A stretch of 64,000 nt of DNA, taken from assembly GCA_947494675.1 (NCBI GenBank), contig CANLVP010000001.1:682001-746000 (forward strand). The letters are read 5' to 3'. This DNA comes from an uncultured Paracoccaceae bacterium. GTDB taxonomy: Bacteria > Pseudomonadota > Alphaproteobacteria > Rhodobacterales > Rhodobacteraceae. Made by a program: the position numbers and the translations under genes. The notes under the pieces are model-generated. The model ran no database searches. It was not told the origin of the DNA and was given only the letters and a program-made list of their open reading frames with translations. Below are positions 1 to 64,000 of the stretch, one piece after another (the stretch's first letter is position 1; each line of letters starts with the position of its first letter).

Positions 1-2
1 TG

Positions 3-416
3 TGCAAGGAGGTCGGCGGCAAGGCCGTCTTTCCATTTGGCGGACCGCCGTTTCTGCCGTTCCTGACATGGGCGCAGCGGAGCGGACGGTTCTGGCCCTC
101 GCCCATCAACTTTGTTGTGCATGACAGCGCGGGGCTATTCGTGTCGTTTCGCGGCGCGATCATATTGCCGGGGGTTTGGCCCACGGCCCCTGCCCCGGTC
201 AAACCCTGCCTGACCTGTGCGGCCCCCTGTGCGACCGCCTGCCCGGTGGATGCCTTTGCCGATGGCTATGACGTGGCCGCGTGCAAGGCGCATGTGACGT
301 CAGAGGCCGGAGAGGACTGTCGCAGCGCAGGCTGCTTGGCGCGGCGGGCCTGTCCAGTGGGGCAAGGCAACCGGCTGGCAGCACAGGCCAATTTTCATAT
401 GGAGGCGTTCTTATGA
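3..416 (+). CDS. 4Fe-4S ferredoxin-like protein, 3' part only
   Basis: This reading frame is open from the left edge of the window, so the N-terminus is missing; about 137 residues are visible. The C-terminal half has a cluster CLTCAAPCATACP, which fits a C-x2-C-x3-C-x3-CP iron-sulfur site, followed by a second Cys-rich stretch CRSAGCLARRACP. This points to a ferredoxin-type 4Fe-4S protein, probably with two cluster sites. Its partner is unknown. The stop overlaps the next start as ATGA, so it is translationally coupled to the phosphatase gene downstream. Confidence 0.6.
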   Translation, partial: CKEVGGKAVFPFGGPPFLPFLTWAQRSGRFWPSPINFVVHDSAGLFVSFRGAIILPGVWPTAPAPVKPCLTCAAPCATACPVDAFADGYDVAACKAHVTSEAGEDCRSAGCLARRACPVGQGNRLAAQANFHMEAFL

Positions 417-904
417 TCCGCTTGATCTTAATCCGACATGCAAAATCCGGCTGGGATGACCCGATGGCCGACGATCATGACCGCACCCTGACCGAGCGCG
501 GGCACAAGGCGGCAGCGGCCATCGGGGCTTGGCTGGCTGCACGGGGCGACGTGCCGGATGTGGTGCTGTGTTCTGATGCGATGCGGACCCAGCAGACCGC
601 AAAGGGTGTGATCGCCGCGTTCGAGACCGCACCGACGTTGAAACTGCGGCCCGCGCTTTACCACGCCAGCCCCGATACCGTGATCGATGAGGCGATGGCA
701 GAACGTGTGGGCTGCGTTGCCGTGATCGGGCATAATCCGGGGATTGGGATGGCGGCACATGGTTTGGTGAAAACCCGGCCCGCGCATGGGCGGTTCAGCG
801 ATTATCCGACCTGTGCGACAACGATCATCGATTTCCCCCATGCGGTTTTGCTGGGTGAAGGCGAGCTGGTCGATTTCGTCGTGCCGCGTGATCTGACGGA
901 TTGA
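413..904 (+). CDS. SixA-type histidine phosphatase
   Basis: The 163-residue protein begins MIRLILIRHAKSGWDD, the RHAKS form of the RHG phosphatase motif typical of SixA-like phosphohistidine phosphatases; Arg8 and His9 would be the catalytic pair. A second catalytic His lies in VIGHNPG near residue 100. The family removes phosphate from phosphohistidine or small phosphoesters; the target here is not shown. The ATG was chosen because it directly follows GGAGG (401-405), gives the family's compact length and overlaps the preceding stop by 4 bases. A longer upstream start would be unusual for the family. Confidence 0.85.
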   Translation: MIRLILIRHAKSGWDDPMADDHDRTLTERGHKAAAAIGAWLAARGDVPDVVLCSDAMRTQQTAKGVIAAFETAPTLKLRPALYHASPDTVIDEAMAERVGCVAVIGHNPGIGMAAHGLVKTRPAHGRFSDYPTCATTIIDFPHAVLLGEGELVDFVVPRDLTD

Positions 905-977
905 ATGCACAGGTTTGCGGCAACTACGCCCTGAACCGGGCGAGAATTTGCCGGATCACGCCAAGACACTCAGTTCC

Positions 978-1009
978 TTGACAAATTCTGAACGAATTTA
1001 GGCTATATC
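978..1009 (+). promoter_or_regulatory. candidate promoter of the Hint-domain gene
   Basis: A perfect TTGACA (978-983) is followed by an AT-rich segment and GGCTATATC ending at 1009. Spacing is 18-20 bp depending on which TATA-like hexamer is used, slightly long for a housekeeping sigma factor. It is the only promoter-like sequence in the 139-bp gap before 1044. Confidence 0.45.
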
Positions 1010-1043
1010 TGGCGGGTACGCGGAGAACGATGGACCCTTTCGG

Positions 1044-2138
1044 ATGCCTGTGACGAACCTGATTGTGAACGGAGATTTCACCAACAGCGCCAACCGGAGC
1101 GCTGATGGCTGGTCCGGCACGGACATCGAAACGCGGCCTTCAAGTGTTTATATTTCCGGGTCCGGCAGCAGCCGCGTTGCAGAGCTGAATGGCGGCACTG
1201 GCCAGACTACGGTCATGCAACAGACCTTTACCGTGACAGAGCCTGCGACGGCGGAACTGAACCTTGATTTTGCGCTGCGCGACAGTGGCGATGTGGGGAT
1301 TGATGGGTTCCGGATTGAGGTTCTCGATGGCAGTGGCACGGTGATTTACACGCAAGACGTCATGCCGACGGTCAATTCCGTCTATGATGAGATTTCGGCC
1401 TCCGTCACCTTTCCAGCGGCAGGCGATTACACGCTGCGGTTTACCGAGATTGGCGATAACGCCGATGGCTCTGGCGCGATCATCGACAATGTTGAATTGC
1501 TGATTTGCTTTGGGGGCGAGACCTTGATCGACACGCCCGAAGGGTCCGTCTGCGCCAAGGATTTGCAGGTGGGTCAGATGGTCACGACGGCCAGTGGGCC
1601 ACAGCCCATTCGTTGGATCGGGTCGCGCAGCGTTGGCCCGGAACAGACGGCGCGCGATCCGCGATTTTGTCCGGTGCGGATCAGCGCCGGTGCGCTGGGG
1701 GCCGGGCTGCCGAAGCGGGATCTATTAGTGTCACGGCAGCATCGGTTGCAAGTGACGTCGCCCATTGCGCTGCGGATGTTTGGCCAAGCCTCTGTCCTGG
1801 TGTCGGCCCTGCGGTTGACGGATTTGCCGGGCATCTATCTGGATACTTCGGTGCAAGAGATTGATTATTATCACATTTTGCTGGACGCGCATGAGGTGAT
1901 CTTTGCCGAAGGTGCGCCTGCGGAATCGCTTTTGCTGGGGCAGCAGTCGCTGAAAACCTTTGGGGAAACAGACCGGGATGAGATCGCGTTGATGTTCCCG
2001 GAGTTGTGCGATGGATCGATGATGCCCAAGACCGCGCAGGTGATGCCGTCAGGGAAGCAGCAACGGCAGTTCGTGCGACGGGCGTCCAAGAACGACCGTG
2101 CGATGATTGAACCGGCGCGGTGCGGGGCGAGCGTTTAG
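1044..2138 (+). CDS. Hint-domain protein with N-terminal beta-sandwich-like region
   Basis: This 364-residue protein has no signal peptide. Residues 1-150 are Gly/Ser/Thr/Asp-rich, begin NLIVNGDF and end in GSGAIIDNVEL, which resembles carbohydrate-binding-like beta-sandwich modules of secreted proteins. At Cys155 a Hint (hedgehog/intein) module begins with CFGGETLIDTPEGSV, followed by DLQVGQMVTT and LVSRQHRLQV, blocks typical of the Rhodobacteraceae Hint family. Hint modules can self-cleave at the Cys; whether this one does is unknown. The gene has its own promoter-like sequence and no operon partner, and its 3' end overlaps the convergent IclR gene by 4 bases. Confidence 0.75.
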   Translation: MPVTNLIVNGDFTNSANRSADGWSGTDIETRPSSVYISGSGSSRVAELNGGTGQTTVMQQTFTVTEPATAELNLDFALRDSGDVGIDGFRIEVLDGSGTVIYTQDVMPTVNSVYDEISASVTFPAAGDYTLRFTEIGDNADGSGAIIDNVELLICFGGETLIDTPEGSVCAKDLQVGQMVTTASGPQPIRWIGSRSVGPEQTARDPRFCPVRISAGALGAGLPKRDLLVSRQHRLQVTSPIALRMFGQASVLVSALRLTDLPGIYLDTSVQEIDYYHILLDAHEVIFAEGAPAESLLLGQQSLKTFGETDRDEIALMFPELCDGSMMPKTAQVMPSGKQQRQFVRRASKNDRAMIEPARCGASV

Positions 2139-2866
2139 GTGTAATCCTGACGGATGCGCAAAAGCTGCGCAGTGAGGTCTTTTTCCACCCGCGCAAAGCG
2201 GCTGCTTGGCACTGGCACAGAAACGGCGGCGATTTCGCCGTTGGGGCCGATGACGGAAAAGCCCAGCGCCGAGACCTCTTCGGAGTGTTCGCCACGATCA
2301 CAGGCCAGATCGCCTGCTTTGATCCGCGCAAGCTCTGCCATGTCAAAACCGCTCAGGTCGTCGGAGCCAAGCTCCGCCTTGATGAGTTTGACGGCAGAGG
2401 TTTCGCTGAGCGCGGCGAGGGCAGATTTGCCGTTTGCCGTGGTGGTCAGCGGAAAGGCCGCACCGATCTGTGAGACCGTGCGTAGGCGCTGGTTGCCCTC
2501 AATCTGGTCAATGAACCGCATCTGACGGCCTTCGAGCACGGCGAGGTCAACGGTCTCGGAGGTTGTCGCCGAAATCTCTTCCAATAGCGGGCGGAAATGG
2601 GCGCGCAGGTCGAAGGCGGGGGATTGTGCGAGGGCGCGAATCTCTGTCCCCAGCCTGATTCCCCCGTTTGTGCCATCGGTGGCCACGAAGCCCTCATCCG
2701 TGAGCGCGCTGACGATCCGCTGTACCGTAGAGCGGGGCAGTTCCACCTGACGCGCGATCTGTCCAAGGCTTAGTCCGCCGGTATTTGCACCCAGCACACG
2801 CAGGATATCAGCGGCCCGCGATATGACCTGAATACCTTGATTTCGTTGAGTTTCTTGCACGTTCAC
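2135..2866 (-). CDS. IclR-family transcriptional regulator
   Basis: The 243-residue protein has an N-terminal winged helix (about residues 13-75, with LSLGQIARQVELPRSTVQRI as the recognition region) and a C-terminal IclR effector domain (about 90-240, including FPLTTTANGKSALA). It is divergent from the 11-gene catabolic operon starting at 3010, with a 143-bp shared regulatory region. This strongly suggests it controls that operon in response to the imported substrate or a product. IclR proteins may activate or repress; the direction is not visible. Confidence 0.9.
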   Translation of the reverse strand: MNVQETQRNQGIQVISRAADILRVLGANTGGLSLGQIARQVELPRSTVQRIVSALTDEGFVATDGTNGGIRLGTEIRALAQSPAFDLRAHFRPLLEEISATTSETVDLAVLEGRQMRFIDQIEGNQRLRTVSQIGAAFPLTTTANGKSALAALSETSAVKLIKAELGSDDLSGFDMAELARIKAGDLACDRGEHSEEVSALGFSVIGPNGEIAAVSVPVPSSRFARVEKDLTAQLLRIRQDYT

Positions 2867-2948
2867 AGGGCGTTCCCACTGCTGTCATTCGGGGTTGAGA
2901 TGGTGGGGATACCTTACGAAGCGAAAAAATGAAAATCAATAGTTGACC

Positions 2949-2979
2949 GCATTGCGATACATAATGCACCATATTGCGA
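2949..2979. promoter_or_regulatory. putative IclR operator between divergent genes
   Basis: The AT-rich intergenic region holds two copies of ATTGCGA (2951-2957 and 2973-2979) 22 bp apart, about two helical turns. An inverted GCATT/AATGC pair (2949-2953 and 2963-2967) overlaps the first copy. Placement 30-60 bp upstream of the operon start fits a binding site for the divergent IclR regulator. Assignment is by position and symmetry only. Confidence 0.4.
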
Positions 2980-3009
2980 AACAGCGATGAAGTGCTTTGG
3001 GAGGCGACT

Positions 3010-3849
3010 ATGACTGTAACGATCCGCGGGATTGAATTTCAGGACAACCTGGACAACGACATGGGGCTGGAGTTTGTGAACCTCAGCCATCGGTTTGGGT
3101 ATCAGTGCCCGAACTGGCCTTACTTCAAGGACGTGGCGATTGAGCGTAAGCACTACATGGCCAAGTCAGGCGTGCTGAGCCAGACAATCACCACCACGAT
3201 GCACGTGACCACCCATATCGACGCGCCAGCGCATGTGGTGCAGGGCACGCCGTTTATCGACGAAGTGCCGCTGCCGCATTTCTTTGGCACCGGCCTTGTG
3301 GTCAGCATTCCCAAGAAGAAGTGGGAGCAGATCACCGGCGACGATCTGGAAAAGGCTTGCGGTCATGCGATCCGCCCCGGTGACGTGCTGATCATCAACA
3401 CCGGCTGGCACAAGCAATACGAAGACGGCGATTACTTTGCCTATTGCCCCGGTCTGGTGCCCTCTGCCGCCGATTGGCTGGTCGAAAAAGGCGTGAAGGT
3501 TGTGGGCCACGACACGCAGGCCAATGATCACCCGCTGGCCACGGCGATTGGCCCCCAGCGGAACGGTCCGATCCTGCCGCATCTTGAGCAGGAATACCTT
3601 GAGTGGTCCGGTGGCACGCCGTGGGATGTGGATTTCCCGGAGTGGGAGCCTGTACATAACAAGCTGTTCTCAAACGGTATTCTCGGGATCGAAAACGTGG
3701 GCGGCGATCTGGACGCTGTCACCGGCAAGCGTGTGACCTTTGCCTTCTTCCCATGGAATTGGGATCGCGGTGATGGCTGCATCATCCGTCTGGTGGCGAT
3801 GACCGACAAGAAGCAGGCCTATCGCATCGAGGCCGGGGAAGAGTTCTGA
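3010..3849 (+). CDS. cyclase-family metal-dependent hydrolase
   Basis: The 279-residue protein carries the cyclase / kynurenine-formamidase-like motif as HVTTHIDAPAH (residues 65-75), with His65, His69, Asp71 and His75 as probable metal ligands. The family hydrolyses amides or esters, often on aryl or cyclic substrates. It is the first gene of the operon, suggesting it opens or trims the imported compound. The start at 3010 was chosen because GGGAGGCG lies just upstream; an in-frame ATG at 2974 would fall in the operator region. The exact substrate cannot be read from sequence. Confidence 0.85.
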   Translation: MTVTIRGIEFQDNLDNDMGLEFVNLSHRFGYQCPNWPYFKDVAIERKHYMAKSGVLSQTITTTMHVTTHIDAPAHVVQGTPFIDEVPLPHFFGTGLVVSIPKKKWEQITGDDLEKACGHAIRPGDVLIINTGWHKQYEDGDYFAYCPGLVPSAADWLVEKGVKVVGHDTQANDHPLATAIGPQRNGPILPHLEQEYLEWSGGTPWDVDFPEWEPVHNKLFSNGILGIENVGGDLDAVTGKRVTFAFFPWNWDRGDGCIIRLVAMTDKKQAYRIEAGEEF

Positions 3850-4202
3850 TGCTGGTCAAGCGCTTTGCTGATGCGCAGACCTACGACGCCCCCAATCATT
3901 GGGGCGTCACGGGGCTGCGTCTTCAGGGGTTTGAAGATGGCGGGCCGGAAAACCAATGGATCGGCTTTTCGCAGTTTCTGCCCGGTGGCGGCGCGGGGCC
4001 CGACAGCACACCGTTCGAGAAGGTCTATGTCGTGCTGGAAGGCGAAATGACCGTTGAGATTGACGGCACCGAGACGGTGCTGGCCGCGATGGACAGTTGC
4101 ACCATTCCCGCCGGTCAGGACCGCCGGATCGAGAACAAGACCAACCACATTTGTAAAATGCTTGTCGTGATGCCCTATCCCGGCGGCAAGAGACCGGAGT
4201 AG
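3849..4202 (+). CDS. small cupin-domain protein with degenerate metal site
   Basis: This 117-residue single-domain cupin overlaps the preceding stop by one base (TGATG). The first cupin motif reads PDSTPFEKVYVVLEGE, where the usual HxH is absent, and the second reads PAGQDRRIEN, where the usual His is Arg. The canonical metal ligands are therefore largely missing; the protein may bind a ligand without metal or use other residues. Its place between a hydrolase and a dehydrogenase in a tight operon suggests an isomerase, lyase or ligand-binding helper role. Confidence 0.75.
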   Translation: MLVKRFADAQTYDAPNHWGVTGLRLQGFEDGGPENQWIGFSQFLPGGGAGPDSTPFEKVYVVLEGEMTVEIDGTETVLAAMDSCTIPAGQDRRIENKTNHICKMLVVMPYPGGKRPE

Positions 4203-4206
4203 ACCC

Positions 4207-4992
4207 ATGTCGCTTGATAACCCGCTGGGGATGTTTGACGTCAAAGGCAAGGTGGCCCTGATCACCGGGGCCTCGGGCGCGTTTGGTGCGGTCGCCGCGC
4301 AATGCTTGTCGGCCGCGGGCTGCGAGGTCGTGCTGGCGGCAGGGAATGCTGATGCCATGGCAGAGGTCGCGGCGAAATGCGCAGGAGACGTGCATCAGAT
4401 CAACGCCCGCCCCGACAGTGAGGCCGCCTGCGCCGAAATGGTAAGCGCGGCGGTGAAGGCCTTTGGGCAGTTGGATATTCTGGTCGTGGCGTCCGGCATG
4501 AATAAGGTCGCCAAGATCGAGGACATGGAGCCCGCCACCTTTGACGGTGTGATGGATGCCAATGTGACGCAGAGCTGGCTGATCGCCCGCGCGGCAACGG
4601 TCCAGATGAAAGCACAGGGACAGGGCGGCAAGATCGTCTTTGTCTCATCGGCCCGTGGGCTGTTGGGACATCCCGCAGGCTACACCGCCTATTGCGCGTC
4701 CAAGGCGGCGGTTGACGGGATGACCAAAGCGCTGGGTTGCGAATTGGGGCCAACGGGGATCACGGTGAACGCCATCGCGCCAACTGTGTTCCGGTCGCCG
4801 CTGACAGCCTGGATGTTTGAGGACACTGAAAACGCGACGGCGGTGCGCAATGGGTTCCTGGCCCGCGTGCCGAAGGGGCGGTTGGGCGAGCCGGAAGATC
4901 TGGCTGGGCCGCTGTTGTTCCTCGCTTCGGCGGCGTCGGATTTCTACACTGGGCATATTCTGTATGCCGACGGCGGATATACCGCCGGATGA
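4207..4992 (+). CDS. short-chain dehydrogenase/reductase (SDR)
   Basis: This 261-residue classical SDR has the cofactor motif TGASGAFG (residues 20-27), Ser148 and a YxxxK active site with Tyr162 and Lys166 (YCASK). It should oxidise or reduce an alcohol/carbonyl with NAD(P). It starts 4 bp after the cupin stop and its end overlaps the next gene by 4 bases (ATGA). The operon also carries a 3-hydroxyacyl-CoA-dehydrogenase-like enzyme, so two successive redox steps or two alternative substrates are plausible. Confidence 0.88.
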   Translation: MSLDNPLGMFDVKGKVALITGASGAFGAVAAQCLSAAGCEVVLAAGNADAMAEVAAKCAGDVHQINARPDSEAACAEMVSAAVKAFGQLDILVVASGMNKVAKIEDMEPATFDGVMDANVTQSWLIARAATVQMKAQGQGGKIVFVSSARGLLGHPAGYTAYCASKAAVDGMTKALGCELGPTGITVNAIAPTVFRSPLTAWMFEDTENATAVRNGFLARVPKGRLGEPEDLAGPLLFLASAASDFYTGHILYADGGYTAG

Positions 4993-5906
4993 GCCAGATC
5001 GCGGTCATAGGTGCCGGCCTGATGGGGCATGGGATTGCCCTGACGTTTGCGCGCGCGGGTCACAATGTGACCGTTACCGATCCGGTGGCGGAGATGCTGG
5101 GGTCGTGCCCGGAGCGGATTGCGCAGAGCCTTGGGTTGCTCGGCGCGTCCGAGGCCGACATTGCAGCAGCATTACAGCGGGTGACGCTGGCGGCTGATTT
5201 GGCGGATGCGGTCGCACAGGCTGATGTGGTGTTTGAGGCAGCCCCTGAAAAGCTGGAGCTGAAGCAAAAGATTTTCGCAGAGGTTGAGGCCCATGCGCCC
5301 GCGGATGCAATCCTCGCCTCCAACACCTCTGTCATTCAGATTTCCAAGATCATGGGCGGGCTTTCGGGCCGTCATCGCGCGATGGGCACCCATTGGTGGA
5401 ACCCGCCGCATATGATCCCGCTGGTTGAGGTGGTCAAAACCGAATGGACGGACCCCGCACTGGCGCAGCAGATGTTTGATTTGCTGGATCACGCAGGCAA
5501 GACACCTGCGATGGTCGAAAAGGACGTGCCGGGGTTCATCGGCAACCGCTTGCAGCATGCGCTCTGGCGCGAGGCGATTTCGCTGGTCGAGAACGGGATT
5601 TGCGACGCGGAAACCGTGGATAATGTCGTCAAAGCCAGCTTTGGCCGGAGGCTTGCGGTGCTTGGCCCGCTAGAGAACGCCGACCTTGTGGGGTTGGAGC
5701 TGACGCAGGACATTCACCGTCAGGTGCTGTTCGATCTTGAGACATCCAAGGACCCCTCACCCTATTTGCAACAGATGCGCGATGCCGGGCGAAGCGGCAT
5801 GGCCGCAGGCGCGGGTCTGCGTGACTGGAAGGCCGGTGATCTGGACGCGACCAAGGCACGCGTCGCGGAACACCTGACGAAACTCGAAGAAATATTACCA
5901 AAATAA
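4989..5906 (+). CDS. 3-hydroxyacyl-CoA dehydrogenase-like NAD-binding enzyme
   Basis: The 305-residue protein starts with the Rossmann motif GAGLMG (residues 8-13), has SNTSVIQISKI, a GTHWWNPPHMIPLVEV segment holding the catalytic-type His, and a C-terminal helical domain with PGFIGNRLQHALWREA. This pattern is shared by 3-hydroxyacyl-CoA dehydrogenases and by enzymes such as L-carnitine dehydrogenase that oxidise free 3-hydroxy acids. A BKACE gene, which acts on beta-keto acids, lies in the same operon. This makes oxidation of a free beta-hydroxy acid to a beta-keto acid the most attractive role. Confidence 0.82.
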   Translation: MSQIAVIGAGLMGHGIALTFARAGHNVTVTDPVAEMLGSCPERIAQSLGLLGASEADIAAALQRVTLAADLADAVAQADVVFEAAPEKLELKQKIFAEVEAHAPADAILASNTSVIQISKIMGGLSGRHRAMGTHWWNPPHMIPLVEVVKTEWTDPALAQQMFDLLDHAGKTPAMVEKDVPGFIGNRLQHALWREAISLVENGICDAETVDNVVKASFGRRLAVLGPLENADLVGLELTQDIHRQVLFDLETSKDPSPYLQQMRDAGRSGMAAGAGLRDWKAGDLDATKARVAEHLTKLEEILPK

Positions 5907-5929
5907 TCAATGCTTTGGGAGGAGCAATC

Positions 5930-7201
5930 ATGAAAACAACACCAAACAGACGCCACATCTTGGGCGGGCTGGCAGCGACAGTTGCCGCACCCGCGATCCT
6001 GACGGCCAGCCGCGCCTATGCGCAGTCGCCGACCATCAAGGTGGGCCATGTCAGCCCGCGCACCGGCCCGCTTGCAGGGTTCGCAGAGGCCGATGATTAT
6101 GTGCTTGAGGGCATTCAGGCGGCCTTGTCGGGCGGCGTGGAAAACAACGGCAAGACCTACAACATCGAGATTATCTCGAAGGACAGCCAATCCAACCCCA
6201 ACCGGGCCGCTGAAGTGGCTGCCGATCTGATCCTGGGCGATGAGGTCGACATCATGGTTGCGGCGTCCACGCCGGACACCACCAACCCGGTGTCCGATCA
6301 GGCCGAGATCAACGAGGTGCCCTGCATCACCACCGATTGCCCATGGCAGCCCTATTTCTTTGGGCGCAATGGCAATCCGGCAGAAGGCTTTGATTTCACG
6401 TATCATTTCTTCTGGGGTCTTGAGGATGTGATTGGCAACTTCCTTGATCTTTGGGGCAGTTCCGGTGCGGCCAAGAACATCGGCGGCTTGTTCCCCAATG
6501 ATGCCGATGGCAACGCTTGGGGCGATCCAGAGCTGGGCTTTCCGAAACCACTGTCCGAGGCGGGTTATACCCTGACCGATCCGGGCCGGTATCAGCCACT
6601 GAACGATGATTTCAGCAACTACATCGCGGCGTTCAAGGATGCAGGCTGCGAGATCATCACCGGCAACATGATCCCACCGGATTTTGCGACCTTCTGGGCG
6701 CAGGCCGCGCAGCAGGATTTCCGCCCCAAGGTGGTGACCATCGGCAAGGCGCTGTTGTTCCCGTCTGTTATCGAAAGCCTTGGCGATCGGGGCGATGGAC
6801 TGACCTCTGAAATCTGGTGGAGCCCCAACCATCCGTTCAATTCGTCCCTGACGGGTGCGAGTGCGGCTGAGCTTGCAAATGGCTACACCGGTGCGACCGG
6901 TCGCCCATGGACGCAGCCCATCGGCTTTAAGCACGCGCTGTTTGAAGTGGTGCGCGATGTGGTGTCACGCGCGGCTGATCTGGATGATCCGATGGCCATC
7001 GTCGATGCGATCAAGTCCACGAATATGTCCACCATCGTGGGCGACGTGAACTTTGGCGCGGGTCCGGTGCCGAATGTCACCAAGACACCGCTGGTTGCGG
7101 GTCAGTGGCAAAAGACCGGCGACGCGATGGAGCTTGTCATCACCAACAACGCAGCCGCCCCCAACATCCCGTTGGGCGGTGAGTTGAAGCTGCTGAGCTA
7201 G
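5930..7201 (+). CDS. ABC transporter substrate-binding protein (branched-chain/amide type), Tat-exported
   Basis: This 423-residue periplasmic binding protein has a twin-arginine leader (NRRHILGGLAATVAAPAIL, cleavage near AYAQS). The rest resembles the Leu/Ile/Val- and urea/amide-binding class (type I fold). ATG 5930 follows GGGAGGAG (5917-5924). It precedes two ATPase and two permease genes and completes a HAAT-type importer. Tat export suggests the protein folds in the cytoplasm, which is common for this subgroup in Rhodobacteraceae. The ligand is unknown but is probably the substrate of the surrounding enzymes. Confidence 0.87.
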   Translation: MKTTPNRRHILGGLAATVAAPAILTASRAYAQSPTIKVGHVSPRTGPLAGFAEADDYVLEGIQAALSGGVENNGKTYNIEIISKDSQSNPNRAAEVAADLILGDEVDIMVAASTPDTTNPVSDQAEINEVPCITTDCPWQPYFFGRNGNPAEGFDFTYHFFWGLEDVIGNFLDLWGSSGAAKNIGGLFPNDADGNAWGDPELGFPKPLSEAGYTLTDPGRYQPLNDDFSNYIAAFKDAGCEIITGNMIPPDFATFWAQAAQQDFRPKVVTIGKALLFPSVIESLGDRGDGLTSEIWWSPNHPFNSSLTGASAAELANGYTGATGRPWTQPIGFKHALFEVVRDVVSRAADLDDPMAIVDAIKSTNMSTIVGDVNFGAGPVPNVTKTPLVAGQWQKTGDAMELVITNNAAAPNIPLGGELKLLS

Positions 7202-7210
7202 GAACCTGTC

Positions 7211-7939
7211 TTGTCCGCACTTTTATCTGTATCCGAGCTGCAAAAGTCATTCGGGGCCGTTGTGGTCGCCGATGCCAGCAGCTTTGACGTGGCCCAAGGG
7301 GAAGCCGTTGGCATCCTTGGGCCGAATGGGGCGGGCAAGACATCGCTATTCAACCTGATCACCGGATCGCTGCGCCCCGATGGCGGCGCGATCCGGTTTG
7401 AGGGGCGCGACATCACATCGGCGTCTGCCGCCGCGCGGTGCAAGATGGGTGTCGCCCGATCCTTTCAAATTCCCCAGCCCTTCGTCGGCATGACCGTGTT
7501 TGAAAACGCGCTTGTGGGTGCCACGCAGGGGGCCGGACTGCCCGCCGCAGAGGCCGAAGCGCATGCGCTGGATGTGCTGCACGAGACGGGGTTGTTTGCC
7601 AAAGCCAACATGCGGGCGGGGTCGCTGTCCTTGCTGGAACGCAAGCGGTTGGAGCTGGCGCGCGCGCTGGCTGCCAAGCCCAAGCTATTGTTATTAGACG
7701 AAATTGCCGGTGGGTTGACCGATGCCGAATGCGGCGCGCTGATCGATACGATCAAGCGTATCCACGCCAAGGGGACTACGATCATCTGGATCGAACATGT
7801 CGTCCATGCACTGATGGCCGTGGTTGAGCGGCTGATTGTGATCGACTTTGGCCGCAAGATTGCAGAGGGCGAACCCAAGGCGATCATGGAGAGCGCAGAG
7901 GTCAAGGAAATCTATCTGGGGATCGCTGCAGATGGGTGA
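7211..7939 (+). CDS. ABC transporter ATP-binding protein, LivG-like
   Basis: This 242-residue ATPase starts at TTG 7211, nine bases after the binding-protein stop. It has Walker A GPNGAGKTS (residues 37-45) and Walker B LLLLDEIAGGL. The signature loop is unusual, LSLLERKRLELARAL instead of LSGGQ, as in part of the LivG branch. It should pair with the LivF-like ATPase downstream. The coding end overlaps the next gene by 8 bases. Confidence 0.88.
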   Translation: MSALLSVSELQKSFGAVVVADASSFDVAQGEAVGILGPNGAGKTSLFNLITGSLRPDGGAIRFEGRDITSASAAARCKMGVARSFQIPQPFVGMTVFENALVGATQGAGLPAAEAEAHALDVLHETGLFAKANMRAGSLSLLERKRLELARALAAKPKLLLLDEIAGGLTDAECGALIDTIKRIHAKGTTIIWIEHVVHALMAVVERLIVIDFGRKIAEGEPKAIMESAEVKEIYLGIAADG

Positions 7940-8642
7940 CGCACTACTATCTTTGAACGCGCTAGACGCCCACTACGGCGATTTCCAAGCGCTCTTTGGC
8001 GTGGACATGGAGGTTCACGCCGGTGAAGTTCTGGCGATCATCGGGGCCAATGGGGCCGGGAAAACGACGCTGATGCGCTCGATCTCGGGTCTGTTGAAGA
8101 ACGCAGCAGGTCAAGTGGCCTATCGCGGGCAGCAGATCGGCGCGTTGCGGGCCGATCAAGTCGCCGCACATGGGATCGCGCTTGTGCCGGAGGGGCGGCA
8201 GCTATTTCCGTCGCTGTCGGTGGAAGAGAACCTGTTGATTGGCGCGCAAGTGGGCCGCAAGGGCCCCTGGTCGCTGGAGCCGGTCTATCAATTGTTCCCG
8301 GTGCTGAAAGAGCGCAGGCATCAAGCCTCGACCACGCTTTCAGGCGGCCAACAGCAGATGGTGGCGATTGGCCGGGCGCTGATGGCCAACCCGGAGGTCA
8401 TCCTGTTTGACGAGATCAGCCTTGGGCTGGCGCCGGTGATCATCAAGTCGATCTATGACGCCCTGCCCGACATCGTGGGCGAAGGCATGACGGCGCTGAT
8501 CGTCGAGCAAGACATATCCAAGGCCCTCGCGGTGTCGGGCAGGGTCTATTGTTTGCAAGAGGGCCGCGTGTCGTTGACCGGTCGCACACAAGACGTGTCC
8601 CGTGAGGATATCACGCGGGCCTATTTCGGGATGGACGCATAA
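7932..8642 (+). CDS. ABC transporter ATP-binding protein, LivF-like
   Basis: This 236-residue ATPase has Walker A GANGAGKTT, a canonical LSGGQQQM signature and Walker B VILFDEISLGLAP, the LivF pattern. The ATG at 7932 lies inside the end of the LivG-like gene and gives the family length. A longer in-frame start at 7848 would add a basic, non-homologous leader and was rejected. It overlaps the next permease gene by one base. Confidence 0.9.
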   Translation: MGDALLSLNALDAHYGDFQALFGVDMEVHAGEVLAIIGANGAGKTTLMRSISGLLKNAAGQVAYRGQQIGALRADQVAAHGIALVPEGRQLFPSLSVEENLLIGAQVGRKGPWSLEPVYQLFPVLKERRHQASTTLSGGQQQMVAIGRALMANPEVILFDEISLGLAPVIIKSIYDALPDIVGEGMTALIVEQDISKALAVSGRVYCLQEGRVSLTGRTQDVSREDITRAYFGMDA

Positions 8643-9505
8643 TGGATTGGGTTTCGGCGGTCGTGCAAGGCACGCTACTGGGCGGGCTATACGCGCTGTT
8701 TGCGGCGGGATTGTCGCTTATCTTTGGGGTCATGCGGCTGGTGAATATCGCCCATGGCGACCTGATTGTTCTGGCAGCTTATCTGGGGCTGTCCACGACG
8801 GTGATGCTGGGTGTGCACCCCTTTGTGGCGCTGCTGATCGTGATGCCAGCGATGGCCGGGATCGGCTATTGCCTGCAACGCGGTGTGCTGAACCAGACGC
8901 TGGGCGATGACATTCTGCCGCCTTTGCTGGTGACCTTTGGCCTGTCGGTGATCATCCAGAACGCCTTGCTTGAAGGCTATTCGGCGGACCCGCAAAAGAT
9001 GTCAGCGGGCACGCTGGAAACGGCGAGTATCAGCGCGGGTGGCCTGACGGTGGGAGTTTTGCCGTTGCTGACGTTCGCCATAGCGGTGGCGGTGATCGCG
9101 GGGCTGCAGTTCATGTTTTACCGCACCGCGATGGGCCGCGCGTTTCGGGCGGTTTCGGACAATTCCGACATCGCGCAGTTGATGGGGCTGAATAAAGCGC
9201 ATGTCTTTGGCGTGGCCATGGCCATCGCGCTGGCGGTCACGGCGATTGCGGGCATTTTGCTGGGTGTGCGCACAAGCTTTGACCCCTCGGTCGGGGGCGC
9301 GCGCCTGATCTTTGGCTTTGAGGCCGTGATTATCGGCGGGCTTGGTAACCTCTGGGGCACATTGGCGGGTGGTGTCATCCTGGGCGTAGCGCAGACGCTG
9401 GGGGCCAAGGTTGATCCCGGCTGGCAGCTTTTGGCCGGACACATCGCATTCCTGATCGTTTTGGCTGTACGCCCGAACGGCCTTTTCCCGAGGGTGTCAC
9501 ATTGA
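8642..9505 (+). CDS. ABC transporter permease, LivH-like
   Basis: This 287-residue, strongly hydrophobic protein has about eight membrane segments and LivH hallmarks: GGLYALFAAGLSLIFGVMRLVNIAHGDL near the N-terminus and FEAVIIGGLGNLWGTLAGG near the C-terminus. It forms one half of the inner-membrane channel with the LivM-like protein. The start overlaps the LivF-like stop as TAATG. Confidence 0.9.
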   Translation: MDWVSAVVQGTLLGGLYALFAAGLSLIFGVMRLVNIAHGDLIVLAAYLGLSTTVMLGVHPFVALLIVMPAMAGIGYCLQRGVLNQTLGDDILPPLLVTFGLSVIIQNALLEGYSADPQKMSAGTLETASISAGGLTVGVLPLLTFAIAVAVIAGLQFMFYRTAMGRAFRAVSDNSDIAQLMGLNKAHVFGVAMAIALAVTAIAGILLGVRTSFDPSVGGARLIFGFEAVIIGGLGNLWGTLAGGVILGVAQTLGAKVDPGWQLLAGHIAFLIVLAVRPNGLFPRVSH

Positions 9506-10521
9506 GCACGCGCATCGCAAGATCCACTCCCGGCGCACGCGCCGCGATGGTTATCGCCGCATTGGGCCTGATCGTTTTGGCTGCCGCCCCATGGTGGGCA
9601 GGCCGGGCCGATATGCGGCTTTTGGGCGAGATTTATCTTTACCTGTCGCTTGCTGTTTTGTGGAACCTGATGGCGGGTTACGCGGGCCTCGTGTCCGTGG
9701 GACAGCAGGCCTATGTAGGCTTTGGCGGCTATATGCTGTTCGCGCTGACCATGTTTGCGGGGCTGCACCCGATCCTCGCGATCCTGTTGGGCGGCGTTCT
9801 GGCGGCGGCGATATCGGTCCCGATTGCAGCGCTGATCTTTCGGCTCAAAGGTGCGTATTTCGCAATTGGCACATGGGTCATGGCAGAGGTGTTTCGCCTG
9901 TCGTTTGCGCAGGCCTCCTCCCTTGGGGGCGGGTCCGGGTCGTCCTTGCCAGTGGATGTGGTCCGGTCTTTGGCGGATTCCCGGTCGGGCCGCGAGGCAT
10001 TGAGCTATTGGCTGGCGCTGGGGGCGGCGGTCACGGTGATGGCTTGCGTCTATTTGTTCTTGCGCTCGCGCCGGGGTCTGGCCCTGACAGCGATCCGCGA
10101 CAGTGAAGTGGCCGCCGCCGGGCTTGGCATCAACATCTGGCGCACCAAGCTGGAAGTTTACGTCGTTACATCCGCCTTTACCGCGATCATTGGCGGGCTG
10201 ATCTTTCTGCAAAAGCTGCGGATTTCGCCCGATGCGGCTTTTTCGGTCAATGACTGGACGGCCTTTGTGATCTTTATCGTGGTGATCGGCGGCATCGGCA
10301 CGCTGGAAGGGCCGATCATCGGCACGATCCTGTTTTTCCTGCTGCGCGAGACGCTGGCCGATCTGGGGACGATCTATCTGATCGTGCTCGGGCTGGTGGC
10401 GATTGTCATCATGCTCAAAGCACCCAAGGGGGTCTGGGGTCTGATCCGCAGCCGCTTTGATCTGGAACTCTTCCCACTCAGTTACCGGGTGCGCACAGAT
10501 GCGCCCGACAAAGGAGCCTGA
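9502..10521 (+). CDS. ABC transporter permease, LivM-like
   Basis: This 339-residue multi-spanning permease carries LivM features: LWNLMAGYAGLVSVGQQAYVGFGGYML, the cytoplasmic loop segment ALTAIRDSEVAAAGLGIN, and a C-terminal GGIGTLEGPIIGT. Translation appears to start at TTG 9502, overlapping the LivH-like stop. It completes a five-gene importer with the Tat-exported binding protein. Confidence 0.9.
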   Translation: MSTRIARSTPGARAAMVIAALGLIVLAAAPWWAGRADMRLLGEIYLYLSLAVLWNLMAGYAGLVSVGQQAYVGFGGYMLFALTMFAGLHPILAILLGGVLAAAISVPIAALIFRLKGAYFAIGTWVMAEVFRLSFAQASSLGGGSGSSLPVDVVRSLADSRSGREALSYWLALGAAVTVMACVYLFLRSRRGLALTAIRDSEVAAAGLGINIWRTKLEVYVVTSAFTAIIGGLIFLQKLRISPDAAFSVNDWTAFVIFIVVIGGIGTLEGPIIGTILFFLLRETLADLGTIYLIVLGLVAIVIMLKAPKGVWGLIRSRFDLELFPLSYRVRTDAPDKGA

Positions 10522-10525
10522 ACCA

Positions 10526-11464
10526 ATGGCCAAGCAACAAAAGACCATCATCACCTGCGCGGTGACCGGGGCCATTCATACACCGACGATGTCGGACGCC
10601 CTGCCCTATACCTATGACGATATCGCCAAACAGGCGATTGACGCCGCAGAGGCGGGTGCGTCGATCCTGCACCTGCACGCGCGGAACAATGAAACCGGTG
10701 CGCCCTCGGTTGATCCTGATGATTTCCGCCCGTTTCTGGGGCGGATCAAGCAGGCCAGCGACGCGGTGGTGAATATCTCGACCGGTGGCTCGCTCACCTT
10801 GTCTATTCAGGACCGGATCAACCCGGCGGCCACGTTCAGCGCCGAGATGTGCAGCATGAACATGGGGTCGATGAATTTCAGCTTTCACCCGCTGGCCAAC
10901 CGCTATGGCGATGATGATTGGAAGTTCGATTGGGAAAAGGATTATGTTGCCAATTCCGACGGCAATATCTTTCGCAACACGTTCCGCGATATCCGTGAGG
11001 CGGCAGAGACGCTGGCCCCCCATGACATCAAGTTTGAACACGAGTGCTATGACGTGGGGCACCTTTATAACCTGAAGTTTTGCATGGATGCGGGGCTGTT
11101 CAAGGCGCCGGTGTTCATTCAGTTCGTGATGGGCATTCTGGGCGGCATTGGTGCCGATATCGACAATCTGGTGTTCATGAAAAAGACCGCCGACAAGCTC
11201 TTTGGTGATGACTATCGCTGGTCCATTCTGGCAGCTGGTGCTTCGCAAATTCCGATGGCTACGACAGCCAGCCAGATGGGCGGCAATGTGCGGGTGGGGC
11301 TGGAGGACAGCCTGTTCATCACCCGCGGAAAACTCGCTGAAAGCAACGCCCAACAGGTCGCCAAGATCCGGCGCATTGTGGAAGACTTGGGAAATCAGGT
11401 TGCAACGCCCGATGAAGCGCGCGAAATTCTGGACCTCAAGGGTGGCGATAGAGTGAATTTCTGA
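10526..11464 (+). CDS. BKACE family beta-keto acid cleavage enzyme
   Basis: This 312-residue protein has the BKACE (DUF849) N-terminal pattern TCAVTGAIHTP and the metal-binding HLHAR motif (residues 49-53). Family enzymes condense a beta-keto acid with acetyl-CoA and release acetoacetate plus a new acyl-CoA; known substrates include 3-keto-5-aminohexanoate and dehydrocarnitine. Here it would act after the dehydrogenase in the same operon. ATG 10526 sits behind AAGGAG (10511-10516), 4 bp after the permease stop. The specificity is not visible. Confidence 0.9.
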   Translation: MAKQQKTIITCAVTGAIHTPTMSDALPYTYDDIAKQAIDAAEAGASILHLHARNNETGAPSVDPDDFRPFLGRIKQASDAVVNISTGGSLTLSIQDRINPAATFSAEMCSMNMGSMNFSFHPLANRYGDDDWKFDWEKDYVANSDGNIFRNTFRDIREAAETLAPHDIKFEHECYDVGHLYNLKFCMDAGLFKAPVFIQFVMGILGGIGADIDNLVFMKKTADKLFGDDYRWSILAAGASQIPMATTASQMGGNVRVGLEDSLFITRGKLAESNAQQVAKIRRIVEDLGNQVATPDEAREILDLKGGDRVNF

Positions 11465-13080
11465 TGAACGTTTTGTGGATCATGGCCGACCAACTGCGCT
11501 GGGATTACTTGAGCTGTTATGGTGCCACGCATATCGACACGCCAAACATCGACTGGCTGGCGTCGCAATCGGTGCGGTTCGACAAGGCTTATGTGCAGTC
11601 CCCGATCTGTGGGCCCAGCCGCATGAGCTTTTACACCGGGCGCTATGTGCGCAGCCATGGATCGACGTGGAACGGGTTCCCACTGCGCGTGGGTGAGCCG
11701 ACATTGGGTGATCATCTGCGCGAGGTGGGTGCGAAATGCGCCTTGGTCGGCAAGACCCATATGACCCCCGATGCGGAAGGGATGAAGCGGCTGGGGATCA
11801 CCCCCGAAAGCACTATTGGTGCGCTGGTCGCGCAATGCGGGTTTGAGGAATACGTGCGCGACGACGGCACGAACCATTCCGACTATCCGGGGCGGCGTGC
11901 CGAGGACTACGATCAATACCTGCGCGATCACGGCATGGATGGCGACAACCCCTGGGAAGAATGGGCTAACACCGGCATCAGCCCCGAGGGGGAAATGCGA
12001 TCAGGCTGGGCGCTTGAGAACGCACCACTGCCTGCGCGCGTGCCCAAGGAGCACTCGGAAACGGCCTGGCTGACGACGCGCGGGATCGAGTTTATTGAGG
12101 AACAGGGCGAGCAGCCGTGGCTCTGTCATCTGAGCTATATCAAGCCGCATTGGCCCTATCTGGCCCCTGCCCCCTATAACGACATGTATGGCGCGTCTGA
12201 TCTGCCGCCGGTCAATCGTAGCGATGCCGAGCGCAGCACCGATCATCCGCTGATGCAGGCCTGGATGGACATGCGTGTCAGCCAGACGTTTTCGCGCGAT
12301 GAGGTGCGCGACATCGTGGCACCGGTCTATATGGGGCTGATCAAGGAACTGGACGACCAGATGGGGCGGCTCTTTGCCTATCTGCGGGAAACCGGCCGGA
12401 TGGATGACACGATGATCGTCTTTTGCGCCGATCATGGCGACAATATGGGCGATCACTGGATGGGCGAGAAAGACCTGTTTTTTGATTGCTCGGCCAAAAT
12501 CCCGCTGATCGTTTATGACCCGCGCGCGGAGGCCGACAGCACGCGCGGCACCGCCAGCGATGCCTTGGTCGAAGGGATCGATCTTGCGCCGACCTTTGTT
12601 GAACTGATGGGCGGCGAGGCCAAGCCGCATATTATGGAGGGCCGGTCGCTGAGCCCGCTCTTGCACGGGACCGGCGCAGATTGGCGCACCTATGCGGTGT
12701 CGGAATACGATTATGCCACGCGCAAGGCCCGCAGGCCGGTGGGCGTGGATCAGGGCGATGCGCGGCTAGCGATGATCTATGACGGGCGGTGGAAATACAT
12801 TCATGTCGAGCATATGCGCCCGATGTTGTTTGATCTGGAGACCGACCCCGGCGAGTTGACGGACCTTGCCACTGATCCCGCGTATGCAGATGAAATCACG
12901 CGGTTGGCAGCACTACATTTTGAATGGTCGCGCAAGCATCACAACCGCATCACCCGCTCTGCCGCTGCGGTCGAAGCGATGACCGATAGGGGCGAACCGC
13001 CCGGCATTTTCATCGGCTATGTCGACAGCGATGAGATGGCCGCCGCAGGAAAATCGGTGCCACCTCATACAACCGGCTAG
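11464..13080 (+). CDS. sulfatase / phosphonate monoester hydrolase-like enzyme, cytoplasmic
   Basis: This 538-residue alkaline-phosphatase-superfamily hydrolase has MADQ near the N-terminus for metal binding and the formylglycine signature C-G-P-S-R at residues 49-53, so Cys49 should be converted to formylglycine. The region ADHGDNMGDH and the long C-terminal tail resemble phosphonate monoester hydrolases. There is no signal peptide, unlike most sulfatases, so it should act in the cytoplasm on an imported ester. It overlaps the BKACE stop by one base and closes the operon. Confidence 0.85.
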   Translation: MNVLWIMADQLRWDYLSCYGATHIDTPNIDWLASQSVRFDKAYVQSPICGPSRMSFYTGRYVRSHGSTWNGFPLRVGEPTLGDHLREVGAKCALVGKTHMTPDAEGMKRLGITPESTIGALVAQCGFEEYVRDDGTNHSDYPGRRAEDYDQYLRDHGMDGDNPWEEWANTGISPEGEMRSGWALENAPLPARVPKEHSETAWLTTRGIEFIEEQGEQPWLCHLSYIKPHWPYLAPAPYNDMYGASDLPPVNRSDAERSTDHPLMQAWMDMRVSQTFSRDEVRDIVAPVYMGLIKELDDQMGRLFAYLRETGRMDDTMIVFCADHGDNMGDHWMGEKDLFFDCSAKIPLIVYDPRAEADSTRGTASDALVEGIDLAPTFVELMGGEAKPHIMEGRSLSPLLHGTGADWRTYAVSEYDYATRKARRPVGVDQGDARLAMIYDGRWKYIHVEHMRPMLFDLETDPGELTDLATDPAYADEITRLAALHFEWSRKHHNRITRSAAAVEAMTDRGEPPGIFIGYVDSDEMAAAGKSVPPHTTG

Positions 13081-13083
13081 CGG

Positions 13084-13761
13084 TTATTTTGGCGCGCGGT
13101 AGTTCCCCTCGCCCTTGAGGATTTCGATATTGCGCGCCTCGAGGTCGAGCGCTCGCTGGACCGACGGGCGCTGCGCGATCCGGTCGGCATGGGCGCGAAT
13201 GTTGGGAAATGGCGTCTGGTCAAAGCCCACGACGCAAATCCGCCACCACGTCCAAAAGAGATATCCGTCCAAAATCGACCAAGTGTCGCCATACCACCAG
13301 CCATCGGGGCCAAGCCTGTCGTTGATCATCCCCATGACGGGCTGCATGTCGGCGGTGCCTTTGGCGCGGACAATGTCGTAGGACAGCTCTGCGTCTTCGA
13401 TGAATTTCTGCGGCATCGCGATGCGGGTCACGATGGGGTGCACGGTGCCGGAAAAGAACGCGAGGTCCCCGATCTGCTGGGCGGCCTCTACATCGTTGGC
13501 AGGCGCGGGCAAGAGGTTGGCATCCGGATATGTTCTGGCAAGCCATTGAAGAATGGCGACATTTTCGGACATTGGTGTGCCATCAATCAGCAACACAGGC
13601 ACCTTGCCCTTGGGGTTTACCTTGAGAAATTCCGGCGTCTTTTGTTCCATTGCGGCGGTGCGGACAAGGCGGGTGCCAAAGGGCACGCCGATCTCTTCCA
13701 ATGCGATGGTCGGCACGCGGGCGCAGGTTCCGGGTGCAACAAAGAGTTCAAGATCTGGCAT
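13084..13761 (-). CDS. glutathione S-transferase family protein
   Basis: This 225-residue protein has an N-terminal thioredoxin-like domain with a Cys at residue 13 (PGTCARVPTIALEEIGVPF), the cis-Pro region GKVPVLL, the glutathione-contact segment MSENVAI and an all-helical C-terminal domain. It is convergent with the sulfatase gene and divergent from the TAXI transporter. Its role there, such as detoxifying a reactive intermediate, is a guess. Confidence 0.85.
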   Translation of the reverse strand: MPDLELFVAPGTCARVPTIALEEIGVPFGTRLVRTAAMEQKTPEFLKVNPKGKVPVLLIDGTPMSENVAILQWLARTYPDANLLPAPANDVEAAQQIGDLAFFSGTVHPIVTRIAMPQKFIEDAELSYDIVRAKGTADMQPVMGMINDRLGPDGWWYGDTWSILDGYLFWTWWRICVVGFDQTPFPNIRAHADRIAQRPSVQRALDLEARNIEILKGEGNYRAPK

Positions 13762-13872
13762 GGCGGAATCTCCTATATATCCGGGTCGCGGACAAAATTA
13801 TCGATTTTCTTGCGTTTGAGTGTTCCCTGATCCAAGCTTGCCGTCAATGACGGGCATTACTGGGAGGTAGAT

Positions 13873-14916
13873 ATGTTCAAACGACTGTTGGCCGGGCTAT
13901 CGGCAACACTTTTGGCGGCGACGGGAGCGAGCGCCCAAACCATTCTGACTGCAGAAACGGCGGGACCGACAGGCGTGCCCGGCATGACCGTTTTGTCGCT
14001 GGCAGAGGCGGCATCCGCCGAAGGCATCGCGGAAATCCAAGTGACAACGGGTCAGACCCTGACCAATTCGGTGCAGAACGTCGCCGAAGGCAAAACCGAT
14101 ATCGCCGCAGCGCCCTTTGTGTTGCCTTTCCTAATGTCCCGTGGCGTTGGCCCCTATGCTAGCCTTGGCGCAGAGGACGGTGCCGCGCTGACCAGCAATC
14201 TGCGGGTGCTTTATACCTACCGTTTTGCCGTGCAGGCGCTTTATGCCTACGACAGTGCCAACTTTGGTGGCTGGGACGGCATTGAGGGTTCCACGATCTA
14301 CAACGGCCCCCCGCGTGGTGCCGCGCTGACCAATGCGCGTAACCTGATCCGCCTGATTACCGATCTTGAGGACGGCGATGGCTATACCGGTATTCAAGTG
14401 AACTGGGGCCAAGCGGTCACGACGATGCAGGATGGGTCGTCGGATGCGATGGTGCTGCCAATCAGTTTCCCTGATGGTCGCATGACGGCGGCGCTGGCCT
14501 CTGGCGATATGACGCTGTGGTCGACGCCAAGTGAGATTTTCAAGAGCGAGGGGTTCCAGAAAGTGGGCAACCTGCCCGGCACTGTGACGGTGTCCCTGCC
14601 CGTTTCCGAGCTTGGCTTCGGTGAAGGCGTCACAATCGTGTCTGATGATGATATGTTCTACGGCCCCGGCACGGTGGGCGGTGAGATCGTCCGCGCCGAC
14701 ATGGATTTTGACATGGCCAAGGCCCTGACCGCGGCCTTCATCAGCAATCTTGATAGCATCTACAAAGCCAAGGCACCGTTCATGGCGAACACCTGGTTGG
14801 GTGAGACGGACCTTGCTGTCACAGACATGTGCAACGGCAACCCGCTGACCTATCACCCCGGTGCGGTCGCGGCCTGGGAAGAGGCAGGCTATACCATTCC
14901 TGATTGCGCCAAGTAA
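13873..14916 (+). CDS. TAXI-family TRAP transporter solute-binding protein
   Basis: This 347-residue protein has a Sec signal peptide (MFKRLLAGLSATLLAATGASA). The mature part starts ILTAETAGPTGVPGMT and includes TVGGEIVRADMDFD, features of TAXI-type TRAP binding proteins. GGGAGG (13861-13866) provides the ribosome binding site. The fused TRAP permease follows 59 bp downstream behind a hairpin. Known TAXI substrates are mostly organic acids; the ligand here is unknown. Confidence 0.82.
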   Translation: MFKRLLAGLSATLLAATGASAQTILTAETAGPTGVPGMTVLSLAEAASAEGIAEIQVTTGQTLTNSVQNVAEGKTDIAAAPFVLPFLMSRGVGPYASLGAEDGAALTSNLRVLYTYRFAVQALYAYDSANFGGWDGIEGSTIYNGPPRGAALTNARNLIRLITDLEDGDGYTGIQVNWGQAVTTMQDGSSDAMVLPISFPDGRMTAALASGDMTLWSTPSEIFKSEGFQKVGNLPGTVTVSLPVSELGFGEGVTIVSDDDMFYGPGTVGGEIVRADMDFDMAKALTAAFISNLDSIYKAKAPFMANTWLGETDLAVTDMCNGNPLTYHPGAVAAWEEAGYTIPDCAK

Positions 14917-14929
14917 GCGGGCAAAAAAC

Positions 14930-14951
14930 GCTAAGGCCGCACGGCCTTAGC
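14930..14951 (+). terminator. intercistronic hairpin in the TAXI-TRAP operon
   Basis: GCTAAGGCCG (14930-14939) is the exact reverse complement of CGGCCTTAGC (14942-14951), a 10-bp stem with a minimal loop, followed by ATCCTTTCCCC rather than a clean T tract. It sits between the binding-protein and permease genes and probably protects or limits the message to give more binding protein than permease. Confidence 0.7.
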
Positions 14952-14975
14952 ATCCTTTCCCCAAAGCGGAATTCC

Positions 14976-17318
14976 ATGTCAGATCACGCGCAGCCAGAAA
15001 CGCCAAAGCCGGACTTTGGCCAGAAGATCCTTTACCCCTTGGCCATTGCGATGGTCCTGATTGGGCTGATCAATGCGACGCCGGGCATTCCGGGTTATGA
15101 CGACTTTGCAGCCCGGATCACGGGCACGGATGGGGCGCTGTTTCGCAAGTTCCCGTTTGAGTGGTTCTACCCGCTGTTCTTTGTCCTGATGATGACGATT
15201 GTCGCGCTCAAACATTCGATGTGGCGCGATTGGAAAGCGCGCAGCGTAGGGCGGCGCAGGTTTGGGCTGCTGCTGGATATAGCCCTTGTGACGATGGCCG
15301 TGGTCGTGGCGCTGACCTATCTGACAGAGATTGAATCGGTCTGCTTGATCGATCAGATCAGCGGACAACGCGCCTTGCTGATCGCCGAAAGCCTAAAGGC
15401 AGAGGTTGAGTTGGCCGAGATGATGGGGATGCCCGTCCCCACCACGGTAGATGACCCCAAATGCGTGGCCAACACCGGCGGCTGGCTGGTGCTGATTGTC
15501 GGGCTCGCGGTGATGGTGTTCCTGTCCTACAACGTCAAGGTTTGGGGCCTGCCGTTGGTTTTGGTCGCGATCCTGATCTCGGCCTATACGATGCTGACGG
15601 TCCTCGTGTGGTATTTCTACGGGGCCGACGACATCAACAAATACTTTGTGACCAAGCTGGCGGGTGAGCCACGGATGCTGTCGGACGGGCGGCCACGGGT
15701 GCACGACATTTTGGTCAACAACTCCTCGGGCCTGTTGGGGCGGTTCATGGATATCATCCTGAACACAATCTTTCCCTATCTGGTGCTGGGGTCGCTGTTC
15801 GGAAGCTCTGCGGGCGGGAAATCCCTGATCAAGCTGGCGTTCCGCTGGACCCGCAAGCTGCGCGGTGGGCCGGCACATGCGGCGATTGTATCCTCTGCCA
15901 TGTTCGGGACCATCTCTGGCGGGCCAATCGTGAACGTCTTGTCGACGGGCGTTTTGACGATCCCGATGATGCTGAAACGGGGATTTTCCAAGGTCTTTGC
16001 AGGCGGGGTTGAGGCGGCGGCGTCGTCAGGCGGGTCGATCATGCCGCCGGTGATGGGGGTCGCGGCCTTTGTCTTGGCCTCGCTGACCTCGGTGCCCTAT
16101 TCGAGCATCATTATTGCGGCGATCATTCCAGCGATTGCCTACTTCTTTTGTCTGTTTCTGTCGGCGGCCTTTCAGTCGCGCAAGCAGAACATCGAAGCGA
16201 TTGGCGAGATCACCGAGGACATGATCCTTGAGCGTCAGGACTTTCTAAACCTTGCGATGATCTTTGGGCCCATTCTGGCGATCCTCGTGTTGCTGCTGAC
16301 CCCGAAAGAGGCCGTGGGCTGTGGGTTGTTTGGTGGGTTGCTGGGGGCCGAGCGGATCATCGCAGATAGCGTCTGTCAGGTGGAAAGCCTTGGGTGGTTT
16401 CTGCAGGCCGTCAAGAACGCGGCCGGGTCAGCCGGGGCCGCGGGCTGGTGGGCGGTGATCCTGCTGCTGGGGCTGTTGTTTCTGGACCCCGCCGTGCGCG
16501 CGCGGCCGAAGCTGATCGTAGACGGGATTGCCAACGCAGGCGAGTTGATCGCGACGCTGTACCTGATGTTTCTGGCCGTCTCGATCATCGACTTCTGCCT
16601 GTCGTTCACCGGGCTGCCGGTCTTTATCTCGCTTGATGTGCTGGCGTGGCTGACGTCACTGAACCTTGGCACCGGCGGATCAACGATGCTGCAATTCGTG
16701 GCCCTGTTGCTGACCATGTTACTGGCGGTCTTGCTGGGCATGGGGATGCCTGCGGTGCCCGCCTATATCAACGCGGCCCTGCTGATGGGGCCGTTGCTGG
16801 CGGGTTTGGGCATGTCGATCTTTACCGCCAATATGTTCATTTTCTACTTTGCCGTGGCCAGCGCGATCACGCCGCCTGTGGCGCTTGCGGCCTTTGCTGC
16901 CGCCAGCATCACCAAGGCGGAACCAATGGCGACGGGATTCTCTGCTGTGCGGTCGGGGATCGTGATGTTCGTGATCCCCTTTATCTTTGCCTTTTACCCA
17001 GAGCTTTTGCTGATCGAAGACGCGGTGCTCAGCCCGAACCCGACACCCGGTGCGCCTTATCTGGCGGGCTATGATGGGCAGGTGCATCTGGCCGCACTGG
17101 CGCTGTTGATCGTGCGGCTGGTGGTTGCGCTTTACTTGATCTCGTCCGCCTTGGCGGGGTTCGATCAGGCCAAGTTGAGGGGCTGGGAAATCGCGGTGCG
17201 GCTGGGACTGGCAGCGCTGGTGCTGTTCAAGCCCGAGACGATCTATATCGCCGCCTGTATTGCCGCCGTCGTGGTGGTCGTTATCCATCGACGCAGCGCG
17301 GCCCTTGCGCGCGCTTAA
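14976..17318 (+). CDS. fused TRAP transporter permease (small plus large subunit)
   Basis: This 780-residue membrane protein joins a DctQ-like four-helix part (to about residue 230) to a DctM-like part with segments such as SSAMFGTISGGPIVNVLSTG, GGSIMPPVMGVAAFVLA and GMPAVPAYINAALLMG. This is the fusion usual for TAXI-type TRAP systems. Transport would be driven by an ion gradient. ATG 14976 was chosen over the in-frame ATG at 14904, which lies inside the upstream gene and before the hairpin. Additional hydrophobic helices follow the DctM core. Confidence 0.87.
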   Translation: MSDHAQPETPKPDFGQKILYPLAIAMVLIGLINATPGIPGYDDFAARITGTDGALFRKFPFEWFYPLFFVLMMTIVALKHSMWRDWKARSVGRRRFGLLLDIALVTMAVVVALTYLTEIESVCLIDQISGQRALLIAESLKAEVELAEMMGMPVPTTVDDPKCVANTGGWLVLIVGLAVMVFLSYNVKVWGLPLVLVAILISAYTMLTVLVWYFYGADDINKYFVTKLAGEPRMLSDGRPRVHDILVNNSSGLLGRFMDIILNTIFPYLVLGSLFGSSAGGKSLIKLAFRWTRKLRGGPAHAAIVSSAMFGTISGGPIVNVLSTGVLTIPMMLKRGFSKVFAGGVEAAASSGGSIMPPVMGVAAFVLASLTSVPYSSIIIAAIIPAIAYFFCLFLSAAFQSRKQNIEAIGEITEDMILERQDFLNLAMIFGPILAILVLLLTPKEAVGCGLFGGLLGAERIIADSVCQVESLGWFLQAVKNAAGSAGAAGWWAVILLLGLLFLDPAVRARPKLIVDGIANAGELIATLYLMFLAVSIIDFCLSFTGLPVFISLDVLAWLTSLNLGTGGSTMLQFVALLLTMLLAVLLGMGMPAVPAYINAALLMGPLLAGLGMSIFTANMFIFYFAVASAITPPVALAAFAAASITKAEPMATGFSAVRSGIVMFVIPFIFAFYPELLLIEDAVLSPNPTPGAPYLAGYDGQVHLAALALLIVRLVVALYLISSALAGFDQAKLRGWEIAVRLGLAALVLFKPETIYIAACIAAVVVVVIHRRSAALARA

Positions 17319-17348
17319 GCGCGATTTCGGAGGGCCGCCAAAGAAGAA

Positions 17349-17373
17349 GGGCCGCCGCTTGCCGCGACGGCCC
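17349..17373 (-). terminator. intrinsic terminator of the bzt operon
   Basis: On the minus strand a GC-rich hairpin (GGGCCG paired with CGGCCC, with further internal pairing) is followed by TTCTTCTTT. It lies about 30 bp after the bztD stop. Confidence 0.65.
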
Positions 17374-17394
17374 CGAATTTTCGACGAAAATTCG
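17374..17394. repeat. perfect 21-bp palindrome beside the bzt terminator
   Basis: CGAATTTTCG (17374-17383) and CGAAAATTCG (17385-17394) form an exact inverted repeat around a single central base. It lies between the bztD stop and the terminator hairpin, so it would be in the 3' end of the bzt transcript. The regular AT-core, CG-ended form is unlike the GC-rich hairpins elsewhere in the window. Confidence 0.75.
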
Positions 17395-17401
17395 CCCCCG
17401 C

Positions 17402-18172
17402 CTAGTGACCGAGGATCTGGCTGAGGAACAGCTGGGTCCGCTCGGACTTGGGGTTGTTGAAGAACTCTTCGGGTTCGTTTTGTTCAACGATCTGGCCTTG
17501 GTCCATAAAGATCACGCGGTTAGCGACCTGCCGGGCAAAGCCCATTTCGTGGGTCACGCAAAGCATGGTCATGCCTTCTTCGGCAAGCTCGATCATGGTG
17601 TCCAGCACCTCTTTGATCATCTCGGGGTCAAGCGCCGAGGTGGGTTCGTCAAAGAGCATGATGCGCGGACGCATGCAGAGCGAGCGGGCAATCGCCACAC
17701 GCTGTTGCTGACCACCGGACAACTGGCCGGGATACTTGTTGGCCTGATCGGGGATCTTCACCTTTTCCAGAAAGTGCATCGCCGTTTCTTCGGCTTCTTT
17801 CTTGGGTGTCTTGCGGACCCAGATCGGGGCCAGCGTGCAGTTCTCAAGGATCGTCAGATGCGGGAAGAGGTTGAAGTGCTGGAAGCACATGCCGACCTCT
17901 GACCGGATCTTATCGATGTTCTTGAGGTCCGAGGACAGCAGTGTGCCGTCCACGGTGATCTTGCCCTTCTGGTGCTCTTCCAGCGCGTTGATGCAGCGGA
18001 TGAGCGTGGATTTCCCGGACCCCGAAGGTCCGCAGATCACGATCCGCTCGCCCCGGTTGACGGTCAGGTTGATGTCGCGGAGCACGTGGAACGTGCCATA
18101 CCACTTGTTCATGTCTTCGATGGTGATTGCGATCTCGTCAGAGACCTGCATCTGTTGTGCGGCTTCAGCCAT
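17402..18172 (-). CDS. bztD: polar amino acid ABC transporter ATP-binding protein
   Basis: This 256-residue ATPase has Walker [10 protein letters not shown], the signature LSGGQQQR and Walker [15 protein letters not shown], a typical polar amino acid uptake ATPase (BztD/AapP/GlnQ type). It energises the BztB/BztC permease pair encoded just upstream. The start lies 15 bp after the bztC stop. Aap/Bzt systems take up glutamate, glutamine, aspartate and asparagine, sometimes with broader specificity. Confidence 0.9.
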
Positions 18173-18187
18173 GATTGAGACCTTTCT

Positions 18188-19486
18188 TTAGCGGTGGTCG
18201 GTTGCGAGACGACGCTCCAACCATTGTGAGTATTGTGAGATGCCGTAGCAGACGACAAAGAACAGCAGGGCGGCAAAGCCGTAGAGTTCCCAGTAGATGC
18301 CGTTCCATTCCGTTGCCGCAGAAAGCGGGCCACGGATCATGCCGACGACGTCGAACATCGAGATGACCGACACAAGCGTGGTGTCCTTGAACAGGCCCAC
18401 CGCGATGTTCACGATCCCCGGAATGGAAATCTTGAGCGCTTGCGGCAGGATGATCAGGCGCATGGCCTGGGCGTAATCAAGGCCAAGGCTGTCGCCCGCC
18501 TCGTACTGCCCTTTTGGCAGCGCGGCGAGGCCACCACGGATCACCTCGGCGATATAGGCCGAGGAGAACATGGTGATCATGATCACAACCCGCAGGAACA
18601 GGTCTGTCGTCGTGCCTGGAGGGAAGAGATAGGCCAGCATCACGGAAGCCACGAAGAGCAATGTGATCAGCGGCACGCCACGAATGAATTCGATGAAGAT
18701 CACGCAAATCCATTTGATCAGTGGCATCGATGATTGACGGCCCAGCGCCAGTGCGATCCCCAGCGGGATCGACAGGGACACACAGACCACGCCCAGCATC
18801 ATGTTGAGCATGAAGCCCCCCAGATCACGGCTTGGCACGGCTTGCAGGGCGGCGGTGTCGTTGGCGCCCTCGGGGATCAGCATCCCGCCGACGGTCCAGA
18901 TCACGAGCGCTGCAATCAGCCCCCCGAAAAAGCCCATGGCAAAGCTGCCGGTTACCAGTTTGCGGTAAACCAGCACGCCGCCAATCACGCCCACCAGCGC
19001 CAGGATCGGCACAAAGATCGTGCCGCCCCAGATCAGGTAATAAGCGATGAACGGGAAGAGCGCCGTGAAGATCAACAGCTTGCGCGGCAGATCAAAGAAC
19101 ATCACCGGAGCTGCCGCCACAAAGAGCAGGACGAAGGCCAATGTTGGCCGCCAGTATTGATCAGCCGGGTAGACGAACCCGAACATCAGCTGGTTCCAGC
19201 GCTCTGTCAGCACCGAGAAACATGCGCCTGTCGCGCCCTCCAGCACTTCCCGACATTCCGAGAGGCTGCTGGTGGTCCAGACGCCGTTCATGATCCACGG
19301 CAGTGTTTTGCTGAGCACCAGATAGATGATGACAAAGGACACCAGTGTCAGGATCGCATTGGGGATGGTTGAGAACAGGTTCTCGCGCATCCATTTGACG
19401 ATCCCGCGTTCGGTGGCCGGTGGTGCAAGTTGCGGAAGGGTTTCCGTGCGGACGAACGCCGCCATATGTGCTTGGGTGTCAGACAT
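18188..19486 (-). CDS. bztC: amino acid ABC transporter permease
   Basis: This 432-residue inner-membrane protein has the Bzt/Aap permease architecture: several N-terminal helices with an inserted periplasmic region containing TTSSLSECREVL, then a His/Glu/Gln-type permease core with FIEFIRGVPLITLLFVASVMLAY and the EAA-loop GLDYAQAMRLIILPQA. It lies 1 bp from the bztB stop, so the genes are co-translated. It pairs with BztB as a heterodimer. Confidence 0.9.
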   Translation of the reverse strand: MSDTQAHMAAFVRTETLPQLAPPATERGIVKWMRENLFSTIPNAILTLVSFVIIYLVLSKTLPWIMNGVWTTSSLSECREVLEGATGACFSVLTERWNQLMFGFVYPADQYWRPTLAFVLLFVAAAPVMFFDLPRKLLIFTALFPFIAYYLIWGGTIFVPILALVGVIGGVLVYRKLVTGSFAMGFFGGLIAALVIWTVGGMLIPEGANDTAALQAVPSRDLGGFMLNMMLGVVCVSLSIPLGIALALGRQSSMPLIKWICVIFIEFIRGVPLITLLFVASVMLAYLFPPGTTTDLFLRVVIMITMFSSAYIAEVIRGGLAALPKGQYEAGDSLGLDYAQAMRLIILPQALKISIPGIVNIAVGLFKDTTLVSVISMFDVVGMIRGPLSAATEWNGIYWELYGFAALLFFVVCYGISQYSQWLERRLATDHR

Positions 19487-19487
19487 C

Positions 19488-20726
19488 CTAGCGCTCCTTC
19501 AACTTAACGGCGTTGTTGTAGATGTTCATGAACGTCGAGATCAGCAGGCTGATCGTGAGGTAGAAGAGCATCAACAAGAGCACGCATTCGATAGCGCGAC
19601 CGGTCTGGTTCAGCGTGATGCCGCCCAGTGTCGCGGTGATATCGGCATAGCCTACAGCAATCGCCAAGGAAGAGTTCTTGGTGATGTTGAGGTACTGCGA
19701 AATCAGCGGCGGGATGATCACGCGCAGCGCCTGTGGCAGCACCACAAGCGACATGATCCGGCCCGGACGCAGGCCCAGCGCGCCAGCGGCTTCGGTCTGG
19801 CCTTTGGACACGGCCTGAATACCGGCACGGACGTTTTCGGCGATAAAGGCACCGGTGTAGATCGACAGGGCGAACCACAGGGCGATGAGCGGGCCGCCGA
19901 CCTTGATGCCGCCTGCAAAGTTAAAGCCCTTCAGCTCTGGGATGTCCCACTTGAGCCCGAGGACAAACAGCAGCACGATCACAGGCAGGAACCAGATGGC
20001 AAGGTTCGTCCAGAGCGTGTTGGGGCGGATGCCCGTCGCCTCTTGGGTCGCATTGGCGCGGGATGTCACCATCCGCGTGGCAAAGAACGAGGCGACCAAC
20101 ACACCGATGACGATCAGCCAATTGATGGCACCGTTGCCTTCGGCACCAAGCCCGCGTGTGAAGTAGGGCCCCGGCGTATAGACGCCCCGGTTGGTGAAGG
20201 CGACAAGATCAAGGAACATCCGCGCTTCGGGTTCGTCGCCGCGGAAGGCCCGTGGCCCTGGCAAGACGGCGATCATGATCGTGAAGATAATCAGGATCCA
20301 GATCAGCACGGGGATGTTGCGGAAAATCTCGACATAAAAGGCCATCAGCTTGCTGACGAGCCAGTTGTTGGACAAGCGCAGCACACCGGCCAGCACCCCA
20401 AAAACGGTCGCTGTCACACAGGCCAGAAAGGCCACGAGCAGCGTGTTGAGGATGCCGACAATCGCCGCACGGGCGTTGGTTGACTGGCTGTCATATTCGA
20501 TCAGGCGCTGGTTGATGTCGTAACCGGCGGGTGATCCGAGGAAATCGTAGGAGATGTTCAGGCCAGCTGCGGCAAGGTTTGTGCTGACGTTGAGGTAAAA
20601 GAACCCAAGGCAGAGGGCCAGCACGATGGCGGCGAGCGCTTGGAATGTGTAGGAACGATACCGCGTATCGTTAATGAGCATCGCGGGGCTGAATGACCCC
20701 CGCGGCGGGTCTGAGATCGCACTCAT
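19488..20726 (-). CDS. bztB: amino acid ABC transporter permease
   Basis: This 412-residue permease has the long insertion between early helices characteristic of BztB/AapQ, then FYVEIFRNIPVLIWILIIF and the EAA-loop GLRPGRIMSLVVLPQA. It is the first permease after the binding-protein gene and is separated from it by about 135 bp with a strong hairpin. It forms the channel with BztC. Confidence 0.9.
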   Translation of the reverse strand: MSAISDPPRGSFSPAMLINDTRYRSYTFQALAAIVLALCLGFFYLNVSTNLAAAGLNISYDFLGSPAGYDINQRLIEYDSQSTNARAAIVGILNTLLVAFLACVTATVFGVLAGVLRLSNNWLVSKLMAFYVEIFRNIPVLIWILIIFTIMIAVLPGPRAFRGDEPEARMFLDLVAFTNRGVYTPGPYFTRGLGAEGNGAINWLIVIGVLVASFFATRMVTSRANATQEATGIRPNTLWTNLAIWFLPVIVLLFVLGLKWDIPELKGFNFAGGIKVGGPLIALWFALSIYTGAFIAENVRAGIQAVSKGQTEAAGALGLRPGRIMSLVVLPQALRVIIPPLISQYLNITKNSSLAIAVGYADITATLGGITLNQTGRAIECVLLLMLFYLTISLLISTFMNIYNNAVKLKER

Positions 20727-20817
20727 GATGTTGTCCCCGTTAGTCTGATCCTGATTGTGGCGCGTTTGTCGGCCATCTCTTGCGGATCAGAATTCTGTTG
20801 GCTGTTGGCATTTAGAG

Positions 20818-20846
20818 AAAGGGCGCGACCGTGGCCGCGCCCTTTT
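20818..20846 (-). terminator. intercistronic hairpin between bztA and bztB
   Basis: GGGCGCG (20821-20827) pairs with CGCGCCC (20836-20842), extended by AAA/TTT on both sides. Transcribed leftward it follows the bztA stop by 16 bp and ends in TTTCTCT. Such partial terminators commonly give excess binding-protein mRNA over permease mRNA. Confidence 0.7.
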
Positions 20847-20861
20847 TTGTCTGATCCGGGT

Positions 20862-21881
20862 TTAGCGGAAAGGAGGGCTGTAGATCAGGCCGCCTTCGGT
20901 CCACATGGCGTTCAGGCCACGTGCCAGACCAATCGGTGTGTTCTCACCGATGTTCTTTTCAAACAGCTCACCGTAGTTGCCGCCAGCCTTGATAGCCATC
21001 ATGGCCCAGTTTGGCTCCAGACCCAGCATGCCGCCCAGTTCACCAGCGGTGCCCAGCAGACGGTTGATTTCTGGGTTGTTGGTTGGTGCTGCTGCCAGCT
21101 CTTCGATGTTGGCAGAAGTTACACCCAGCTCTTCAGCTGTGATCAGTGCGTTCAGTGTCCAACGGACCACGTCTGCCCAGTCGTTGTCGCCGTGGCGAAC
21201 AAGCGGGCCAAGTGGCTCTTTGGAGATGATCTCTGGCAGCAGAACGTGGTCGCCAGGGTTCTCGAACGTTGCACGTGTCGCAGCAAGACCGGATGCGTCA
21301 GTTGTGTAGGTGTCGCAGGCACCGGCAAGGTACTGCTGCTGACCTTCAGCGTTGGTTTCGATCGGCACAGGCTCGTAAGAGATGTTGTTGGAACGGAAGA
21401 AGTCCGCCAGGTTCAGCTCTGTTGTGGTGCCTGTCTGCACGCAGACGGTCGCACCGTCGAGGTCTTTGGCCGATGTCACGCCCAATGCTTTTGGCGCAAG
21501 GAAGCCCTGACCATCGTAGTAGTTGATGCCGACGAATTCGAACTTCAGGTCAACGTCACGGCTGAATGTCCACGTGGTGTTACGTGCCAGCATGTCGATT
21601 TCGCCAGAAGCAAGCGCTGTGAAGCGTGTCTTGCCGGTTGTTGGGATGAATTCGACAGCTGTCTCATCACCCAAAACAGCAGCGGCAACTGCGCGGCATA
21701 CGCCAACGTCAAAGCCTTCCCAGACGCCATTTGCGTCAGGTGCTGCAAAGCCGACGAGACCGGTGGTCACGCCACAGTTCAGTGTGCCACGGGCCTTGAC
21801 GTCGTCAAGTGTGCCAGCGGACGCAGCAGCTGCGGACAGACCAGCAACAGCCAGTGCGCCGAACAATACGGTTTTTTTCAT
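20862..21881 (-). CDS. bztA: amino acid ABC transporter substrate-binding protein
   Basis: This 339-residue precursor starts MKKTVLFGALAVAGLSAAAASA, a Sec signal peptide. The mature part has TLNCGVTTGLVGFA, GVWEGFDVGVCRAVAAAVLG and the solute-binding family 3 segment FTALASGEIDMLARN, typical of AapJ/BztA. The ATG at 21881 was chosen because AGGAAGAGG lies just upstream; a longer start at 21974 would hide the signal peptide. Codon use looks like a highly expressed gene (many GCT and GGT codons). Confidence 0.92.
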   Translation of the reverse strand: MKKTVLFGALAVAGLSAAAASAGTLDDVKARGTLNCGVTTGLVGFAAPDANGVWEGFDVGVCRAVAAAVLGDETAVEFIPTTGKTRFTALASGEIDMLARNTTWTFSRDVDLKFEFVGINYYDGQGFLAPKALGVTSAKDLDGATVCVQTGTTTELNLADFFRSNNISYEPVPIETNAEGQQQYLAGACDTYTTDASGLAATRATFENPGDHVLLPEIISKEPLGPLVRHGDNDWADVVRWTLNALITAEELGVTSANIEELAAAPTNNPEINRLLGTAGELGGMLGLEPNWAMMAIKAGGNYGELFEKNIGENTPIGLARGLNAMWTEGGLIYSPPFR

Positions 21882-22094
21882 TTTTACCTCTTCCTGAGTT
21901 ACTGCCCCGGGCGGGGACAGGAGTATGTCGCCCTGTATTGGGCAAACGTTGCGAATGGGGAGAGTGATCCCCAATCCGGTTAGATTGGAGGAAACTTTGG
22001 TCAGAGGTCAAGGGCGCCACTTGATCAAACCGGACCTAAATTGCCCGAAATGAAGCATTTTTGATCGTTTGCGCGCATCAGAGGCAAAGCGCCG

Positions 22095-22805
22095 TTACGT
22101 CACGCACATTGCAAAGAATCGGGCACCGTTCAGAAATGCTTGTTCTTTGCGCGCTGCATGCTCTGCGGCTTCTTCGTCGGCGCCCCATTGGGAAATCTGC
22201 CAAAGCTCGTCGACGCGGCTGATTCTCCAGGCGTCAGCGGCGTCCAGCTTGCCCGCTGTGACGGCCAGCGACAGGACCAGTGACCCCGAAATCGCGACCA
22301 GATCGTGGAAGCCCGCAAGCTGGAAATTGTCAAAGCCTGCAACCTCCGCACGGAGCCGGATCAACGAGGCGTCTGGCTGTGGCACGGGCATGACGCCCTG
22401 CGTCGTCACCAGCGGCGCGTCCAGCGCATTGGCCGACCATGCCAGCCACGGGTCCCATGCCGCCTGCTGCTGTTCGATCAGCGCGTCAGGCCCGGTCGCA
22501 CGGTAGCAGATCAGGTCGCTTTTGCCGTAGCCTGCCAGTTCGTCAACCACGGCGTCGCGCTGCGGTGCCACTTTTTCAATCGCTGAATTTGCGGCACGGG
22601 TGATAGGCATGGTGTTGGGGTCAATAACGCCGCTTTGAGCGTCCCATTCCGCTGCAATCCCGGCGGCCATGTCGCGGGTGGGGACGATCAGCGCTGACTT
22701 GCCCGGCGTGCGCAGGGGCCGCGCATCAAGGTGCACGGTAAAGCCCTGCCCGGCGGTTTCCACGCTGGCGGCATCCCAAAATCGTTTGGCGGCCCAATCG
22801 CTCAT
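22095..22805 (-). CDS. ATP12-family F1-ATPase assembly chaperone
   Basis: This 236-residue protein starts with RFWDAASVETAGQGFTVHLD and contains LRTPGKSALIVPTRDMAAGIAAEWDAQ and AWDPWLAWSANALDAPLVTTQGV, the pattern of ATP12 chaperones that in mitochondria assist assembly of the F1 alpha subunit. Alphaproteobacteria keep a homologue. It overlaps the upstream HAD gene by 4 bases. Confidence 0.9.
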   Translation of the reverse strand: MSDWAAKRFWDAASVETAGQGFTVHLDARPLRTPGKSALIVPTRDMAAGIAAEWDAQSGVIDPNTMPITRAANSAIEKVAPQRDAVVDELAGYGKSDLICYRATGPDALIEQQQAAWDPWLAWSANALDAPLVTTQGVMPVPQPDASLIRLRAEVAGFDNFQLAGFHDLVAISGSLVLSLAVTAGKLDAADAWRISRVDELWQISQWGADEEAAEHAARKEQAFLNGARFFAMCVT

Positions 22806-23467
22806 ATCAATCTATCCACGGCTGCTGTCAGGTCGGCGAAATCGTCAATCAAAAGGTCGGCGTCAAGGGTGGCGGGGTCGTGGTAGCCCCAGCTGACACC
22901 GATGGTTTTGACCCCCGCCGCACGGCCCATATCCATGTCATAGCTGGTGTCGCCCACGATCACGGCCTGTGCCGCCTCAACGCCCGCATCTTTCAGCGCG
23001 GTCTGGATCATCGACGGGTGCGGTTTGGAGGGGTGGAAATCGGCGGTTTGTTCACTGATGAAATAGCCGTGCAGGCCGTGGCCTTCGATCAGCTTATCAA
23101 GGCCGCGCTTGGATTTACCTGTCGCCACAGCCAGCAGCGTCCAGTCTTGCGCGCGCAGGGCATCAAGGGCGGCGCGAGCGCCGGGAAAGAACGGCGAGGT
23201 GGCGTTGCTGCCGCGGGTTTCGCGGATGTGGAAATAGGCATCACGGTAGCCTTGGATCAGGTCGCGATGCTGCGCAGCGCTCAGTTCTGGCGAGAGCTTG
23301 GGAAAGATCAGTTCCAGCGACATGCCCACAAAGGACAATGCGTGATCGCGGTCGGGCACGGGCAGGCCCTGCTGTTCATAGGCAAATTCAAAGGCCGCAA
23401 AGATCATGTTCTGGCTATCCACAAGGGTGCCATCCACGTCGAATATCACCAGCCGCAGGTCGGTCAT
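22802..23467 (-). CDS. HAD-family phosphatase (phosphoglycolate-phosphatase-like)
   Basis: This 221-residue protein has the nucleophile motif DVDGTLVDS with Asp10 and Asp12, a helical cap, the Lys in SKPHPSM and the metal-binding GDTSYDMDMGRAAG. It hydrolyses a small phosphate ester; the substrate is not evident. The gene overlaps its neighbours on both sides by 4 bases, placing it in an operon with the pseudouridine synthase and ATP12 genes. Confidence 0.88.
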   Translation of the reverse strand: MTDLRLVIFDVDGTLVDSQNMIFAAFEFAYEQQGLPVPDRDHALSFVGMSLELIFPKLSPELSAAQHRDLIQGYRDAYFHIRETRGSNATSPFFPGARAALDALRAQDWTLLAVATGKSKRGLDKLIEGHGLHGYFISEQTADFHPSKPHPSMIQTALKDAGVEAAQAVIVGDTSYDMDMGRAAGVKTIGVSWGYHDPATLDADLLIDDFADLTAAVDRLI

Positions 23468-24516
23468 TCGGGCATGTTGAACGGATCAACGGGGGCGTGG
23501 CTGACATGCCAGCCGACGAAGTCCCAGGTGTGGGTCATGTGGTCAGGCAAGGGCGCGGTCAGGTGCAGCATCGCGCCGGTCACCGGGTGTTCAATCGTCA
23601 GGGACCGGGCGTGCAGGTGCATCTTGCGGCCAATCTCTTCACCCATGCCAGCGCCCCAGCCGTCGCCAAGGTTTTCCTGCGACGAGCCACCGTATTTGCC
23701 ATCACCGATGATCGGATGCCCAATCTCGGCCATATGGGCGCGCAGCTGATGCGTCCGACCCGTGACAGGCACGAGCGCCACCCAAGCGGCCCGGCTGGCG
23801 AGCTTGTCCATTACCGCATAGTCAGAGGCCGCGCGCTTTGCCCCTTCGGTGCTGTCCACGTCGCGGGGGTGCACGCAGCGCATCTTTTCGTTTTCGCCGC
23901 CTTTGCCATGGCCCGGTGCCTTGACCAGCCCGTATTTGATCGTGCCCGCGCGGGGGTTCGGCACGCCTGCGACGGCGGCCCAATAGATCTTGCGGGTGGC
24001 GTAGTGCTTGAGGTTCTCGGTCAGTGCCTTGGCCATCGTGCGGGTGCGGGCCAGAAGCAAAACGCCCGACGTGTCCTTGTCCAGACGGTGCACGAGGCGC
24101 GGCTTTTCATCCATGTCAAAGGTCAGCGCCTCGGACATGCCATCGACGTGGCGCGTGGTCTTGGACCCGCCTTGGGTGGCAAGGCCCGCAGGTTTGTTGA
24201 TCGCGATGATGTGGTCGTCACGGTAGATCACGCAGGACTGAATCAGCTTGGCATCGGCTTTGGTCACACCGTGCTTTTGCAGGGCGCGCGCGGCCTCAAC
24301 CTCTGCCTCTGACGGGAGCGGCGGGATACGGATGGTCTGGCCCGTTTCAAGCCGGGTGTTGGTTTTGACGCGGCCACCATCGACGCGCAACTCGCCCTTG
24401 CGGCACATCTTTTCGATGCGCCCTTGGGTCAGATGCGGAAAGAGCCGCCGCAAGTAGCGGTCCAGCCGTTGATCGCCATCGTCCGGGCCAATGACCCGCG
24501 TTTGCACACCGCTCAT
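23464..24516 (-). CDS. RluA-family rRNA pseudouridine synthase
   Basis: This 350-residue protein has an N-terminal S4 RNA-binding domain (about residues 16-65) and a RluA catalytic domain with HRLDKDTSG, where Asp146 is the nucleophile. Length and domain order match the RluC/RluD group that modifies 23S rRNA; which uridines are modified is not certain. The ATG at 24516 overlaps the crcB stop (ATGA). Confidence 0.88.
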   Translation of the reverse strand: MSGVQTRVIGPDDGDQRLDRYLRRLFPHLTQGRIEKMCRKGELRVDGGRVKTNTRLETGQTIRIPPLPSEAEVEAARALQKHGVTKADAKLIQSCVIYRDDHIIAINKPAGLATQGGSKTTRHVDGMSEALTFDMDEKPRLVHRLDKDTSGVLLLARTRTMAKALTENLKHYATRKIYWAAVAGVPNPRAGTIKYGLVKAPGHGKGGENEKMRCVHPRDVDSTEGAKRAASDYAVMDKLASRAAWVALVPVTGRTHQLRAHMAEIGHPIIGDGKYGGSSQENLGDGWGAGMGEEIGRKMHLHARSLTIEHPVTGAMLHLTAPLPDHMTHTWDFVGWHVSHAPVDPFNMPE

Positions 24517-24890
24517 GCCCAGAGCCCCCTTGCGATCAAAACGCCTGCCATCAGGCCCAGAATGCTGCACACAACCGACAGGCCCACGTAAAGCCCCGCC
24601 GCTGCCACCTGCCCTTTTTCAAAGAGCGTGTAGGCCTCGAGCGAGAAGGCGGAAAACGTGGTGAAGCCGCCCAACACGCCGGTCATCACAAAGGGGTTCA
24701 GATGGGTCGCGCCGCGCTGATGCGACCAGACTACAAAGAGCCCCATCAGAAATGACCCGACCACGTTGACCGACAGGATCGCCACGGGAAAGCTGCCTTG
24801 CCAGACACGCAGGATCGCGACCCCGCTGGCAAAGCGCAGCGAAGCGCCAATGGCCCCGCCAAGGGCGACCTGAAGAAGCGTTGTTAACAT
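24513..24890 (-). CDS. crcB: fluoride channel CrcB/Fluc
   Basis: This 125-residue protein has four hydrophobic helices and the Fluc signatures GGAIGASLRF near the start, NVVGSFLMG in helix 2 and GGFTTFSAFSLE in helix 3. It exports fluoride as a dual-topology dimer. The start at 24890 gives the family length. Only about 32 bp separate it from rarA, leaving no room for a fluoride riboswitch. Confidence 0.92.
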   Translation of the reverse strand: MLTTLLQVALGGAIGASLRFASGVAILRVWQGSFPVAILSVNVVGSFLMGLFVVWSHQRGATHLNPFVMTGVLGGFTTFSAFSLEAYTLFEKGQVAAAGLYVGLSVVCSILGLMAGVLIARGLWA

Positions 24891-24922
24891 GTGGCATCCC
24901 TTGGCCCCAAGCGGGCGGGATG

Positions 24923-26242
24923 TCAATTCTTGCCCGCGTTCCGCTTGTCCCGCAGACCGGCGAAATATTCCGTGCGTTTCTTCAGATCACGCTCAAACCC
25001 GCGATCAACGGGCTGGTAGAAGGCCGCGCGTTCCATGGTGTCGGGAAAGTAGTTCTGGCCGGAAAACCCATCTTCGGCATCGTGGTCATAGGCATAGCCC
25101 GCGCCATAGCCCTGATCCTTCATCATGCTGGTCGCGGCATTCAGAATATGTTTGGGCGGCGGTTCTGACCCGAATTTGGCCGCCGCGTTCATCGCAGCCT
25201 TGTAGGCCACGTAGGTCGCATTCGATTTCGGCGCGAGGGCGAGGTAGACGACGGCCTGCGCCAGCGCCAGCTCGCCCTCGGGGCTGCCAAGGCGTTCGTA
25301 GGTTTCCCAAGCATCCAGACAGACGCGGTGCGCCTGCGGATCGGCGAGCGCGATATCCTCGACCGCCATACGAGTGATCCGACGGGCCAGATAGCGGGGA
25401 TCTTCGCCGCCTTTGAGCATCCGGGCGAACCAGTAGAGGGCGGCATCGGGGTCAGAGCCGCGCACCGATTTGTGCAGAGCGCTGATCAGGTTGTAATGCT
25501 CGTCGCCTGACTTGTCGTATTTGGTCGCCCGCTTCATCAGCCGGGTGGTGAGCGTGTCGACGGTCAGGATGGCGTCGTCTTTCCAGGCGGTCACCTGTTC
25601 GATCAGGTTCAGCAGCGCGCGGCCATCACCATCGGCCATTTCGATCAGCGCGGCACGTGCGCCGTCATCGAGCGGAAGGGGCCCCCCGAGATCGGATTCT
25701 GCGCGCTCTACCAGCCGCTCCAGATCGGCGGAATTCAGCCGATTGAGCACGAGCACTTGGGCCCGCGACAGGACGGCGGCGTTCAATTCGAAGCTTGGGT
25801 TCTCTGTTGTGGCACCAACCAAGAGAATCGTCCCGTCTTCCATGTGGGGCAGAAAGCCGTCTTGCTGTGCTTTGTTAAAGCGATGGATTTCATCGACAAA
25901 CAGCAATGTGCCGCGGCCATTGGCGCGGCGCATCTTGGCGGCCTCGAAGACTTTGCGCAGGTCCGGCACGCCGGTGAAGATCGCGCTGATCTGCACGAAA
26001 TGCAGATCAGTTTCATCGGCAAGAAGCCGCGCGATTGTGGTCTTCCCCACCCCGGGGGGGCCCCACAAAATGAGCGACGACAGCGAGCCTGCAGCCAGCA
26101 TCGCGCCCAAGGGGGCCTGTGGGCCAAGCACCTGTTCTTGTCCGATGACATCCGCCAACCTTGCAGGCCGTAAGCGGTCGGCCAGCGGTCGGGGACCGCT
26201 GGGTGGTGTATCAGACGAGGACGCAGCGAAGAGATCGGCCAT
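24923..26242 (-). CDS. rarA: replication-associated recombination ATPase RarA (MgsA)
   Basis: This 439-residue AAA+ protein starts with LADRLRPARLADVIGQEQVLGP, has Walker A GPPGVGKTT (about residues 61-69), Walker B LLFVDEIHRFNKAQQD, and the C-terminal MgsA tetramerisation region (GYAYDHDAEDGFSGQNYFPD). It acts at stalled replication forks. It is the first gene of the minus-strand group rarA-crcB-RluA-HAD-ATP12. Confidence 0.92.
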   Translation of the reverse strand: MADLFAASSSDTPPSGPRPLADRLRPARLADVIGQEQVLGPQAPLGAMLAAGSLSSLILWGPPGVGKTTIARLLADETDLHFVQISAIFTGVPDLRKVFEAAKMRRANGRGTLLFVDEIHRFNKAQQDGFLPHMEDGTILLVGATTENPSFELNAAVLSRAQVLVLNRLNSADLERLVERAESDLGGPLPLDDGARAALIEMADGDGRALLNLIEQVTAWKDDAILTVDTLTTRLMKRATKYDKSGDEHYNLISALHKSVRGSDPDAALYWFARMLKGGEDPRYLARRITRMAVEDIALADPQAHRVCLDAWETYERLGSPEGELALAQAVVYLALAPKSNATYVAYKAAMNAAAKFGSEPPPKHILNAATSMMKDQGYGAGYAYDHDAEDGFSGQNYFPDTMERAAFYQPVDRGFERDLKKRTEYFAGLRDKRNAGKN

Positions 26243-26281
26243 AGCCGGTTTCTAAGCTGCAGACAGGGGCTTGGCAAAGCA

Positions 26282-26872
26282 TCAGTGCAATTGGGTCGAA
26301 AAGTCGATCCAAACAGCCTGATAATCAATCCCACCCATGTTCATGTTGCGCCCTGCAGCCTTCATTTCAAGCTGACAGCGCGCGCTCCAGCGGCTCCAGT
26401 TGGATGGCAGCAGTGCAAGCAACCGACCGATCCCCTCTTCCCGGCTGGTGCGCAGCATCTGATGCACGAGGCGCAAATGCACCTTGCGTCTGATACTTGT
26501 TGGGATATCGTTGGCAACAAATCCACGGGTGACTTCCCATGTGGCTTCGTCGACAGGCGCTTGCCCATACAACAAGTCAGTCGGGATTGAGTTGAGTAAC
26601 CCGTTCTGTGCGTCCTTGATCATGTAGCTGTAGATCCCGCATTGCGCCGTTGTTGGCGTCAGCCGGACCCCAGCCAGCACGCGGCCCGTGTCGTCGTGCA
26701 CGGCAAGCCAACGGGATTGAGGCGTGTCGTATTGGTCGTACTCCATCCCCATGGTTTGGGGCAGATCCCATTTGTTTTTTACGATGAAAGATTCGCGCCT
26801 TGCGCGAAGAACATTTGCAAACAACTCGCCATGGTTGTGGATGTTCGCAAAAGAGAGTGTGGTGGCCTGCAT
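26282..26872 (-). CDS. LuxI-family acyl-homoserine lactone synthase
   Basis: This 196-residue protein has the invariant LuxI pattern: Arg25, Phe29 and Trp35 in RRESFIVKNKWDLP, Asp46 and Asp49 in YDQYDTP, Arg70 in GVRLTP, and Glu113 and Arg116 in TWEVTRGF. These residues bind S-adenosylmethionine and catalyse lactone formation. It lies 67 bp downstream of the luxR gene and is preceded by GGAGAAA. The acyl chain it uses cannot be read directly. Confidence 0.9.
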   Translation of the reverse strand: MQATTLSFANIHNHGELFANVLRARRESFIVKNKWDLPQTMGMEYDQYDTPQSRWLAVHDDTGRVLAGVRLTPTTAQCGIYSYMIKDAQNGLLNSIPTDLLYGQAPVDEATWEVTRGFVANDIPTSIRRKVHLRLVHQMLRTSREEGIGRLLALLPSNWSRWSARCQLEMKAAGRNMNMGGIDYQAVWIDFSTQLH

Positions 26873-26904
26873 AGGGCTTTCTCCGGTGAGTAGTTAACGT
26901 ACTT

Positions 26905-26921
26905 CTGGTTACCTCAACCGG
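26905..26921 (-). promoter_or_regulatory. candidate lux-box-like inverted repeat upstream of luxI
   Basis: In the 67-bp luxR-luxI gap, CTGGTT and AACCGG flank ACCTC and give an imperfect 17-bp inverted repeat (exact arms GGTT/AACC). Its position 33-50 bp upstream of the luxI ATG would suit a LuxR site. It does not match a textbook lux box. Confidence 0.3.
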
Positions 26922-26939
26922 TGCCAATAAGGAATGGTT

Positions 26940-27551
26940 TCAAAGCAGGCGGTAGTCGCGCGCCCTTTGAATCGCCTCGGCTGTCGTACGGGCAAGCAGG
27001 CTGTTTCGCGCCGCCGAAAGCCTTGCTTTCAGTGCACTTTCCGAGATGCCCAATTTCGCCGCCGCGGCCGCGTGGCGGTCGCCATCCGCGATTAGACGAA
27101 GCGCCGCGACCTGTGCGTCGGTCAGCGATTTTGGCGGCTCTGTCGCGATGTGAAGCTGCTGGATGATCTTGCTGAACTCGATCATCTCATCATCGGTGAA
27201 TTCGCGGTCAGGCCGCGAGGCAGAGGCAATGGAGCGTGAATTGATTGGCCCGGTCGACACTGCGAAACCGTAGTTCATGTCGAACTGCTTGGCCTGCCCC
27301 AGGATATCAAACGGATCAGGGATGCCGATTTCCGACCAGCGTGTCGTGCCTTCCTGGCTAAAGCCCCAGGCAATGATCGGGTCGCGCAGGGCAAAGGCCT
27401 GTTCGGTGTAAAGGTTGGTCCAGCCGTCGGGATAGGTCTGGTGGTGCAACAGCGGCAAGGCGAACCGGATATGGAGGGCGAAGAAGAACCCATCCGGCGC
27501 GCAGAAGGAAAGCTTGCGTGTATGAAATTCTATAACAGACTGAATGGACAT
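26940..27551 (-). CDS. LuxR-family quorum-sensing regulator
   Basis: This 203-residue protein has an N-terminal autoinducer-binding domain with Trp44, Tyr48, Asp57, Pro58 and Trp72. These match in spacing TraR Trp57, Tyr61, Asp70, Pro71 and Trp85, which contact the lactone. The C-terminal helix-turn-helix (about residues 140-195) is recognisable but divergent: the usual Thr-x-Arg-Glu-x-Glu is TDAQVA, and the scaffold is Ala-rich (GDRHAAAAAKLGISESALK). It is followed by luxI and is the obvious receptor for its product. Confidence 0.87.
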   Translation of the reverse strand: MSIQSVIEFHTRKLSFCAPDGFFFALHIRFALPLLHHQTYPDGWTNLYTEQAFALRDPIIAWGFSQEGTTRWSEIGIPDPFDILGQAKQFDMNYGFAVSTGPINSRSIASASRPDREFTDDEMIEFSKIIQQLHIATEPPKSLTDAQVAALRLIADGDRHAAAAAKLGISESALKARLSAARNSLLARTTAEAIQRARDYRLL

Positions 27552-27566
27552 ATCTTTTTAGACAAG

Positions 27567-27594
27567 TTGCCTGTGGAGCCGTCAACCGTAAATT
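27567..27594 (+). promoter_or_regulatory. weak promoter candidate for the small ORF at 27620
   Basis: TTGCCT (27567-27572) and TAAATT (27589-27594) are separated by 16 bp, 26 bp before the small ORF start and divergent from luxR. The match is modest. Confidence 0.3.
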
Positions 27595-27619
27595 GCACCA
27601 ATCAGCAAGGAGCCGCGGG

Positions 27620-27772
27620 ATGGCAGAGCGTGACATTTGGCGACAGATTGCAAAACTGACGGGTGATCAGTTGGCGGCGCTGCGTTTGTTTCTATTTCCC
27701 GGCGATAAGACTGCAAAAAAGTCAATAAAATCAAAAGATCAGGCCACGAAGGACAAAAAAGACACCGACTGA
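27620..27772 (+). CDS. small 50-residue basic/charged protein, unknown
   Basis: A 50-codon ORF starts with ATG 27620 behind AAGGAG (27607-27612, 7-bp spacing) and ends just before a bidirectional terminator. The N-terminal half (MAERDIWRQIAKLTGDQLAALRLFLFPG) looks like an amphipathic helix plus turn; the C-terminal half is almost all Lys, Asp, Thr and Ser. No family was recognised. Good ribosome binding site, terminator and position between luxR and rplQ support a real gene, but coding is not proven. Confidence 0.45.
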   Translation: MAERDIWRQIAKLTGDQLAALRLFLFPGDKTAKKSIKSKDQATKDKKDTD

Positions 27773-27794
27773 TTAGACTGGTGTTCGTAGACAC

Positions 27795-27827
27795 AAAAAA
27801 GGCCCCGTCATCGACAGGGCCTTTTTG
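27795..27827. terminator. bidirectional terminator at the end of the alpha operon
   Basis: AAAAAGGCCC and GGGCCTTTTT form a stem around an inner GTC/GAC pair. T tracts on both strands let it end the ribosomal operon (minus, after rplQ) and the small ORF (plus). Confidence 0.85.
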
Positions 27828-27848
27828 TATTTTCGGGCTGTGACGCGC

Positions 27849-28268
27849 TTAGTCTTCCGCTGCGTCAAATTCCGCCAGACGGGCCTTGTCAGCGGCGCCT
27901 TTTGCGTCGACATCGCGGTCGACGAATTCGATGATCGCCATTGGTGCCATGTCGCCATACCGGAAACCGGCCTTCATGACGCGGACATAGCCGCCCTGAC
28001 GGTCCTTGTAGCGTGGGCCCAGAACTTCAAACAGTTTGGCAACGTGCATGTCCTGCTTGAGGCGCGATGCGGCCTGACGGCGGGCGTGCAGATCGCCGCG
28101 CTTGCCCAGTGTGACCAGCTTGTCGATGACGCGCTTGAGTTCTTTTGCCTTCGGCAAAGTTGTTTTGATTTGCTCATGTTCGATGAGCGAGCCTGCCATG
28201 TTCGCAAACAGCGCCTTACGGTGCTCATGTGTGCGGTTGAGGCGGCGGTAACCACGTGCGTGACGCAT
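27849..28268 (-). CDS. rplQ: 50S ribosomal protein L17
   Basis: The 139-residue L17 begins [20 protein letters not shown] and contains [23 protein letters not shown]-like residues, matching the family along its length. The C-terminus is acidic (FDAAED). It is the last gene of the alpha operon, 115 bp after rpoA across a strong hairpin. Confidence 0.97.
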
Positions 28269-28355
28269 GATGAAGTCTCCATTTCGTATTAGGGTGGGTT
28301 GTGCGCTGCGTAGACGCCAACTCCGTTATTGGGGCACCATGCCCGGGTCGTGATC

Positions 28356-28375
28356 GGGCGGGGACACCCCCGCCC
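28356..28375 (-). terminator. perfect hairpin between rpoA and rplQ
   Basis: GGGCGGGG (28356-28363) and CCCCGCCC (28368-28375) form an 8-bp stem with a four-base loop just after the rpoA stop. There is no T tract, so it more likely stabilises the rpoA end or adjusts rplQ expression than terminates. Confidence 0.6.
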
Positions 28376-28383
28376 AGATTTCT

Positions 28384-29400
28384 TTAGAACTGGTCTTCGA
28401 ATTTCTTGGCCAGATCTTCGATGTTGTCTGGTGGCCAATCTTCGACGTCCATACCAAGGTGCAGACCCATGCCGGACAGGACTTCTTTGATTTCGTTCAA
28501 AGATTTCCGGCCAAAGTTTGGCGTGCGCAGCATCTCGGCTTCGGTTTTCTGGATCAGATCACCGATGTAGACGATGTTGTCGTTCTTGAGGCAGTTGGCG
28601 GAACGCACAGACAGCTCAAGCTCATCAACCTTCTTCAGCAGAAGCGGGTTGAATTCCAGACCGTCGTCGTCCTGACCAGCAGAGGCGGACTCAGGCTCAT
28701 CAAAGTTGACGAAGATCGACAGTTGGTCCTGCAGGATGCGTGCAGCATAGGCCACAGCGTCGTCCGGCGTGATAGAGCCATCGGTTTCGACCTTCATGGT
28801 CAGCTTGTCATAGTCGAGCACCTGACCTTCGCGGGTCGGCTGCACGTCATAAGACACCTTTTTGATTGGCGAGTAGATAGCGTCGATCGACATCATGCCG
28901 ATGGGCGCATCTTCTGGCTTGTTCTTGTCCGCAGACACATAGCCCTTGCCGGTGTTGACGGTCAGTTCCATGTAAAGGTCAGCGCCATCGTCGAGGTGAC
29001 AGATCACGTGTTCCTTGTTGAGGATCTCGATGCCAGCGGTTTCAGAGATGTCGCCAGCGGTCACAATGCCAGGGCCTTTGGCCTGAACGCTCAGACGCTT
29101 GGGGCCTTCGACTTCCATGCGGATCGCGACGCCTTTGAGGTTCAACACGATGTCAGTGACGTCTTCACGCACACCGGCGACGGATGAAAACTCGTGCAGC
29201 ACGTTGTCGATTTGCACGGCCGTAATCGCGGCCCCTTGCAGTGACGACATCAGGATGCGGCGCAGCGCGTTGCCCATTGTCAGACCAAAGCCACGCTCCA
29301 GCGGTTCGGCAATCACAGTTGCCTGACGTGCGGGATCGTTGCCCGGCTTGACTTCAAGCTGGTTCGGCTTGATCAGTTCTGCCCAGTTTTTGTGGATCAT
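28384..29400 (-). CDS. rpoA: RNA polymerase alpha subunit
   Basis: The 338-residue protein starts [17 protein letters not shown], has the alpha N-terminal dimerisation domain ([22 protein letters not shown]) and the C-terminal domain ([18 protein letters not shown] and [13 protein letters not shown]) that contacts UP elements and activators. ATG 29400 follows GGAGGG; the upstream in-frame ATG at 29412 overlaps that site. Confidence 0.97.
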
Positions 29401-29465
29401 ATGTCCCTCCATACTTGTCTGCCTTCATGTCCAAAAAGGCAAACGCCCGAGGTTAAAATGACGGA

Positions 29466-29494
29466 TTGGGGCCGTGGACAAACCACGACCCCAA
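29466..29494 (-). terminator. hairpin between rpsK and rpoA
   Basis: TTGGGG-C-CGTGG (29466-29477) pairs with CCACG-A-CCCCAA (29483-29494) with one mismatch and a five-base loop. It lies directly after the rpsK stop without a T run. Confidence 0.55.
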
Positions 29495-29508
29495 GGCGTT
29501 GGGTGTGC

Positions 29509-29901
29509 TTAGACGCGGCGACGCTTTGGGGGGCGGCAACCGTTGTGCGCCATTGGGGTCACATCACGGATCGAGGTGATGTTGAAACCAACGGCAGCAA
29601 GCGCGCGCAGCGCACTTTCACGACCGGAACCGGGGCCCTGCACTTCGACTTCCAGCGTCTTGACGCCGTGCTCTTGTGCTTTCTTGCCAGCATCCTCGGC
29701 AGCCATCTGTGCTGCATAGGGTGTCGACTTCCGCGAGCCCTTGAACCCCATGGTGCCGGCAGACGACCATGAAATGGCGTTGCCCTGCACGTCAGAGATC
29801 AGGATCTTGGTGTTGTTGAAGCTTGAGTTGACGTGTGCAACCCCAGCGGCGATGTTCTTGGAGACCTTACGCTTACCGGTCCGGCGAGTATCACGAGCCA
29901 T
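29509..29901 (-). CDS. rpsK: 30S ribosomal protein S11
   Basis: This 130-residue S11 contains the conserved [37 protein letters not shown] and the C-terminal [11 protein letters not shown]. It follows rpsM by 12 bp. Confidence 0.97.
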
Positions 29902-29913
29902 GTCCGAGCCTCC

Positions 29914-30282
29914 TTATTTCTTCTTGCCAGCAATGGCCTTTGCAGGGCCTTTGCGTGTGCGTGCGTTGGTGTGTGTGCGCTGACCGCGGACAGGCAGGTT
30001 ACGACGGTGGCGCAGGCCACGGTAGCAACCCAAGTCCATCAGACGCTTGATGTTCATCTGTGTGTCGCGGCGCAGGTCGCCTTCGACTGTCAGGTGCTCA
30101 TCGATGTATTCACGGATCTTCAGGACTTCGGCGTCAGACAGGTCGTTGACGCGGCGGGCGAATTCGATGCCCGTGTCGTTGCAGATTTTCTCGGCCGTGG
30201 TCTGGCCGATACCGGTGATGTAGGTGAGGGCGATTGGAACCCGCTTTGCAGTCGGGATGTTTACGCCGGCAATACGTGCCAC
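29914..30282 (-). CDS. rpsM: 30S ribosomal protein S13
   Basis: This 122-residue S13 carries [39 protein letters not shown] and the basic tail. Alignment to the family places the start at GTG 30282, behind AAGGAA; the longer frame to 30333 has no family match. A GTG start is unusual for a highly expressed ribosomal gene and may be linked to translational control of the alpha operon. Confidence 0.95.
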
Positions 30283-30304
30283 GTGTGCAATTCCTTTTCG
30301 TTGC

Positions 30305-30404
30305 GGGTCCGTCGTTCCAGACCCTTTTTTCACAACGGAAGCCCGGGCTATGAAAGGCGCCGGGCTGCGTCATATTCAGGTGTTCAAATGGGGCGCGACC
30401 CCAT
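30305..30404 (-). promoter_or_regulatory. structured rpsM leader
   Basis: The 145-base leader between the promoter and rpsM can form ATGGGG/CCCCAT (30388-30393 and 30399-30404), a GC-rich element around AGCCCGGGCT (30340-30349) and CCGGGCT (30360-30366), and GGGTC/GACCC (30305-30309 and 30320-30324). The position matches where ribosomal proteins autoregulate the alpha operon; the binder is not known. Confidence 0.45.
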
Positions 30405-30427
30405 GCGATTCCCTTGCGGGATGCCGC

Positions 30428-30456
30428 TATCTAGGGGGTGGTGAACAAAGGGTCAA
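30428..30456 (-). promoter_or_regulatory. promoter of the rpsM-rpsK-rpoA-rplQ segment
   Basis: On the minus strand TTGACC (30451-30456) and TAGATA (30428-30433) are exactly 17 bp apart, with a C-rich end of the spacer. It lies just downstream of the inserted membrane-protein gene and restarts the alpha operon. Confidence 0.7.
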
Positions 30457-30473
30457 CCCCTTGCCAACTTCTC

Positions 30474-30806
30474 CTACAATTCCACCATCTTTACGCCGTT
30501 CAGCAGACGCTTGATGACCGCTGGCCAGTAGACGAGATAAGCCAGTCCGAGAGTGACAATTGTTAGCAACAACCAAACCAAAGCATGGCCCAAAATGTCA
30601 CCAAAATTCACTTGGACATCCAACTTCGCGATCTTTGCCCCATCGCCGTCTACGACGTAGGTCCGATTGATCGGCGCCTTGATGAAATAGTAGGGCAAAA
30701 CAAACAGCGCCAAACCAAGCGTCACGATAGACAAAATTATCCAGATAACCAGTTGGCCAATGGCTTCACTCAGCGAAAACTCGCATTTCAAATTCTTACC
30801 CAGCAA
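30474..30806 (-). CDS. small two-segment membrane protein, unknown
   Basis: This 110-residue protein has hydrophobic stretches at about residues 18-45 and 72-95, each containing IVTLGLA, so it looks like a short internal duplication around a soluble loop (NRTYVVDGDGAKIAKLDVQVNF). No function was recognised. It sits between adk and rpsM on the same strand as the ribosomal genes and is visibly AT-richer than they are, suggesting later insertion. GTCTTTAA-type upstream sequence gives no clear ribosome binding site. Confidence 0.6.
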   Translation of the reverse strand: MLGKNLKCEFSLSEAIGQLVIWIILSIVTLGLALFVLPYYFIKAPINRTYVVDGDGAKIAKLDVQVNFGDILGHALVWLLLTIVTLGLAYLVYWPAVIKRLLNGVKMVEL

Positions 30807-30862
30807 GATTAGTCCCGTCCTATCTAAAAAATAATAGCGGGTTGCTAGATGCTATGGATCAA

Positions 30863-31453
30863 TTACGCAAGCACGCCCTTAATCGAGGCGGCCACCTCAT
30901 CCATGCTGGCAAGCCCGTCAACGGAAACCAGATCGCCCTTGGCGTAGTAATAGCCAATCAGCGGTGAGGTTTGTTTGTAGTAGGCCAGGAGCCGGACTTT
31001 CAGGCTTTCCTCGTTATCGTCTGCGCGGACGGGCTGGCCTGCGGCCTCCGCCTCTTTCGCGCGACCGACGATGCGTTCGACGAGAACCTCATCATCCACC
31101 TGCAATTCAACCACGTGGTCCAGTGGCTGATCGAGTTCTTTGAGCAGGGCGCCCAGGGCATCGGCCTGCGCCAAGGTCCGGGGGAAGCCGTCAAAGATAA
31201 AGCCATTTCCGCCGCCGCCATCAACAGCGTCGCCTTCAAGCTGTTCGCGGATCAGGCCGATCACGATCTCATCGGTGACAAGGTTGCCTGCGTCCATAAC
31301 GGCCGCGACCTTATTGCCCATTTCAGTGCCCGAGGTGCGTGCCGCGCGCAGCATGTCACCCGTGGACAGTTGCACCATGCCACGTTCTTCGACCAGACGC
31401 TGTGCTTGCGTGCCTTTGCCGGCGCCCGGAGGCCCCAAAAGTATAATGTTCAT
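30863..31453 (-). CDS. adk: adenylate kinase, short type
   Basis: This 196-residue kinase starts [20 protein letters not shown] (P-loop residues 7-14), has [14 protein letters not shown] and [18 protein letters not shown]. The LID region is short and lacks the four-Cys zinc site, the usual alphaproteobacterial form. It converts AMP plus ATP to two ADP. The start overlaps the secY stop by 4 bases. Confidence 0.96.
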
Positions 31454-32814
31454 CGGCGTGCAGGCCCTTTCTTTTTGGCACCCGAACCGCGCTTGCCGCG
31501 CAGCTGGGACTTCTCAATCAACCCTTCGTATTGATGGGCGAGCAGATGTGACTGGATTTGTTGGATCGTGTCCATCCCTACGCTCACAATAATCAGAACC
31601 GAAGTACCGCCAAAATAGAAAGGAATAGATAATTGCGCCCGCAAAATTTCCGGCAGAAGCGCAACGAGCGCCAGATAGCCAGAGCCCAGAACGAGCACGC
31701 GGGTCACGACGTAATCAAGGTATTCCGCCGTCTTCTTGCCCGGACGGATGCCGGGGATAAACCCGTTCTGGTTCTTGAGGTTGTCGGCCACGTCATCAAC
31801 TTTGAACGCCACTTCTTTGGTGTAGAAGTAGGTGAAGAAGATGATCATCGCCGAGAAGAAGATCAGGTAGGCGGGCTGACCGGGGCCAAAGTAGGCCAGA
31901 ATGGTCGACATCACCGGGCTGTTGGAACCGCCGCTGAACGTGCTGATCGTGGTTGGCAGTAGCAACAAAGCTGAGGCAAAGATCGCCGGGATCACGCCTG
32001 CAGGGTTCACCTTAATGGGCAGGTGGCTGGATGAGCCGTCATAGACCTTCATGCCGCGTTGCTGGCGGGGGTATTGGATGTGGATCTTGCGCAAAGAGCG
32101 TTCCATGAAGACCACAAAGGTCAGGGTCGCAATGACCATTAGGATCACACCGACAATGACTGCGGGGCTGATCGCGCCAGACTGGCCCTGGCTGAGGAAC
32201 TGCGCCAGAGCGGCAGGGATTTCAGCGATAATGCCAACAAAGATGATCAATGAGATACCGTTGCCGATGCCGCGTGCGGTGATCTGTTCACCCAGCCACA
32301 TCAGGAACATGGTGCCGCCGACGATGGTAATCACGCAGGACGCCGTAAAGAAGAGGCCCGGATCAGAGGCCAAACCGCCCGCTTCCAGCGATTTTGCAAG
32401 GCCGTAGGCCTGTGCAGTCGCCAGCACCACGGTGCCGTAGCGGGTATATTGGTTCAGCTTGCGGCGGCCCTGCTCACCCTCTTTTTTCAGCTGCTTGAGC
32501 GGTTCCCACATGGAGCCCAGAAGCTGCACGATGATCGAGGCCGAGATATAGGGCATGATGCCAAGGGCAAAGATGCCCATACGGCTAAGCGCGCCGCCGG
32601 TGAACATCGACAGGATGCCGCCGATCCCCGCGGCTGCGTCTTCCATAAACGCCCGCAATTCAACGCCATCAATGCCCGGAACGGGAATGTAGGTGCCCAA
32701 GCGATAGACGATCAGAAGGCCGAGTGTAAACCAGATGCGCTGACGCAATTCGGTGGCTTTACCGAATGCGCCCCAGCTCATGTTGGCGGCCATTTGTTCT
32801 GCTGCGGATGCCAT
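31450..32814 (-). CDS. secY: protein translocase subunit SecY
   Basis: This 454-residue protein has ten predicted membrane segments and SecY hallmarks [44 protein letters not shown] and [27 protein letters not shown]. It is the channel of the Sec translocon. The C-terminal tail is basic ([14 protein letters not shown]). Confidence 0.97.
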
Positions 32815-32832
32815 TTTTGCCCCTTGTCAGGA

Positions 32833-32867
32833 AAACACCGCGCCACGGTTTCCCGGGCGCGGCGTTT
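32833..32867 (-). terminator. GC hairpin between rplO and secY
   Basis: CCGCGCC (32838-32844) pairs with GGCGCGG (32856-32862), extended by AAAC/GTTT across a mismatch, in the 102-bp gap after rplO. No U tract follows, so it is a candidate attenuator or processing site. Confidence 0.5.
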
Positions 32868-32916
32868 GGGAAATTGAGATGCTTATGTAAGCGACGCATG
32901 CGCCGCTCACAAGACG

Positions 32917-33390
32917 TTACTCTGCCGCTGCCGGTGTTGTGACGGTCAGTGAGCCGCCCGCTTTCTCGACCGCAGCAACCGCACCCTTGGAGGCGCCGGT
33001 GACGCTGATCTTAGCTTTGGCGGTAAATTCGCCTTTGGCCAGAACGCGGATACCGTCTTTTTTGCGGCGGATCAGACCGGATGCGATCAGCGCATCTTCG
33101 GTGATCTCTGCCTTGACGTCGATCTTGCCCGCGTCGATGAATTTCTGGATCAGGCCCAGGTTCACGACCGAGTAAGTCTTTGAATTGATGTTGTTAAAGC
33201 CGCGCTTTGGCAGGCGCTGGTACAATGGCATCTGACCGCCTTCGTAGCCTTTGATCGCCACACCCGAACGGGACTTTTGACCTTTGATACCGCGGCCACC
33301 CATCTTACCTTTGCCCGAACCCGGACCACGGCCAATGCGTTTCTTGCGGTGTGTTGCGCCTTCGTTGTCGCGCAGTTCATTCAGTTTCAT
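32917..33390 (-). CDS. rplO: 50S ribosomal protein L15
   Basis: This 157-residue L15 starts [29 protein letters not shown] and has [18 protein letters not shown] and the C-terminal [11 protein letters not shown]. The ATG at 33390 follows AGGAG; the longer in-frame start lies in the leader. It heads the rplO-secY-adk segment. Confidence 0.97.
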
Positions 33391-33694
33391 ATCGCTTCTC
33401 CTCTTGCCGGAAGACCCCACCGAAGCGATCGGAAAACGGGGCACACGGCGTTGCATTGAGTCGAAATCGTAACCCCGACTAGCGGCGTATAGCGGGGTGG
33501 GTGTGGTGGATCAAGGGGGCAGCCGGATTTGTTTAACGCCGTTAAGAATAAGGCAAAAACCGATGGCACAGCCCATACACAAGTGATGCACAACCCATGC
33601 GCATGATGGGCGCGCGAAAGATGGTTAATCGACCGTACGGTTACAGCCGTCCCATTGCGCGATTCCGGAGACGATTGCCGCGCTTTTTGCCTGT
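33391..33694. other. 304-bp gap between ilvA and rplO
   Basis: No gene was seen. The region holds the rplO promoter (33486-33514), its leader, a perfect TTAACG-C-CGTTAA palindrome (33533-33545) and a second palindrome ACCGTACGGT (33632-33641). No T-tract terminator for ilvA was obvious. Confidence 0.6.
33486..33514 (-). promoter_or_regulatory. promoter of the rplO-secY-adk segment
   Basis: TTGATC (33509-33514) and TATACG (33486-33491) on the minus strand are separated by exactly 17 bases of C/A-rich sequence, 96 bp upstream of the rplO ATG. Confidence 0.75.
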
Positions 33695-34909
33695 TCAGAC
33701 GCCATCCAGATCGCACCGCAGCCGGAATCCTTCGTCACGCAGAGTGGTGACGATGGTGCGGACGTGGTGGGCGTCGCGGGCTTCGATGACGACGTCGAGT
33801 TCGGCTTGTTTGAGGCTGACCGATTGCATCATGCGCTGGTGGATGACCTCGATCACGTTGGCACCGGCCTCGCCGATGATGCGGCTGATGGTGGAGAGTT
33901 GGCCGGGGGTGTCGTCAATTTCGAACGTCAGGCGGGCGATGCGGCCGTCGCGGACGAGGCCGCGCAGGATCAGGGTTGAGAGCAAGCGGCTGTCGATATT
34001 GCCGCCGCAGATCACAAGACCGACCTTTTTGCCTTTGAGTTCCGCGAGGTGTTCCTTGATCACGGCGAGGCCCGCGCCGGGGGCACCTTCGACGACCAGT
34101 TTTTCGTTGGACAGGAGGTCAAAGACTGCGTCCTCGATTGCGGCTTCGTCCACGGAGTAGACGTGATCGACGGTGTCACGGATCACCGCGATATTCGCAG
34201 CAGAGGGGGCGCGGACGGCGATGCCTTCGGCGAGGGTAGCGCCGTCGAAGTGAGTATCAGTGCCGTCAAACTGGGCTTTGACCGCGTCAAAGAGGTGAGC
34301 TTGCGCGCCGATCACCTGCACGTCCGGCTTGATACCCTTTGCGGCCACGGCCATGCCCGCGATCAGGCCACCGCCGCCAATGGGCACGACGATCACGTCG
34401 AGGTCGGGCTGTTGGTCGAGCATCTCAAGTGCAACGGTCCCCTGTCCTGCGGCCACGATGGGATCGTCAAATGGGTGCACAAAGGTCAGCCCGTCCGAGG
34501 CCGCGAGGTCGTTGGTAAAGGCCACACTGTCGTCAAATCCGGTGCCGTGCAGGATAACGCGGGCACCAAGCTCTTCGGTCCGTTGGACTTTGTTGAAGGG
34601 CGTGCCCTTGGGCATGACGATGGTGGCGGCGATGCCGAGGCGTTGCGCGTGATAGGCGAGGCCCTGGGCGTGGTTTCCGGCGGAACAGGCAATGACGCCT
34701 GCGGATTTTTGGGCGTCGGTCAGGGTCAGCAGCTTGGCCAGCGCGCCACGTGCCTTGAAGGCGTTGGTGTGCTGGAGGTTTTCCAGCTTGAGGTAAAGGT
34801 CGATGCCAAGGTGCAGCGACAGGCGGTTGGCGCGCACGGTGGGTGTCAGGATCGTCGCATCACGGATCGCGTCGTGGGCGGATTGGATATCGGCAAGTGT
34901 GAGCGACAT
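33695..34909 (-). CDS. ilvA: threonine ammonia-lyase
   Basis: This 404-residue PLP enzyme has KLENLQHTNAFKARGA (PLP Lys52), the glycine loop VPIGGGGLIAGMA, SAGNHAQGLA and a single C-terminal ACT-like regulatory domain (from about residue 325, FEIDDTPGQLSTISRIIGEAG). It deaminates threonine to 2-oxobutanoate, the first step of isoleucine synthesis. It is inserted between rpmD and rplO on the same strand but behind a strong terminator, so it needs its own promoter. Confidence 0.93.
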   Translation of the reverse strand: MSLTLADIQSAHDAIRDATILTPTVRANRLSLHLGIDLYLKLENLQHTNAFKARGALAKLLTLTDAQKSAGVIACSAGNHAQGLAYHAQRLGIAATIVMPKGTPFNKVQRTEELGARVILHGTGFDDSVAFTNDLAASDGLTFVHPFDDPIVAAGQGTVALEMLDQQPDLDVIVVPIGGGGLIAGMAVAAKGIKPDVQVIGAQAHLFDAVKAQFDGTDTHFDGATLAEGIAVRAPSAANIAVIRDTVDHVYSVDEAAIEDAVFDLLSNEKLVVEGAPGAGLAVIKEHLAELKGKKVGLVICGGNIDSRLLSTLILRGLVRDGRIARLTFEIDDTPGQLSTISRIIGEAGANVIEVIHQRMMQSVSLKQAELDVVIEARDAHHVRTIVTTLRDEGFRLRCDLDGV

Positions 34910-34933
34910 GGGCGGCCCCCCCTTGGTGAAACG

Positions 34934-34964
34934 AAAAACCCCGGACCATTGGCCCGGGGTTTTT
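34934..34964. terminator. intrinsic terminator between rpmD and ilvA
   Basis: AAAAACCCCGG (34934-34944) and CCGGGGTTTTT (34954-34964) form an 11-bp palindromic stem with T tracts in both directions. On the minus strand it ends the rpmC-to-rpmD segment. Confidence 0.85.
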
Positions 34965-34997
34965 ATTCGATTGCGGGTCGGCGCAGGGCTCCGCCCG

Positions 34998-35057
34998 TAA
35001 ACACATCAAACGCTCCACTGGAACGTTTGCCGGGCCAGTGGCCCGGTCATGTGTTTA
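34998..35057. repeat. three-way-junction-like inverted repeat at the rpmD 3' end
   Basis: TAAACACAT (34998-35006) and ATGTGTTTA (35049-35057) form a 9-bp outer stem. It encloses two hairpins: CAAACG/CGTTTG (35007-35012 and 35024-35029) and CCGGGCC/GGCCCGG (35030-35036 and 35040-35046). The structure includes the rpmD stop codon and lies before the terminator. Confidence 0.75.
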
Positions 35058-35243
35058 CCCCTTTTCTTCGATGATCTCGACGAGGTGGGGGATTTTGTTG
35101 ACCATGCCGCGCACGGAAGGGGTGTCTTCCAGCTCGCGGGTCCGGTTCATTTTGTTCAGGCCAAGACCGATCAGGGTCTGGCGCTGCTTTTCGGGGCGGC
35201 GGATCGGAGAGCCGATCTGCTTGACGACGATTGTTTTAGCCAT
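35055..35243 (-). CDS. rpmD: 50S ribosomal protein L30
   Basis: This 62-residue L30 starts [20 protein letters not shown], followed by [19 protein letters not shown] and [17 protein letters not shown], full-length for the bacterial type. It is 12 bp after rpsE. Its stop codon is part of a large inverted repeat. Confidence 0.97.
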
Positions 35244-35255
35244 ATCGCGGTCTCC

Positions 35256-35840
35256 TTATGCTTCTGCTTCAGCAGGTGCGGCATCGGCAGCCGGTGCATC
35301 ATCCCGCTTGGGGAGGATGTCGGCGACTTTCTTGCCACGACGCTGGGCCACGTTGCGCGGTGACTGCTCTTTTTGCAGGCCGTTCATGGTGGCGCGGATC
35401 ATGTTGTAGGGGTTGGCAGAGCCGATGGACTTGGACACGACGTCCTGCACGCCCAGCATTTCGAACACGGCACGCATTGGACCACCTGCGATGATCCCGG
35501 TACCTTGTGGGGCCTGACGCATGACGACTTTACCAGCGCCGTGACGTCCTTCGACGTCGTGGTGCAGGGTGCGGCCGTCCTTGAGGGCGACGCGGATCAT
35601 CTGGCGCTTGGCTTGCTCAGTGGCTTTGCGGATCGCTTCTGGCACTTCTTTGGCTTTACCTTTGCCAAAGCCGACGCGGCCCTTTTGGTCACCGACAACG
35701 ACGAGGGCTGCGAAACCGAAGTTCTTGCCGCCTTTGGTTGTCTTGGAGACCCGGTTGATGGCGACCAGACGGTCGGCAAACTCGGGTGCTGCTTCTTCAC
35801 GGCGGCCGCGGCCACCCCGGTTGTTATCACGTTCTGCCAT
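35256..35840 (-). CDS. rpsE: 30S ribosomal protein S5
   Basis: This 194-residue S5 has the conserved [30 protein letters not shown] and [24 protein letters not shown]-like region. The C-terminal 15 residues form an Ala/Asp/Glu-rich tail ([15 protein letters not shown]) beyond the conserved fold, like the longer tail seen on L3 in this window. Confidence 0.96.
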
Positions 35841-35918
35841 ATGTCTGGCGTCCTTTATGTCGTGGGCGTTTGAGGCCCGTTGTCCGACCGCAGTGCGTTG
35901 CCGCCCCGGTCATCGAGA

Positions 35919-35975
35919 GGTGCGTGCAAGCACACACCCTACAGGGGGTTGGTAGGGTGCGTGTTCACACGCACC
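35919..35975. repeat. REP doublet (REPIN-like) between rpsE and rplR
   Basis: Two GTAG-headed palindromes face each other: on the plus strand GTAG at 35952-35955 precedes GGTGCGTG-TTCA-CACGCACC (to 35975), and on the minus strand GTAG at 35942-35939 precedes a near copy ending at 35919. The spacer is 9 bp. It fills most of the 145-bp gap. Confidence 0.75.
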
Positions 35976-35985
35976 GCACCAGTTC

Positions 35986-36351
35986 TTAGATCTTCAGACC
36001 ACCTTCACGGGCAGCGTCGGCCAGAGCCTTGACCTTGCCGTGAAAGAGGAAGCCACCACGGTCGAAATAAGCAACTTCGACGCCAGCCTTCTTGGCGCGT
36101 TCTGCGATTGCAGTACCCACCTTGGCAGCGGCTTCGAGGTTGTTCTTGCCAACCACGCCCAGGCCTTTTTCGAGCGATGAAGCGGACGCGAGTGTCACGC
36201 CGTTCACATCGTCGATCAGCTGGACGCTGATGTTTTTGCTGGAACGGTGCACGGACAGACGGGGGCGACCCACGTTTGCAGTGACTTTCCGCAGCTTGTT
36301 CCGAACGCGCATGCGGCGCTTCAGAAACAGTTGTCTCTTTGAATTTGCCAT
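35986..36351 (-). CDS. rplR: 50S ribosomal protein L18
   Basis: This 121-residue L18 begins [22 protein letters not shown] and has [20 protein letters not shown] and the C-terminal [24 protein letters not shown]. It binds 5S rRNA. It is separated from rpsE by a REP doublet, the only large gap inside this segment. Confidence 0.97.
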
Positions 36352-36362
36352 GTTTTGCGTCC

Positions 36363-36896
36363 TTACTTCTTCTTGCCTTCTTTGCGGAAGACATACTCGT
36401 CCTTGTACTTGATACCCTTGCCTTTATACGGCTCGGGCTTGCGCCATTCGCGGATGTTTGCCGCGACCTGACCCACAAGCTGCTGGTCGATACCTTCCAC
36501 AGAGATTTCAGTTGGCTTGTCGGCCTTGACCGTCACGCCTTCTGGCACCTCAAAGTTGACGTCGTGGCTATAGCCCAGCGACAGCTTCAGGGTGTTGCCC
36601 TGCATCTGTGCCCGGTAACCAACACCGCTGATCTCAAGCTCTTTCTTGAAGCCGTTTGTCACGCCTTCAACAAGGTTTGCGACCTGTGTGCGGCTCATGC
36701 CCCACTGCTGGCGCGCACGCTTGGATTTGCCACGGGGTTCAACGGAGACGGCATTGCCTTCTACGCTGAGCGTGACGTCGTCTGTCGCCTTGAACGTGCG
36801 GACGCCCTTGGGGCCCTTCACTTCGATGGTCTGACCGGAGACTTTCGCCTCAACCCCAGAGGGCAGGTCGACCGGTTTTTTACCAATACGAGACAT
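36363..36896 (-). CDS. rplF: 50S ribosomal protein L6
   Basis: This 177-residue L6 starts [19 protein letters not shown] and has [24 protein letters not shown] and [14 protein letters not shown]. The start at 36896 gives the family's N-terminus; upstream in-frame codons overlap rpsH and were rejected. Confidence 0.97.
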
Positions 36897-36906
36897 GTCA
36901 GCCCCC

Positions 36907-37299
36907 TTAGAAGATTGTGCAGAGCACTTCGCCGCCAACATTGGCCGCACGTGCGTTTGCATCCGACATCACACCCTTGGGGGTGGAGACAATCGACACA
37001 CCCAGGCCCTGACGGACGCTTGGGAGGTCATTGGCGCCCATGTAAACGCGGCGACCGGGCTTAGAGACCCGCTTGAGTTCGCGAATAACAGGGGTGCCTT
37101 CGTGGTACTTCAGCTCGATGCGCAGGGCGGGGTGACCGTCCTTGCCATCAATCTTTTCATAGCCGCGGATGTAGCCTTCGTCGGCCAGCACATCCAGAAC
37201 CCAAGCACGCAGTTTCGACGCAGGTGTTTCCACCGAGCCTTTGCCGCGCATTTGGTTGTTGCGGATACGTGTCAGCATATCACCGATAGGATCATTCAT
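36907..37299 (-). CDS. rpsH: 30S ribosomal protein S8
   Basis: This 130-residue S8 starts [16 protein letters not shown] and has [30 protein letters not shown] and the C-terminal [23 protein letters not shown]. In E. coli S8 represses the spc operon; the same role here is possible. Confidence 0.97.
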
Positions 37300-37311
37300 A
37301 ATTGTTTCTCC

Positions 37312-37617
37312 TTACCAGCTTGACTTGACCATACCGGGGATTTCGCCATTGGAACCAAGGTCCCGCAGCGCGATCCGGCTGATCTTGAGTTTGCGGTAAT
37401 AGGCATGTGGACGCCCGGTGAGCTGGCAACGGTTGTGCAGACGCACCTTGGAAGAGTTGCGGGGCAGTTTCGCCAGCTCCAGCGATGCCTTGAAGCGCTC
37501 TTCGACGGGCTTCTCTTGGTCGTTGATGATCGCCTTCAGGGCTGCACGCTTTTCAGCATACTGCGCCACCAGCTTTTCGCGCTTTTTCTCGCGCTCGATC
37601 ATGGATTTCTTAGCCAT
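37312..37617 (-). CDS. rpsN: 30S ribosomal protein S14 (zinc-free type)
   Basis: This 101-residue S14 starts [17 protein letters not shown] and ends with [17 protein letters not shown]-like sequence and GMVKSSW. It lacks the four-Cys zinc motif and is of the long type. Confidence 0.97.
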
Positions 37618-37638
37618 ATCTAAATTCTCCCTGACGCT

Positions 37639-38202
37639 TTAGCTGTTGAAGGGCATGTTGAAGGCTTTCAACAGGCTCTTTGCTTCGGCGTCGGTTTCAG
37701 CGGTGGTGCAGATGACGATGTCCATGCCCCAGTTCTCATCGATCTTGTCGAAGTTGATCTCGGGGAACACCAGGTGCTCTTTGAGGCCAGTGGCGTAGTT
37801 GCCACGACCGTCAAACGACTTGCCCGACACGCCGCGGAAGTCACGGATACGTGGCATCGCAACGTAGATCAGACGCTCCAGGAATTCGTACATCCGGTCG
37901 CCGCGCAATGTGACCTTGGCACCCAGAGGCATGTCTTCACGGACGCGGAAGCCAGCGATGGACTTCTTTGCCGTTGTTGTCATGGCCTTCTGACCGGCGA
38001 TGGTGGTCAGGTCTTCCTGAGCCGACTTCGCCTTTTTGCTGTCACGGACAGCTTCTGCACCACAGCCGATGTTCAGGACGATTTTGTCCAGACGCGGGAT
38101 CTGCATGTCGTTCTTGTAGCCGAATTCCTCTTTCATCGCGGCACGGATCGTGTCGAAATACTGAGTCTTCAGGCGCGGGGTAAAGTTTGCGGTATCAAGC
38201 AT
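37639..38202 (-). CDS. rplE: 50S ribosomal protein L5
   Basis: This 187-residue L5 has [47 protein letters not shown] and the C-terminal [22 protein letters not shown]. The start overlaps the rplX stop (TGATG). Confidence 0.97.
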
Positions 38203-38507
38203 CAGATCGCATCCCCTGTTGTCTTGGCGTAACGCACCTTGTTGTCGCCATCCATGCGGAAGCCGACGCGGGTTGCTTTGCCGTTTGCATCAACGATGGC
38301 CAGATTGGACAGTTGGATCGGCATCGCCTTTGGCGTGCGACCACCCTGATCATTCTGGGATTGCTTGACGTGGCGGACGGCCATGTTGACGCCGTCGACG
38401 ATGGCCTTGCCGGCCTTTGGATCAATCGACGAAATCTCGCCGGTTGTGCCTTTGTCTTTGCCAGCCAGCACGATGACCTTGTCACCTTTGCGGAGTTTAG
38501 CAGCCAT
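38202..38507 (-). CDS. rplX: 50S ribosomal protein L24
   Basis: This 101-residue L24 starts [25 protein letters not shown] (KOW motif) and contains [15 protein letters not shown]. It lies 2 bp after rplN and overlaps rplE. Confidence 0.97.
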
Positions 38508-38509
38508 GG

Positions 38510-38878
38510 TTACAGCACCTCCGGAGCAAGCGAGATGATTTTCATGAAGTTCTTGGCGCGCAGCTCGCGCACAACCGGCCCAAAAATACGGGTGCCGATC
38601 GGCTCACCGTTGTTGTTGAGGATCACGGCGGCGTTGCGATCAAAACGGATCGCGGTGCCATCGTCACGGCGTACTTCTTTGGCAGTGCGTACGACGACGG
38701 CTTTACGCACGTCACCTTTCTTTACGCGACCGCGTGGAATGGCCTCTTTCACCGATACGACAATGATGTCTCCAACACTGGCGTAACGACGGTGAGAACC
38801 ACCCAGAACCTTGATGCACTGAACACGGCGTGCGCCGCTGTTGTCAGCAACATCCAGATTGGTCTGCATCTGGATCAT
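38510..38878 (-). CDS. rplN: 50S ribosomal protein L14
   Basis: This 122-residue L14 starts [27 protein letters not shown] and has [19 protein letters not shown] and [13 protein letters not shown], conserved along its whole length. Confidence 0.98.
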
Positions 38879-38958
38879 TTGGTTTCCTTCCGACCTATGA
38901 GGTTAACCCCGATTTCTGACCGGGCCCCCAGGGTTTCGATTGTGCTGTTGGTGGCCGC

Positions 38959-39186
38959 TTACGCGATCACTTCCCAGCGTTTGGTTTTCGACTTGGGTGC
39001 ACATTCCTGGATGCGGACCTGATCGCCCACGTTGAATGCGTTCTTTTCGTCATGTGCGCGGTATTTCTTGGATTTCCGCACAGTCTTCTGCAGCAGCGGG
39101 TGCTTGAAGCGACGCTCGACAGACACGGTGACGGTCTGGGCGTTCTGGTTGCTTGTGACAACGCCGGTCAGGATACGTTTTGGCAT
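38959..39186 (-). CDS. rpsQ: 30S ribosomal protein S17
   Basis: This 75-residue S17 starts [21 protein letters not shown] and has [19 protein letters not shown]. Its start overlaps the rpmC stop (TAATG). Confidence 0.97.
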
Positions 39187-39395
39187 TAGTTCGACTCCCC
39201 TGCGGCTTCTGCTGCTTTTTGGTTCAGGATCGTTTTGACGCGGGCGGCGTTGCGGCGCGCGGCGCGGATCGCAGATGTGTTTTCCATCTGACCTGTGGCC
39301 TGCTGAAAGCGCAGGTTGAAGGATTCTTTTTTCAGGTTCGTCAGCTCTTCACGCAGCTGATCAGGGGTCTTGCCCCGCAGTTCGTTGGCGTCCAT
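39186..39395 (-). CDS. rpmC: 50S ribosomal protein L29
   Basis: This 69-residue L29 has the family core [33 protein letters not shown]. In most bacteria it follows rplP directly; here rplP lies 6.2 kb upstream and rpmC heads a separate segment with its own promoter. Confidence 0.97.
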
Positions 39396-39472
39396 TGGAC
39401 GGCTCCTTTTTCAACATCACCGGCAGGCCCCGAAAGGTCACCTGATTCCCGGTGGAGTGGGTAGAAGTGGGC

Positions 39473-39501
39473 CGTATAGGGGGGGATGGGGGAGTTGGCA
39501 A
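39473..39501 (-). promoter_or_regulatory. promoter of the rpmC-to-rpmD segment
   Basis: TTGCCA (39496-39501) and TATACG (39473-39478) on the minus strand are 17 bp apart with a C-rich spacer, about 80 bp upstream of rpmC. It marks where the ribosomal array resumes after the inserted 6-kb cassette. Confidence 0.75.
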
Positions 39502-39570
39502 GGGGTAGTTTTCTCTCGATTAAACCGGCATCTTCTTAGAGGAAACGACTAGGTCGATGGAGCTATATAA

Positions 39571-40374
39571 ATGAGAAGGCAAAGATATAGCCGTAAGTCA
39601 CCAAGACCTGGCCTGAACCAACAAGGCAACTCGAACGTTTCCGAGAGCTTCAAAAACAATTCAGAAGGGATTAAGAACGTTGTTACGACGATAGCTATTA
39701 TTGTCGCCGGCGCTTGGACATATTTCAATTGGGATACGCTTCTGCCGAAGTCCAACGCCGAAATTCTGTCAAGCGCCGCGACGATTCGAACCGATGTCAA
39801 AGGCAGCCTCAACGTTCAGATAGGAAATGGTGCGGGTGGAATTTTCCACGACCCTGATCGAGACCAAAAGCTAAGTGAAGTTTGCGCAAACGACCAATCA
39901 ACCACGAATAAGTTAGTGATCCCGCTAAGTGCACGGCTGGAACTGCAGAACACATCAAGCCTACCGGTAAGGACAACAATCTCAAATTTCAGAATTCAGT
40001 CGAGTAACGTACCTGGGGAAGCAATAGTGTTTTCTGCAAGCGAAGACTATGTCTTTGAACCCTACGAATTTGAAGAGGTTGGAAGGATCGATGGCCCCGA
40101 GAGTTTCATAGCTGGGCTTCAGTCAAACCGGATTGAAGCTGGCCAAGAGATTTCTTCATCGATACTTCTCAAGACGGAGATACCTTTTGGGTGTAGTGAA
40201 ACGGAGAAAATTCTGCAGATAACATCCGAAGTCGATCTCGTTGGGGTCGATCCAGTGACGGATCAAGATCTGGCAAATTCTTCCGCTCGGAAAGTCTTCG
40301 CATCATTCTGCCAAGTAACTCTTGGGCAATGGATGAATTGTAACCTGGTTAACTTGGAGGCATTTGGACATTGA
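39571..40374 (+). CDS. membrane-anchored hypothetical protein
   Basis: This 267-residue protein has a basic N-terminus, one hydrophobic segment at about residues 37-50 (VVTTIAIIVAGAWTYF) and a soluble C-terminal part with beta-rich character and one VCA Cys, GCSE Cys, FCQ Cys and NCN Cys. No family was recognised. Codon use is clearly AT-rich compared with the ribosomal and catabolic genes, and it lies opposite in strand to the ribosomal array, both signs of acquisition. Confidence 0.6.
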   Translation: MRRQRYSRKSPRPGLNQQGNSNVSESFKNNSEGIKNVVTTIAIIVAGAWTYFNWDTLLPKSNAEILSSAATIRTDVKGSLNVQIGNGAGGIFHDPDRDQKLSEVCANDQSTTNKLVIPLSARLELQNTSSLPVRTTISNFRIQSSNVPGEAIVFSASEDYVFEPYEFEEVGRIDGPESFIAGLQSNRIEAGQEISSSILLKTEIPFGCSETEKILQITSEVDLVGVDPVTDQDLANSSARKVFASFCQVTLGQWMNCNLVNLEAFGH

Positions 40375-40396
40375 AACTTACTGATCTTGAGCTATT

Positions 40397-41005
40397 TTGA
40401 ACTTGGATAATCGTTTTTTCTCCACCCCGCTTTACCACGCCAAACTCAAAGCCATCGATGCTGCTGAGTTGGAGCAATCCTGCCTTGTGATCGCTGACGA
40501 CGACGAAGCCGGGCAGGAATGGTGTGAGGCGAATGAGTTTCCGGGGTATACGTCCTATGCCTCTCTCACCGATCTGCCGTGGCGGTTTCCGATTTTTGCG
40601 GAATTGGTGAAGGAGCTCGACAAACACGTCGCCGCTTTTGTGAAGGACCTGCATTTTGATCTAGGCGACAGACGCGTCGTGCTGGAGGATTTGTGGATCA
40701 ACATTTTGCCGGAGGGTGGCATTCATACCGCGCATATTCATCCGCATTCGGTGATCTCGGGGACGACATATGTGGCGATGCCCGAGGGGGCCTCTGCCAT
40801 CAAGTTTGAGGACCCGCGGTTGCAGATGATGATGGCCGCCCCGCCCCGGACCAAGGATGCGCCAGAGCATTTGCGGCAGTTCATCTACGTCAAACCGAAG
40901 GTCGGCGATGTGCTCCTGTGGGAAAGCTGGCTGCGCCATGAGGTGCCGATGAACATGGCCGAGGAAGAGCGGATCAGCGTGAGCTTCAATTACAAATGGG
41001 AATGA
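40397..41005 (+). CDS. putative 2OG-Fe(II) oxygenase (TIGR02466-like)
   Basis: This 202-residue protein fits the small 2OG-Fe(II) oxygenase-like family that includes TIGR02466: a His-rich stretch HTAHIHPHSVISGTTYVAMP (His110, 113, 115, 117), a distal His in SWLRHEVPMN and Arg in ERISVSFNYKW as the 2-oxoglutarate contact. It may hydroxylate a protein or small molecule. The start is TTG 40397; no better ATG gives the N-terminus. It overlaps the next gene. Confidence 0.7.
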   Translation: MNLDNRFFSTPLYHAKLKAIDAAELEQSCLVIADDDEAGQEWCEANEFPGYTSYASLTDLPWRFPIFAELVKELDKHVAAFVKDLHFDLGDRRVVLEDLWINILPEGGIHTAHIHPHSVISGTTYVAMPEGASAIKFEDPRLQMMMAAPPRTKDAPEHLRQFIYVKPKVGDVLLWESWLRHEVPMNMAEEERISVSFNYKWE

Positions 41006-41487
41006 CGGCCGCAGAGGCTTTGGCGTGGTTTGATGGGCTGGCCCCGGTCACGGTCGAGGAGATGTCGGGCCGTTGGCGGGGAGAGGTCGTGCCGACCGGG
41101 CATAAGATGGACCCCTTGCTGCCAGCGACAGGTTGGTGGGGCAAGGCGTTTGAGGGGCCCGAGGATGTGCATCCGCTTTTGCATGGGGCGGCAGGGCGCG
41201 TTGCGGTGAACCCGGCGCTTTTGCCGTTGGGCTTGGCGGTGCACCTGCCCCCTGCCCTTGTGCGGCTGACCTTTCCGCTGATCCGACCCCTGATCGCGAC
41301 GCGCAAACCCTGCGCGCGGCTGCGGATGATGGACTATCGCGGTGTGGTGTCGGCGACGATGATCTACGACGCCAAGCCGATTTGCGATGTGTTCCGGCGC
41401 ATTGATGAGACGTCGGTGCTGGGGTTGATGGACCTGCGCGGGGCCGCGCCGTTCTTCTTTCAACTGACACGAGACGATGCGGCGTGA
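40996..41487 (+). CDS. DUF4334 / GXWXG-type protein
   Basis: This 163-residue protein has an N-terminal SGRWRGEVVPTGH (GXWXG motif), and the C-terminal RLRMMDYRGVVSATMIYDAKPICDVFRRIDETSVLGLMD, the DUF4334 pattern. The function is unknown. An alternative ATG at 41002 would give a 4-base overlap with the oxygenase stop and may be the real start. It appears co-transcribed with the oxygenase gene. Confidence 0.8.
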   Translation: MGMTAAEALAWFDGLAPVTVEEMSGRWRGEVVPTGHKMDPLLPATGWWGKAFEGPEDVHPLLHGAAGRVAVNPALLPLGLAVHLPPALVRLTFPLIRPLIATRKPCARLRMMDYRGVVSATMIYDAKPICDVFRRIDETSVLGLMDLRGAAPFFFQLTRDDAA

Positions 41488-41718
41488 TCTCTGGCCGCCA
41501 AACCGCGGCACAACGAGAACTTAACGACTTCTTAACGAGCATACTGGTTAAATTCACGCCTTCTTATCCGTGGATTGCAGGCGCATATGGGGATGGATTG
41601 AACCACGATGCCCCTTCGCCCAACTGAGGCTTTTGCATCCCGATCCTTTTGCGATAGGTTGTCGGTGTAGTTCGTTTTCGGTCCATTTCTTTCACTCCCC
41701 AAGGTCAAAGGGACCAAC

Positions 41719-42741
41719 GTGTCACGCGAACTTTCACCCGAAGTCCTACGCATTCTCCGCCTTGCAGACGCTAAGGAACGGCGGCGCGAGGTGGCCTTGC
41801 GCGCCTCTGAGATTGGCGTGTTCGAATTTGATCCCGCAACAAGTGAGACCTATTGGGACCCCCGCGTGCGCGAAATTTTCGGCGTCTCGCCCGATACGCC
41901 GACCAATTATGATTTGGTCATGCAGGCCGTACATCCCGAAGATCAGGATTTGCACAACGAAGGCACGGCTGCGGTTCTTGATCCTAATGGCACTCGTCAT
42001 CTGGACATCGTGTACCGGCTATACCCCTTGGACGGCCAACCGATGCGGTGGGTCCGCGCACGGGGCGACTGCATTTTTGCGGGCGACGCCCCGATCCGCC
42101 TCGTCGGAACGGTACAGGACATTACCAAAGAAAAGATGCAAGAGCACAACAACGAGCAATTGCTTTATGAGCTGGAGCATCGGGTCAAGAACACCCTGTC
42201 CACGGCGATTGCGGTTCTGGACCTGTCACGTATCGGGCAGACGGATGTGGATGGCTATTACGGCGTGGCCTCGGACAGGCTCCGCGCGATTGCGCTGTCG
42301 CATGACGCGCTGCGGCGCGCAGAGTGGAGCGATGTTGACTTGCACCTGTTGCTGACGCGCGAGGCGGAGCGGTTCTTGGGGTCCGAGAACAAGCGCCTGC
42401 ATCTGTCCGGCGACCCCGTGCATCTGCCCGCCAACAACGTCATGACAATGTCGATGGTGTTCCACGAGCTGCTGACCAATGCGACGAAATACGGCGCGCT
42501 ATTGAACCCCGGCGGTAAGATCCACGTGCAGACATCGCAGACGGCATCTGGTTGGGGGCTGACCTGGACCGAGACGGGGCTGACGACACCCCCTGCCCCT
42601 GCGTCGGACAAATCGGGCTTCGGGACCATATTGCTCAACGAGATTATGCCAGCCGAGCTGGGGGCCAGTGTCACGCGGGACATCTCCGCGGATGGGCTGA
42701 TTTTTCAAATTTCTTATGCGAAAACGGAGACGATGGAATGA
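41719..42741 (+). CDS. PAS-domain HWE/HisKA_2-type sensor histidine kinase
   Basis: This 340-residue soluble kinase has one PAS domain (about residues 25-136), then the phosphoacceptor region LEHRVKNTLS with His154, and an ATPase domain with FHELLTNATKYGAL. The His-box and the His-Glu-Leu N-box fit the HWE/HisKA_2 group common in alphaproteobacteria. It starts at GTG 41719 and overlaps the response regulator by 4 bases. No membrane segment is present, so the PAS domain should sense a cytoplasmic signal. Confidence 0.87.
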   Translation: MSRELSPEVLRILRLADAKERRREVALRASEIGVFEFDPATSETYWDPRVREIFGVSPDTPTNYDLVMQAVHPEDQDLHNEGTAAVLDPNGTRHLDIVYRLYPLDGQPMRWVRARGDCIFAGDAPIRLVGTVQDITKEKMQEHNNEQLLYELEHRVKNTLSTAIAVLDLSRIGQTDVDGYYGVASDRLRAIALSHDALRRAEWSDVDLHLLLTREAERFLGSENKRLHLSGDPVHLPANNVMTMSMVFHELLTNATKYGALLNPGGKIHVQTSQTASGWGLTWTETGLTTPPAPASDKSGFGTILLNEIMPAELGASVTRDISADGLIFQISYAKTETME

Positions 42742-43109
42742 GTGAGCCTGCAAAAGTTCTTTTGCTCGAAGATCAGATGATGATCGCCTTTGGGATCAAA
42801 GCCGCGCTGGAAAAGCACGGGTTTGAGGTCGTCGGCCCCTTTGCGGACCTGCAAAGCGCGGAGACCGGCGCGAATGAAAACCCGTTTGATGTGGCGCTGC
42901 TGGATATCAATCTAGGCGATGGCACCACCAGCGAAGGTTTTGCCGATCAACTGAAAGCTCGCGACGTGCCATTCATGTTTCTGAGCGGCTACGGCAGCGC
43001 AGGCCAACTGCCCGCCCGGTTTGAGGACGTGCGCCGGATGACCAAGCCAGTCGCTGAGAATGAGCTGATCCGGAACGTAGCCGATTTGGCCGCGCGGGGG
43101 CGTGGTTAG
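42738..43109 (+). CDS. single-domain response regulator
   Basis: This 123-residue receiver domain has the acidic pair Glu11/Asp12 (LLLEDQ), the phosphoacceptor Asp56 (LLDINLG), the conserved Ser in FLSGYGS and Lys in TKP. There is no output domain, as usual for the HWE-kinase partners of alphaproteobacteria. It is translationally coupled to the kinase and is its obvious target. Confidence 0.9.
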   Translation: MSEPAKVLLLEDQMMIAFGIKAALEKHGFEVVGPFADLQSAETGANENPFDVALLDINLGDGTTSEGFADQLKARDVPFMFLSGYGSAGQLPARFEDVRRMTKPVAENELIRNVADLAARGRG

Positions 43110-43175
43110 GCGCAGGGGAGTTTGGGCGGTATGCGGGACAAACCTCCCGTTCTTTGTGGTAAACTAAAGGTCTGC

Positions 43176-44141
43176 TCAAAGGTATTTGTCATAAAAGTCG
43201 GCGAAGGCGCTGACTTGGAATTCATTCGCATCCTTGGAAATCGCTGCATTTGGCACAAGCACCTCAAACGCGTGATAGCCGCCCTCATAGAGTTTGAATT
43301 TGGTTGGCACGCCTGCGCGCTCCAATGCCTCAATATATTGGATTGTTTCGTCCTTAAACGGTTCCATATCGCCGACCCAACTGATTGTGGGCGGCATGCC
43401 TGTCAGGTCTTTACGCAAAGCCGGTGAGGCGTAGTCCGGAACATCACCCTTCAGATGGCCCACATAATTCGCCCACCCGCGGGCATTTGACTGGCTGTCC
43501 CAAATCACCGTCCCCTGCATTTCGCGTGCAGATGTCGTTTGGTTTCTGTGATCCAGCATTGGGTAAATGGGCATCTGGAACGCAATATCGGCAGCTTTGG
43601 TGTCAATTGCCTTCAGCGTGACGGCCGCTGCCATACCGCCACCGCCACTATGACCGGCGATGATGAACTTATCGCTGCGGATGCCAAGTACTGCGGCGTT
43701 TTCCTTCATGTAGCGTAGCGTATCAAAACAATCATCATGCCCAGCGGGATAGGGATGTCCTTGAAGCGAAAGGCGATAGGCAGGCGCAATAATCGCGACA
43801 TCTCGGCGCTTGATGATGTCCTCGTAGAACGGATGCGCTTGCTCTGGCACACCCACCTGGTAGCCACCGCCATGGGCATAAAGCATCGCTGGCAAAGGCC
43901 CCTTCGCACCGGCCGGTTTATAAACGCGGGTGCGGATCTTGTGACCGGGCGAGGCCTGACTTGGGATATATATTTCGTCATTCGTCAAACCGTCGATCTT
44001 CTGACCGACGGATGGCTGCAACATGAAACGCTGCATCACCCGCAACGCCCAATTTCGGTGCGACATCCACGTGACGATCCGCCCTGCGAGATAGCCCGAT
44101 TGGAGGTCTTTGTGATACATTGAACGGGTGATACGGGCCAT
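43176..44141 (-). CDS. alpha/beta hydrolase, HSL-type esterase
   Basis: This 321-residue protein has the oxyanion-hole motif HGGGYQVG (residues 90-97), the nucleophile elbow GHSGGG with Ser165, a probable acid in GDMEPFKD and the catalytic His in GGYHAFEV, in order as in hormone-sensitive-lipase-type esterases. It has no clear signal peptide. It follows the AraC gene on the same strand by 110 bp and may be its target. Confidence 0.87.
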   Translation of the reverse strand: MARITRSMYHKDLQSGYLAGRIVTWMSHRNWALRVMQRFMLQPSVGQKIDGLTNDEIYIPSQASPGHKIRTRVYKPAGAKGPLPAMLYAHGGGYQVGVPEQAHPFYEDIIKRRDVAIIAPAYRLSLQGHPYPAGHDDCFDTLRYMKENAAVLGIRSDKFIIAGHSGGGGMAAAVTLKAIDTKAADIAFQMPIYPMLDHRNQTTSAREMQGTVIWDSQSNARGWANYVGHLKGDVPDYASPALRKDLTGMPPTISWVGDMEPFKDETIQYIEALERAGVPTKFKLYEGGYHAFEVLVPNAAISKDANEFQVSAFADFYDKYL

Positions 44142-44251
44142 CGTGGCGCACTCCTGTGGGGTCTATTGTTCCGTAAACTTAACGTGGCACCGGGCGCATT
44201 TCACTCGCATGACGTGTCAATCGACTTGCGCAATGCGCCAAATCGGGCAGG

Positions 44252-45289
44252 TCAATGAAGTTCCCGACGCTGAACACGCCACACCTCGGGCGACGTGTTT
44301 TCCCATCGCTTGAATGCCCTGAAAAAGGAGTTTGGGTCTTCATACCCCAATAGAAAACTCACCTCAGTCGCACCGTACTCTGTCGTCGCCAGATAGTGTT
44401 TCGCCAAGTTCTCGCGAGCGTCACTCAGCACTTCAAGCCAGTTTGTCCCCTCATCCGCAAGGCGGCGTTGCAACGTGCGTTTGCTCATCGCCAATTCCCG
44501 CGCAACATCTTCAACAGTTGCACGACCGCTGGGCAAAAGTTCGTTCAGGCAATGCGCAACTTTGGTGCGTGTCGTCGGATCATCGCCGCTATCCTCATTC
44601 CGTCGCCGCAAACGCGGCTCAAATAGGGCCCAGATTTCATCATCATGGGTGACAAATGGGCGTCTGGCGTCGACCGCCTTGAAGGTCACAGACCGCTTTT
44701 CATCATTCCGGATCGCACATCCAAAGTGCGTTTCATACGCTCTCGCGTCTGGTGGATCGAATGGCATGGAAACCGATTGCGGAAAAATTTGGTGGCGGGT
44801 CGCTCGGCGGGCGAAATTAACAAGGAACACTATTTCCGTCAGTGCCATTGTGGGGTGGATAGGTGCATCGGATTTACAGACAAACGCGATTTGGGTGGTA
44901 TCTGAGCCAATCTTCACATCAAGAGTGAACGGGCTGACCAGCCGTTTGTAATCGGCTAGTCGCACTGCGGCCACATTCATATTTGGCGAACACATCGCAG
45001 CGAAGAAGGCTGGATCGAAATAATCGATCCCCGCGGCATCGCCTAATTTCAATGCAAGCAGCGGGTCGTCGGCCTCGTCCGTTAAAGATGATAGAAGGCG
45101 ATAGTACTCACCCAGCAAGATCTTGCTGCCATCGCCCTCAAGTAATCCTGACGGCAGACCGGCGCGCCGCAATACGATTACAGGATCAAGGCCAAGCTCT
45201 GACATCAGAATACGCGCAGGTTTCCCGACATGCACACGGGGGTCTTGTGGGTTTGACAATAACACGCTCCCAGCAAAGTGATGAGGCAA
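44252..45289 (-). CDS. AraC-family transcriptional regulator
   Basis: This 345-residue protein has an N-terminal AraC-type ligand-binding-like domain (ARILMSELGLDPVIVLRRAGLPSGLL) and a C-terminal double helix-turn-helix (about residues 235-335, with ELAMSKRTLQRRLADEGTNW and EVSFLLGYEDPNSFFRAFKRW). It probably controls the esterase gene just downstream. It is at the edge of the cassette next to rplP. Confidence 0.9.
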   Translation of the reverse strand: MPHHFAGSVLLSNPQDPRVHVGKPARILMSELGLDPVIVLRRAGLPSGLLEGDGSKILLGEYYRLLSSLTDEADDPLLALKLGDAAGIDYFDPAFFAAMCSPNMNVAAVRLADYKRLVSPFTLDVKIGSDTTQIAFVCKSDAPIHPTMALTEIVFLVNFARRATRHQIFPQSVSMPFDPPDARAYETHFGCAIRNDEKRSVTFKAVDARRPFVTHDDEIWALFEPRLRRRNEDSGDDPTTRTKVAHCLNELLPSGRATVEDVARELAMSKRTLQRRLADEGTNWLEVLSDARENLAKHYLATTEYGATEVSFLLGYEDPNSFFRAFKRWENTSPEVWRVQRRELH

Positions 45290-45531
45290 GTCTAAGTTGA
45301 TGCAATCACTTCACCAACTGCATAAAGCGCCAAATGACTTGCGAAGGATGCCAAACATTTAGGCAATTGGACGATTGCAGCCAATAGGGGCTGCGCGCAG
45401 CATTGGTTTCTAAGGGCTCTTTCCAGACGCTGGCATGGGCTTGGCAGTGGCTGCAAATGGAGTCGCGCCGCGATCCATCCAGAACGTAACTGGTCCGGAC
45501 TCAAGCCGCACTCAAACCAGCCGCGCAAAAG

Positions 45532-45561
45532 AAAACCCCCGCCGGTTGGGCGGGGGCTTTT
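45532..45561 (-). terminator. intrinsic terminator of the rplB-to-rplP segment
   Basis: CCCCCGCC (45536-45543) and GGCGGGGG (45549-45556) form an 8-bp GC stem; on the minus strand it is followed by TTTTCTTTTG. It lies about 40 bp after the rplP stop. Confidence 0.8.
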
Positions 45562-45575
45562 GATGTTGCGGGTCT

Positions 45576-45598
45576 GGTGGGCAGATTGCCCACCCTAC
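45576..45598 (-). repeat. single REP-like palindrome after rplP
   Basis: On the minus strand GTAG (45598-45595) precedes GGTGGGCA-ATC-TGCCCACC. The 23 bases are identical to the minus-strand copy at 58542-58564. It lies right after the rplP stop. Confidence 0.8.
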
Positions 45599-45599
45599 C

Positions 45600-46013
45600 T
45601 TACCAGTCCTCGCGGACGATGGTGCGGGTTTTGATTGGAAGCTTCATCGCAGCAAGGCGCAGGGCCTCACGCGCGATGTCTTCGTTCACGCCGTCGATTT
45701 CGAACATCACGCGGCCGGGTTTGACCTTGCATGCCCAAAAATCGATGGAACCCTTACCTTTACCCATGCGGACTTCGACCGGCTTCGACGTCACGGGTGT
45801 GTCTGGGAAAATACGGATCCAGACGCGGCCCTGACGCTTCATGTGGCGGGTCATCGCACGACGGGCGGCTTCGATCTGACGCGCAGTGATACGCTCAGGC
45901 TCGACCGCTTTCAGACCATAGGTGCCAAAGTTCAGGTCAGACCCGCCCTTTGCCTGACCTTTGATCCGGCCTTTGTGCAGTTTGCGGTGTTTTGTACGCT
46001 TTGGTTGCAGCAT
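45600..46013 (-). CDS. rplP: 50S ribosomal protein L16
   Basis: This 137-residue L16 starts [19 protein letters not shown] and has [28 protein letters not shown]. It is the last gene of the rplB segment; its usual successor rpmC lies beyond the inserted cassette. Confidence 0.97.
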
Positions 46014-46025
46014 ATCATCAGCTCC

Positions 46026-46726
<701 letters not shown>

Positions 46727-46727
<1 letters not shown>

Positions 46728-47107
46728 TATGCTTGCTCCTCGACCTGGCGGACCACGATGGTGATCTCTGAGAATGGCTTGATGATCTTACCGAAACGAC
46801 CACGTGCCCGCGGGCGACCGCGCTTCATGATCAGGTTCTTACCGCAGTAAGCTTCGGCGACGACAAGCTCATCGACATCCAGGTTGTGGTTGTTTTCAGC
46901 GTTGGCGATGGCGGACTGAAGGCATTTCTTCACATCCTCAGCGATCCGCTTTTTGGAGAAAGTCAGGTCATTCAGAGCCTGGCCGACTTTCTTGCCGCGG
47001 ATCAGACCGGCAACGAGGTTCAGTTTTTGCGGGCTGGTGCGAAGCATGCGCAGTTTTGCCATTGCTTCGTTGTCAGCCACGCGGCGGGGATTGTTATCCT
47101 TGCTCAT
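46727..47107 (-). CDS. rplV: 50S ribosomal protein L22
   Basis: This 126-residue L22 has [20 protein letters not shown] and the C-terminal [25 protein letters not shown] hairpin that reaches the peptide tunnel. Confidence 0.97.
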
Positions 47108-47110
47108 GGC

Positions 47111-47389
47111 TTACTTCCGTTTCGCTTTTTTGTCGGCAGCGTGGCCATAATAGGTGCGGGTCGGGCTGTATTCGCCAAACTTCTGACCGATCATGTCTTC
47201 TGAGACGTTGACGGGGATGTGCTTCTTGCCGTTGTACACACCAAAGGTGAGACCAACGAACTGAGGCAGGATGGTGGAACGACGCGACCAGATCTTGATC
47301 ACTTCGTTGCGGCCGCTTTCGCGGACGGCTTCGGCCTTTTTCAGGACGTAGCTGTCGACGAACGGGCCTTTCCAGACGGAACGTGCCAT
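47111..47389 (-). CDS. rpsS: 30S ribosomal protein S19
   Basis: This 92-residue S19 starts [20 protein letters not shown] and has [33 protein letters not shown] 47389 lies 2 bp from the rplB stop; upstream in-frame codons overlap rplB. Confidence 0.98.
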
Positions 47390-47391
47390 TC

Positions 47392-48234
<843 letters not shown>

Positions 48235-48322
48235 GTTAGCTTCTTCCGTTTGCTTGGCGGGTTCTTGAAGGAACCCTATGTGGTTGAGGCCCCCGTAGGT
48301 GCCCGGTTCTTACAAATCACAA

Positions 48323-48344
48323 CACCCCGGACGAATCCGGGGTG
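48323..48344 (-). promoter_or_regulatory. leader hairpin with UUCG loop upstream of rplB
   Basis: CACCCCGGA (48336-48344 read on the minus strand) pairs with TCCGGGGTG (48323-48331), a perfect 9-bp stem closed by TTCG. It starts about 15 bases after the -10 box and lies 89 bp before rplB. There is no T tract, so it is more likely a stability or protein-binding element than a terminator. Confidence 0.55.
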
Positions 48345-48358
48345 GTTGGGATTGGGGG

Positions 48359-48387
48359 CTTATAGGGGGGAGGACGAAGCGTGTCCA
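48359..48387 (-). promoter_or_regulatory. promoter of the rplB-to-rplP segment
   Basis: TGGACA (48382-48387) and TATAAG (48359-48364) on the minus strand are 17 bp apart, with CCCCCC preceding the -10 box. Confidence 0.7.
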
Positions 48388-48428
48388 CCCAATATGAGAC
48401 CTCAAGTTAGATCAGCTCCAAGTTCGAA

Positions 48429-48872
48429 CTAGTCAGTCTGCAATGTCCTTCGCATCATCTCTTTGTGGCGAACTTCGATGGCCCGAAGGACCAACGCCCG
48501 GCGGTCGACATCACCCAAATAGTTCTCGACTATTGCCGAGGCCTGCATGTCGAAGTCGCATCCCTTTTCAGAACGTAGCCGATATGAGCGTTCCCCAATG
48601 TGCATCCTCTGGGCGTCTGGAAACTCACTCGCGATAACAATGGCGTAAGCTTCGTAGTCTTCGTAGCCGAGTCCGTCACAAATGCTCTTTGAAGTCAAAA
48701 AGTCTTCGAACGCTTGACGGTCAGTACCGGTAAGTCGTTTCGGCGGAGGAACCAAGCTCGCAAGATATTCGATCTCAGCCAAAATGTCTGCGCTCCGGCT
48801 GTTTTCCAGGTTCTGTTCTGAAAATGCAGGCGAAGCAAACAAGACCAGAATGGCTGTGATTTTTGGTATCAT
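48429..48872 (-). CDS. secreted or periplasmic hypothetical protein
   Basis: This 147-residue protein starts with a likely signal peptide (MIPKITAILVLFASPAFSEQN, cleavage near AFS). The mature part is charged, with two Cys (SICDG and GCDFD) that could form a disulfide. No family was recognised. GTG 48905 gives a longer alternative start. AT-richer than the ribosomal genes; it lies on the same strand just upstream of the rplB promoter. Confidence 0.5.
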   Translation of the reverse strand: MIPKITAILVLFASPAFSEQNLENSRSADILAEIEYLASLVPPPKRLTGTDRQAFEDFLTSKSICDGLGYEDYEAYAIVIASEFPDAQRMHIGERSYRLRSEKGCDFDMQASAIVENYLGDVDRRALVLRAIEVRHKEMMRRTLQTD

Positions 48873-49193
48873 TTGGTTTTGTAATCCAATCAGTTGATTC
48901 CCCACTCTTTCATATCACCCAAGACCAACGAAGCTAAGAACTACCCTCCGCCCGGAACAAGCCGAAGGCGCCGGGCGAGCGCCTGACCGTCCCGGCGGGC
49001 TGGCGCTTTGGTGGGGCTGGGCGCATCGCGGATATGGAAGATGTGTTTGGCGGGCATAAAGTACGGTAGAAGAGCCGTTGCTGCGCCATCCCACGGGCAG
49101 ACGCGCGCCCGGCTTGCTCCGTCGCTCTTTGGCCCTAATTCTGTCCGATTGCCAAGCCATGTTGGACCCAGCAAACCATGCGAGAATTGTCTG

Positions 49194-49370
49194 ATGAGCA
49201 TTAGCTACCGAACGTCGCTTAAACCGACCCTGATTGTGACCGGCATCTATGCGATGTGGGCGTTGGGCGCATCAACGTCGCTTGGAACCGGCGGCATGAT
49301 TATTTTTGTGCCTATCGTCGCGGTCGTTACCTTTGCCGCGCACAATATGCTGCGCTGGATGATCCGCTAG
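49194..49370 (+). CDS. small two-helix membrane protein, unknown
   Basis: This 58-residue protein has hydrophobic segments at about residues 11-30 and 34-50 and a basic C-terminus (HNMLRWMIR). Start ATG 49194 was chosen because the hydrophobic protein is a sensible unit; upstream in-frame sequence is low-complexity basic. No convincing ribosome binding site was seen. It is convergent with the DUF2200 gene, whose end is 7 bp away. Confidence 0.45.
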   Translation: MSISYRTSLKPTLIVTGIYAMWALGASTSLGTGGMIIFVPIVAVVTFAAHNMLRWMIR

Positions 49371-49377
49371 CCCATCG

Positions 49378-49734
49378 TCACGACGCAGGCTCTCTAAAGA
49401 TTTTCTCGTACTTCTTCCCGCGCGCCAGTTCATCAATCATCTTGTCCAGATACCTGATCTCGCGCATCAGCGGGTCTGCGATGTCCTCCATCCGGTGGCC
49501 GCAGACGACGCCTTTGATCAGGGCCCGGTTGGGGTTCATGGCGGGGGCTTGGGCGAAGAAGGTTTCAAAGTCGCGTTTGTCGTCGAGGGCGGCGGATAAA
49601 CCGTCGGCGTCGTAGCCGGTGAGCCAGTGGATGATCTCGTCCACTTGGCGCTTGGTCCGGTCCTTTTTCTCCGCCTTGTTGACGTAGTGCGGGTAGACGG
49701 ATGCAAAGCTCATCTTGAATACGGGGTGTGACAT
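49378..49734 (-). CDS. DUF2200 family protein
   Basis: This 118-residue protein has the family's near-invariant [54 protein letters not shown] and [16 protein letters not shown]. The family has no assigned function and is found as a stand-alone protein in many bacteria. It lies inside the rplB-rplW gap. Confidence 0.85.
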
Positions 49735-49887
49735 GGGCGGCCCTCCTGCACGAAATACTACCGCAAACGCGCGGATGACCCAAGTCGGGCGGTTTTCACA
49801 AGATTTTGGTTGCCCTTAGGTAATCTTGCCCAAGACCGGCGCGCTGCGCCTCTGTAAGGTTTGATCCTGAACAAGGGGAGACAGACA

Positions 49888-50166
49888 ATGTATGCACGAC
49901 TGACGACGTTCAAGGCCAAGAACCTTGAAGAGGTGCTGAAGCAAAAGGACAACATGATGGCGCAGACCCGGCAGATTCCGGGGTTGGTGCGCAGTCAGGG
50001 CGGTTGGGATGAAGACGGTAACGGCGCCTTCATGGCGGTCTACGACGATGAGGCGGCGGCCGAGGGTGCGATCCCGCATTTGCAGGCGATCTGGGGCACA
50101 GTGATTGCGCATCTGGAAGCCCCACCGCAATCCCTGCCGCTGCCCAATGCGATTGTCATCGAGTAG
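49888..50166 (+). CDS. small ABM/dimeric alpha-beta-barrel-like protein
   Basis: This 92-residue protein starts MYARLTTFKAKNLEEVLKQK, has IPGLVRSQGGWDEDGNGAFMAVYDDEAAAEGA and resembles single-domain antibiotic-biosynthesis-monooxygenase or EthD-like ferredoxin-fold proteins. It has a strong AAGGGGAG ribosome binding site (49873-49880) and its own downstream terminator. Whether it is an enzyme is unknown. Confidence 0.6.
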   Translation: MYARLTTFKAKNLEEVLKQKDNMMAQTRQIPGLVRSQGGWDEDGNGAFMAVYDDEAAAEGAIPHLQAIWGTVIAHLEAPPQSLPLPNAIVIE

Positions 50167-50257
50167 CGCGCTGCCTGCGTTTGAATAACGGGCGCCATCC
50201 TCGCCCGTTTTGATTGCGTGCCGGTGGCATTGCGCCTGTCGGATACAAGATCAAAAG

Positions 50258-50288
50258 AAGGCCCCTTGTGTTGCTGCAGGGGGCCTTT
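50258..50288 (+). terminator. terminator after the ABM-like gene
   Basis: AAGGCCCC (50258-50265) pairs with GGGGCCTT (50280-50287) and is followed by TTGCTTTTG on the plus strand. Confidence 0.7.
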
Positions 50289-50313
50289 GCTTTTGCTGCA
50301 GGATCAAGAATGC

Positions 50314-50346
50314 AAAAGGCCCCCGGCGTTTCCACCGGGGGCCTTC
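50314..50346 (-). terminator. terminator of the rpsJ-rplC-rplD-rplW segment
   Basis: AAGGCCCCCGG (50316-50326) and CCGGGGGCCTT (50335-50345) form a perfect 11-bp stem, followed by TTTTGCATTC on the minus strand, 22 bp after the rplW stop. Confidence 0.8.
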
Positions 50347-50367
50347 TGAATGTGTATCGGGTCGAGG

Positions 50368-50664
50368 TTACAGACCGGTCGAGACGTCGATCGTGTTGCC
50401 TTCTTCCAGCGTCACGTAGGCCTTCTTGACGTCCTTACGGGTGCCGAGGTTGCCGCGGAAACGCTTGACCTTGCCTTTGGTGATCGTGGTGTTGACCGCT
50501 TTCACCTTCACGTCAAACAGCGCCTCAACGGCTTGTTTGATCATCGGCTTGTTGGCGTCGATGGCCACTTCGAACACAACCGCGTTGGCCTCAGAGGCCA
50601 TGGTTGCTTTCTCGGTGATGATCGGCTTGCGGATCACGTCGTAGTGTTCTGCTTTCGCGCTCAT
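50368..50664 (-). CDS. rplW: 50S ribosomal protein L23
   Basis: This 98-residue L23 has [52 protein letters not shown] and [14 protein letters not shown]. It overlaps rplD by 4 bases and ends its segment. Confidence 0.97.
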
Positions 50665-51281
50665 TTCAGACGAGCCTCCAATGCTTCGACACCGGCTTTG
50701 GTCAGGACAAGTGTGTCCGACTTCAGGATGTCATAGACGTTCGCGCCCTGGCTGGGCAGAACGTTTACGGTTTCGATGTTGCGCGAGGCCTGCAGGAAGT
50801 CTGCGGACACCTCTGTGCCGTCGATGATCAGGGCACGCTTCCAGCCGCGTTCGCCAAGGGTTTTGGCCAGTGCGGATGTTTTCGCGTCCTTCATCTCGAT
50901 GCTGTCGATCACAACCAGCTCTCCAGCCGCTTGCTTGGCGGACAGCGCGTGGCGCAGACCCAGCTTGCGGAACTTTTTGGTCAGGTCGTGGGCGTGGCTG
51001 CGGGGCGTTGGGCCCTTGTAGGTACCACCACCACGGAAGATCGGCGCGCCGCGAGAGCCGTGACGTGCGCCACCGGTGCCCTTTTGGCGATAGATCTTCT
51101 TGGTCGAGAATTTGACCTCGGACCGGCCCAGCACGTCGTGTGTGCCTGCCATGGCCTTGTTACGCTGCCAGCGGACAACGCGGTGCAGGATGTCGGCGCG
51201 CGGCTCAAGGCCGAAAATCGCGTCATCCAGATCGACGGTACCGGCTTTTTTGCCGTCCAGCTTGATTGCATCAGCCTTCAT
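50661..51281 (-). CDS. rplD: 50S ribosomal protein L4
   Basis: This 206-residue L4 starts [24 protein letters not shown] and has [30 protein letters not shown] and [21 protein letters not shown]. The ATG at 51281 gives the family start and overlaps the end of rplC by 11 bases. In E. coli L4 represses this operon through its leader. Confidence 0.97.
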
Positions 51282-52128
51282 TTTTGTCACCCTCATCTGC
51301 GGCGTCTTCGGCCGGGGCTTCGTTTGCGGCTTCGGCTTCAGCAGCTTCCAGTGCGGCCTGTTCTGCTTCGGCTGCGGCCTTTGCGGCGGCTTCCTCTTCA
51401 GCGGCGGCAGCAGCGGCGGCTTCAGCAGCCAGCTTCTCAGCTTCTTCCTTCATGGACTTCAGGCCAGCGGGGTAAATCACACCTTCGGGTGTCGGCTTTT
51501 TCACCGCATCCTTGATTGTGACCCAGCCACCTTTGGAGCCGGGAACAGCACCTTTGACCATGATCAGGCCACGGTCGGCATCGGTGCGCACAACCTGCAG
51601 GTTCTGCGTGGTGACGCGTGCCGCACCCATGTGACCCGCCATCTTCTTACCTTTGAAGACGCGGCCTGGATCCTGACATTGACCAGTTGAACCGTGCGAA
51701 CGGTGGCTGATCGAGACACCGTGTGTCGCGCGCAAACCGCCGAAGTTGTGACGCTTCATCGCACCGGCAAAACCTTTACCGATGGATGTGCCTGCGACGT
51801 CAACATACTGGCCTTCGAAGTAGTGGTTGGCCATGATTTCTTCCCCGACGGGGATCATGTTTTCCTCGGCCACGCGGAACTCAGCAACTTTGCGCTTGGG
51901 TTCAACTTTGGCAGCCGCGAAGTGGCCTTTCATCGCCTTGCTGACGCGGCGGGCCTTGGCGGCACCGGCACCCAGCTGAACAGCGACGTAGCCGTCACGC
52001 TCGGTTGTACGCTGTGCGACAACCTGCAAGTTTTCGAGCGAAAGAACGGTCACAGGGATCTGCTTGCCGTCTTCCATGAAAAGCCGGGTCATGCCGACTT
52101 TCTTTGCGATCAATCCTGTACGGAGCAT
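51271..52128 (-). CDS. rplC: 50S ribosomal protein L3 with Ala/Glu-rich C-terminal extension
   Basis: This 285-residue L3 has a normal core ([16 protein letters not shown] at the start, [31 protein letters not shown]-type central loop and [16 protein letters not shown]), with Gln at QCQDPG where many bacteria carry a methylated Gln. About 60 extra residues from [10 protein letters not shown] to DKNEG form a low-complexity Ala/Glu helix-like tail not needed for the fold. Bacterial L3 is usually 205-240 residues. Confidence 0.96.
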
Positions 52129-52140
52129 CTGAGATCCTCC

Positions 52141-52452
52141 TTACACGCTGATCTGCACGTCCACGCCAGCGGCGAGGTCGAGCTTCATCAGGGCATCCAC
52201 GGTCTGCGGTGTTGGATCGACGATATCCAGCAGACGCTTGTGCGTGCGGATCTCGAACTGGTCGCGCGACTTCTTGTCGATGTGCGGACCGCGCAGAACG
52301 GTGAACTTTTCGATTTTGTTGGGCAGTGGGATCGGACCACGAACGCTTGCGCCGGTGCGCTTGGCGGTGGAGACGATTTCCTGCGTGGAGGCGTCAAGGA
52401 CGCGGTAGTCAAACGCCTTGAGGCGAATGCGGATGTTCTGGCTAGCTGCCAT
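52141..52452 (-). CDS. rpsJ: 30S ribosomal protein S10 (NusE)
   Basis: This 103-residue S10 has [50 protein letters not shown] and [16 protein letters not shown]. It also acts in antitermination with NusB. It heads the rpsJ-rplC-rplD-rplW segment behind a long structured leader. Confidence 0.98.
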
Positions 52453-52530
52453 GTGACATCACCCTTTCAAACAGGGCCTTAACGGATTGGACGAGGCCGG
52501 CTCATCCGACCCCCTCTTCGCGTCTTATGG

Positions 52531-52570
52531 TCCAACGGAAAAGGGCGCGGGGAATCGCGCCCTTGTTGGA
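52531..52570 (-). promoter_or_regulatory. rpsJ leader hairpin (attenuator candidate)
   Basis: TCCAAC (52531-52536) and GTTGGA (52565-52570) form an outer stem around a 9-bp inner stem AAGGGCGCG/CGCGCCCTT (52541-52549 and 52556-52564). On the transcribed strand the inner hairpin is followed by TTCC. It lies about 80 bp upstream of rpsJ, the position of the S10 leader controlled by L4 in enterobacteria; similarity of mechanism is only inferred. Confidence 0.55.
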
Positions 52571-52577
52571 TTGGGGC

Positions 52578-52606
52578 GGCATACGATGTCTTCATTCGGA
52601 CCGCAA
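52578..52606 (-). promoter_or_regulatory. promoter of the rpsJ segment
   Basis: TTGCGG (52601-52606) and TATGCC (52578-52583) on the minus strand are 17 bp apart, about 130 bp upstream of rpsJ, at the junction with the inserted acyltransferase gene. Confidence 0.6.
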
Positions 52607-52624
52607 GACATTTTCCGGTCTTAG

Positions 52625-53596
52625 CTACTGGGCAGGTGCTGCCCCCTTGCGCGCGAACCACGCGTTAAGCCAATGACGGGCGGGTTTTTCGATAAAGAGA
52701 TAAGTGGCCGTCGAAAACCCGACCAGCACGATGAGGTATCCGGGCAACGCCATCCAACCAAGATGCGCGCCGGGACCATGGAAGAGCCAGATAAACATGA
52801 CAAAGACATGGGTGAGGTAGATCGAGTAAGAGATCTCTCCCAAAAACACCATGGGCCCCCAGTTAAGGGGGAAGCGTTTGGCGGCGCCAAGACCGGCGGC
52901 ACCGACAATCAGAAGGAAGAAGCCGGGAATGATCGTGTAGCCGACGTTCGTGATCTGGCCGGTCACGAGGAGCAGGACCAGACCCAGCACAAACAACCCC
53001 GCAGCGATTACCCCGGACAGGTGCGGAAGCAGCATGCGACCGAAGACGCCGAGGCAAAACAGCGGCAGGATCCGAAGCCAGCCCGCCTCATGCGTCAGAT
53101 GCACGAATTGATCCTGACCAAGGGCCACGGCGGCCGCATGAGCGACCACCACGATCACGATGGTAAAGATCAGCAGACGCAGGGGCGTCACCCAAAATGC
53201 CATCAACCCAAAGACGGCGTAGGCGAACATCTCTGCACTGATCGTCCAGGATGGGCCGTTGAGAACTAGCCCATCCGTCGTGCCGAAGGCGTGAAGCAGC
53301 GCGGCACTTTTGACGAAGCCAGAGATGTCCCAATTCATCATCAGGAACGGCAGCAGCATGACCAGGTGCAAAGGATAGATGCGCGCAAAACGCCGCCAGA
53401 AATAATCCGCACGGTTGAAGGACCGGTCGCCGTAGACGTGCCACAGGACAAAGCCGCTGAGGATGAAAAAGAAATCAACACCCCTTGCGCCGTTGTTGAC
53501 ATAGGCAAGGAACGGCACCTCCATCTCGCTGCGCGCATGGAACAGCACGACCCAAAGCGCTGCGAAAAACCGGAGCGATGTGAGGGAGTTAATCAT
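52625..53596 (-). CDS. acyltransferase family 3 membrane protein
   Basis: This 323-residue protein has about ten membrane segments and the family hallmarks SLTSLRFFAALWVVLFHAR with His20, and GVDFFFILSGFVLWH. Members transfer acyl groups (often O-acetyl) to sugars in LPS, capsule or small glycans. It sits between rpsJ and tuf. No glycosyltransferase is nearby, so the target glycan is unknown. Confidence 0.85.
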   Translation of the reverse strand: MINSLTSLRFFAALWVVLFHARSEMEVPFLAYVNNGARGVDFFFILSGFVLWHVYGDRSFNRADYFWRRFARIYPLHLVMLLPFLMMNWDISGFVKSAALLHAFGTTDGLVLNGPSWTISAEMFAYAVFGLMAFWVTPLRLLIFTIVIVVVAHAAAVALGQDQFVHLTHEAGWLRILPLFCLGVFGRMLLPHLSGVIAAGLFVLGLVLLLVTGQITNVGYTIIPGFFLLIVGAAGLGAAKRFPLNWGPMVFLGEISYSIYLTHVFVMFIWLFHGPGAHLGWMALPGYLIVLVGFSTATYLFIEKPARHWLNAWFARKGAAPAQ

Positions 53597-53725
53597 ACCG
53601 TAGACACTTATTCTGACGCATAGCGCTGCAGCTTAGCATCGGGGGGGTTTAGGACAAGCGGTTCTTGGGGGTGTTTTGTGGGCTGGCGGGAGCAAATCCC
53701 GTTTCAGTTCTGTCCACATGACTAA

Positions 53726-54427
53726 TCAACTTAGTTGCATGAAAGTTTGAATTTGCTCATTTTCACAGTTGCAGGCCGCGACGTAGTAAACGGCTTCAGA
53801 ATTCAACCCGATTGGACCGCCATCGATCTGAAAAACAGGATGCATTTTGCCCCTGCAAGAAGGACAGCGCATCTTGGGCGGGCTTTGCAGCCATTCGAAT
53901 GGCGCGTTTACTCTTCCGATACCATCCACGAAATAGGACGCGAAAGCCTCTGGATTTCTGGAATACTTCCGACAAATTATCTCCAGCTCTGGCTCCTTCT
54001 TGAACCAATAAGTGGGTTGGTATCTATTTTGCGCTTTGCCATTCTTCATCTTAATCCTGGGAATTGGAACGACGCTGAAGTCGCTTTGGCTACTGTCCGC
54101 AGACACCTGAATCGTCGTCGGATGAATCTCATCAGCGCTATCGGGATCGATCGAAACTTTCAGGCTCTTTTCGGAAAGCCAGCGGGCATCCATTTGTTTC
54201 GGGAGCAATATTGTGAATTTGCCGTCGTGAACCTCATTGCGAGGCAAAAGGAAGTAACTTGTGCTAGCGGCCGTACCAACACTACTTATTAGGCCGATGA
54301 GCCTCTCTCTGTCTGACGCAGAAACGTCCTTAACAGCACTCATAAGCAATTGATGCTGGACCATCTCCCAAAGGATGATTGCGAAGATTCCGCCGATAAC
54401 GAGCAGGGCAAAGGTCGCTGTAATCAT
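53726..54427 (-). CDS. membrane-anchored protein with C-terminal Cys motifs, unknown
   Basis: This 233-residue protein starts with one hydrophobic segment (about residues 5-22, FALLVIGGIFAIILWEM). The C-terminal part has RCPSCRGKMH and AACNCENEQ, four or five Cys that could form a zinc ribbon. No family was recognised. It is AT-richer than its neighbours and lies between tuf and the acyltransferase, with nothing else in the same cassette. Confidence 0.55.
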   Translation of the reverse strand: MITATFALLVIGGIFAIILWEMVQHQLLMSAVKDVSASDRERLIGLISSVGTAASTSYFLLPRNEVHDGKFTILLPKQMDARWLSEKSLKVSIDPDSADEIHPTTIQVSADSSQSDFSVVPIPRIKMKNGKAQNRYQPTYWFKKEPELEIICRKYSRNPEAFASYFVDGIGRVNAPFEWLQSPPKMRCPSCRGKMHPVFQIDGGPIGLNSEAVYYVAACNCENEQIQTFMQLS

Positions 54428-54523
54428 CGAGCAGCAATTTGCCTCCCTTCAAATGTGCTTTGTGTTACTCTCTGATATCCTAGCTCGCACTCTGACGCTT
54501 TCGTGAAGCAATTTGGACAATGA

Positions 54524-54553
54524 AAAGGCCGCCGGGTTTCCCCGACGGCCTTT
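54524..54553 (-). terminator. terminator of the fusA-tuf segment
   Basis: AAAGGCCG (54524-54531) pairs with CGGCCTTT (54546-54553), with a further inner CGGG/CCCG stem; on the minus strand TTTTCATTG follows. It lies about 90 bp after the tuf stop. Confidence 0.75.
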
Positions 54554-54577
54554 CTCAATTCTCAACCGGGTGCTGCC

Positions 54578-54619
54578 GCCCTGTTCTCATGGATTGCAGG
54601 CAATCCACTGCCACAGGGC
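54578..54619 (-). other. nested inverted repeat in the tuf 3' UTR
   Basis: GCCCTGT (54578-54584) and ACAGGGC (54613-54619) enclose GGATTGC/GCAATCC (54591-54597 and 54600-54606). It lies between the tuf stop and the terminator and may protect the message. Confidence 0.5.
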
Positions 54620-54642
54620 GTCACACTGGGGTCGTTCCAAAA

Positions 54643-55818
<1,176 letters not shown>

Positions 55819-55846
55819 GGTGTGGCTCCTTGATTTTGATGTGTGC

Positions 55847-55906
55847 GGTGCGTGCAATCACGCACCCTACGGGATGTGGGTAGGGCGGGGTTTACCCCGC
55901 CGCACC
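55847..55906. repeat. REP doublet (REPIN-like) between fusA and tuf
   Basis: On the plus strand GTAG (55880-55883) precedes GGCGGGG-TTTA-CCCCGCC and GCACC. On the minus strand GTAG (55870-55867) precedes a second palindrome ending at 55847 with GGTGCGTG/CACGCACC arms. The two copies face each other across 9 bp and fill the fusA-tuf gap. Confidence 0.7.
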
Positions 55907-55908
55907 GA

Positions 55909-58026
55909 TTAAGCGTATTTGGCCTGGATCTCTTCGGAGATGTTGGACGGCACGGGGTCATAGTGGTCGAACTGCATCGTAAACTGCGCACGGCCCGAAG
56001 ACATGGAACGCAGCGTGTTGATGTAGCCGAACATGTTCGCCAGCGGCACCATTGCGTCGATGGCAATGGCGTTGCCGCGTGTGTCCTGACCCTGCACCAT
56101 GCCGCGGCGTGATGTCAGATCACCGATGATCCCACCTGTGTATTCTTCAGGTGTGATGACTTCGACCTTCATGATCGGCTCGAGCAGTTTCGCGCCAGCT
56201 TTGCGCATGCCTTCACGCATACACATACGGGCCGCGATTTCGAACGCCATGATCGAGGAGTCAACATCGTGGAATTTGCCGTCGATCAAAGCCACCTTGA
56301 AGTCGATCACAGGGAAGCCGGCCAGCGGGCCGTTATCCATGACAGACAAGATGCCTTTTTCAACGCCCGGGATGTATTCCTTGGGCACAGAACCACCAAC
56401 GATGCGGCTCTCGAACGAGTAACCTTCGCCGGGCTCTGTCGGAGAAATGATCATTTTCACTTCACCAAACTGACCGGACCCACCAGACTGCTTCTTGTGG
56501 GTGTAGGTGTGCTCCACCTCGTGACCGATGGTCTCGCGGTAGGCCACCTGAGGGGCACCGATGTTGGCTTCAACCTTGAACTCACGCTTCATGCGATCGA
56601 CGAGGATGTCGAGGTGCAATTCGCCCATGCCCTTCATGATGGTCTGGCCTGATTCCAGGTCAGTTTCCACGCGGAAGGACGGATCTTCGGCCGAGAGACG
56701 CTGGAGCGCGATGCCCATCTTCTCTTGGTCGCCTTTTGTCTTTGGCTCAACGGCGATCTCGATCACGGGATCGGGGAACGTCATTGTTTCAAGGACAACA
56801 GGATCCTGCGGATCACACAGCGTGTCACCGGTTGTTGTGTTCTTCAGACCACCCAGCGCGATAATATCACCAGCGAATGCTTCGGCGATTTCTTCACGGT
56901 CGTTGGAGTGCATCATCATCATCCGGCCAACACGCTCTTTCCCACCTTTGGTGGAGTTCAGCAGGTTGTCGCCTTTGGAGAGCGTACCGGAATAGATCCG
57001 TGTGAAGGTCAAAGAACCAACAAACGGGTCGTTCATGATTTTGAACGCAAGGCCAGAGAACGCCATCTCATCGTCGGCACGACGTGGGATGTTACGCACT
57101 TCGTCTTCGTCGCCGGGCTTAAAGCCCATGTAGTCCACAACGTCGAGCGGGCTTGGCAGGTAGTCGACAACAGCGTTCAGCAGAGGCTGCACGCCTTTGT
57201 TCTTGAACGCAGAACCGCCCAGAACCGGCACGAAGGCCATCGACAGACATGCTTTGCGGATCAGCGCGCGCAGTGTTGGAACGTCAGGCTCGTTGCCTTC
57301 GAGGTATTCCATCATTGCGTCGTCGTCCTGCTCAACCGCAGCTTCGACCAGCTTGTTGCGCCATTCGTCGGCCTGATCCTTCAGGCTGTCGCGAATAGGG
57401 GCTTTGATCCAGGACGCGCCCAGATCTTCACCCTGCCACAGCCATTCTTCCATGGTGACCAGATCAACAAGGCCTTCCAGCTCTGTCTCTGCACCGATTG
57501 GGAATGCGACGGGGATCGCGCGTGCGCCTGTGCGGTCTTCGACCATGGCAACACACTTGAAGAAGTCAGCACCGATCTTGTCCATCTTGTTGACGAACAC
57601 CATGCGCGGCACCTTGTAGCGGTCAGCCTGACGCCACACGGTTTCAGTCTGCGGCTCAACACCTGCGTTTGCGTCAAGCACGCAAACAGCGCCGTCGAGG
57701 ACGGCCAGCGAACGCTCAACTTCGATGGTGAAGTCAACGTGGCCGGGGGTGTCGATGATGTTCAGGCGGTGCTTCTCGGAATCAGGCGTGGTGCCGTCTT
57801 CTGTCCGCTCCCAGAACGTGGTGGTCGCAGCCGAAGTAATGGTGATACCCCGCTCCTGCTCTTGCTCCATCCAGTCCATGGTGGCCGCACCATCGTGCAC
57901 TTCGCCGATGTTATGCTCTTTACCTGTGTAGTACAGGATACGCTCGGAACATGTGGTCTTACCGGCGTCGATATGCGCCATGATGCCAAAGTTACGATAA
58001 AGTTCGAGTGGATACTCGCGTGCCAT
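55909..58026 (-). CDS. fusA: elongation factor G
   Basis: This 705-residue GTPase starts [29 protein letters not shown] and has [25 protein letters not shown] and [14 protein letters not shown]. It drives translocation and works with recycling factor. It lies 15 bp after rpsG and is separated from tuf by a REP doublet. Confidence 0.98.
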
Positions 58027-58041
58027 ATCAGATGTTCCCTT

Positions 58042-58512
58042 TTACCAGCGGTAATGGCTGAATGCTTTGTTCGCATCGGCCATCTTGTGGGTGTCTTCAC
58101 GCTTTTTCACGGCAGTGCCGCGACCGTTGACTGCGTCGAGCAGCTCACCGGCCAGGCGTTCTTCCATGGTGTTTTCGTTGCGCGACTTGGCGGCTTTGAT
58201 CAGCCAGCGGATGGCCAATGCTTCACGACGCTCCGGGCGCACATCAACAGGCACCTGGTAGGTCGCACCACCGACGCGGCGCGAACGCACTTCGACGGAA
58301 GGTTTGATGTTGTCCAGCGCCTCGTGGAAGACTTCCACGGGTGCTTTCTTGAGCTTGTCTTCAACGCGGTCAAAGGCGTTGTAGACGATGCGTTCAGCGA
58401 CGGCTTTTTTGCCGTCGATCATCAGGTTGTTCATGAACTTGGTCAGAACGATATCGCCAAACTTTGCGTCTGGCAGAACTTCGCGTTTTTCAGCGGCGTG
58501 ACGACGTGACAT
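58042..58512 (-). CDS. rpsG: 30S ribosomal protein S7
   Basis: This 156-residue S7 starts [20 protein letters not shown], with [20 protein letters not shown]-like sequence, [18 protein letters not shown] and the C-terminal [18 protein letters not shown]. In E. coli S7 represses the str operon. Confidence 0.97.
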
Positions 58513-58541
58513 GTGTCGGTCTCTCTCTTGTTTCGGGCGGT

Positions 58542-58595
58542 GGTGGGCAGATTGCCCACCCTACGGTGGCGTGTAGGGTGGGCAATCTGCCCACC
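58542..58595. repeat. REP doublet (REPIN-like) between rpsL and rpsG
   Basis: Two exact inverted copies of a 23-base unit (58542-58564 on the minus strand, 58573-58595 on the plus strand) face each other across 8 bp. Each reads GTAG then GGTGGGCA-ATC-TGCCCACC. The minus copy is identical to the single element at 45576-45598. Confidence 0.85.
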
Positions 58596-58602
58596 ACGCG
58601 GC

Positions 58603-58974
58603 TTACTTCGGACGCTTGGCGCCGTACTTGGAGCGGCGCTGCTTACGATCTTTGACGCCTTGGGTATCCAGAACACCACGCAGGATGTGGTAACGGACAC
58701 CGGGCAAATCTTTCACACGGCCGCCACGGATCAGAACAACAGAGTGTTCCTGCAGGTTGTGGCTTTCACCGGGGATGTAAGAAATGACTTCGTAACCGTT
58801 GGTCAGGCGCACCTTGGCAACCTTACGCATGGCCGAGTTCGGCTTTTTCGGTGTGGTTGTGTAAACACGTGTGCATACACCACGCTTCTGTGGGCAGCCT
58901 TCCATGTGCTGCGACTTGGAGCGTGTGACTTTTGGCTGGCGCGGTTTGCGGATCAGCTGCTGAATCGTTGGCAT
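58603..58974 (-). CDS. rpsL: 30S ribosomal protein S12
   Basis: This 123-residue S12 starts [21 protein letters not shown] and has [22 protein letters not shown] and the invariant loop [30 protein letters not shown]. Lys codons at TPKKPNS and the GRVKDLPG loop are the wild-type (streptomycin-sensitive) residues. The ATG at 58974 gives the family N-terminus; a longer frame is basic nonsense. Confidence 0.98.
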
Positions 58975-59196
58975 CGTTTGATGTTCCCATCTCTTCACAT
59001 ATGCGCCCAGAGTGGACGCGGGGGTTTCAAAAATGCCCTGCGAGACCCGCAAAGCACAAAAATTCCGCAGTCGAACCCTTACCGGAGGTTCGGTGCGGTT
59101 GGGTATCCAGAGGAACAAACCAGCATTAGGTCGGTTCTTGGCCACTTCAACTTTGATTTCGGACGTTTGGCAGAAGCCTCAGGCCCGGATGAGCGG

Positions 59197-59225
59197 CGTA
59201 TAGAAGGAGTCGGTTTGCCTGTCAA
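59197..59225 (-). promoter_or_regulatory. promoter of the rpsL-rpsG-fusA-tuf segment
   Basis: A perfect TTGACA (59220-59225) and TATACG (59197-59202) on the minus strand are exactly 17 bp apart. It is the strongest match among the six ribosomal segment promoters and leaves a leader of about 220 bases before rpsL. Confidence 0.8.
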
Positions 59226-59241
59226 CAGCCCGCCCCACGGG

Positions 59242-60141
59242 CTAGCGCAGGCGGCCCATCTGGCGTTGCGGCGTGCGTTTCAGGCGTGCCTCGCGGTAGA
59301 GCGTAAAGAGGCCCGTTGCCACGATGATTGCTGCACCAATGAGCGTGACAGCGTCGGGAAATTCGCCAAAGGCGAGGTAGCCCAGGATGATTGCCACCAC
59401 GAGGCTGGTGTAGCGGAATGGCGCGACAAAGCTGATCTCGCCCACGCGCATGGTCTGGACCGAAAAGACATAGCCGCAGACAAGGCAGATCATCGCGCCC
59501 GAGAGCAGCCCCATGATCGGCCATGTCACCGTGGCCCAAGGCGCAAAGGTCGATCCGATCCCGGAAAACACCGTCACACCGATAGACGCGGTCAAAGCCA
59601 CCGTGACGGAGGGAACCGCCGCTGAAAGCGGACGCGCGCAGAGATCGCGGATCGCGACAAAGGCCACGGCCCCAAGGGCATAAAACGATGCGGAGGTGAA
59701 CCCCTCGGCCCCCGGTTGGATGATGAGCAACACGCCTGCAAACCCCACAAGGATCGCCAGCATTCGTCGCCAGCCAATCGCCTCACGAAAGACAATCGCC
59801 CCGGCAAGCGTGATGGTCAGGGGCAGTGACTGCAGGATCGCTGACAGGTTCGCCAAGGGCATCGTGCGCAGGGCCGACAGGAAAAACACGGTGCTGATCA
59901 GCTCCGAGAGGCTACGCAGCACGATCAGGACCCAGTCCTTGCGGGAGAATGCAAAGCGGAGCTGGCCGAGGATGTGGCACAGCACGATCAGGCAGAGTGT
60001 GATCCCAAGCCCGCGCAAGAACGTTGCTTGAAAGACGGGCACGTCCAAGAGGACCAATTTCATGAAGCCATCGTTGATCACAAAGGCCGTCATGGAACCG
60101 GCCATCAGGGCCGCGCCGCGCATGTTGTCTGTCAGTGCCAT
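59242..60141 (-). CDS. DMT-superfamily transporter (EamA)
   Basis: This 299-residue protein has about ten membrane segments in two EamA repeats, with GLGITLCLIVLCHIL, ALRTMPLANLSAILQSLPLTITLAGAIVFREAIG in repeat 1 and GEISFVAPFRYTSLVVAIILGYLAFGEFP in repeat 2. It should export or import a small polar metabolite; the substrate is unknown. It lies between the desaturase gene and the rpsL promoter, on the same strand. Confidence 0.9.
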   Translation of the reverse strand: MALTDNMRGAALMAGSMTAFVINDGFMKLVLLDVPVFQATFLRGLGITLCLIVLCHILGQLRFAFSRKDWVLIVLRSLSELISTVFFLSALRTMPLANLSAILQSLPLTITLAGAIVFREAIGWRRMLAILVGFAGVLLIIQPGAEGFTSASFYALGAVAFVAIRDLCARPLSAAVPSVTVALTASIGVTVFSGIGSTFAPWATVTWPIMGLLSGAMICLVCGYVFSVQTMRVGEISFVAPFRYTSLVVAIILGYLAFGEFPDAVTLIGAAIIVATGLFTLYREARLKRTPQRQMGRLR

Positions 60142-60182
60142 AGCGCTGGCCTATCAGCCCGCCCTACCCTGCGCCAGCATCG

Positions 60183-61169
60183 TTATTCTGCCGGATGCAG
60201 CGCCTTTTCGGACCAGATATCGCCAAAGCGAACCATGCGGCCTTGGTCTTCGTCCCAAAGCTTCCACTGGATGCACTTCAGTGCCTCCCACGCGCCGAGG
60301 CGTGTTGGTGTCAGATGCGGCGACAGCGCGACATGACACGCTTTCAGCCGATATGCCGGGACCATGGGGTTCAGGTGGTGCAGGTCGTGGTAGGCAAAGT
60401 TGAAGGTCATGAAGTCAAAGACCGGGCCAAGATCGAGGACGGAGGCGCCTTTCAGGCAGCCTTCTTCGAAGTCGTAATCGGGCGCCGAGGACCAATAGGT
60501 TTCTTCGTGGTTGTGACCAACGTAGACCATGAAAACCCCAAGGCAGGCGGTGATCACGGCGGCAATCAGGAAGAACTTGAACGCCGTCAGCCCGCCGATC
60601 AGATAGACGCTGAACCACAACACGGCCATCAGCACATTCTGGATCAGCACATCAACGAGCCCGGTTTTGAGCGCGTTTTTGGGGAACCGGTAGCGGATGA
60701 AGATGATAAAGAGCGGCCCGATCACAAAGATCACCGGCGCAGAGCGATAGATGCGGTAATAGACGCGGCCCCAGAACCCGGCGGCTTTGTATTGGGCGAC
60801 GGTCCAGGTCAGAACCTCATGCGCCTCCATCCGGTCAAGGTTGCCGATATGGGCATGGTGCTGGTTGTGATTGTAGCGCATCGCGTGGAAGGCGTTATTG
60901 GTAAAGGCCCCCAGCAGCACGCCACTGATCCGGTTCACGGTGCGCGAGGTGAAATAGCTGTTGTGGCCATTGTCGTGCTGGATGCCAAACAGACGGATCG
61001 ACGCGCCTGTGAACATCAGAACCGCGACGGCCATCACCAGCACATTGCCATAAAAGACCGTGCCAAGCGTGATCGACGCCACATAAAGCGCCAGTGAAAC
61101 CAAAAGATGAAAAGTCCCGACAACATTATCGGGCGACGCATAGACCTGCGTCATTTTACGGATACGCAT
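60183..61169 (-). CDS. membrane fatty acid desaturase
   Basis: This 328-residue membrane enzyme has the three His boxes of the desaturase/hydroxylase family: HDNGHNS (from residue 65), HNQHHAH (from residue 101) and HDLHH near the C-terminus, with four or so membrane segments in between. It would introduce a double bond or hydroxyl group into a lipid or carotenoid. ATG 61169 follows GGGGAA. The lipid substrate is not evident. Confidence 0.82.
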   Translation of the reverse strand: MRIRKMTQVYASPDNVVGTFHLLVSLALYVASITLGTVFYGNVLVMAVAVLMFTGASIRLFGIQHDNGHNSYFTSRTVNRISGVLLGAFTNNAFHAMRYNHNQHHAHIGNLDRMEAHEVLTWTVAQYKAAGFWGRVYYRIYRSAPVIFVIGPLFIIFIRYRFPKNALKTGLVDVLIQNVLMAVLWFSVYLIGGLTAFKFFLIAAVITACLGVFMVYVGHNHEETYWSSAPDYDFEEGCLKGASVLDLGPVFDFMTFNFAYHDLHHLNPMVPAYRLKACHVALSPHLTPTRLGAWEALKCIQWKLWDEDQGRMVRFGDIWSEKALHPAE

Positions 61170-61280
61170 TGCTTCCCCATCAGCAAAACATGGTGGCCGC
61201 TTAATAAGGCGCGACCTTGGGGTGGACGATAGGGCCAAGAGTTGAGGCAATCAAGTCAGGCAAACCCGACCTCTAACCGC

Positions 61281-62138
61281 TTAGAATGTCAGTGCAATCG
61301 CGGCGCTATAACTTGGCCTGTCGTCGTTGGGCTTTTGCGTGGCAAGTTGCAGATCAAACCGGTCAGAGAGCGGGGTCGTGACACCCAAGGTCAGATCGGT
61401 TTGCCCGCCCTCGCGTTGGCGCAGGATGACTGTCGCGGTGGGCCCTTGGGTCCAGCGTCTGGTCGCAAAAACCTCTGCCATGCGGGGCAGACCATTGGCG
61501 GCGGGGTTGAAGAGACCGAGACCGTAGGAATAGTCGCCCACCTCTGCGGTTGCTTGGGCCTTGGTGTTCCATGTGATCGCATCGTTTTCGGCCACAGCCT
61601 CTGCCGCGACGGCGAATGAAAACTCCCCGCGGTGTTGGGTGAGGCCAAAACCGGCAATCGTTACGTCTTGGTTTGGAACGCCGTGGAGGGACGCATAGGC
61701 GCGGCCAGTTCCAAAATTGCTGGCGAGGGATGCGCCGTAAGGCAGGAAATCAGATTCAAACATCGTGCCATAGGTGGCGCGACTGCGGCTGAGGCCGATG
61801 TCGTTCAAGGCTTGGCGCGGCATCACGGCGGTTAGGGCAGAGGGTGCGACAAGGTCGTAGGCGGGCCGTGGAAAGCCCAAGCGGGTTTCGATGTCGCCCG
61901 CCTGAAAGGTCAGATTGGCGTAGGTTTCATGCAAGCGGCCCACGACGCCGAACATCCCAAGCTCTGCCCCCCACGGTCCATAGGTCGCGCCAAGGGTGAA
62001 ATCACCAAAGGCAAACCCTTCGTCGGTGCCACCCGACAAGCCACCAAGCGCAATGACGCCGTCGGCAAAGCGGTCTGCCTGTGCGGGCGGGGTTGAGAGA
62101 CTGAGGGTGGCAATCATTGCCAGGGAGAAGCAACGCAT
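61281..62138 (-). CDS. probable outer-membrane beta-barrel protein
   Basis: This 285-residue protein starts with a Sec signal peptide (MRCFSLAMIATLSLSTPPAQA). The mature part is rich in alternating hydrophobic/Gly-aromatic strands (FTLGATYGPWGAELGMFGVVG, TWNTKAQATAEVGDYSYGLG) and ends in a terminal Phe (AIALTF), the usual recognition signal for outer-membrane barrel assembly. No specific porin family was recognised. ATG 62138 was chosen to expose the signal peptide; the frame extends upstream to 62219. Confidence 0.65.
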   Translation of the reverse strand: MRCFSLAMIATLSLSTPPAQADRFADGVIALGGLSGGTDEGFAFGDFTLGATYGPWGAELGMFGVVGRLHETYANLTFQAGDIETRLGFPRPAYDLVAPSALTAVMPRQALNDIGLSRSRATYGTMFESDFLPYGASLASNFGTGRAYASLHGVPNQDVTIAGFGLTQHRGEFSFAVAAEAVAENDAITWNTKAQATAEVGDYSYGLGLFNPAANGLPRMAEVFATRRWTQGPTATVILRQREGGQTDLTLGVTTPLSDRFDLQLATQKPNDDRPSYSAAIALTF

Positions 62139-62218
62139 TGGAATAACACATGAAAAGCGATTGATCTGAGAATTACAGGTCCGGGCGGCCTTGCCAAGAC
62201 CGTCACTTGCAAAAAGCA

Positions 62219-62249
62219 AAAGGCCCCCGGATTTTCGCCGAGGGCCTTT
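62219..62249 (-). terminator. rpoC terminator
   Basis: AAAGGCCC (62219-62226) pairs with GGGCCTTT (62242-62249); on the minus strand TTTTGCTTTTTGC follows. It lies 24 bp after the rpoC stop. Confidence 0.85.
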
Positions 62250-62273
62250 CTTAGATTGTTCTTGAGGCGCGAT

Positions 62274-64000
62274 CTATTCGTCGCGTGCCTCTGGCGTGTC
62301 CACGATCATCTGATCGAACTCGTCCCCACCGACGACATCGTCTGCCATCTCTTCGGGGGCGGGTGCGGCAAGGGCTGCGGCTTGTTCAGCCTCTTCCCGG
62401 CGCGCTTCGATCACGACGTTATCGCGGCCAGCAGCGATCTTGCGCACATTGCTGGTCGCACCACCGGTCCCGGCAGGGATCAGACGGCCCACGATGACGT
62501 TCTCTTTCAGACCGACCAGTTTGTCCCGCTTACCCTGAACGGAGGCTTCCGTCAGAACGCGCGTTGTTTCCTGGAACGACGCGGCAGAGATGAAGCTGCG
62601 GGTTTGCAGCGACGCTTTGGTGATACCCAACAAGATCGGCTCACCCTGCGCAGGGCGATCACCCCGTGCGAGTGCCTTTTCATTGGCTTCATCAAACTCG
62701 GCCTTATCGACAGTTTCGCCCTTGAGCAGAACCGTGTCACCGCTGTCCTGAATCTCCCACTTCTGGAGCATCTGGCGCACGATAACTTCGATGTGCTTGT
62801 CGTTGATCTTCACGCCCTGCAGACGATAGACGTCCTGCACTTCGTCGATCATGTAGTCGGCCAAAGCCTCGACCCCCATGACGCCCAGAATATCGTGGGG
62901 TGCAGGGTTGCCGTCCATGATGTAGTCGCCCTTTTGGACAAAATCACCTTCCGCGACGGGAATGTGCTTACCCTTGGGCACCATGTATTCGACTTTGACG
63001 TCAGCATCGTCGGCGCTTTCGATCGCGATGCGGCGCTTGTTCTTGTAGTCCTTGCCAAAGCGCACGTAGCCATCGATTTCGGCGATGATCGCGTGATCCT
63101 TTGGACGGCGGGCTTCGAACAATTCCGCAACCCGTGGCAGACCACCGGTGATGTCCTTGGTTTTGGCACCTTCGCGCGGAATACGGGCAACCACGTCACC
63201 GGCTTGGATGTCTTCGCCATCTTCAACGGACAGAACCGCATCGACCGACATGGCATAGGACACGGGGTTGCCGTCATCCTTGACCATCGGCTCACCATCG
63301 CTGCCTGCGATGATGATTTTCGGTGCAAGTTCGTTGCCCTTGGGTGCAGCACGCCAATCCGACACGATGCGCTGGGTCATGCCCGTTGCATCATCGGTGT
63401 CCTCGCGCACGGCGATGCCGTTCACCAGGTCGACGTATTTCACCTTACCGGCTTTCTCGGCGATGATCGGCAGTGTGAATGGATCCCATTCAAACAGCTT
63501 GTCACCACGGTGGATGTCAGCGCCTTCTTTCACGAAGACCTTAGAGCCATAGCCGACCTTGTGGTTGGCACGCTCTTCACCGTTTTCGCCCATGATCGCG
63601 ATGACCATGTTCCGGCCCATCACGACCTGTTCACCGGCAGTGTTTTCCAGCAACGAGGCGTTGCGGAATTCAACCTTACCGGGCTGGGACGCTTCAAGGA
63701 ACGACTGCTGACCACCCTGCGCAACACCGCCGATGTGGAATGTCCGCATCGTCAGCTGCGTGCCGGGTTCACCGATGGACTGCGCAGCGATAATGCCGAC
63801 AGCCTCGCCGATGTTCACGCGTGTGCCGCGTGCAAGGTCACGCCCGTAGCACATGGCGCAAACGCCATCTTCGGCTTCACAGGTCAGCGGGCTGCGGATG
63901 CGCATCTTGGCGATGCCAGCCTGATCAATCATGTCAGACTTGCGCTCGTCAATCAGCTCACCCAGCTCGACCAGAACCTCATCCGTACCGGGCTTCAGCA
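62274..64000 (-). CDS. rpoC: RNA polymerase beta' subunit, C-terminal part
   Basis: About 575 C-terminal residues are in the window; the gene runs past the right edge. Conserved segments include [43 protein letters not shown] (trigger-loop region and bridge contact), [19 protein letters not shown], and [31 protein letters not shown] near the end. The extreme C-terminus is acidic. It directly precedes, on the same strand, the inserted OMP-desaturase-DMT genes and the rpsL segment. Confidence 0.97.

What the first reader, a model, noticed from the sequence alone, without database searches (positions are those of the whole stretch)
27849..64000. Ribosomal super-array in canonical order but cut at six points
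All str, S10, spc and alpha genes are present in the expected order, yet unrelated genes separate rpoC/rpsL, tuf/rpsJ, rplW/rplB, rplP/rpmC, rpmD/rplO and adk/rpsM. Cuts fall between genes and each fragment has its own promoter and mostly a terminator. This suggests repeated insertion at tolerated junctions, with ribosomal fragments kept as independent units that need separate dosage control.
Basis: partly seen in the sequence, partly recalled or inferred. Interest (0 to 1): 0.75.

Follow-up and report, generated by a model that had tools for sequence, protein, structure and literature searches.

The report
Ribosomal array split into movable modules
In this marine bacterium's family the long universal run of ribosomal protein genes is cut, nearly always at the same six joints, into blocks that look like separately switched units, and unrelated genes come and go in the joints; one joint carries a conserved control RNA that I could not find described.

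Summary
In detail: the window (Rhodobacteraceae, Yoonia-like) carries str-S10-spc-alpha genes in canonical order, interrupted at exactly the six named junctions. Comparison shows a family rule, not a quirk. In 55 Rhodobacteraceae genomes, one per genus, gaps over 300 bp occur in 149 of 292 cases at these six junctions and in 2 of 1267 at the other 25; 15 of 15 counted array breaks also fall there. Nine other Alphaproteobacteria are tight at rplW/rplB, rplP/rpmC and rpmD/rplO. Cargo turns over fast, with two frequent residents: a 2OG-Fe(II) oxygenase (rplP/rpmC) and an EamA transporter (rpoC/rpsL). Permissive junctions are enriched in terminators and promoters; comparably wide closed gaps are not. 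Control RNAs mark three starts: the known L2 leader before rplB, an Alpha_RBS-like hairpin before rpsM, and a covarying leader before rpmC without an Rfam match (114 of 149 family genomes, one copy each). Insertions track leader presence. Best reading: the super-operon was re-partitioned into autonomous transcription units whose boundaries tolerate insertion and rearrangement. Published RT-PCR at rpmD/rplO in Ruegeria pomeroyi agrees. Separate dosage control remains inferred. New variant of a known kind.

The parts
58603..58974 (-). rpsL (S12), first gene of the str block
   Evidence: TIGR00981
54643..58512 (-). rest of str block: rpsG 58042-58512, fusA 55909-58026, tuf 54643-55818
   Evidence: TIGR01029, TIGR00484; EF-Tu read directly
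50368..52452 (-). block rpsJ-rplC-rplD-rplW
   Evidence: NCBIfam equivalogs
45600..48234 (-). block rplB-rpsS-rplV-rpsC-rplP
   Evidence: NCBIfam equivalogs
35055..39395 (-). block rpmC-rpsQ-rplN-rplX-rplE-rpsN-rpsH-rplF-rplR-rpsE-rpmD
   Evidence: NCBIfam equivalogs; rpmD taken as ORF 35055-35243 by place, its tblastn matches keep that place in relatives
30863..33456 (-). block rplO-secY-adk (rplO start probably further in than 33456)
   Evidence: NCBIfam equivalogs
27849..30282 (-). block rpsM-rpsK-rpoA-rplQ
   Evidence: NCBIfam equivalogs
58975..62273 (-). junction 1 rpoC/rpsL: ORF 61281-62219, fatty acid desaturase 60183-61250, EamA transporter 59242-60141
   Evidence: PF00487, PF00892; EamA in 36 of 49 open gaps of relatives
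52453..54642 (-). junction 2 tuf/rpsJ: ORF 53726-54427, acyltransferase 52625-53596; neither matched in the compared stretches
   Evidence: PF01757
48235..50367 (-). junction 3 rplW/rplB: ORFs 49816-50130, DUF2200 49378-49734, 48915-49160, 48429-48905
   Evidence: PF09966; the other three ORFs have no family match
39396..45599 (.). junction 4 rplP/rpmC: AraC regulator 44252-45289(-), lipase/esterase 43176-44141(-), response regulator 42552-43109(+), HWE kinase 41719-42741(+), DUF4334 40996-41487(+), 2OG-Fe(II) oxygenase 40397-41005(+), ORF 39571-40374(+)
   Evidence: Pfam
33457..35054 (-). junction 5 rpmD/rplO: threonine ammonia-lyase 33695-34909
   Evidence: NF005600; close copy in 5 of 6 genomes of the genus
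30283..30862 (-). junction 6 adk/rpsM: DUF6693 protein 30474-30806
   Evidence: PF20403
48237..48304 (-). L2-Alphaproteobacteria leader RNA before rplB
   Evidence: RF03142, 51.7 bits, gathering 37.8
39418..39454 (-). rpmC leader RNA, covarying, no Rfam match
   Evidence: no Rfam match
30250..30343 (-). Alpha_RBS-like leader before and into rpsM; core hairpin 30300-30336
   Evidence: RF00140 30 bits, E 1.4e-5, below gathering 38; covarying hairpin
59197..59225 (-). promoter-like TTGACA-17-TATACG before rpsL
39473..39501 (-). promoter-like TTGCCA-17-TATACG before rpmC
33486..33514 (-). promoter-like TTGATC-17-TATACG before rplO
30428..30456 (-). promoter-like TTGACC-17-TAGATA before rpsM
   Evidence: read in sequence
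52537..52606 (-). promoter-like TTGCGG-17-TATGCC (52578-52606) and GC hairpin with T tail (52537-52563) before rpsJ
   Evidence: read in sequence
62218..62250 (-). terminator-like hairpin after rpoC
54522..54554 (-). terminator-like hairpin after tuf
   Evidence: read in sequence
50313..50347 (-). terminator-like hairpin after rplW
45527..45558 (-). terminator-like hairpin after rplP
   Evidence: read in sequence
34934..34960 (-). terminator-like hairpin after rpmD
   Evidence: read in sequence

Best explanation
Within the Rhodobacteraceae the universal ribosomal super-operon was re-partitioned into autonomous transcription units: str | rpsJ-rplW | rplB-rplP | rpmC-rpmD | rplO-adk | rpsM-rplQ. 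Most units end in a terminator and start with their own promoter, and three of the six start with a control RNA (L2 leader, the rpmC leader found here, an Alpha_RBS-like hairpin). Once a joint is such a boundary, a foreign gene landing there no longer cuts transcription, so insertion, loss, inversion or translocation at the joint is nearly neutral, while the other 25 joints, inside transcription units, stay closed by purifying selection. Ordinary chromosomal genes therefore accumulate and turn over in the six joints. Shown: shared junctions, variable cargo, terminator/promoter/leader enrichment, intact inverted or moved blocks, covariation of the rpmC leader. Inferred: that boundary came before insertion, neutrality, and that each leader autoregulates its own block.
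For: Gaps over 300 bp: 149 of 292 at the six junctions, 2 of 1267 at the other 25 (55 genomes, the window's included). The 15 array breaks counted, in 14 genomes, fall at these junctions; whole blocks rplB-rplP and rpmC-rpmD are inverted or relocated intact. Terminators follow rpoC, rplW, rplP and rpmD in 57-74% of gaps (shuffled 2-9%), against 0-11% in six comparably wide gaps that took one insert in 296 cases. TTG-17/18-TATA promoters: rpsL 37/51, rpmC 24/45, rplO 26/38; 0-1 per control gap. rplW/rplB is open in 25 of 45 genomes with the L2 leader (33 over cut-off, 12 weaker) and 0 of 8 without (p 0.0035); 45 of 45 leaders end within 60 nt of rplB. rplP/rpmC is open in 32 of 38 with the rpmC leader and 1 of 10 without (p 2.6e-5). 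rpmC leader: 97% of cells paired, 39 two-sided changes vs 10.9 shuffled, 114 of 149 genomes, one copy each. Cargo strand is unbiased (87:80). Ruegeria pomeroyi RT-PCR: no amplification joins cargo to rpmD or rplO (PMC3305630, section 11 read).
Against: No canonical promoter before rplB (1/46). At tuf/rpsJ promoter-like sites accompany inserts (6/11 inserted, 0/42 empty), so there the boundary may have come with the insert rather than before it. tuf/rpsJ and adk/rpsM have few terminators (25% and 15%), and adk/rpsM few real genes. rpoC/rpsL is open in outgroups too. No structured leader was found before rpsJ and no known RNA before rplO. Genomes are not independent: leader and insertion could both follow the tree, and no phylogeny-corrected test of the association was made. 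The 35 of 149 genomes without a model match were not examined one by one. The 'no terminator in tight joints' count is partly built in, since gaps under 40 bp were not scanned. Two inserts do lie at other joints (rpsL/rpsG 404 bp in G022, fusA/tuf 660 bp in G133).
Confidence: 0.8

Rival explanations
1. One ancestral insertion opened each joint and the operon was split by it; promoters, terminators and leaders arose afterwards as repair, and later cargo is replacement in an already broken site.
For: tuf/rpsJ: promoter-like sites only with inserts (6/11 vs 0/42). rpoC/rpsL and rplP/rpmC need only 3 and 6 changes on the tree and keep frequent residents. The early-branching G106 already has a 6.3 kb insert at rplP/rpmC.
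Against: Leader-bearing joints without insert exist (rplW/rplB 20 genomes, 10 of them with a match below the cut-off; rplP/rpmC 6 genomes), and terminators are found in joints without insert (10/22 and 5/12). rplW/rplB state changed at least 12 times. Loss of an insert could also explain these.
Confidence: 0.3
2. The six joints are site-specific integration hot spots for mobile elements.
For: High turnover of contents at fixed places; a few recognisable mobile genes: one transposase and one Doc-like toxin among the 25 of 59 PHROG families listed.
Against: 129 sampled cargo proteins match 98 Pfam families, none in more than 3 proteins; the 25 listed include no integrase or transposase (the other 73 families were not shown). 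The joints share promoter and terminator features; no tRNA was found in the window. Repeats at the insert ends were not searched.
Confidence: 0.05
3. Insertion is neutral wherever the intergenic gap is wide enough; no transcriptional boundary is needed.
For: Joints without insert in the family are often 60-300 bp wide, wider than most intra-block gaps.
Against: fusA/tuf, rpsQ/rplN, rplR/rpsE, rplO/secY, rpsK/rpoA and rpoA/rplQ have median gaps of 78-132 bp yet took an insert over 300 bp in 1 of 296 cases (one genome counted twice), and they largely lack terminators and promoters.
Confidence: 0.05
4. The arrangement is an ordinary fixed ancestral gene order of the family, with unrelated genes that simply belong there.
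For: 2OG-Fe(II) oxygenase lies in 90 of 97 open rplP/rpmC gaps and EamA in 36 of 49 open rpoC/rpsL gaps outside the window.
Against: Of 18 window cargo genes, 5 have no match above 60 bits in any of 143 other stretches (o53726, acyl3, o48429, lip, p39571) and 3 have one (AraC, o49816, DUF6693). L004, 99.4% identical over five ribosomal proteins, lacks both tuf/rpsJ genes and the AraC and lipase genes.
Confidence: 0.05

Closest known systems
[quoted passage not shown] passages and section 19 read)
   Same: Genes enter between concatenated operons, selection for co-location relaxes, operons may then separate fully; 77 of 115 events there trace to gene insertions.
   Different: Of the four worked insertions that I saw, three lie at rpoBC/str or str/S10 and one inside the rpoBC operon (rplL/rsmC). 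Here rplW/rplB, rplP/rpmC and rpmD/rplO cut inside the classical S10 and spc operons, in a different class of bacteria, at high frequency, and two of these three coincide with control RNAs.
Variable region between ribosomal operons (rpmD/rplO) of Ruegeria pomeroyi and other roseobacters (PMC3305630; passages and section 11 read)
   Same: Same junction, variable size and content, putative terminator after rpmD, RT-PCR negative across both ends. The paper also reports variable genes inside sucCD and sdhCDAB.
   Different: One junction of the six; no control RNA and no general rule in what I read.
L2-Alphaproteobacteria ribosomal leader, RF03142 (PMC7247131; passages read)
   Same: Found before rplB in the window and in 45 of 53 family genomes searched, 33 over the cut-off.
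   Different: Its link with an insertion joint is not mentioned in the passages I saw.
Alpha operon ribosome binding site, RF00140
   Same: Same place (rpsM start), weak but significant match.
   Different: Below the curated threshold: 20 of 40 genomes match at E 0.001, none over the cut-off; there is no rpsD between rpsM and rplQ here.

Membership tests
str-S10-spc-alpha ribosomal cluster | canonical gene order on one strand | tested here: met
str-S10-spc-alpha ribosomal cluster | contiguous operons without foreign genes | tested here: not met
   six gaps of 583-6207 bp
L2-Alphaproteobacteria leader RF03142 | score above gathering, directly upstream of rplB | tested here: met
   51.7 vs 37.8 bits at 48304-48237
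Alpha_RBS RF00140 | score above gathering cut-off | tested here: not met
   30 vs 38 bits in the window; over cut-off in 0 of 40 genomes
Alpha_RBS RF00140 | binds S4 and represses the operon | not testable with these tools
   needs binding assay
ribosomal protein leader (rpmC) | conserved place upstream of a ribosomal protein gene | tested here: met
   48 of 48 genomes checked, of 114 with a match: 25-40 nt before the L29 domain, same strand
ribosomal protein leader (rpmC) | covarying secondary structure | tested here: met
   13 pairs, 97.1% paired, 0 of 500 shuffles reach the covariation score; members were picked by a search that required the outer helix
ribosomal protein leader (rpmC) | bound by a product of its own operon | not testable with these tools
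   ligand unknown
site-specific integration hot spot | recombinase or att repeats recurring at the site | tested here: inconclusive
   no integrase among the 25 of 98 Pfam families shown for 129 cargo proteins; att repeats not searched
gene cassette exchange by flanking homology or gene transfer agent | recombination tracts in flanks around exchanged cargo | tested here: inconclusive
   rplD-rplW-rplB 5' half is 96-98% identical to G002 while rplC and rpsS are 88-92%, but rpsJ and rplP are high too; no formal test

The most novel reading that the evidence does not exclude
A whole bacterial family has replaced the classical S10/spc/alpha control scheme by a modular one with separate control RNAs for its blocks, including an undescribed rpmC leader that governs the eleven-gene rpmC-rpmD unit. 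The blocks are the units of genome rearrangement, and the joints act as docking sites through which gene cassettes of mostly under 4 kb are exchanged by homologous recombination in the highly conserved flanks, possibly delivered by the family's gene transfer agents.
Probability: 0.2. Interest if true: 0.8.

Novelty: new variant of a known kind. Interest (0 to 1): 0.55.

Why it matters
The ribosomal array is a textbook case of conserved gene order. A family in which it is cut repeatedly at fixed points while 25 other joints stay closed gives a natural experiment on what holds operons together: the data point to transcription-unit boundaries rather than gap width. It also yields a covarying candidate regulator RNA present in most of the sampled genera of a large marine and phototrophic bacterial family, testable in standard Ruegeria or Rhodobacter laboratory strains.

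Tried and rejected
Site-specific integration: no common recombinase seen in the listed part of the sampled cargo. Gap width alone: rejected by six gaps that are wide but closed in 295 of 296 cases. A structured leader before rpsJ: RNAalifold gave no consensus fold on A3 and Rfam only chance-level matches; dropped, although a GC hairpin stands there in the window. A known RNA before rplO: none beyond chance. The stock sigma-70 scan was uninformative. Recombination tracts: only a hint. Insert sizes (309 of 338 open gaps at most 4.4 kb) fit gene transfer agents, whose capacity I recall as about 4 kb, but do not test them. My first insert ORF list used minus-strand shadow ORFs for part of rplP/rpmC; corrected after. 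An early fold of a 5'-truncated rpmC alignment (A5) missed the outer helix; replaced by A6. Literature searched for prior reports: (open-access full text only).

Rows dropped or doubled: the 59 family stretches are 55 genomes; four are second stretches of G014, G050, G133 and G153, and G050 is counted twice at several joints (one search gives the counts without the double). G002 and G005, same genus as the window, are left out of those counts but included in the leader table and the tree. The stretch of G001 (L084) ends at tuf and was not used. rpoC was not found in the stretch of five genomes (G050, G106, G039, G145, G114), so rpoC/rpsL was not judged there. In one search five listed ends (G128, G150, G114, G022, G153b) are ends of the fetched stretch or contig and were not counted; G050b repeats G050, G014b shows the second end of the inverted block in G014, and three outgroup breaks (O172 rpoC/rpsL, O181 tuf/rpsJ, O189 adk/rpsM) lie at the same joints. 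One of the 15 counted ends, G002, is a separation of about 25 kb in the same orientation. Before the rpmC model was built, sequences without the motif and one doubtful hit (G106) were left out of A6, so the outer helix's paired percentage is partly built in, the inner helix and the two-sided changes less so. Searches ran with stricter filters and may miss weak matches. The ORF clusters include the outgroup gaps and some spurious ORFs. Cargo Pfam and PHROG scans used 129 of the 167 ORFs of 150 aa or more outside the four largest clusters.

Full report
What is there. The window belongs to a Rhodobacteraceae genome close to Yoonia (rplB 100% identical to an uncultured Rhodobacteraceae contig, 98% to Yoonia ponticola). 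The array runs on the minus strand in canonical order from rpoC to rplQ. Gaps in the window are 3302, 2193, 2136, 6207, 1601 and 583 bp at the six named junctions and at most 148 bp elsewhere. Inserted genes include an EamA transporter, a fatty acid desaturase, an acyltransferase, DUF2200, an AraC regulator, an esterase, a histidine kinase with response regulator, a 2OG-Fe(II) oxygenase, threonine ammonia-lyase and DUF6693.

Family comparison. I measured all 31 gaps in 55 Rhodobacteraceae genomes, one per genus and the window's included, in 10 other Alphaproteobacteria, and in 80 loci around rplB from titled records plus one further locus of G005. In the family set (59 stretches, one genome counted twice at several joints) gaps over 300 bp occur at rpoC/rpsL 47/50, tuf/rpsJ 10/54, rplW/rplB 23/51, rplP/rpmC 33/48, rpmD/rplO 28/47 and adk/rpsM 8/45. 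Without the double count the totals are 149 of 292 at the six junctions and 2 of 1267 at the other 25; the two are rpsL/rpsG in G022 and fusA/tuf in G133. The rplB loci, chosen for closeness to the window, show gaps over 300 bp at the same junctions and at no other, though they cover the outer ones in few cases (rpoC/rpsL and adk/rpsM once each). In the outgroups rplW/rplB, rplP/rpmC and rpmD/rplO are 0 of 9 open (median gaps 19, 22 and -14 bp), whereas rpoC/rpsL is 5 of 7 open, tuf/rpsJ 1 of 9, adk/rpsM 1 of 8, and rplO/secY 1 of 9 (307 bp). So three cuts inside classical operons look special to the family in this sample, and rpoC/rpsL does not.

Rearrangements use the same joints. In 14 family genomes the array is broken, inverted or separated by more than 20 kb, 15 ends in all: rplP/rpmC 5, rpmD/rplO 4, tuf/rpsJ 2, rplW/rplB 2, adk/rpsM 2. 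In G014 the block rplB-rplP is inverted beside rpmC, in G039 the block rpmC-rpmD is inverted, in G050 the block rplB-rplP is missing from between rplW and rpmC. In G005 rpmC lies about 320 kb from rplP. A block that persists after inversion is hard to explain unless it is transcribed from its own start.

Turnover. On a tree of 22 concatenated proteins (64 genomes, 55 of the family; FastTree) the insertion state changed at least 12 times at rplW/rplB, 8 at rpmD/rplO, 7 at adk/rpsM, 6 at rplP/rpmC, 5 at tuf/rpsJ and 3 at rpoC/rpsL. 869 candidate ORFs of 80 aa or more from the open gaps of all three sets fall into 611 clusters, 535 of them singletons (some ORFs are spurious shadows). L004, with 99.4% mean identity over five ribosomal proteins, lacks both window genes at tuf/rpsJ and the AraC and esterase genes at rplP/rpmC. 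Threonine ammonia-lyase has a close copy in 5 of 6 genomes of the genus, in the four others a few kb past rpmC as in the window, and none in the sixth. Two residents are frequent: the 2OG-Fe(II) oxygenase in 90 of 97 open rplP/rpmC gaps and EamA in 36 of 49 open rpoC/rpsL gaps outside the window. Of 129 sampled cargo proteins, 98 Pfam families matched, none in more than three proteins; of 167 cargo ORFs of 150 aa or more, 87 lie with and 80 against the array.

What marks a permissive joint. In gaps of at least 60 bp, a hairpin with T tail follows the upstream gene in 59% (rpoC), 57% (rplW), 69% (rplP), 74% (rpmD), 25% (tuf) and 15% (adk), against 0, 0, 3, 11, 9 and 0% in fusA/tuf, rpsQ/rplN, rplR/rpsE, rplO/secY, rpsK/rpoA and rpoA/rplQ, which took one insert in 296 cases. 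TTG-17/18-TATA stands before rpsL in 37/51, rpmC 24/45, rplO 26/38, rpsJ 6/52, rpsM 6/45 and rplB 1/46; in the closed gaps 0, 0, 0, 0, 1 and 0. In the window TTG-N20-TATACG occurs only before rpsL, rpmC and rplO (0.08 expected). The stock sigma-70 scan did not show these sites.

Control RNAs. The L2 leader RF03142 precedes rplB; it is found in 45 of 53 family genomes searched, 33 over the cut-off, and 0 of 10 outgroups, in 45 of 45 ending within 60 nt of rplB. rplW/rplB is open in 25 of 45 genomes with it and 0 of 8 without. Before rpsM a covarying hairpin (42 of 46 sequences, four early-branching genera without it left out) matches Alpha_RBS at 30 bits, below its cut-off; 20 of 40 genomes match at E 0.001, none over the cut-off. 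Before rpmC I found a leader with an outer helix CACCGG/CCGGTG and compensating forms CACCAG/CTGGTG, CACTGG/CCAGTG and CACGGG/CCCGTG, and an inner helix around GGGTGACCC...GGGGCC. By motif it is in 107 of 130 stretches (one of them doubtful) and in none of 9 outgroups. On 43 sequences 97.1% of cells pair, 39 cells changed on both sides (10.9 in shuffles), covariation score 0.285 vs 0.141, 0 of 500 shuffles reach it, and sliding lowers it to 0.143 or less. A covariance model finds one copy in each of 114 of 149 family genomes and 4 matches in 241 genomes drawn from the class, three of them in this family and one weak. In 48 of 48 genomes checked it lies 25-40 nt before the L29 domain. Rfam has no match there beyond chance in the window and none over threshold in seven other stretches. 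rplP/rpmC is open in 32 of 38 genomes with the leader and 1 of 10 without.

Mechanism. The simplest account is that these joints are transcription-unit boundaries. Inside a unit a foreign gene cuts off expression of essential genes downstream; at a boundary it does not. Published RT-PCR in Ruegeria pomeroyi agrees for rpmD/rplO: two inserted genes are co-transcribed with each other but no amplification joined them to rpmD or rplO, and a terminator was predicted (PMC3305630; section 11 and passages read). Boundary before insertion is suggested by joints without insert that carry leader and terminator but is not shown, and tuf/rpsJ may have gone the other way. Autoregulation by each leader is inferred from position and from known relatives.

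Prior knowledge. Insertions between concatenated ribosomal operons followed by separation are described for Gammaproteobacteria and Bacilli (PMC8046335; passages and section 19). The L2 leader is from PMC7247131 (passages); the part of its Table 1 that I saw, cut off after the first S4 rows, lists no rpmC leader. My searches of open-access text brought up no report of the six-joint rule or the rpmC leader in their listings; subscription papers were not covered.

Verdict. Observation confirmed; interpretation partly supported and sharpened. The general kind (insertion at operon boundaries) is known, so this is a new variant; the family-wide rule and the rpmC leader are the new parts.

Noticed in passing
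window 40397-41005 (+), and 90 of 97 open rplP/rpmC gaps of relatives: A 2OG-Fe(II) oxygenase (PF13759) lies in the joint after rplP in most of the family sampled. Since L16 is the substrate of the E. coli oxygenase YcfD (recalled), a ribosomal substrate is a cheap thing to test.
   Followed up: partly
window 60183-61250; L020, L024, L025, L029, L031, L074: The fatty acid desaturase at rpoC/rpsL belongs to an ORF cluster found in the rpoC/rpsL joint of 3 and the rplW/rplB joint of 5 genomes (matches in Ruegeria loci): the same cargo family in different joints.
   Followed up: partly
window 52537-52606: A promoter-like site followed by a GC hairpin with T tail just before rpsJ resembles an attenuator; the S10 leader of E. 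coli works by L4-induced termination (recalled).
   Followed up: no
G002 against the window, rplD to rplB: Nucleotide identity is 96-98% from rplD to the first half of rplB but 88-92% in rplC and rpsS, which may mark a recombination tract over the rplW/rplB joint; rpsJ and rplP are high as well, so this is weak.
   Followed up: no
many draft contigs, e.g. G007:C15, G048:C7: Many draft contigs in the family begin about 2.3 kb from rpsG, near the tuf gene, perhaps because tuf is present twice (not checked); surveys of this region on draft genomes lose the str/S10 link.
   Followed up: no
G041 and G062, upstream of rpmC: These two genera lack the rpmC leader motif but both show a CCCCCGGA...GGGGG hairpin-like stretch there, perhaps a replacement leader.
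   Followed up: no
PMC3305630, section 11: The paper reports variable, poorly conserved genes inside sucCD and sdhCDAB of roseobacters, so cargo in essential operons may be a wider habit of the group.
   Followed up: no
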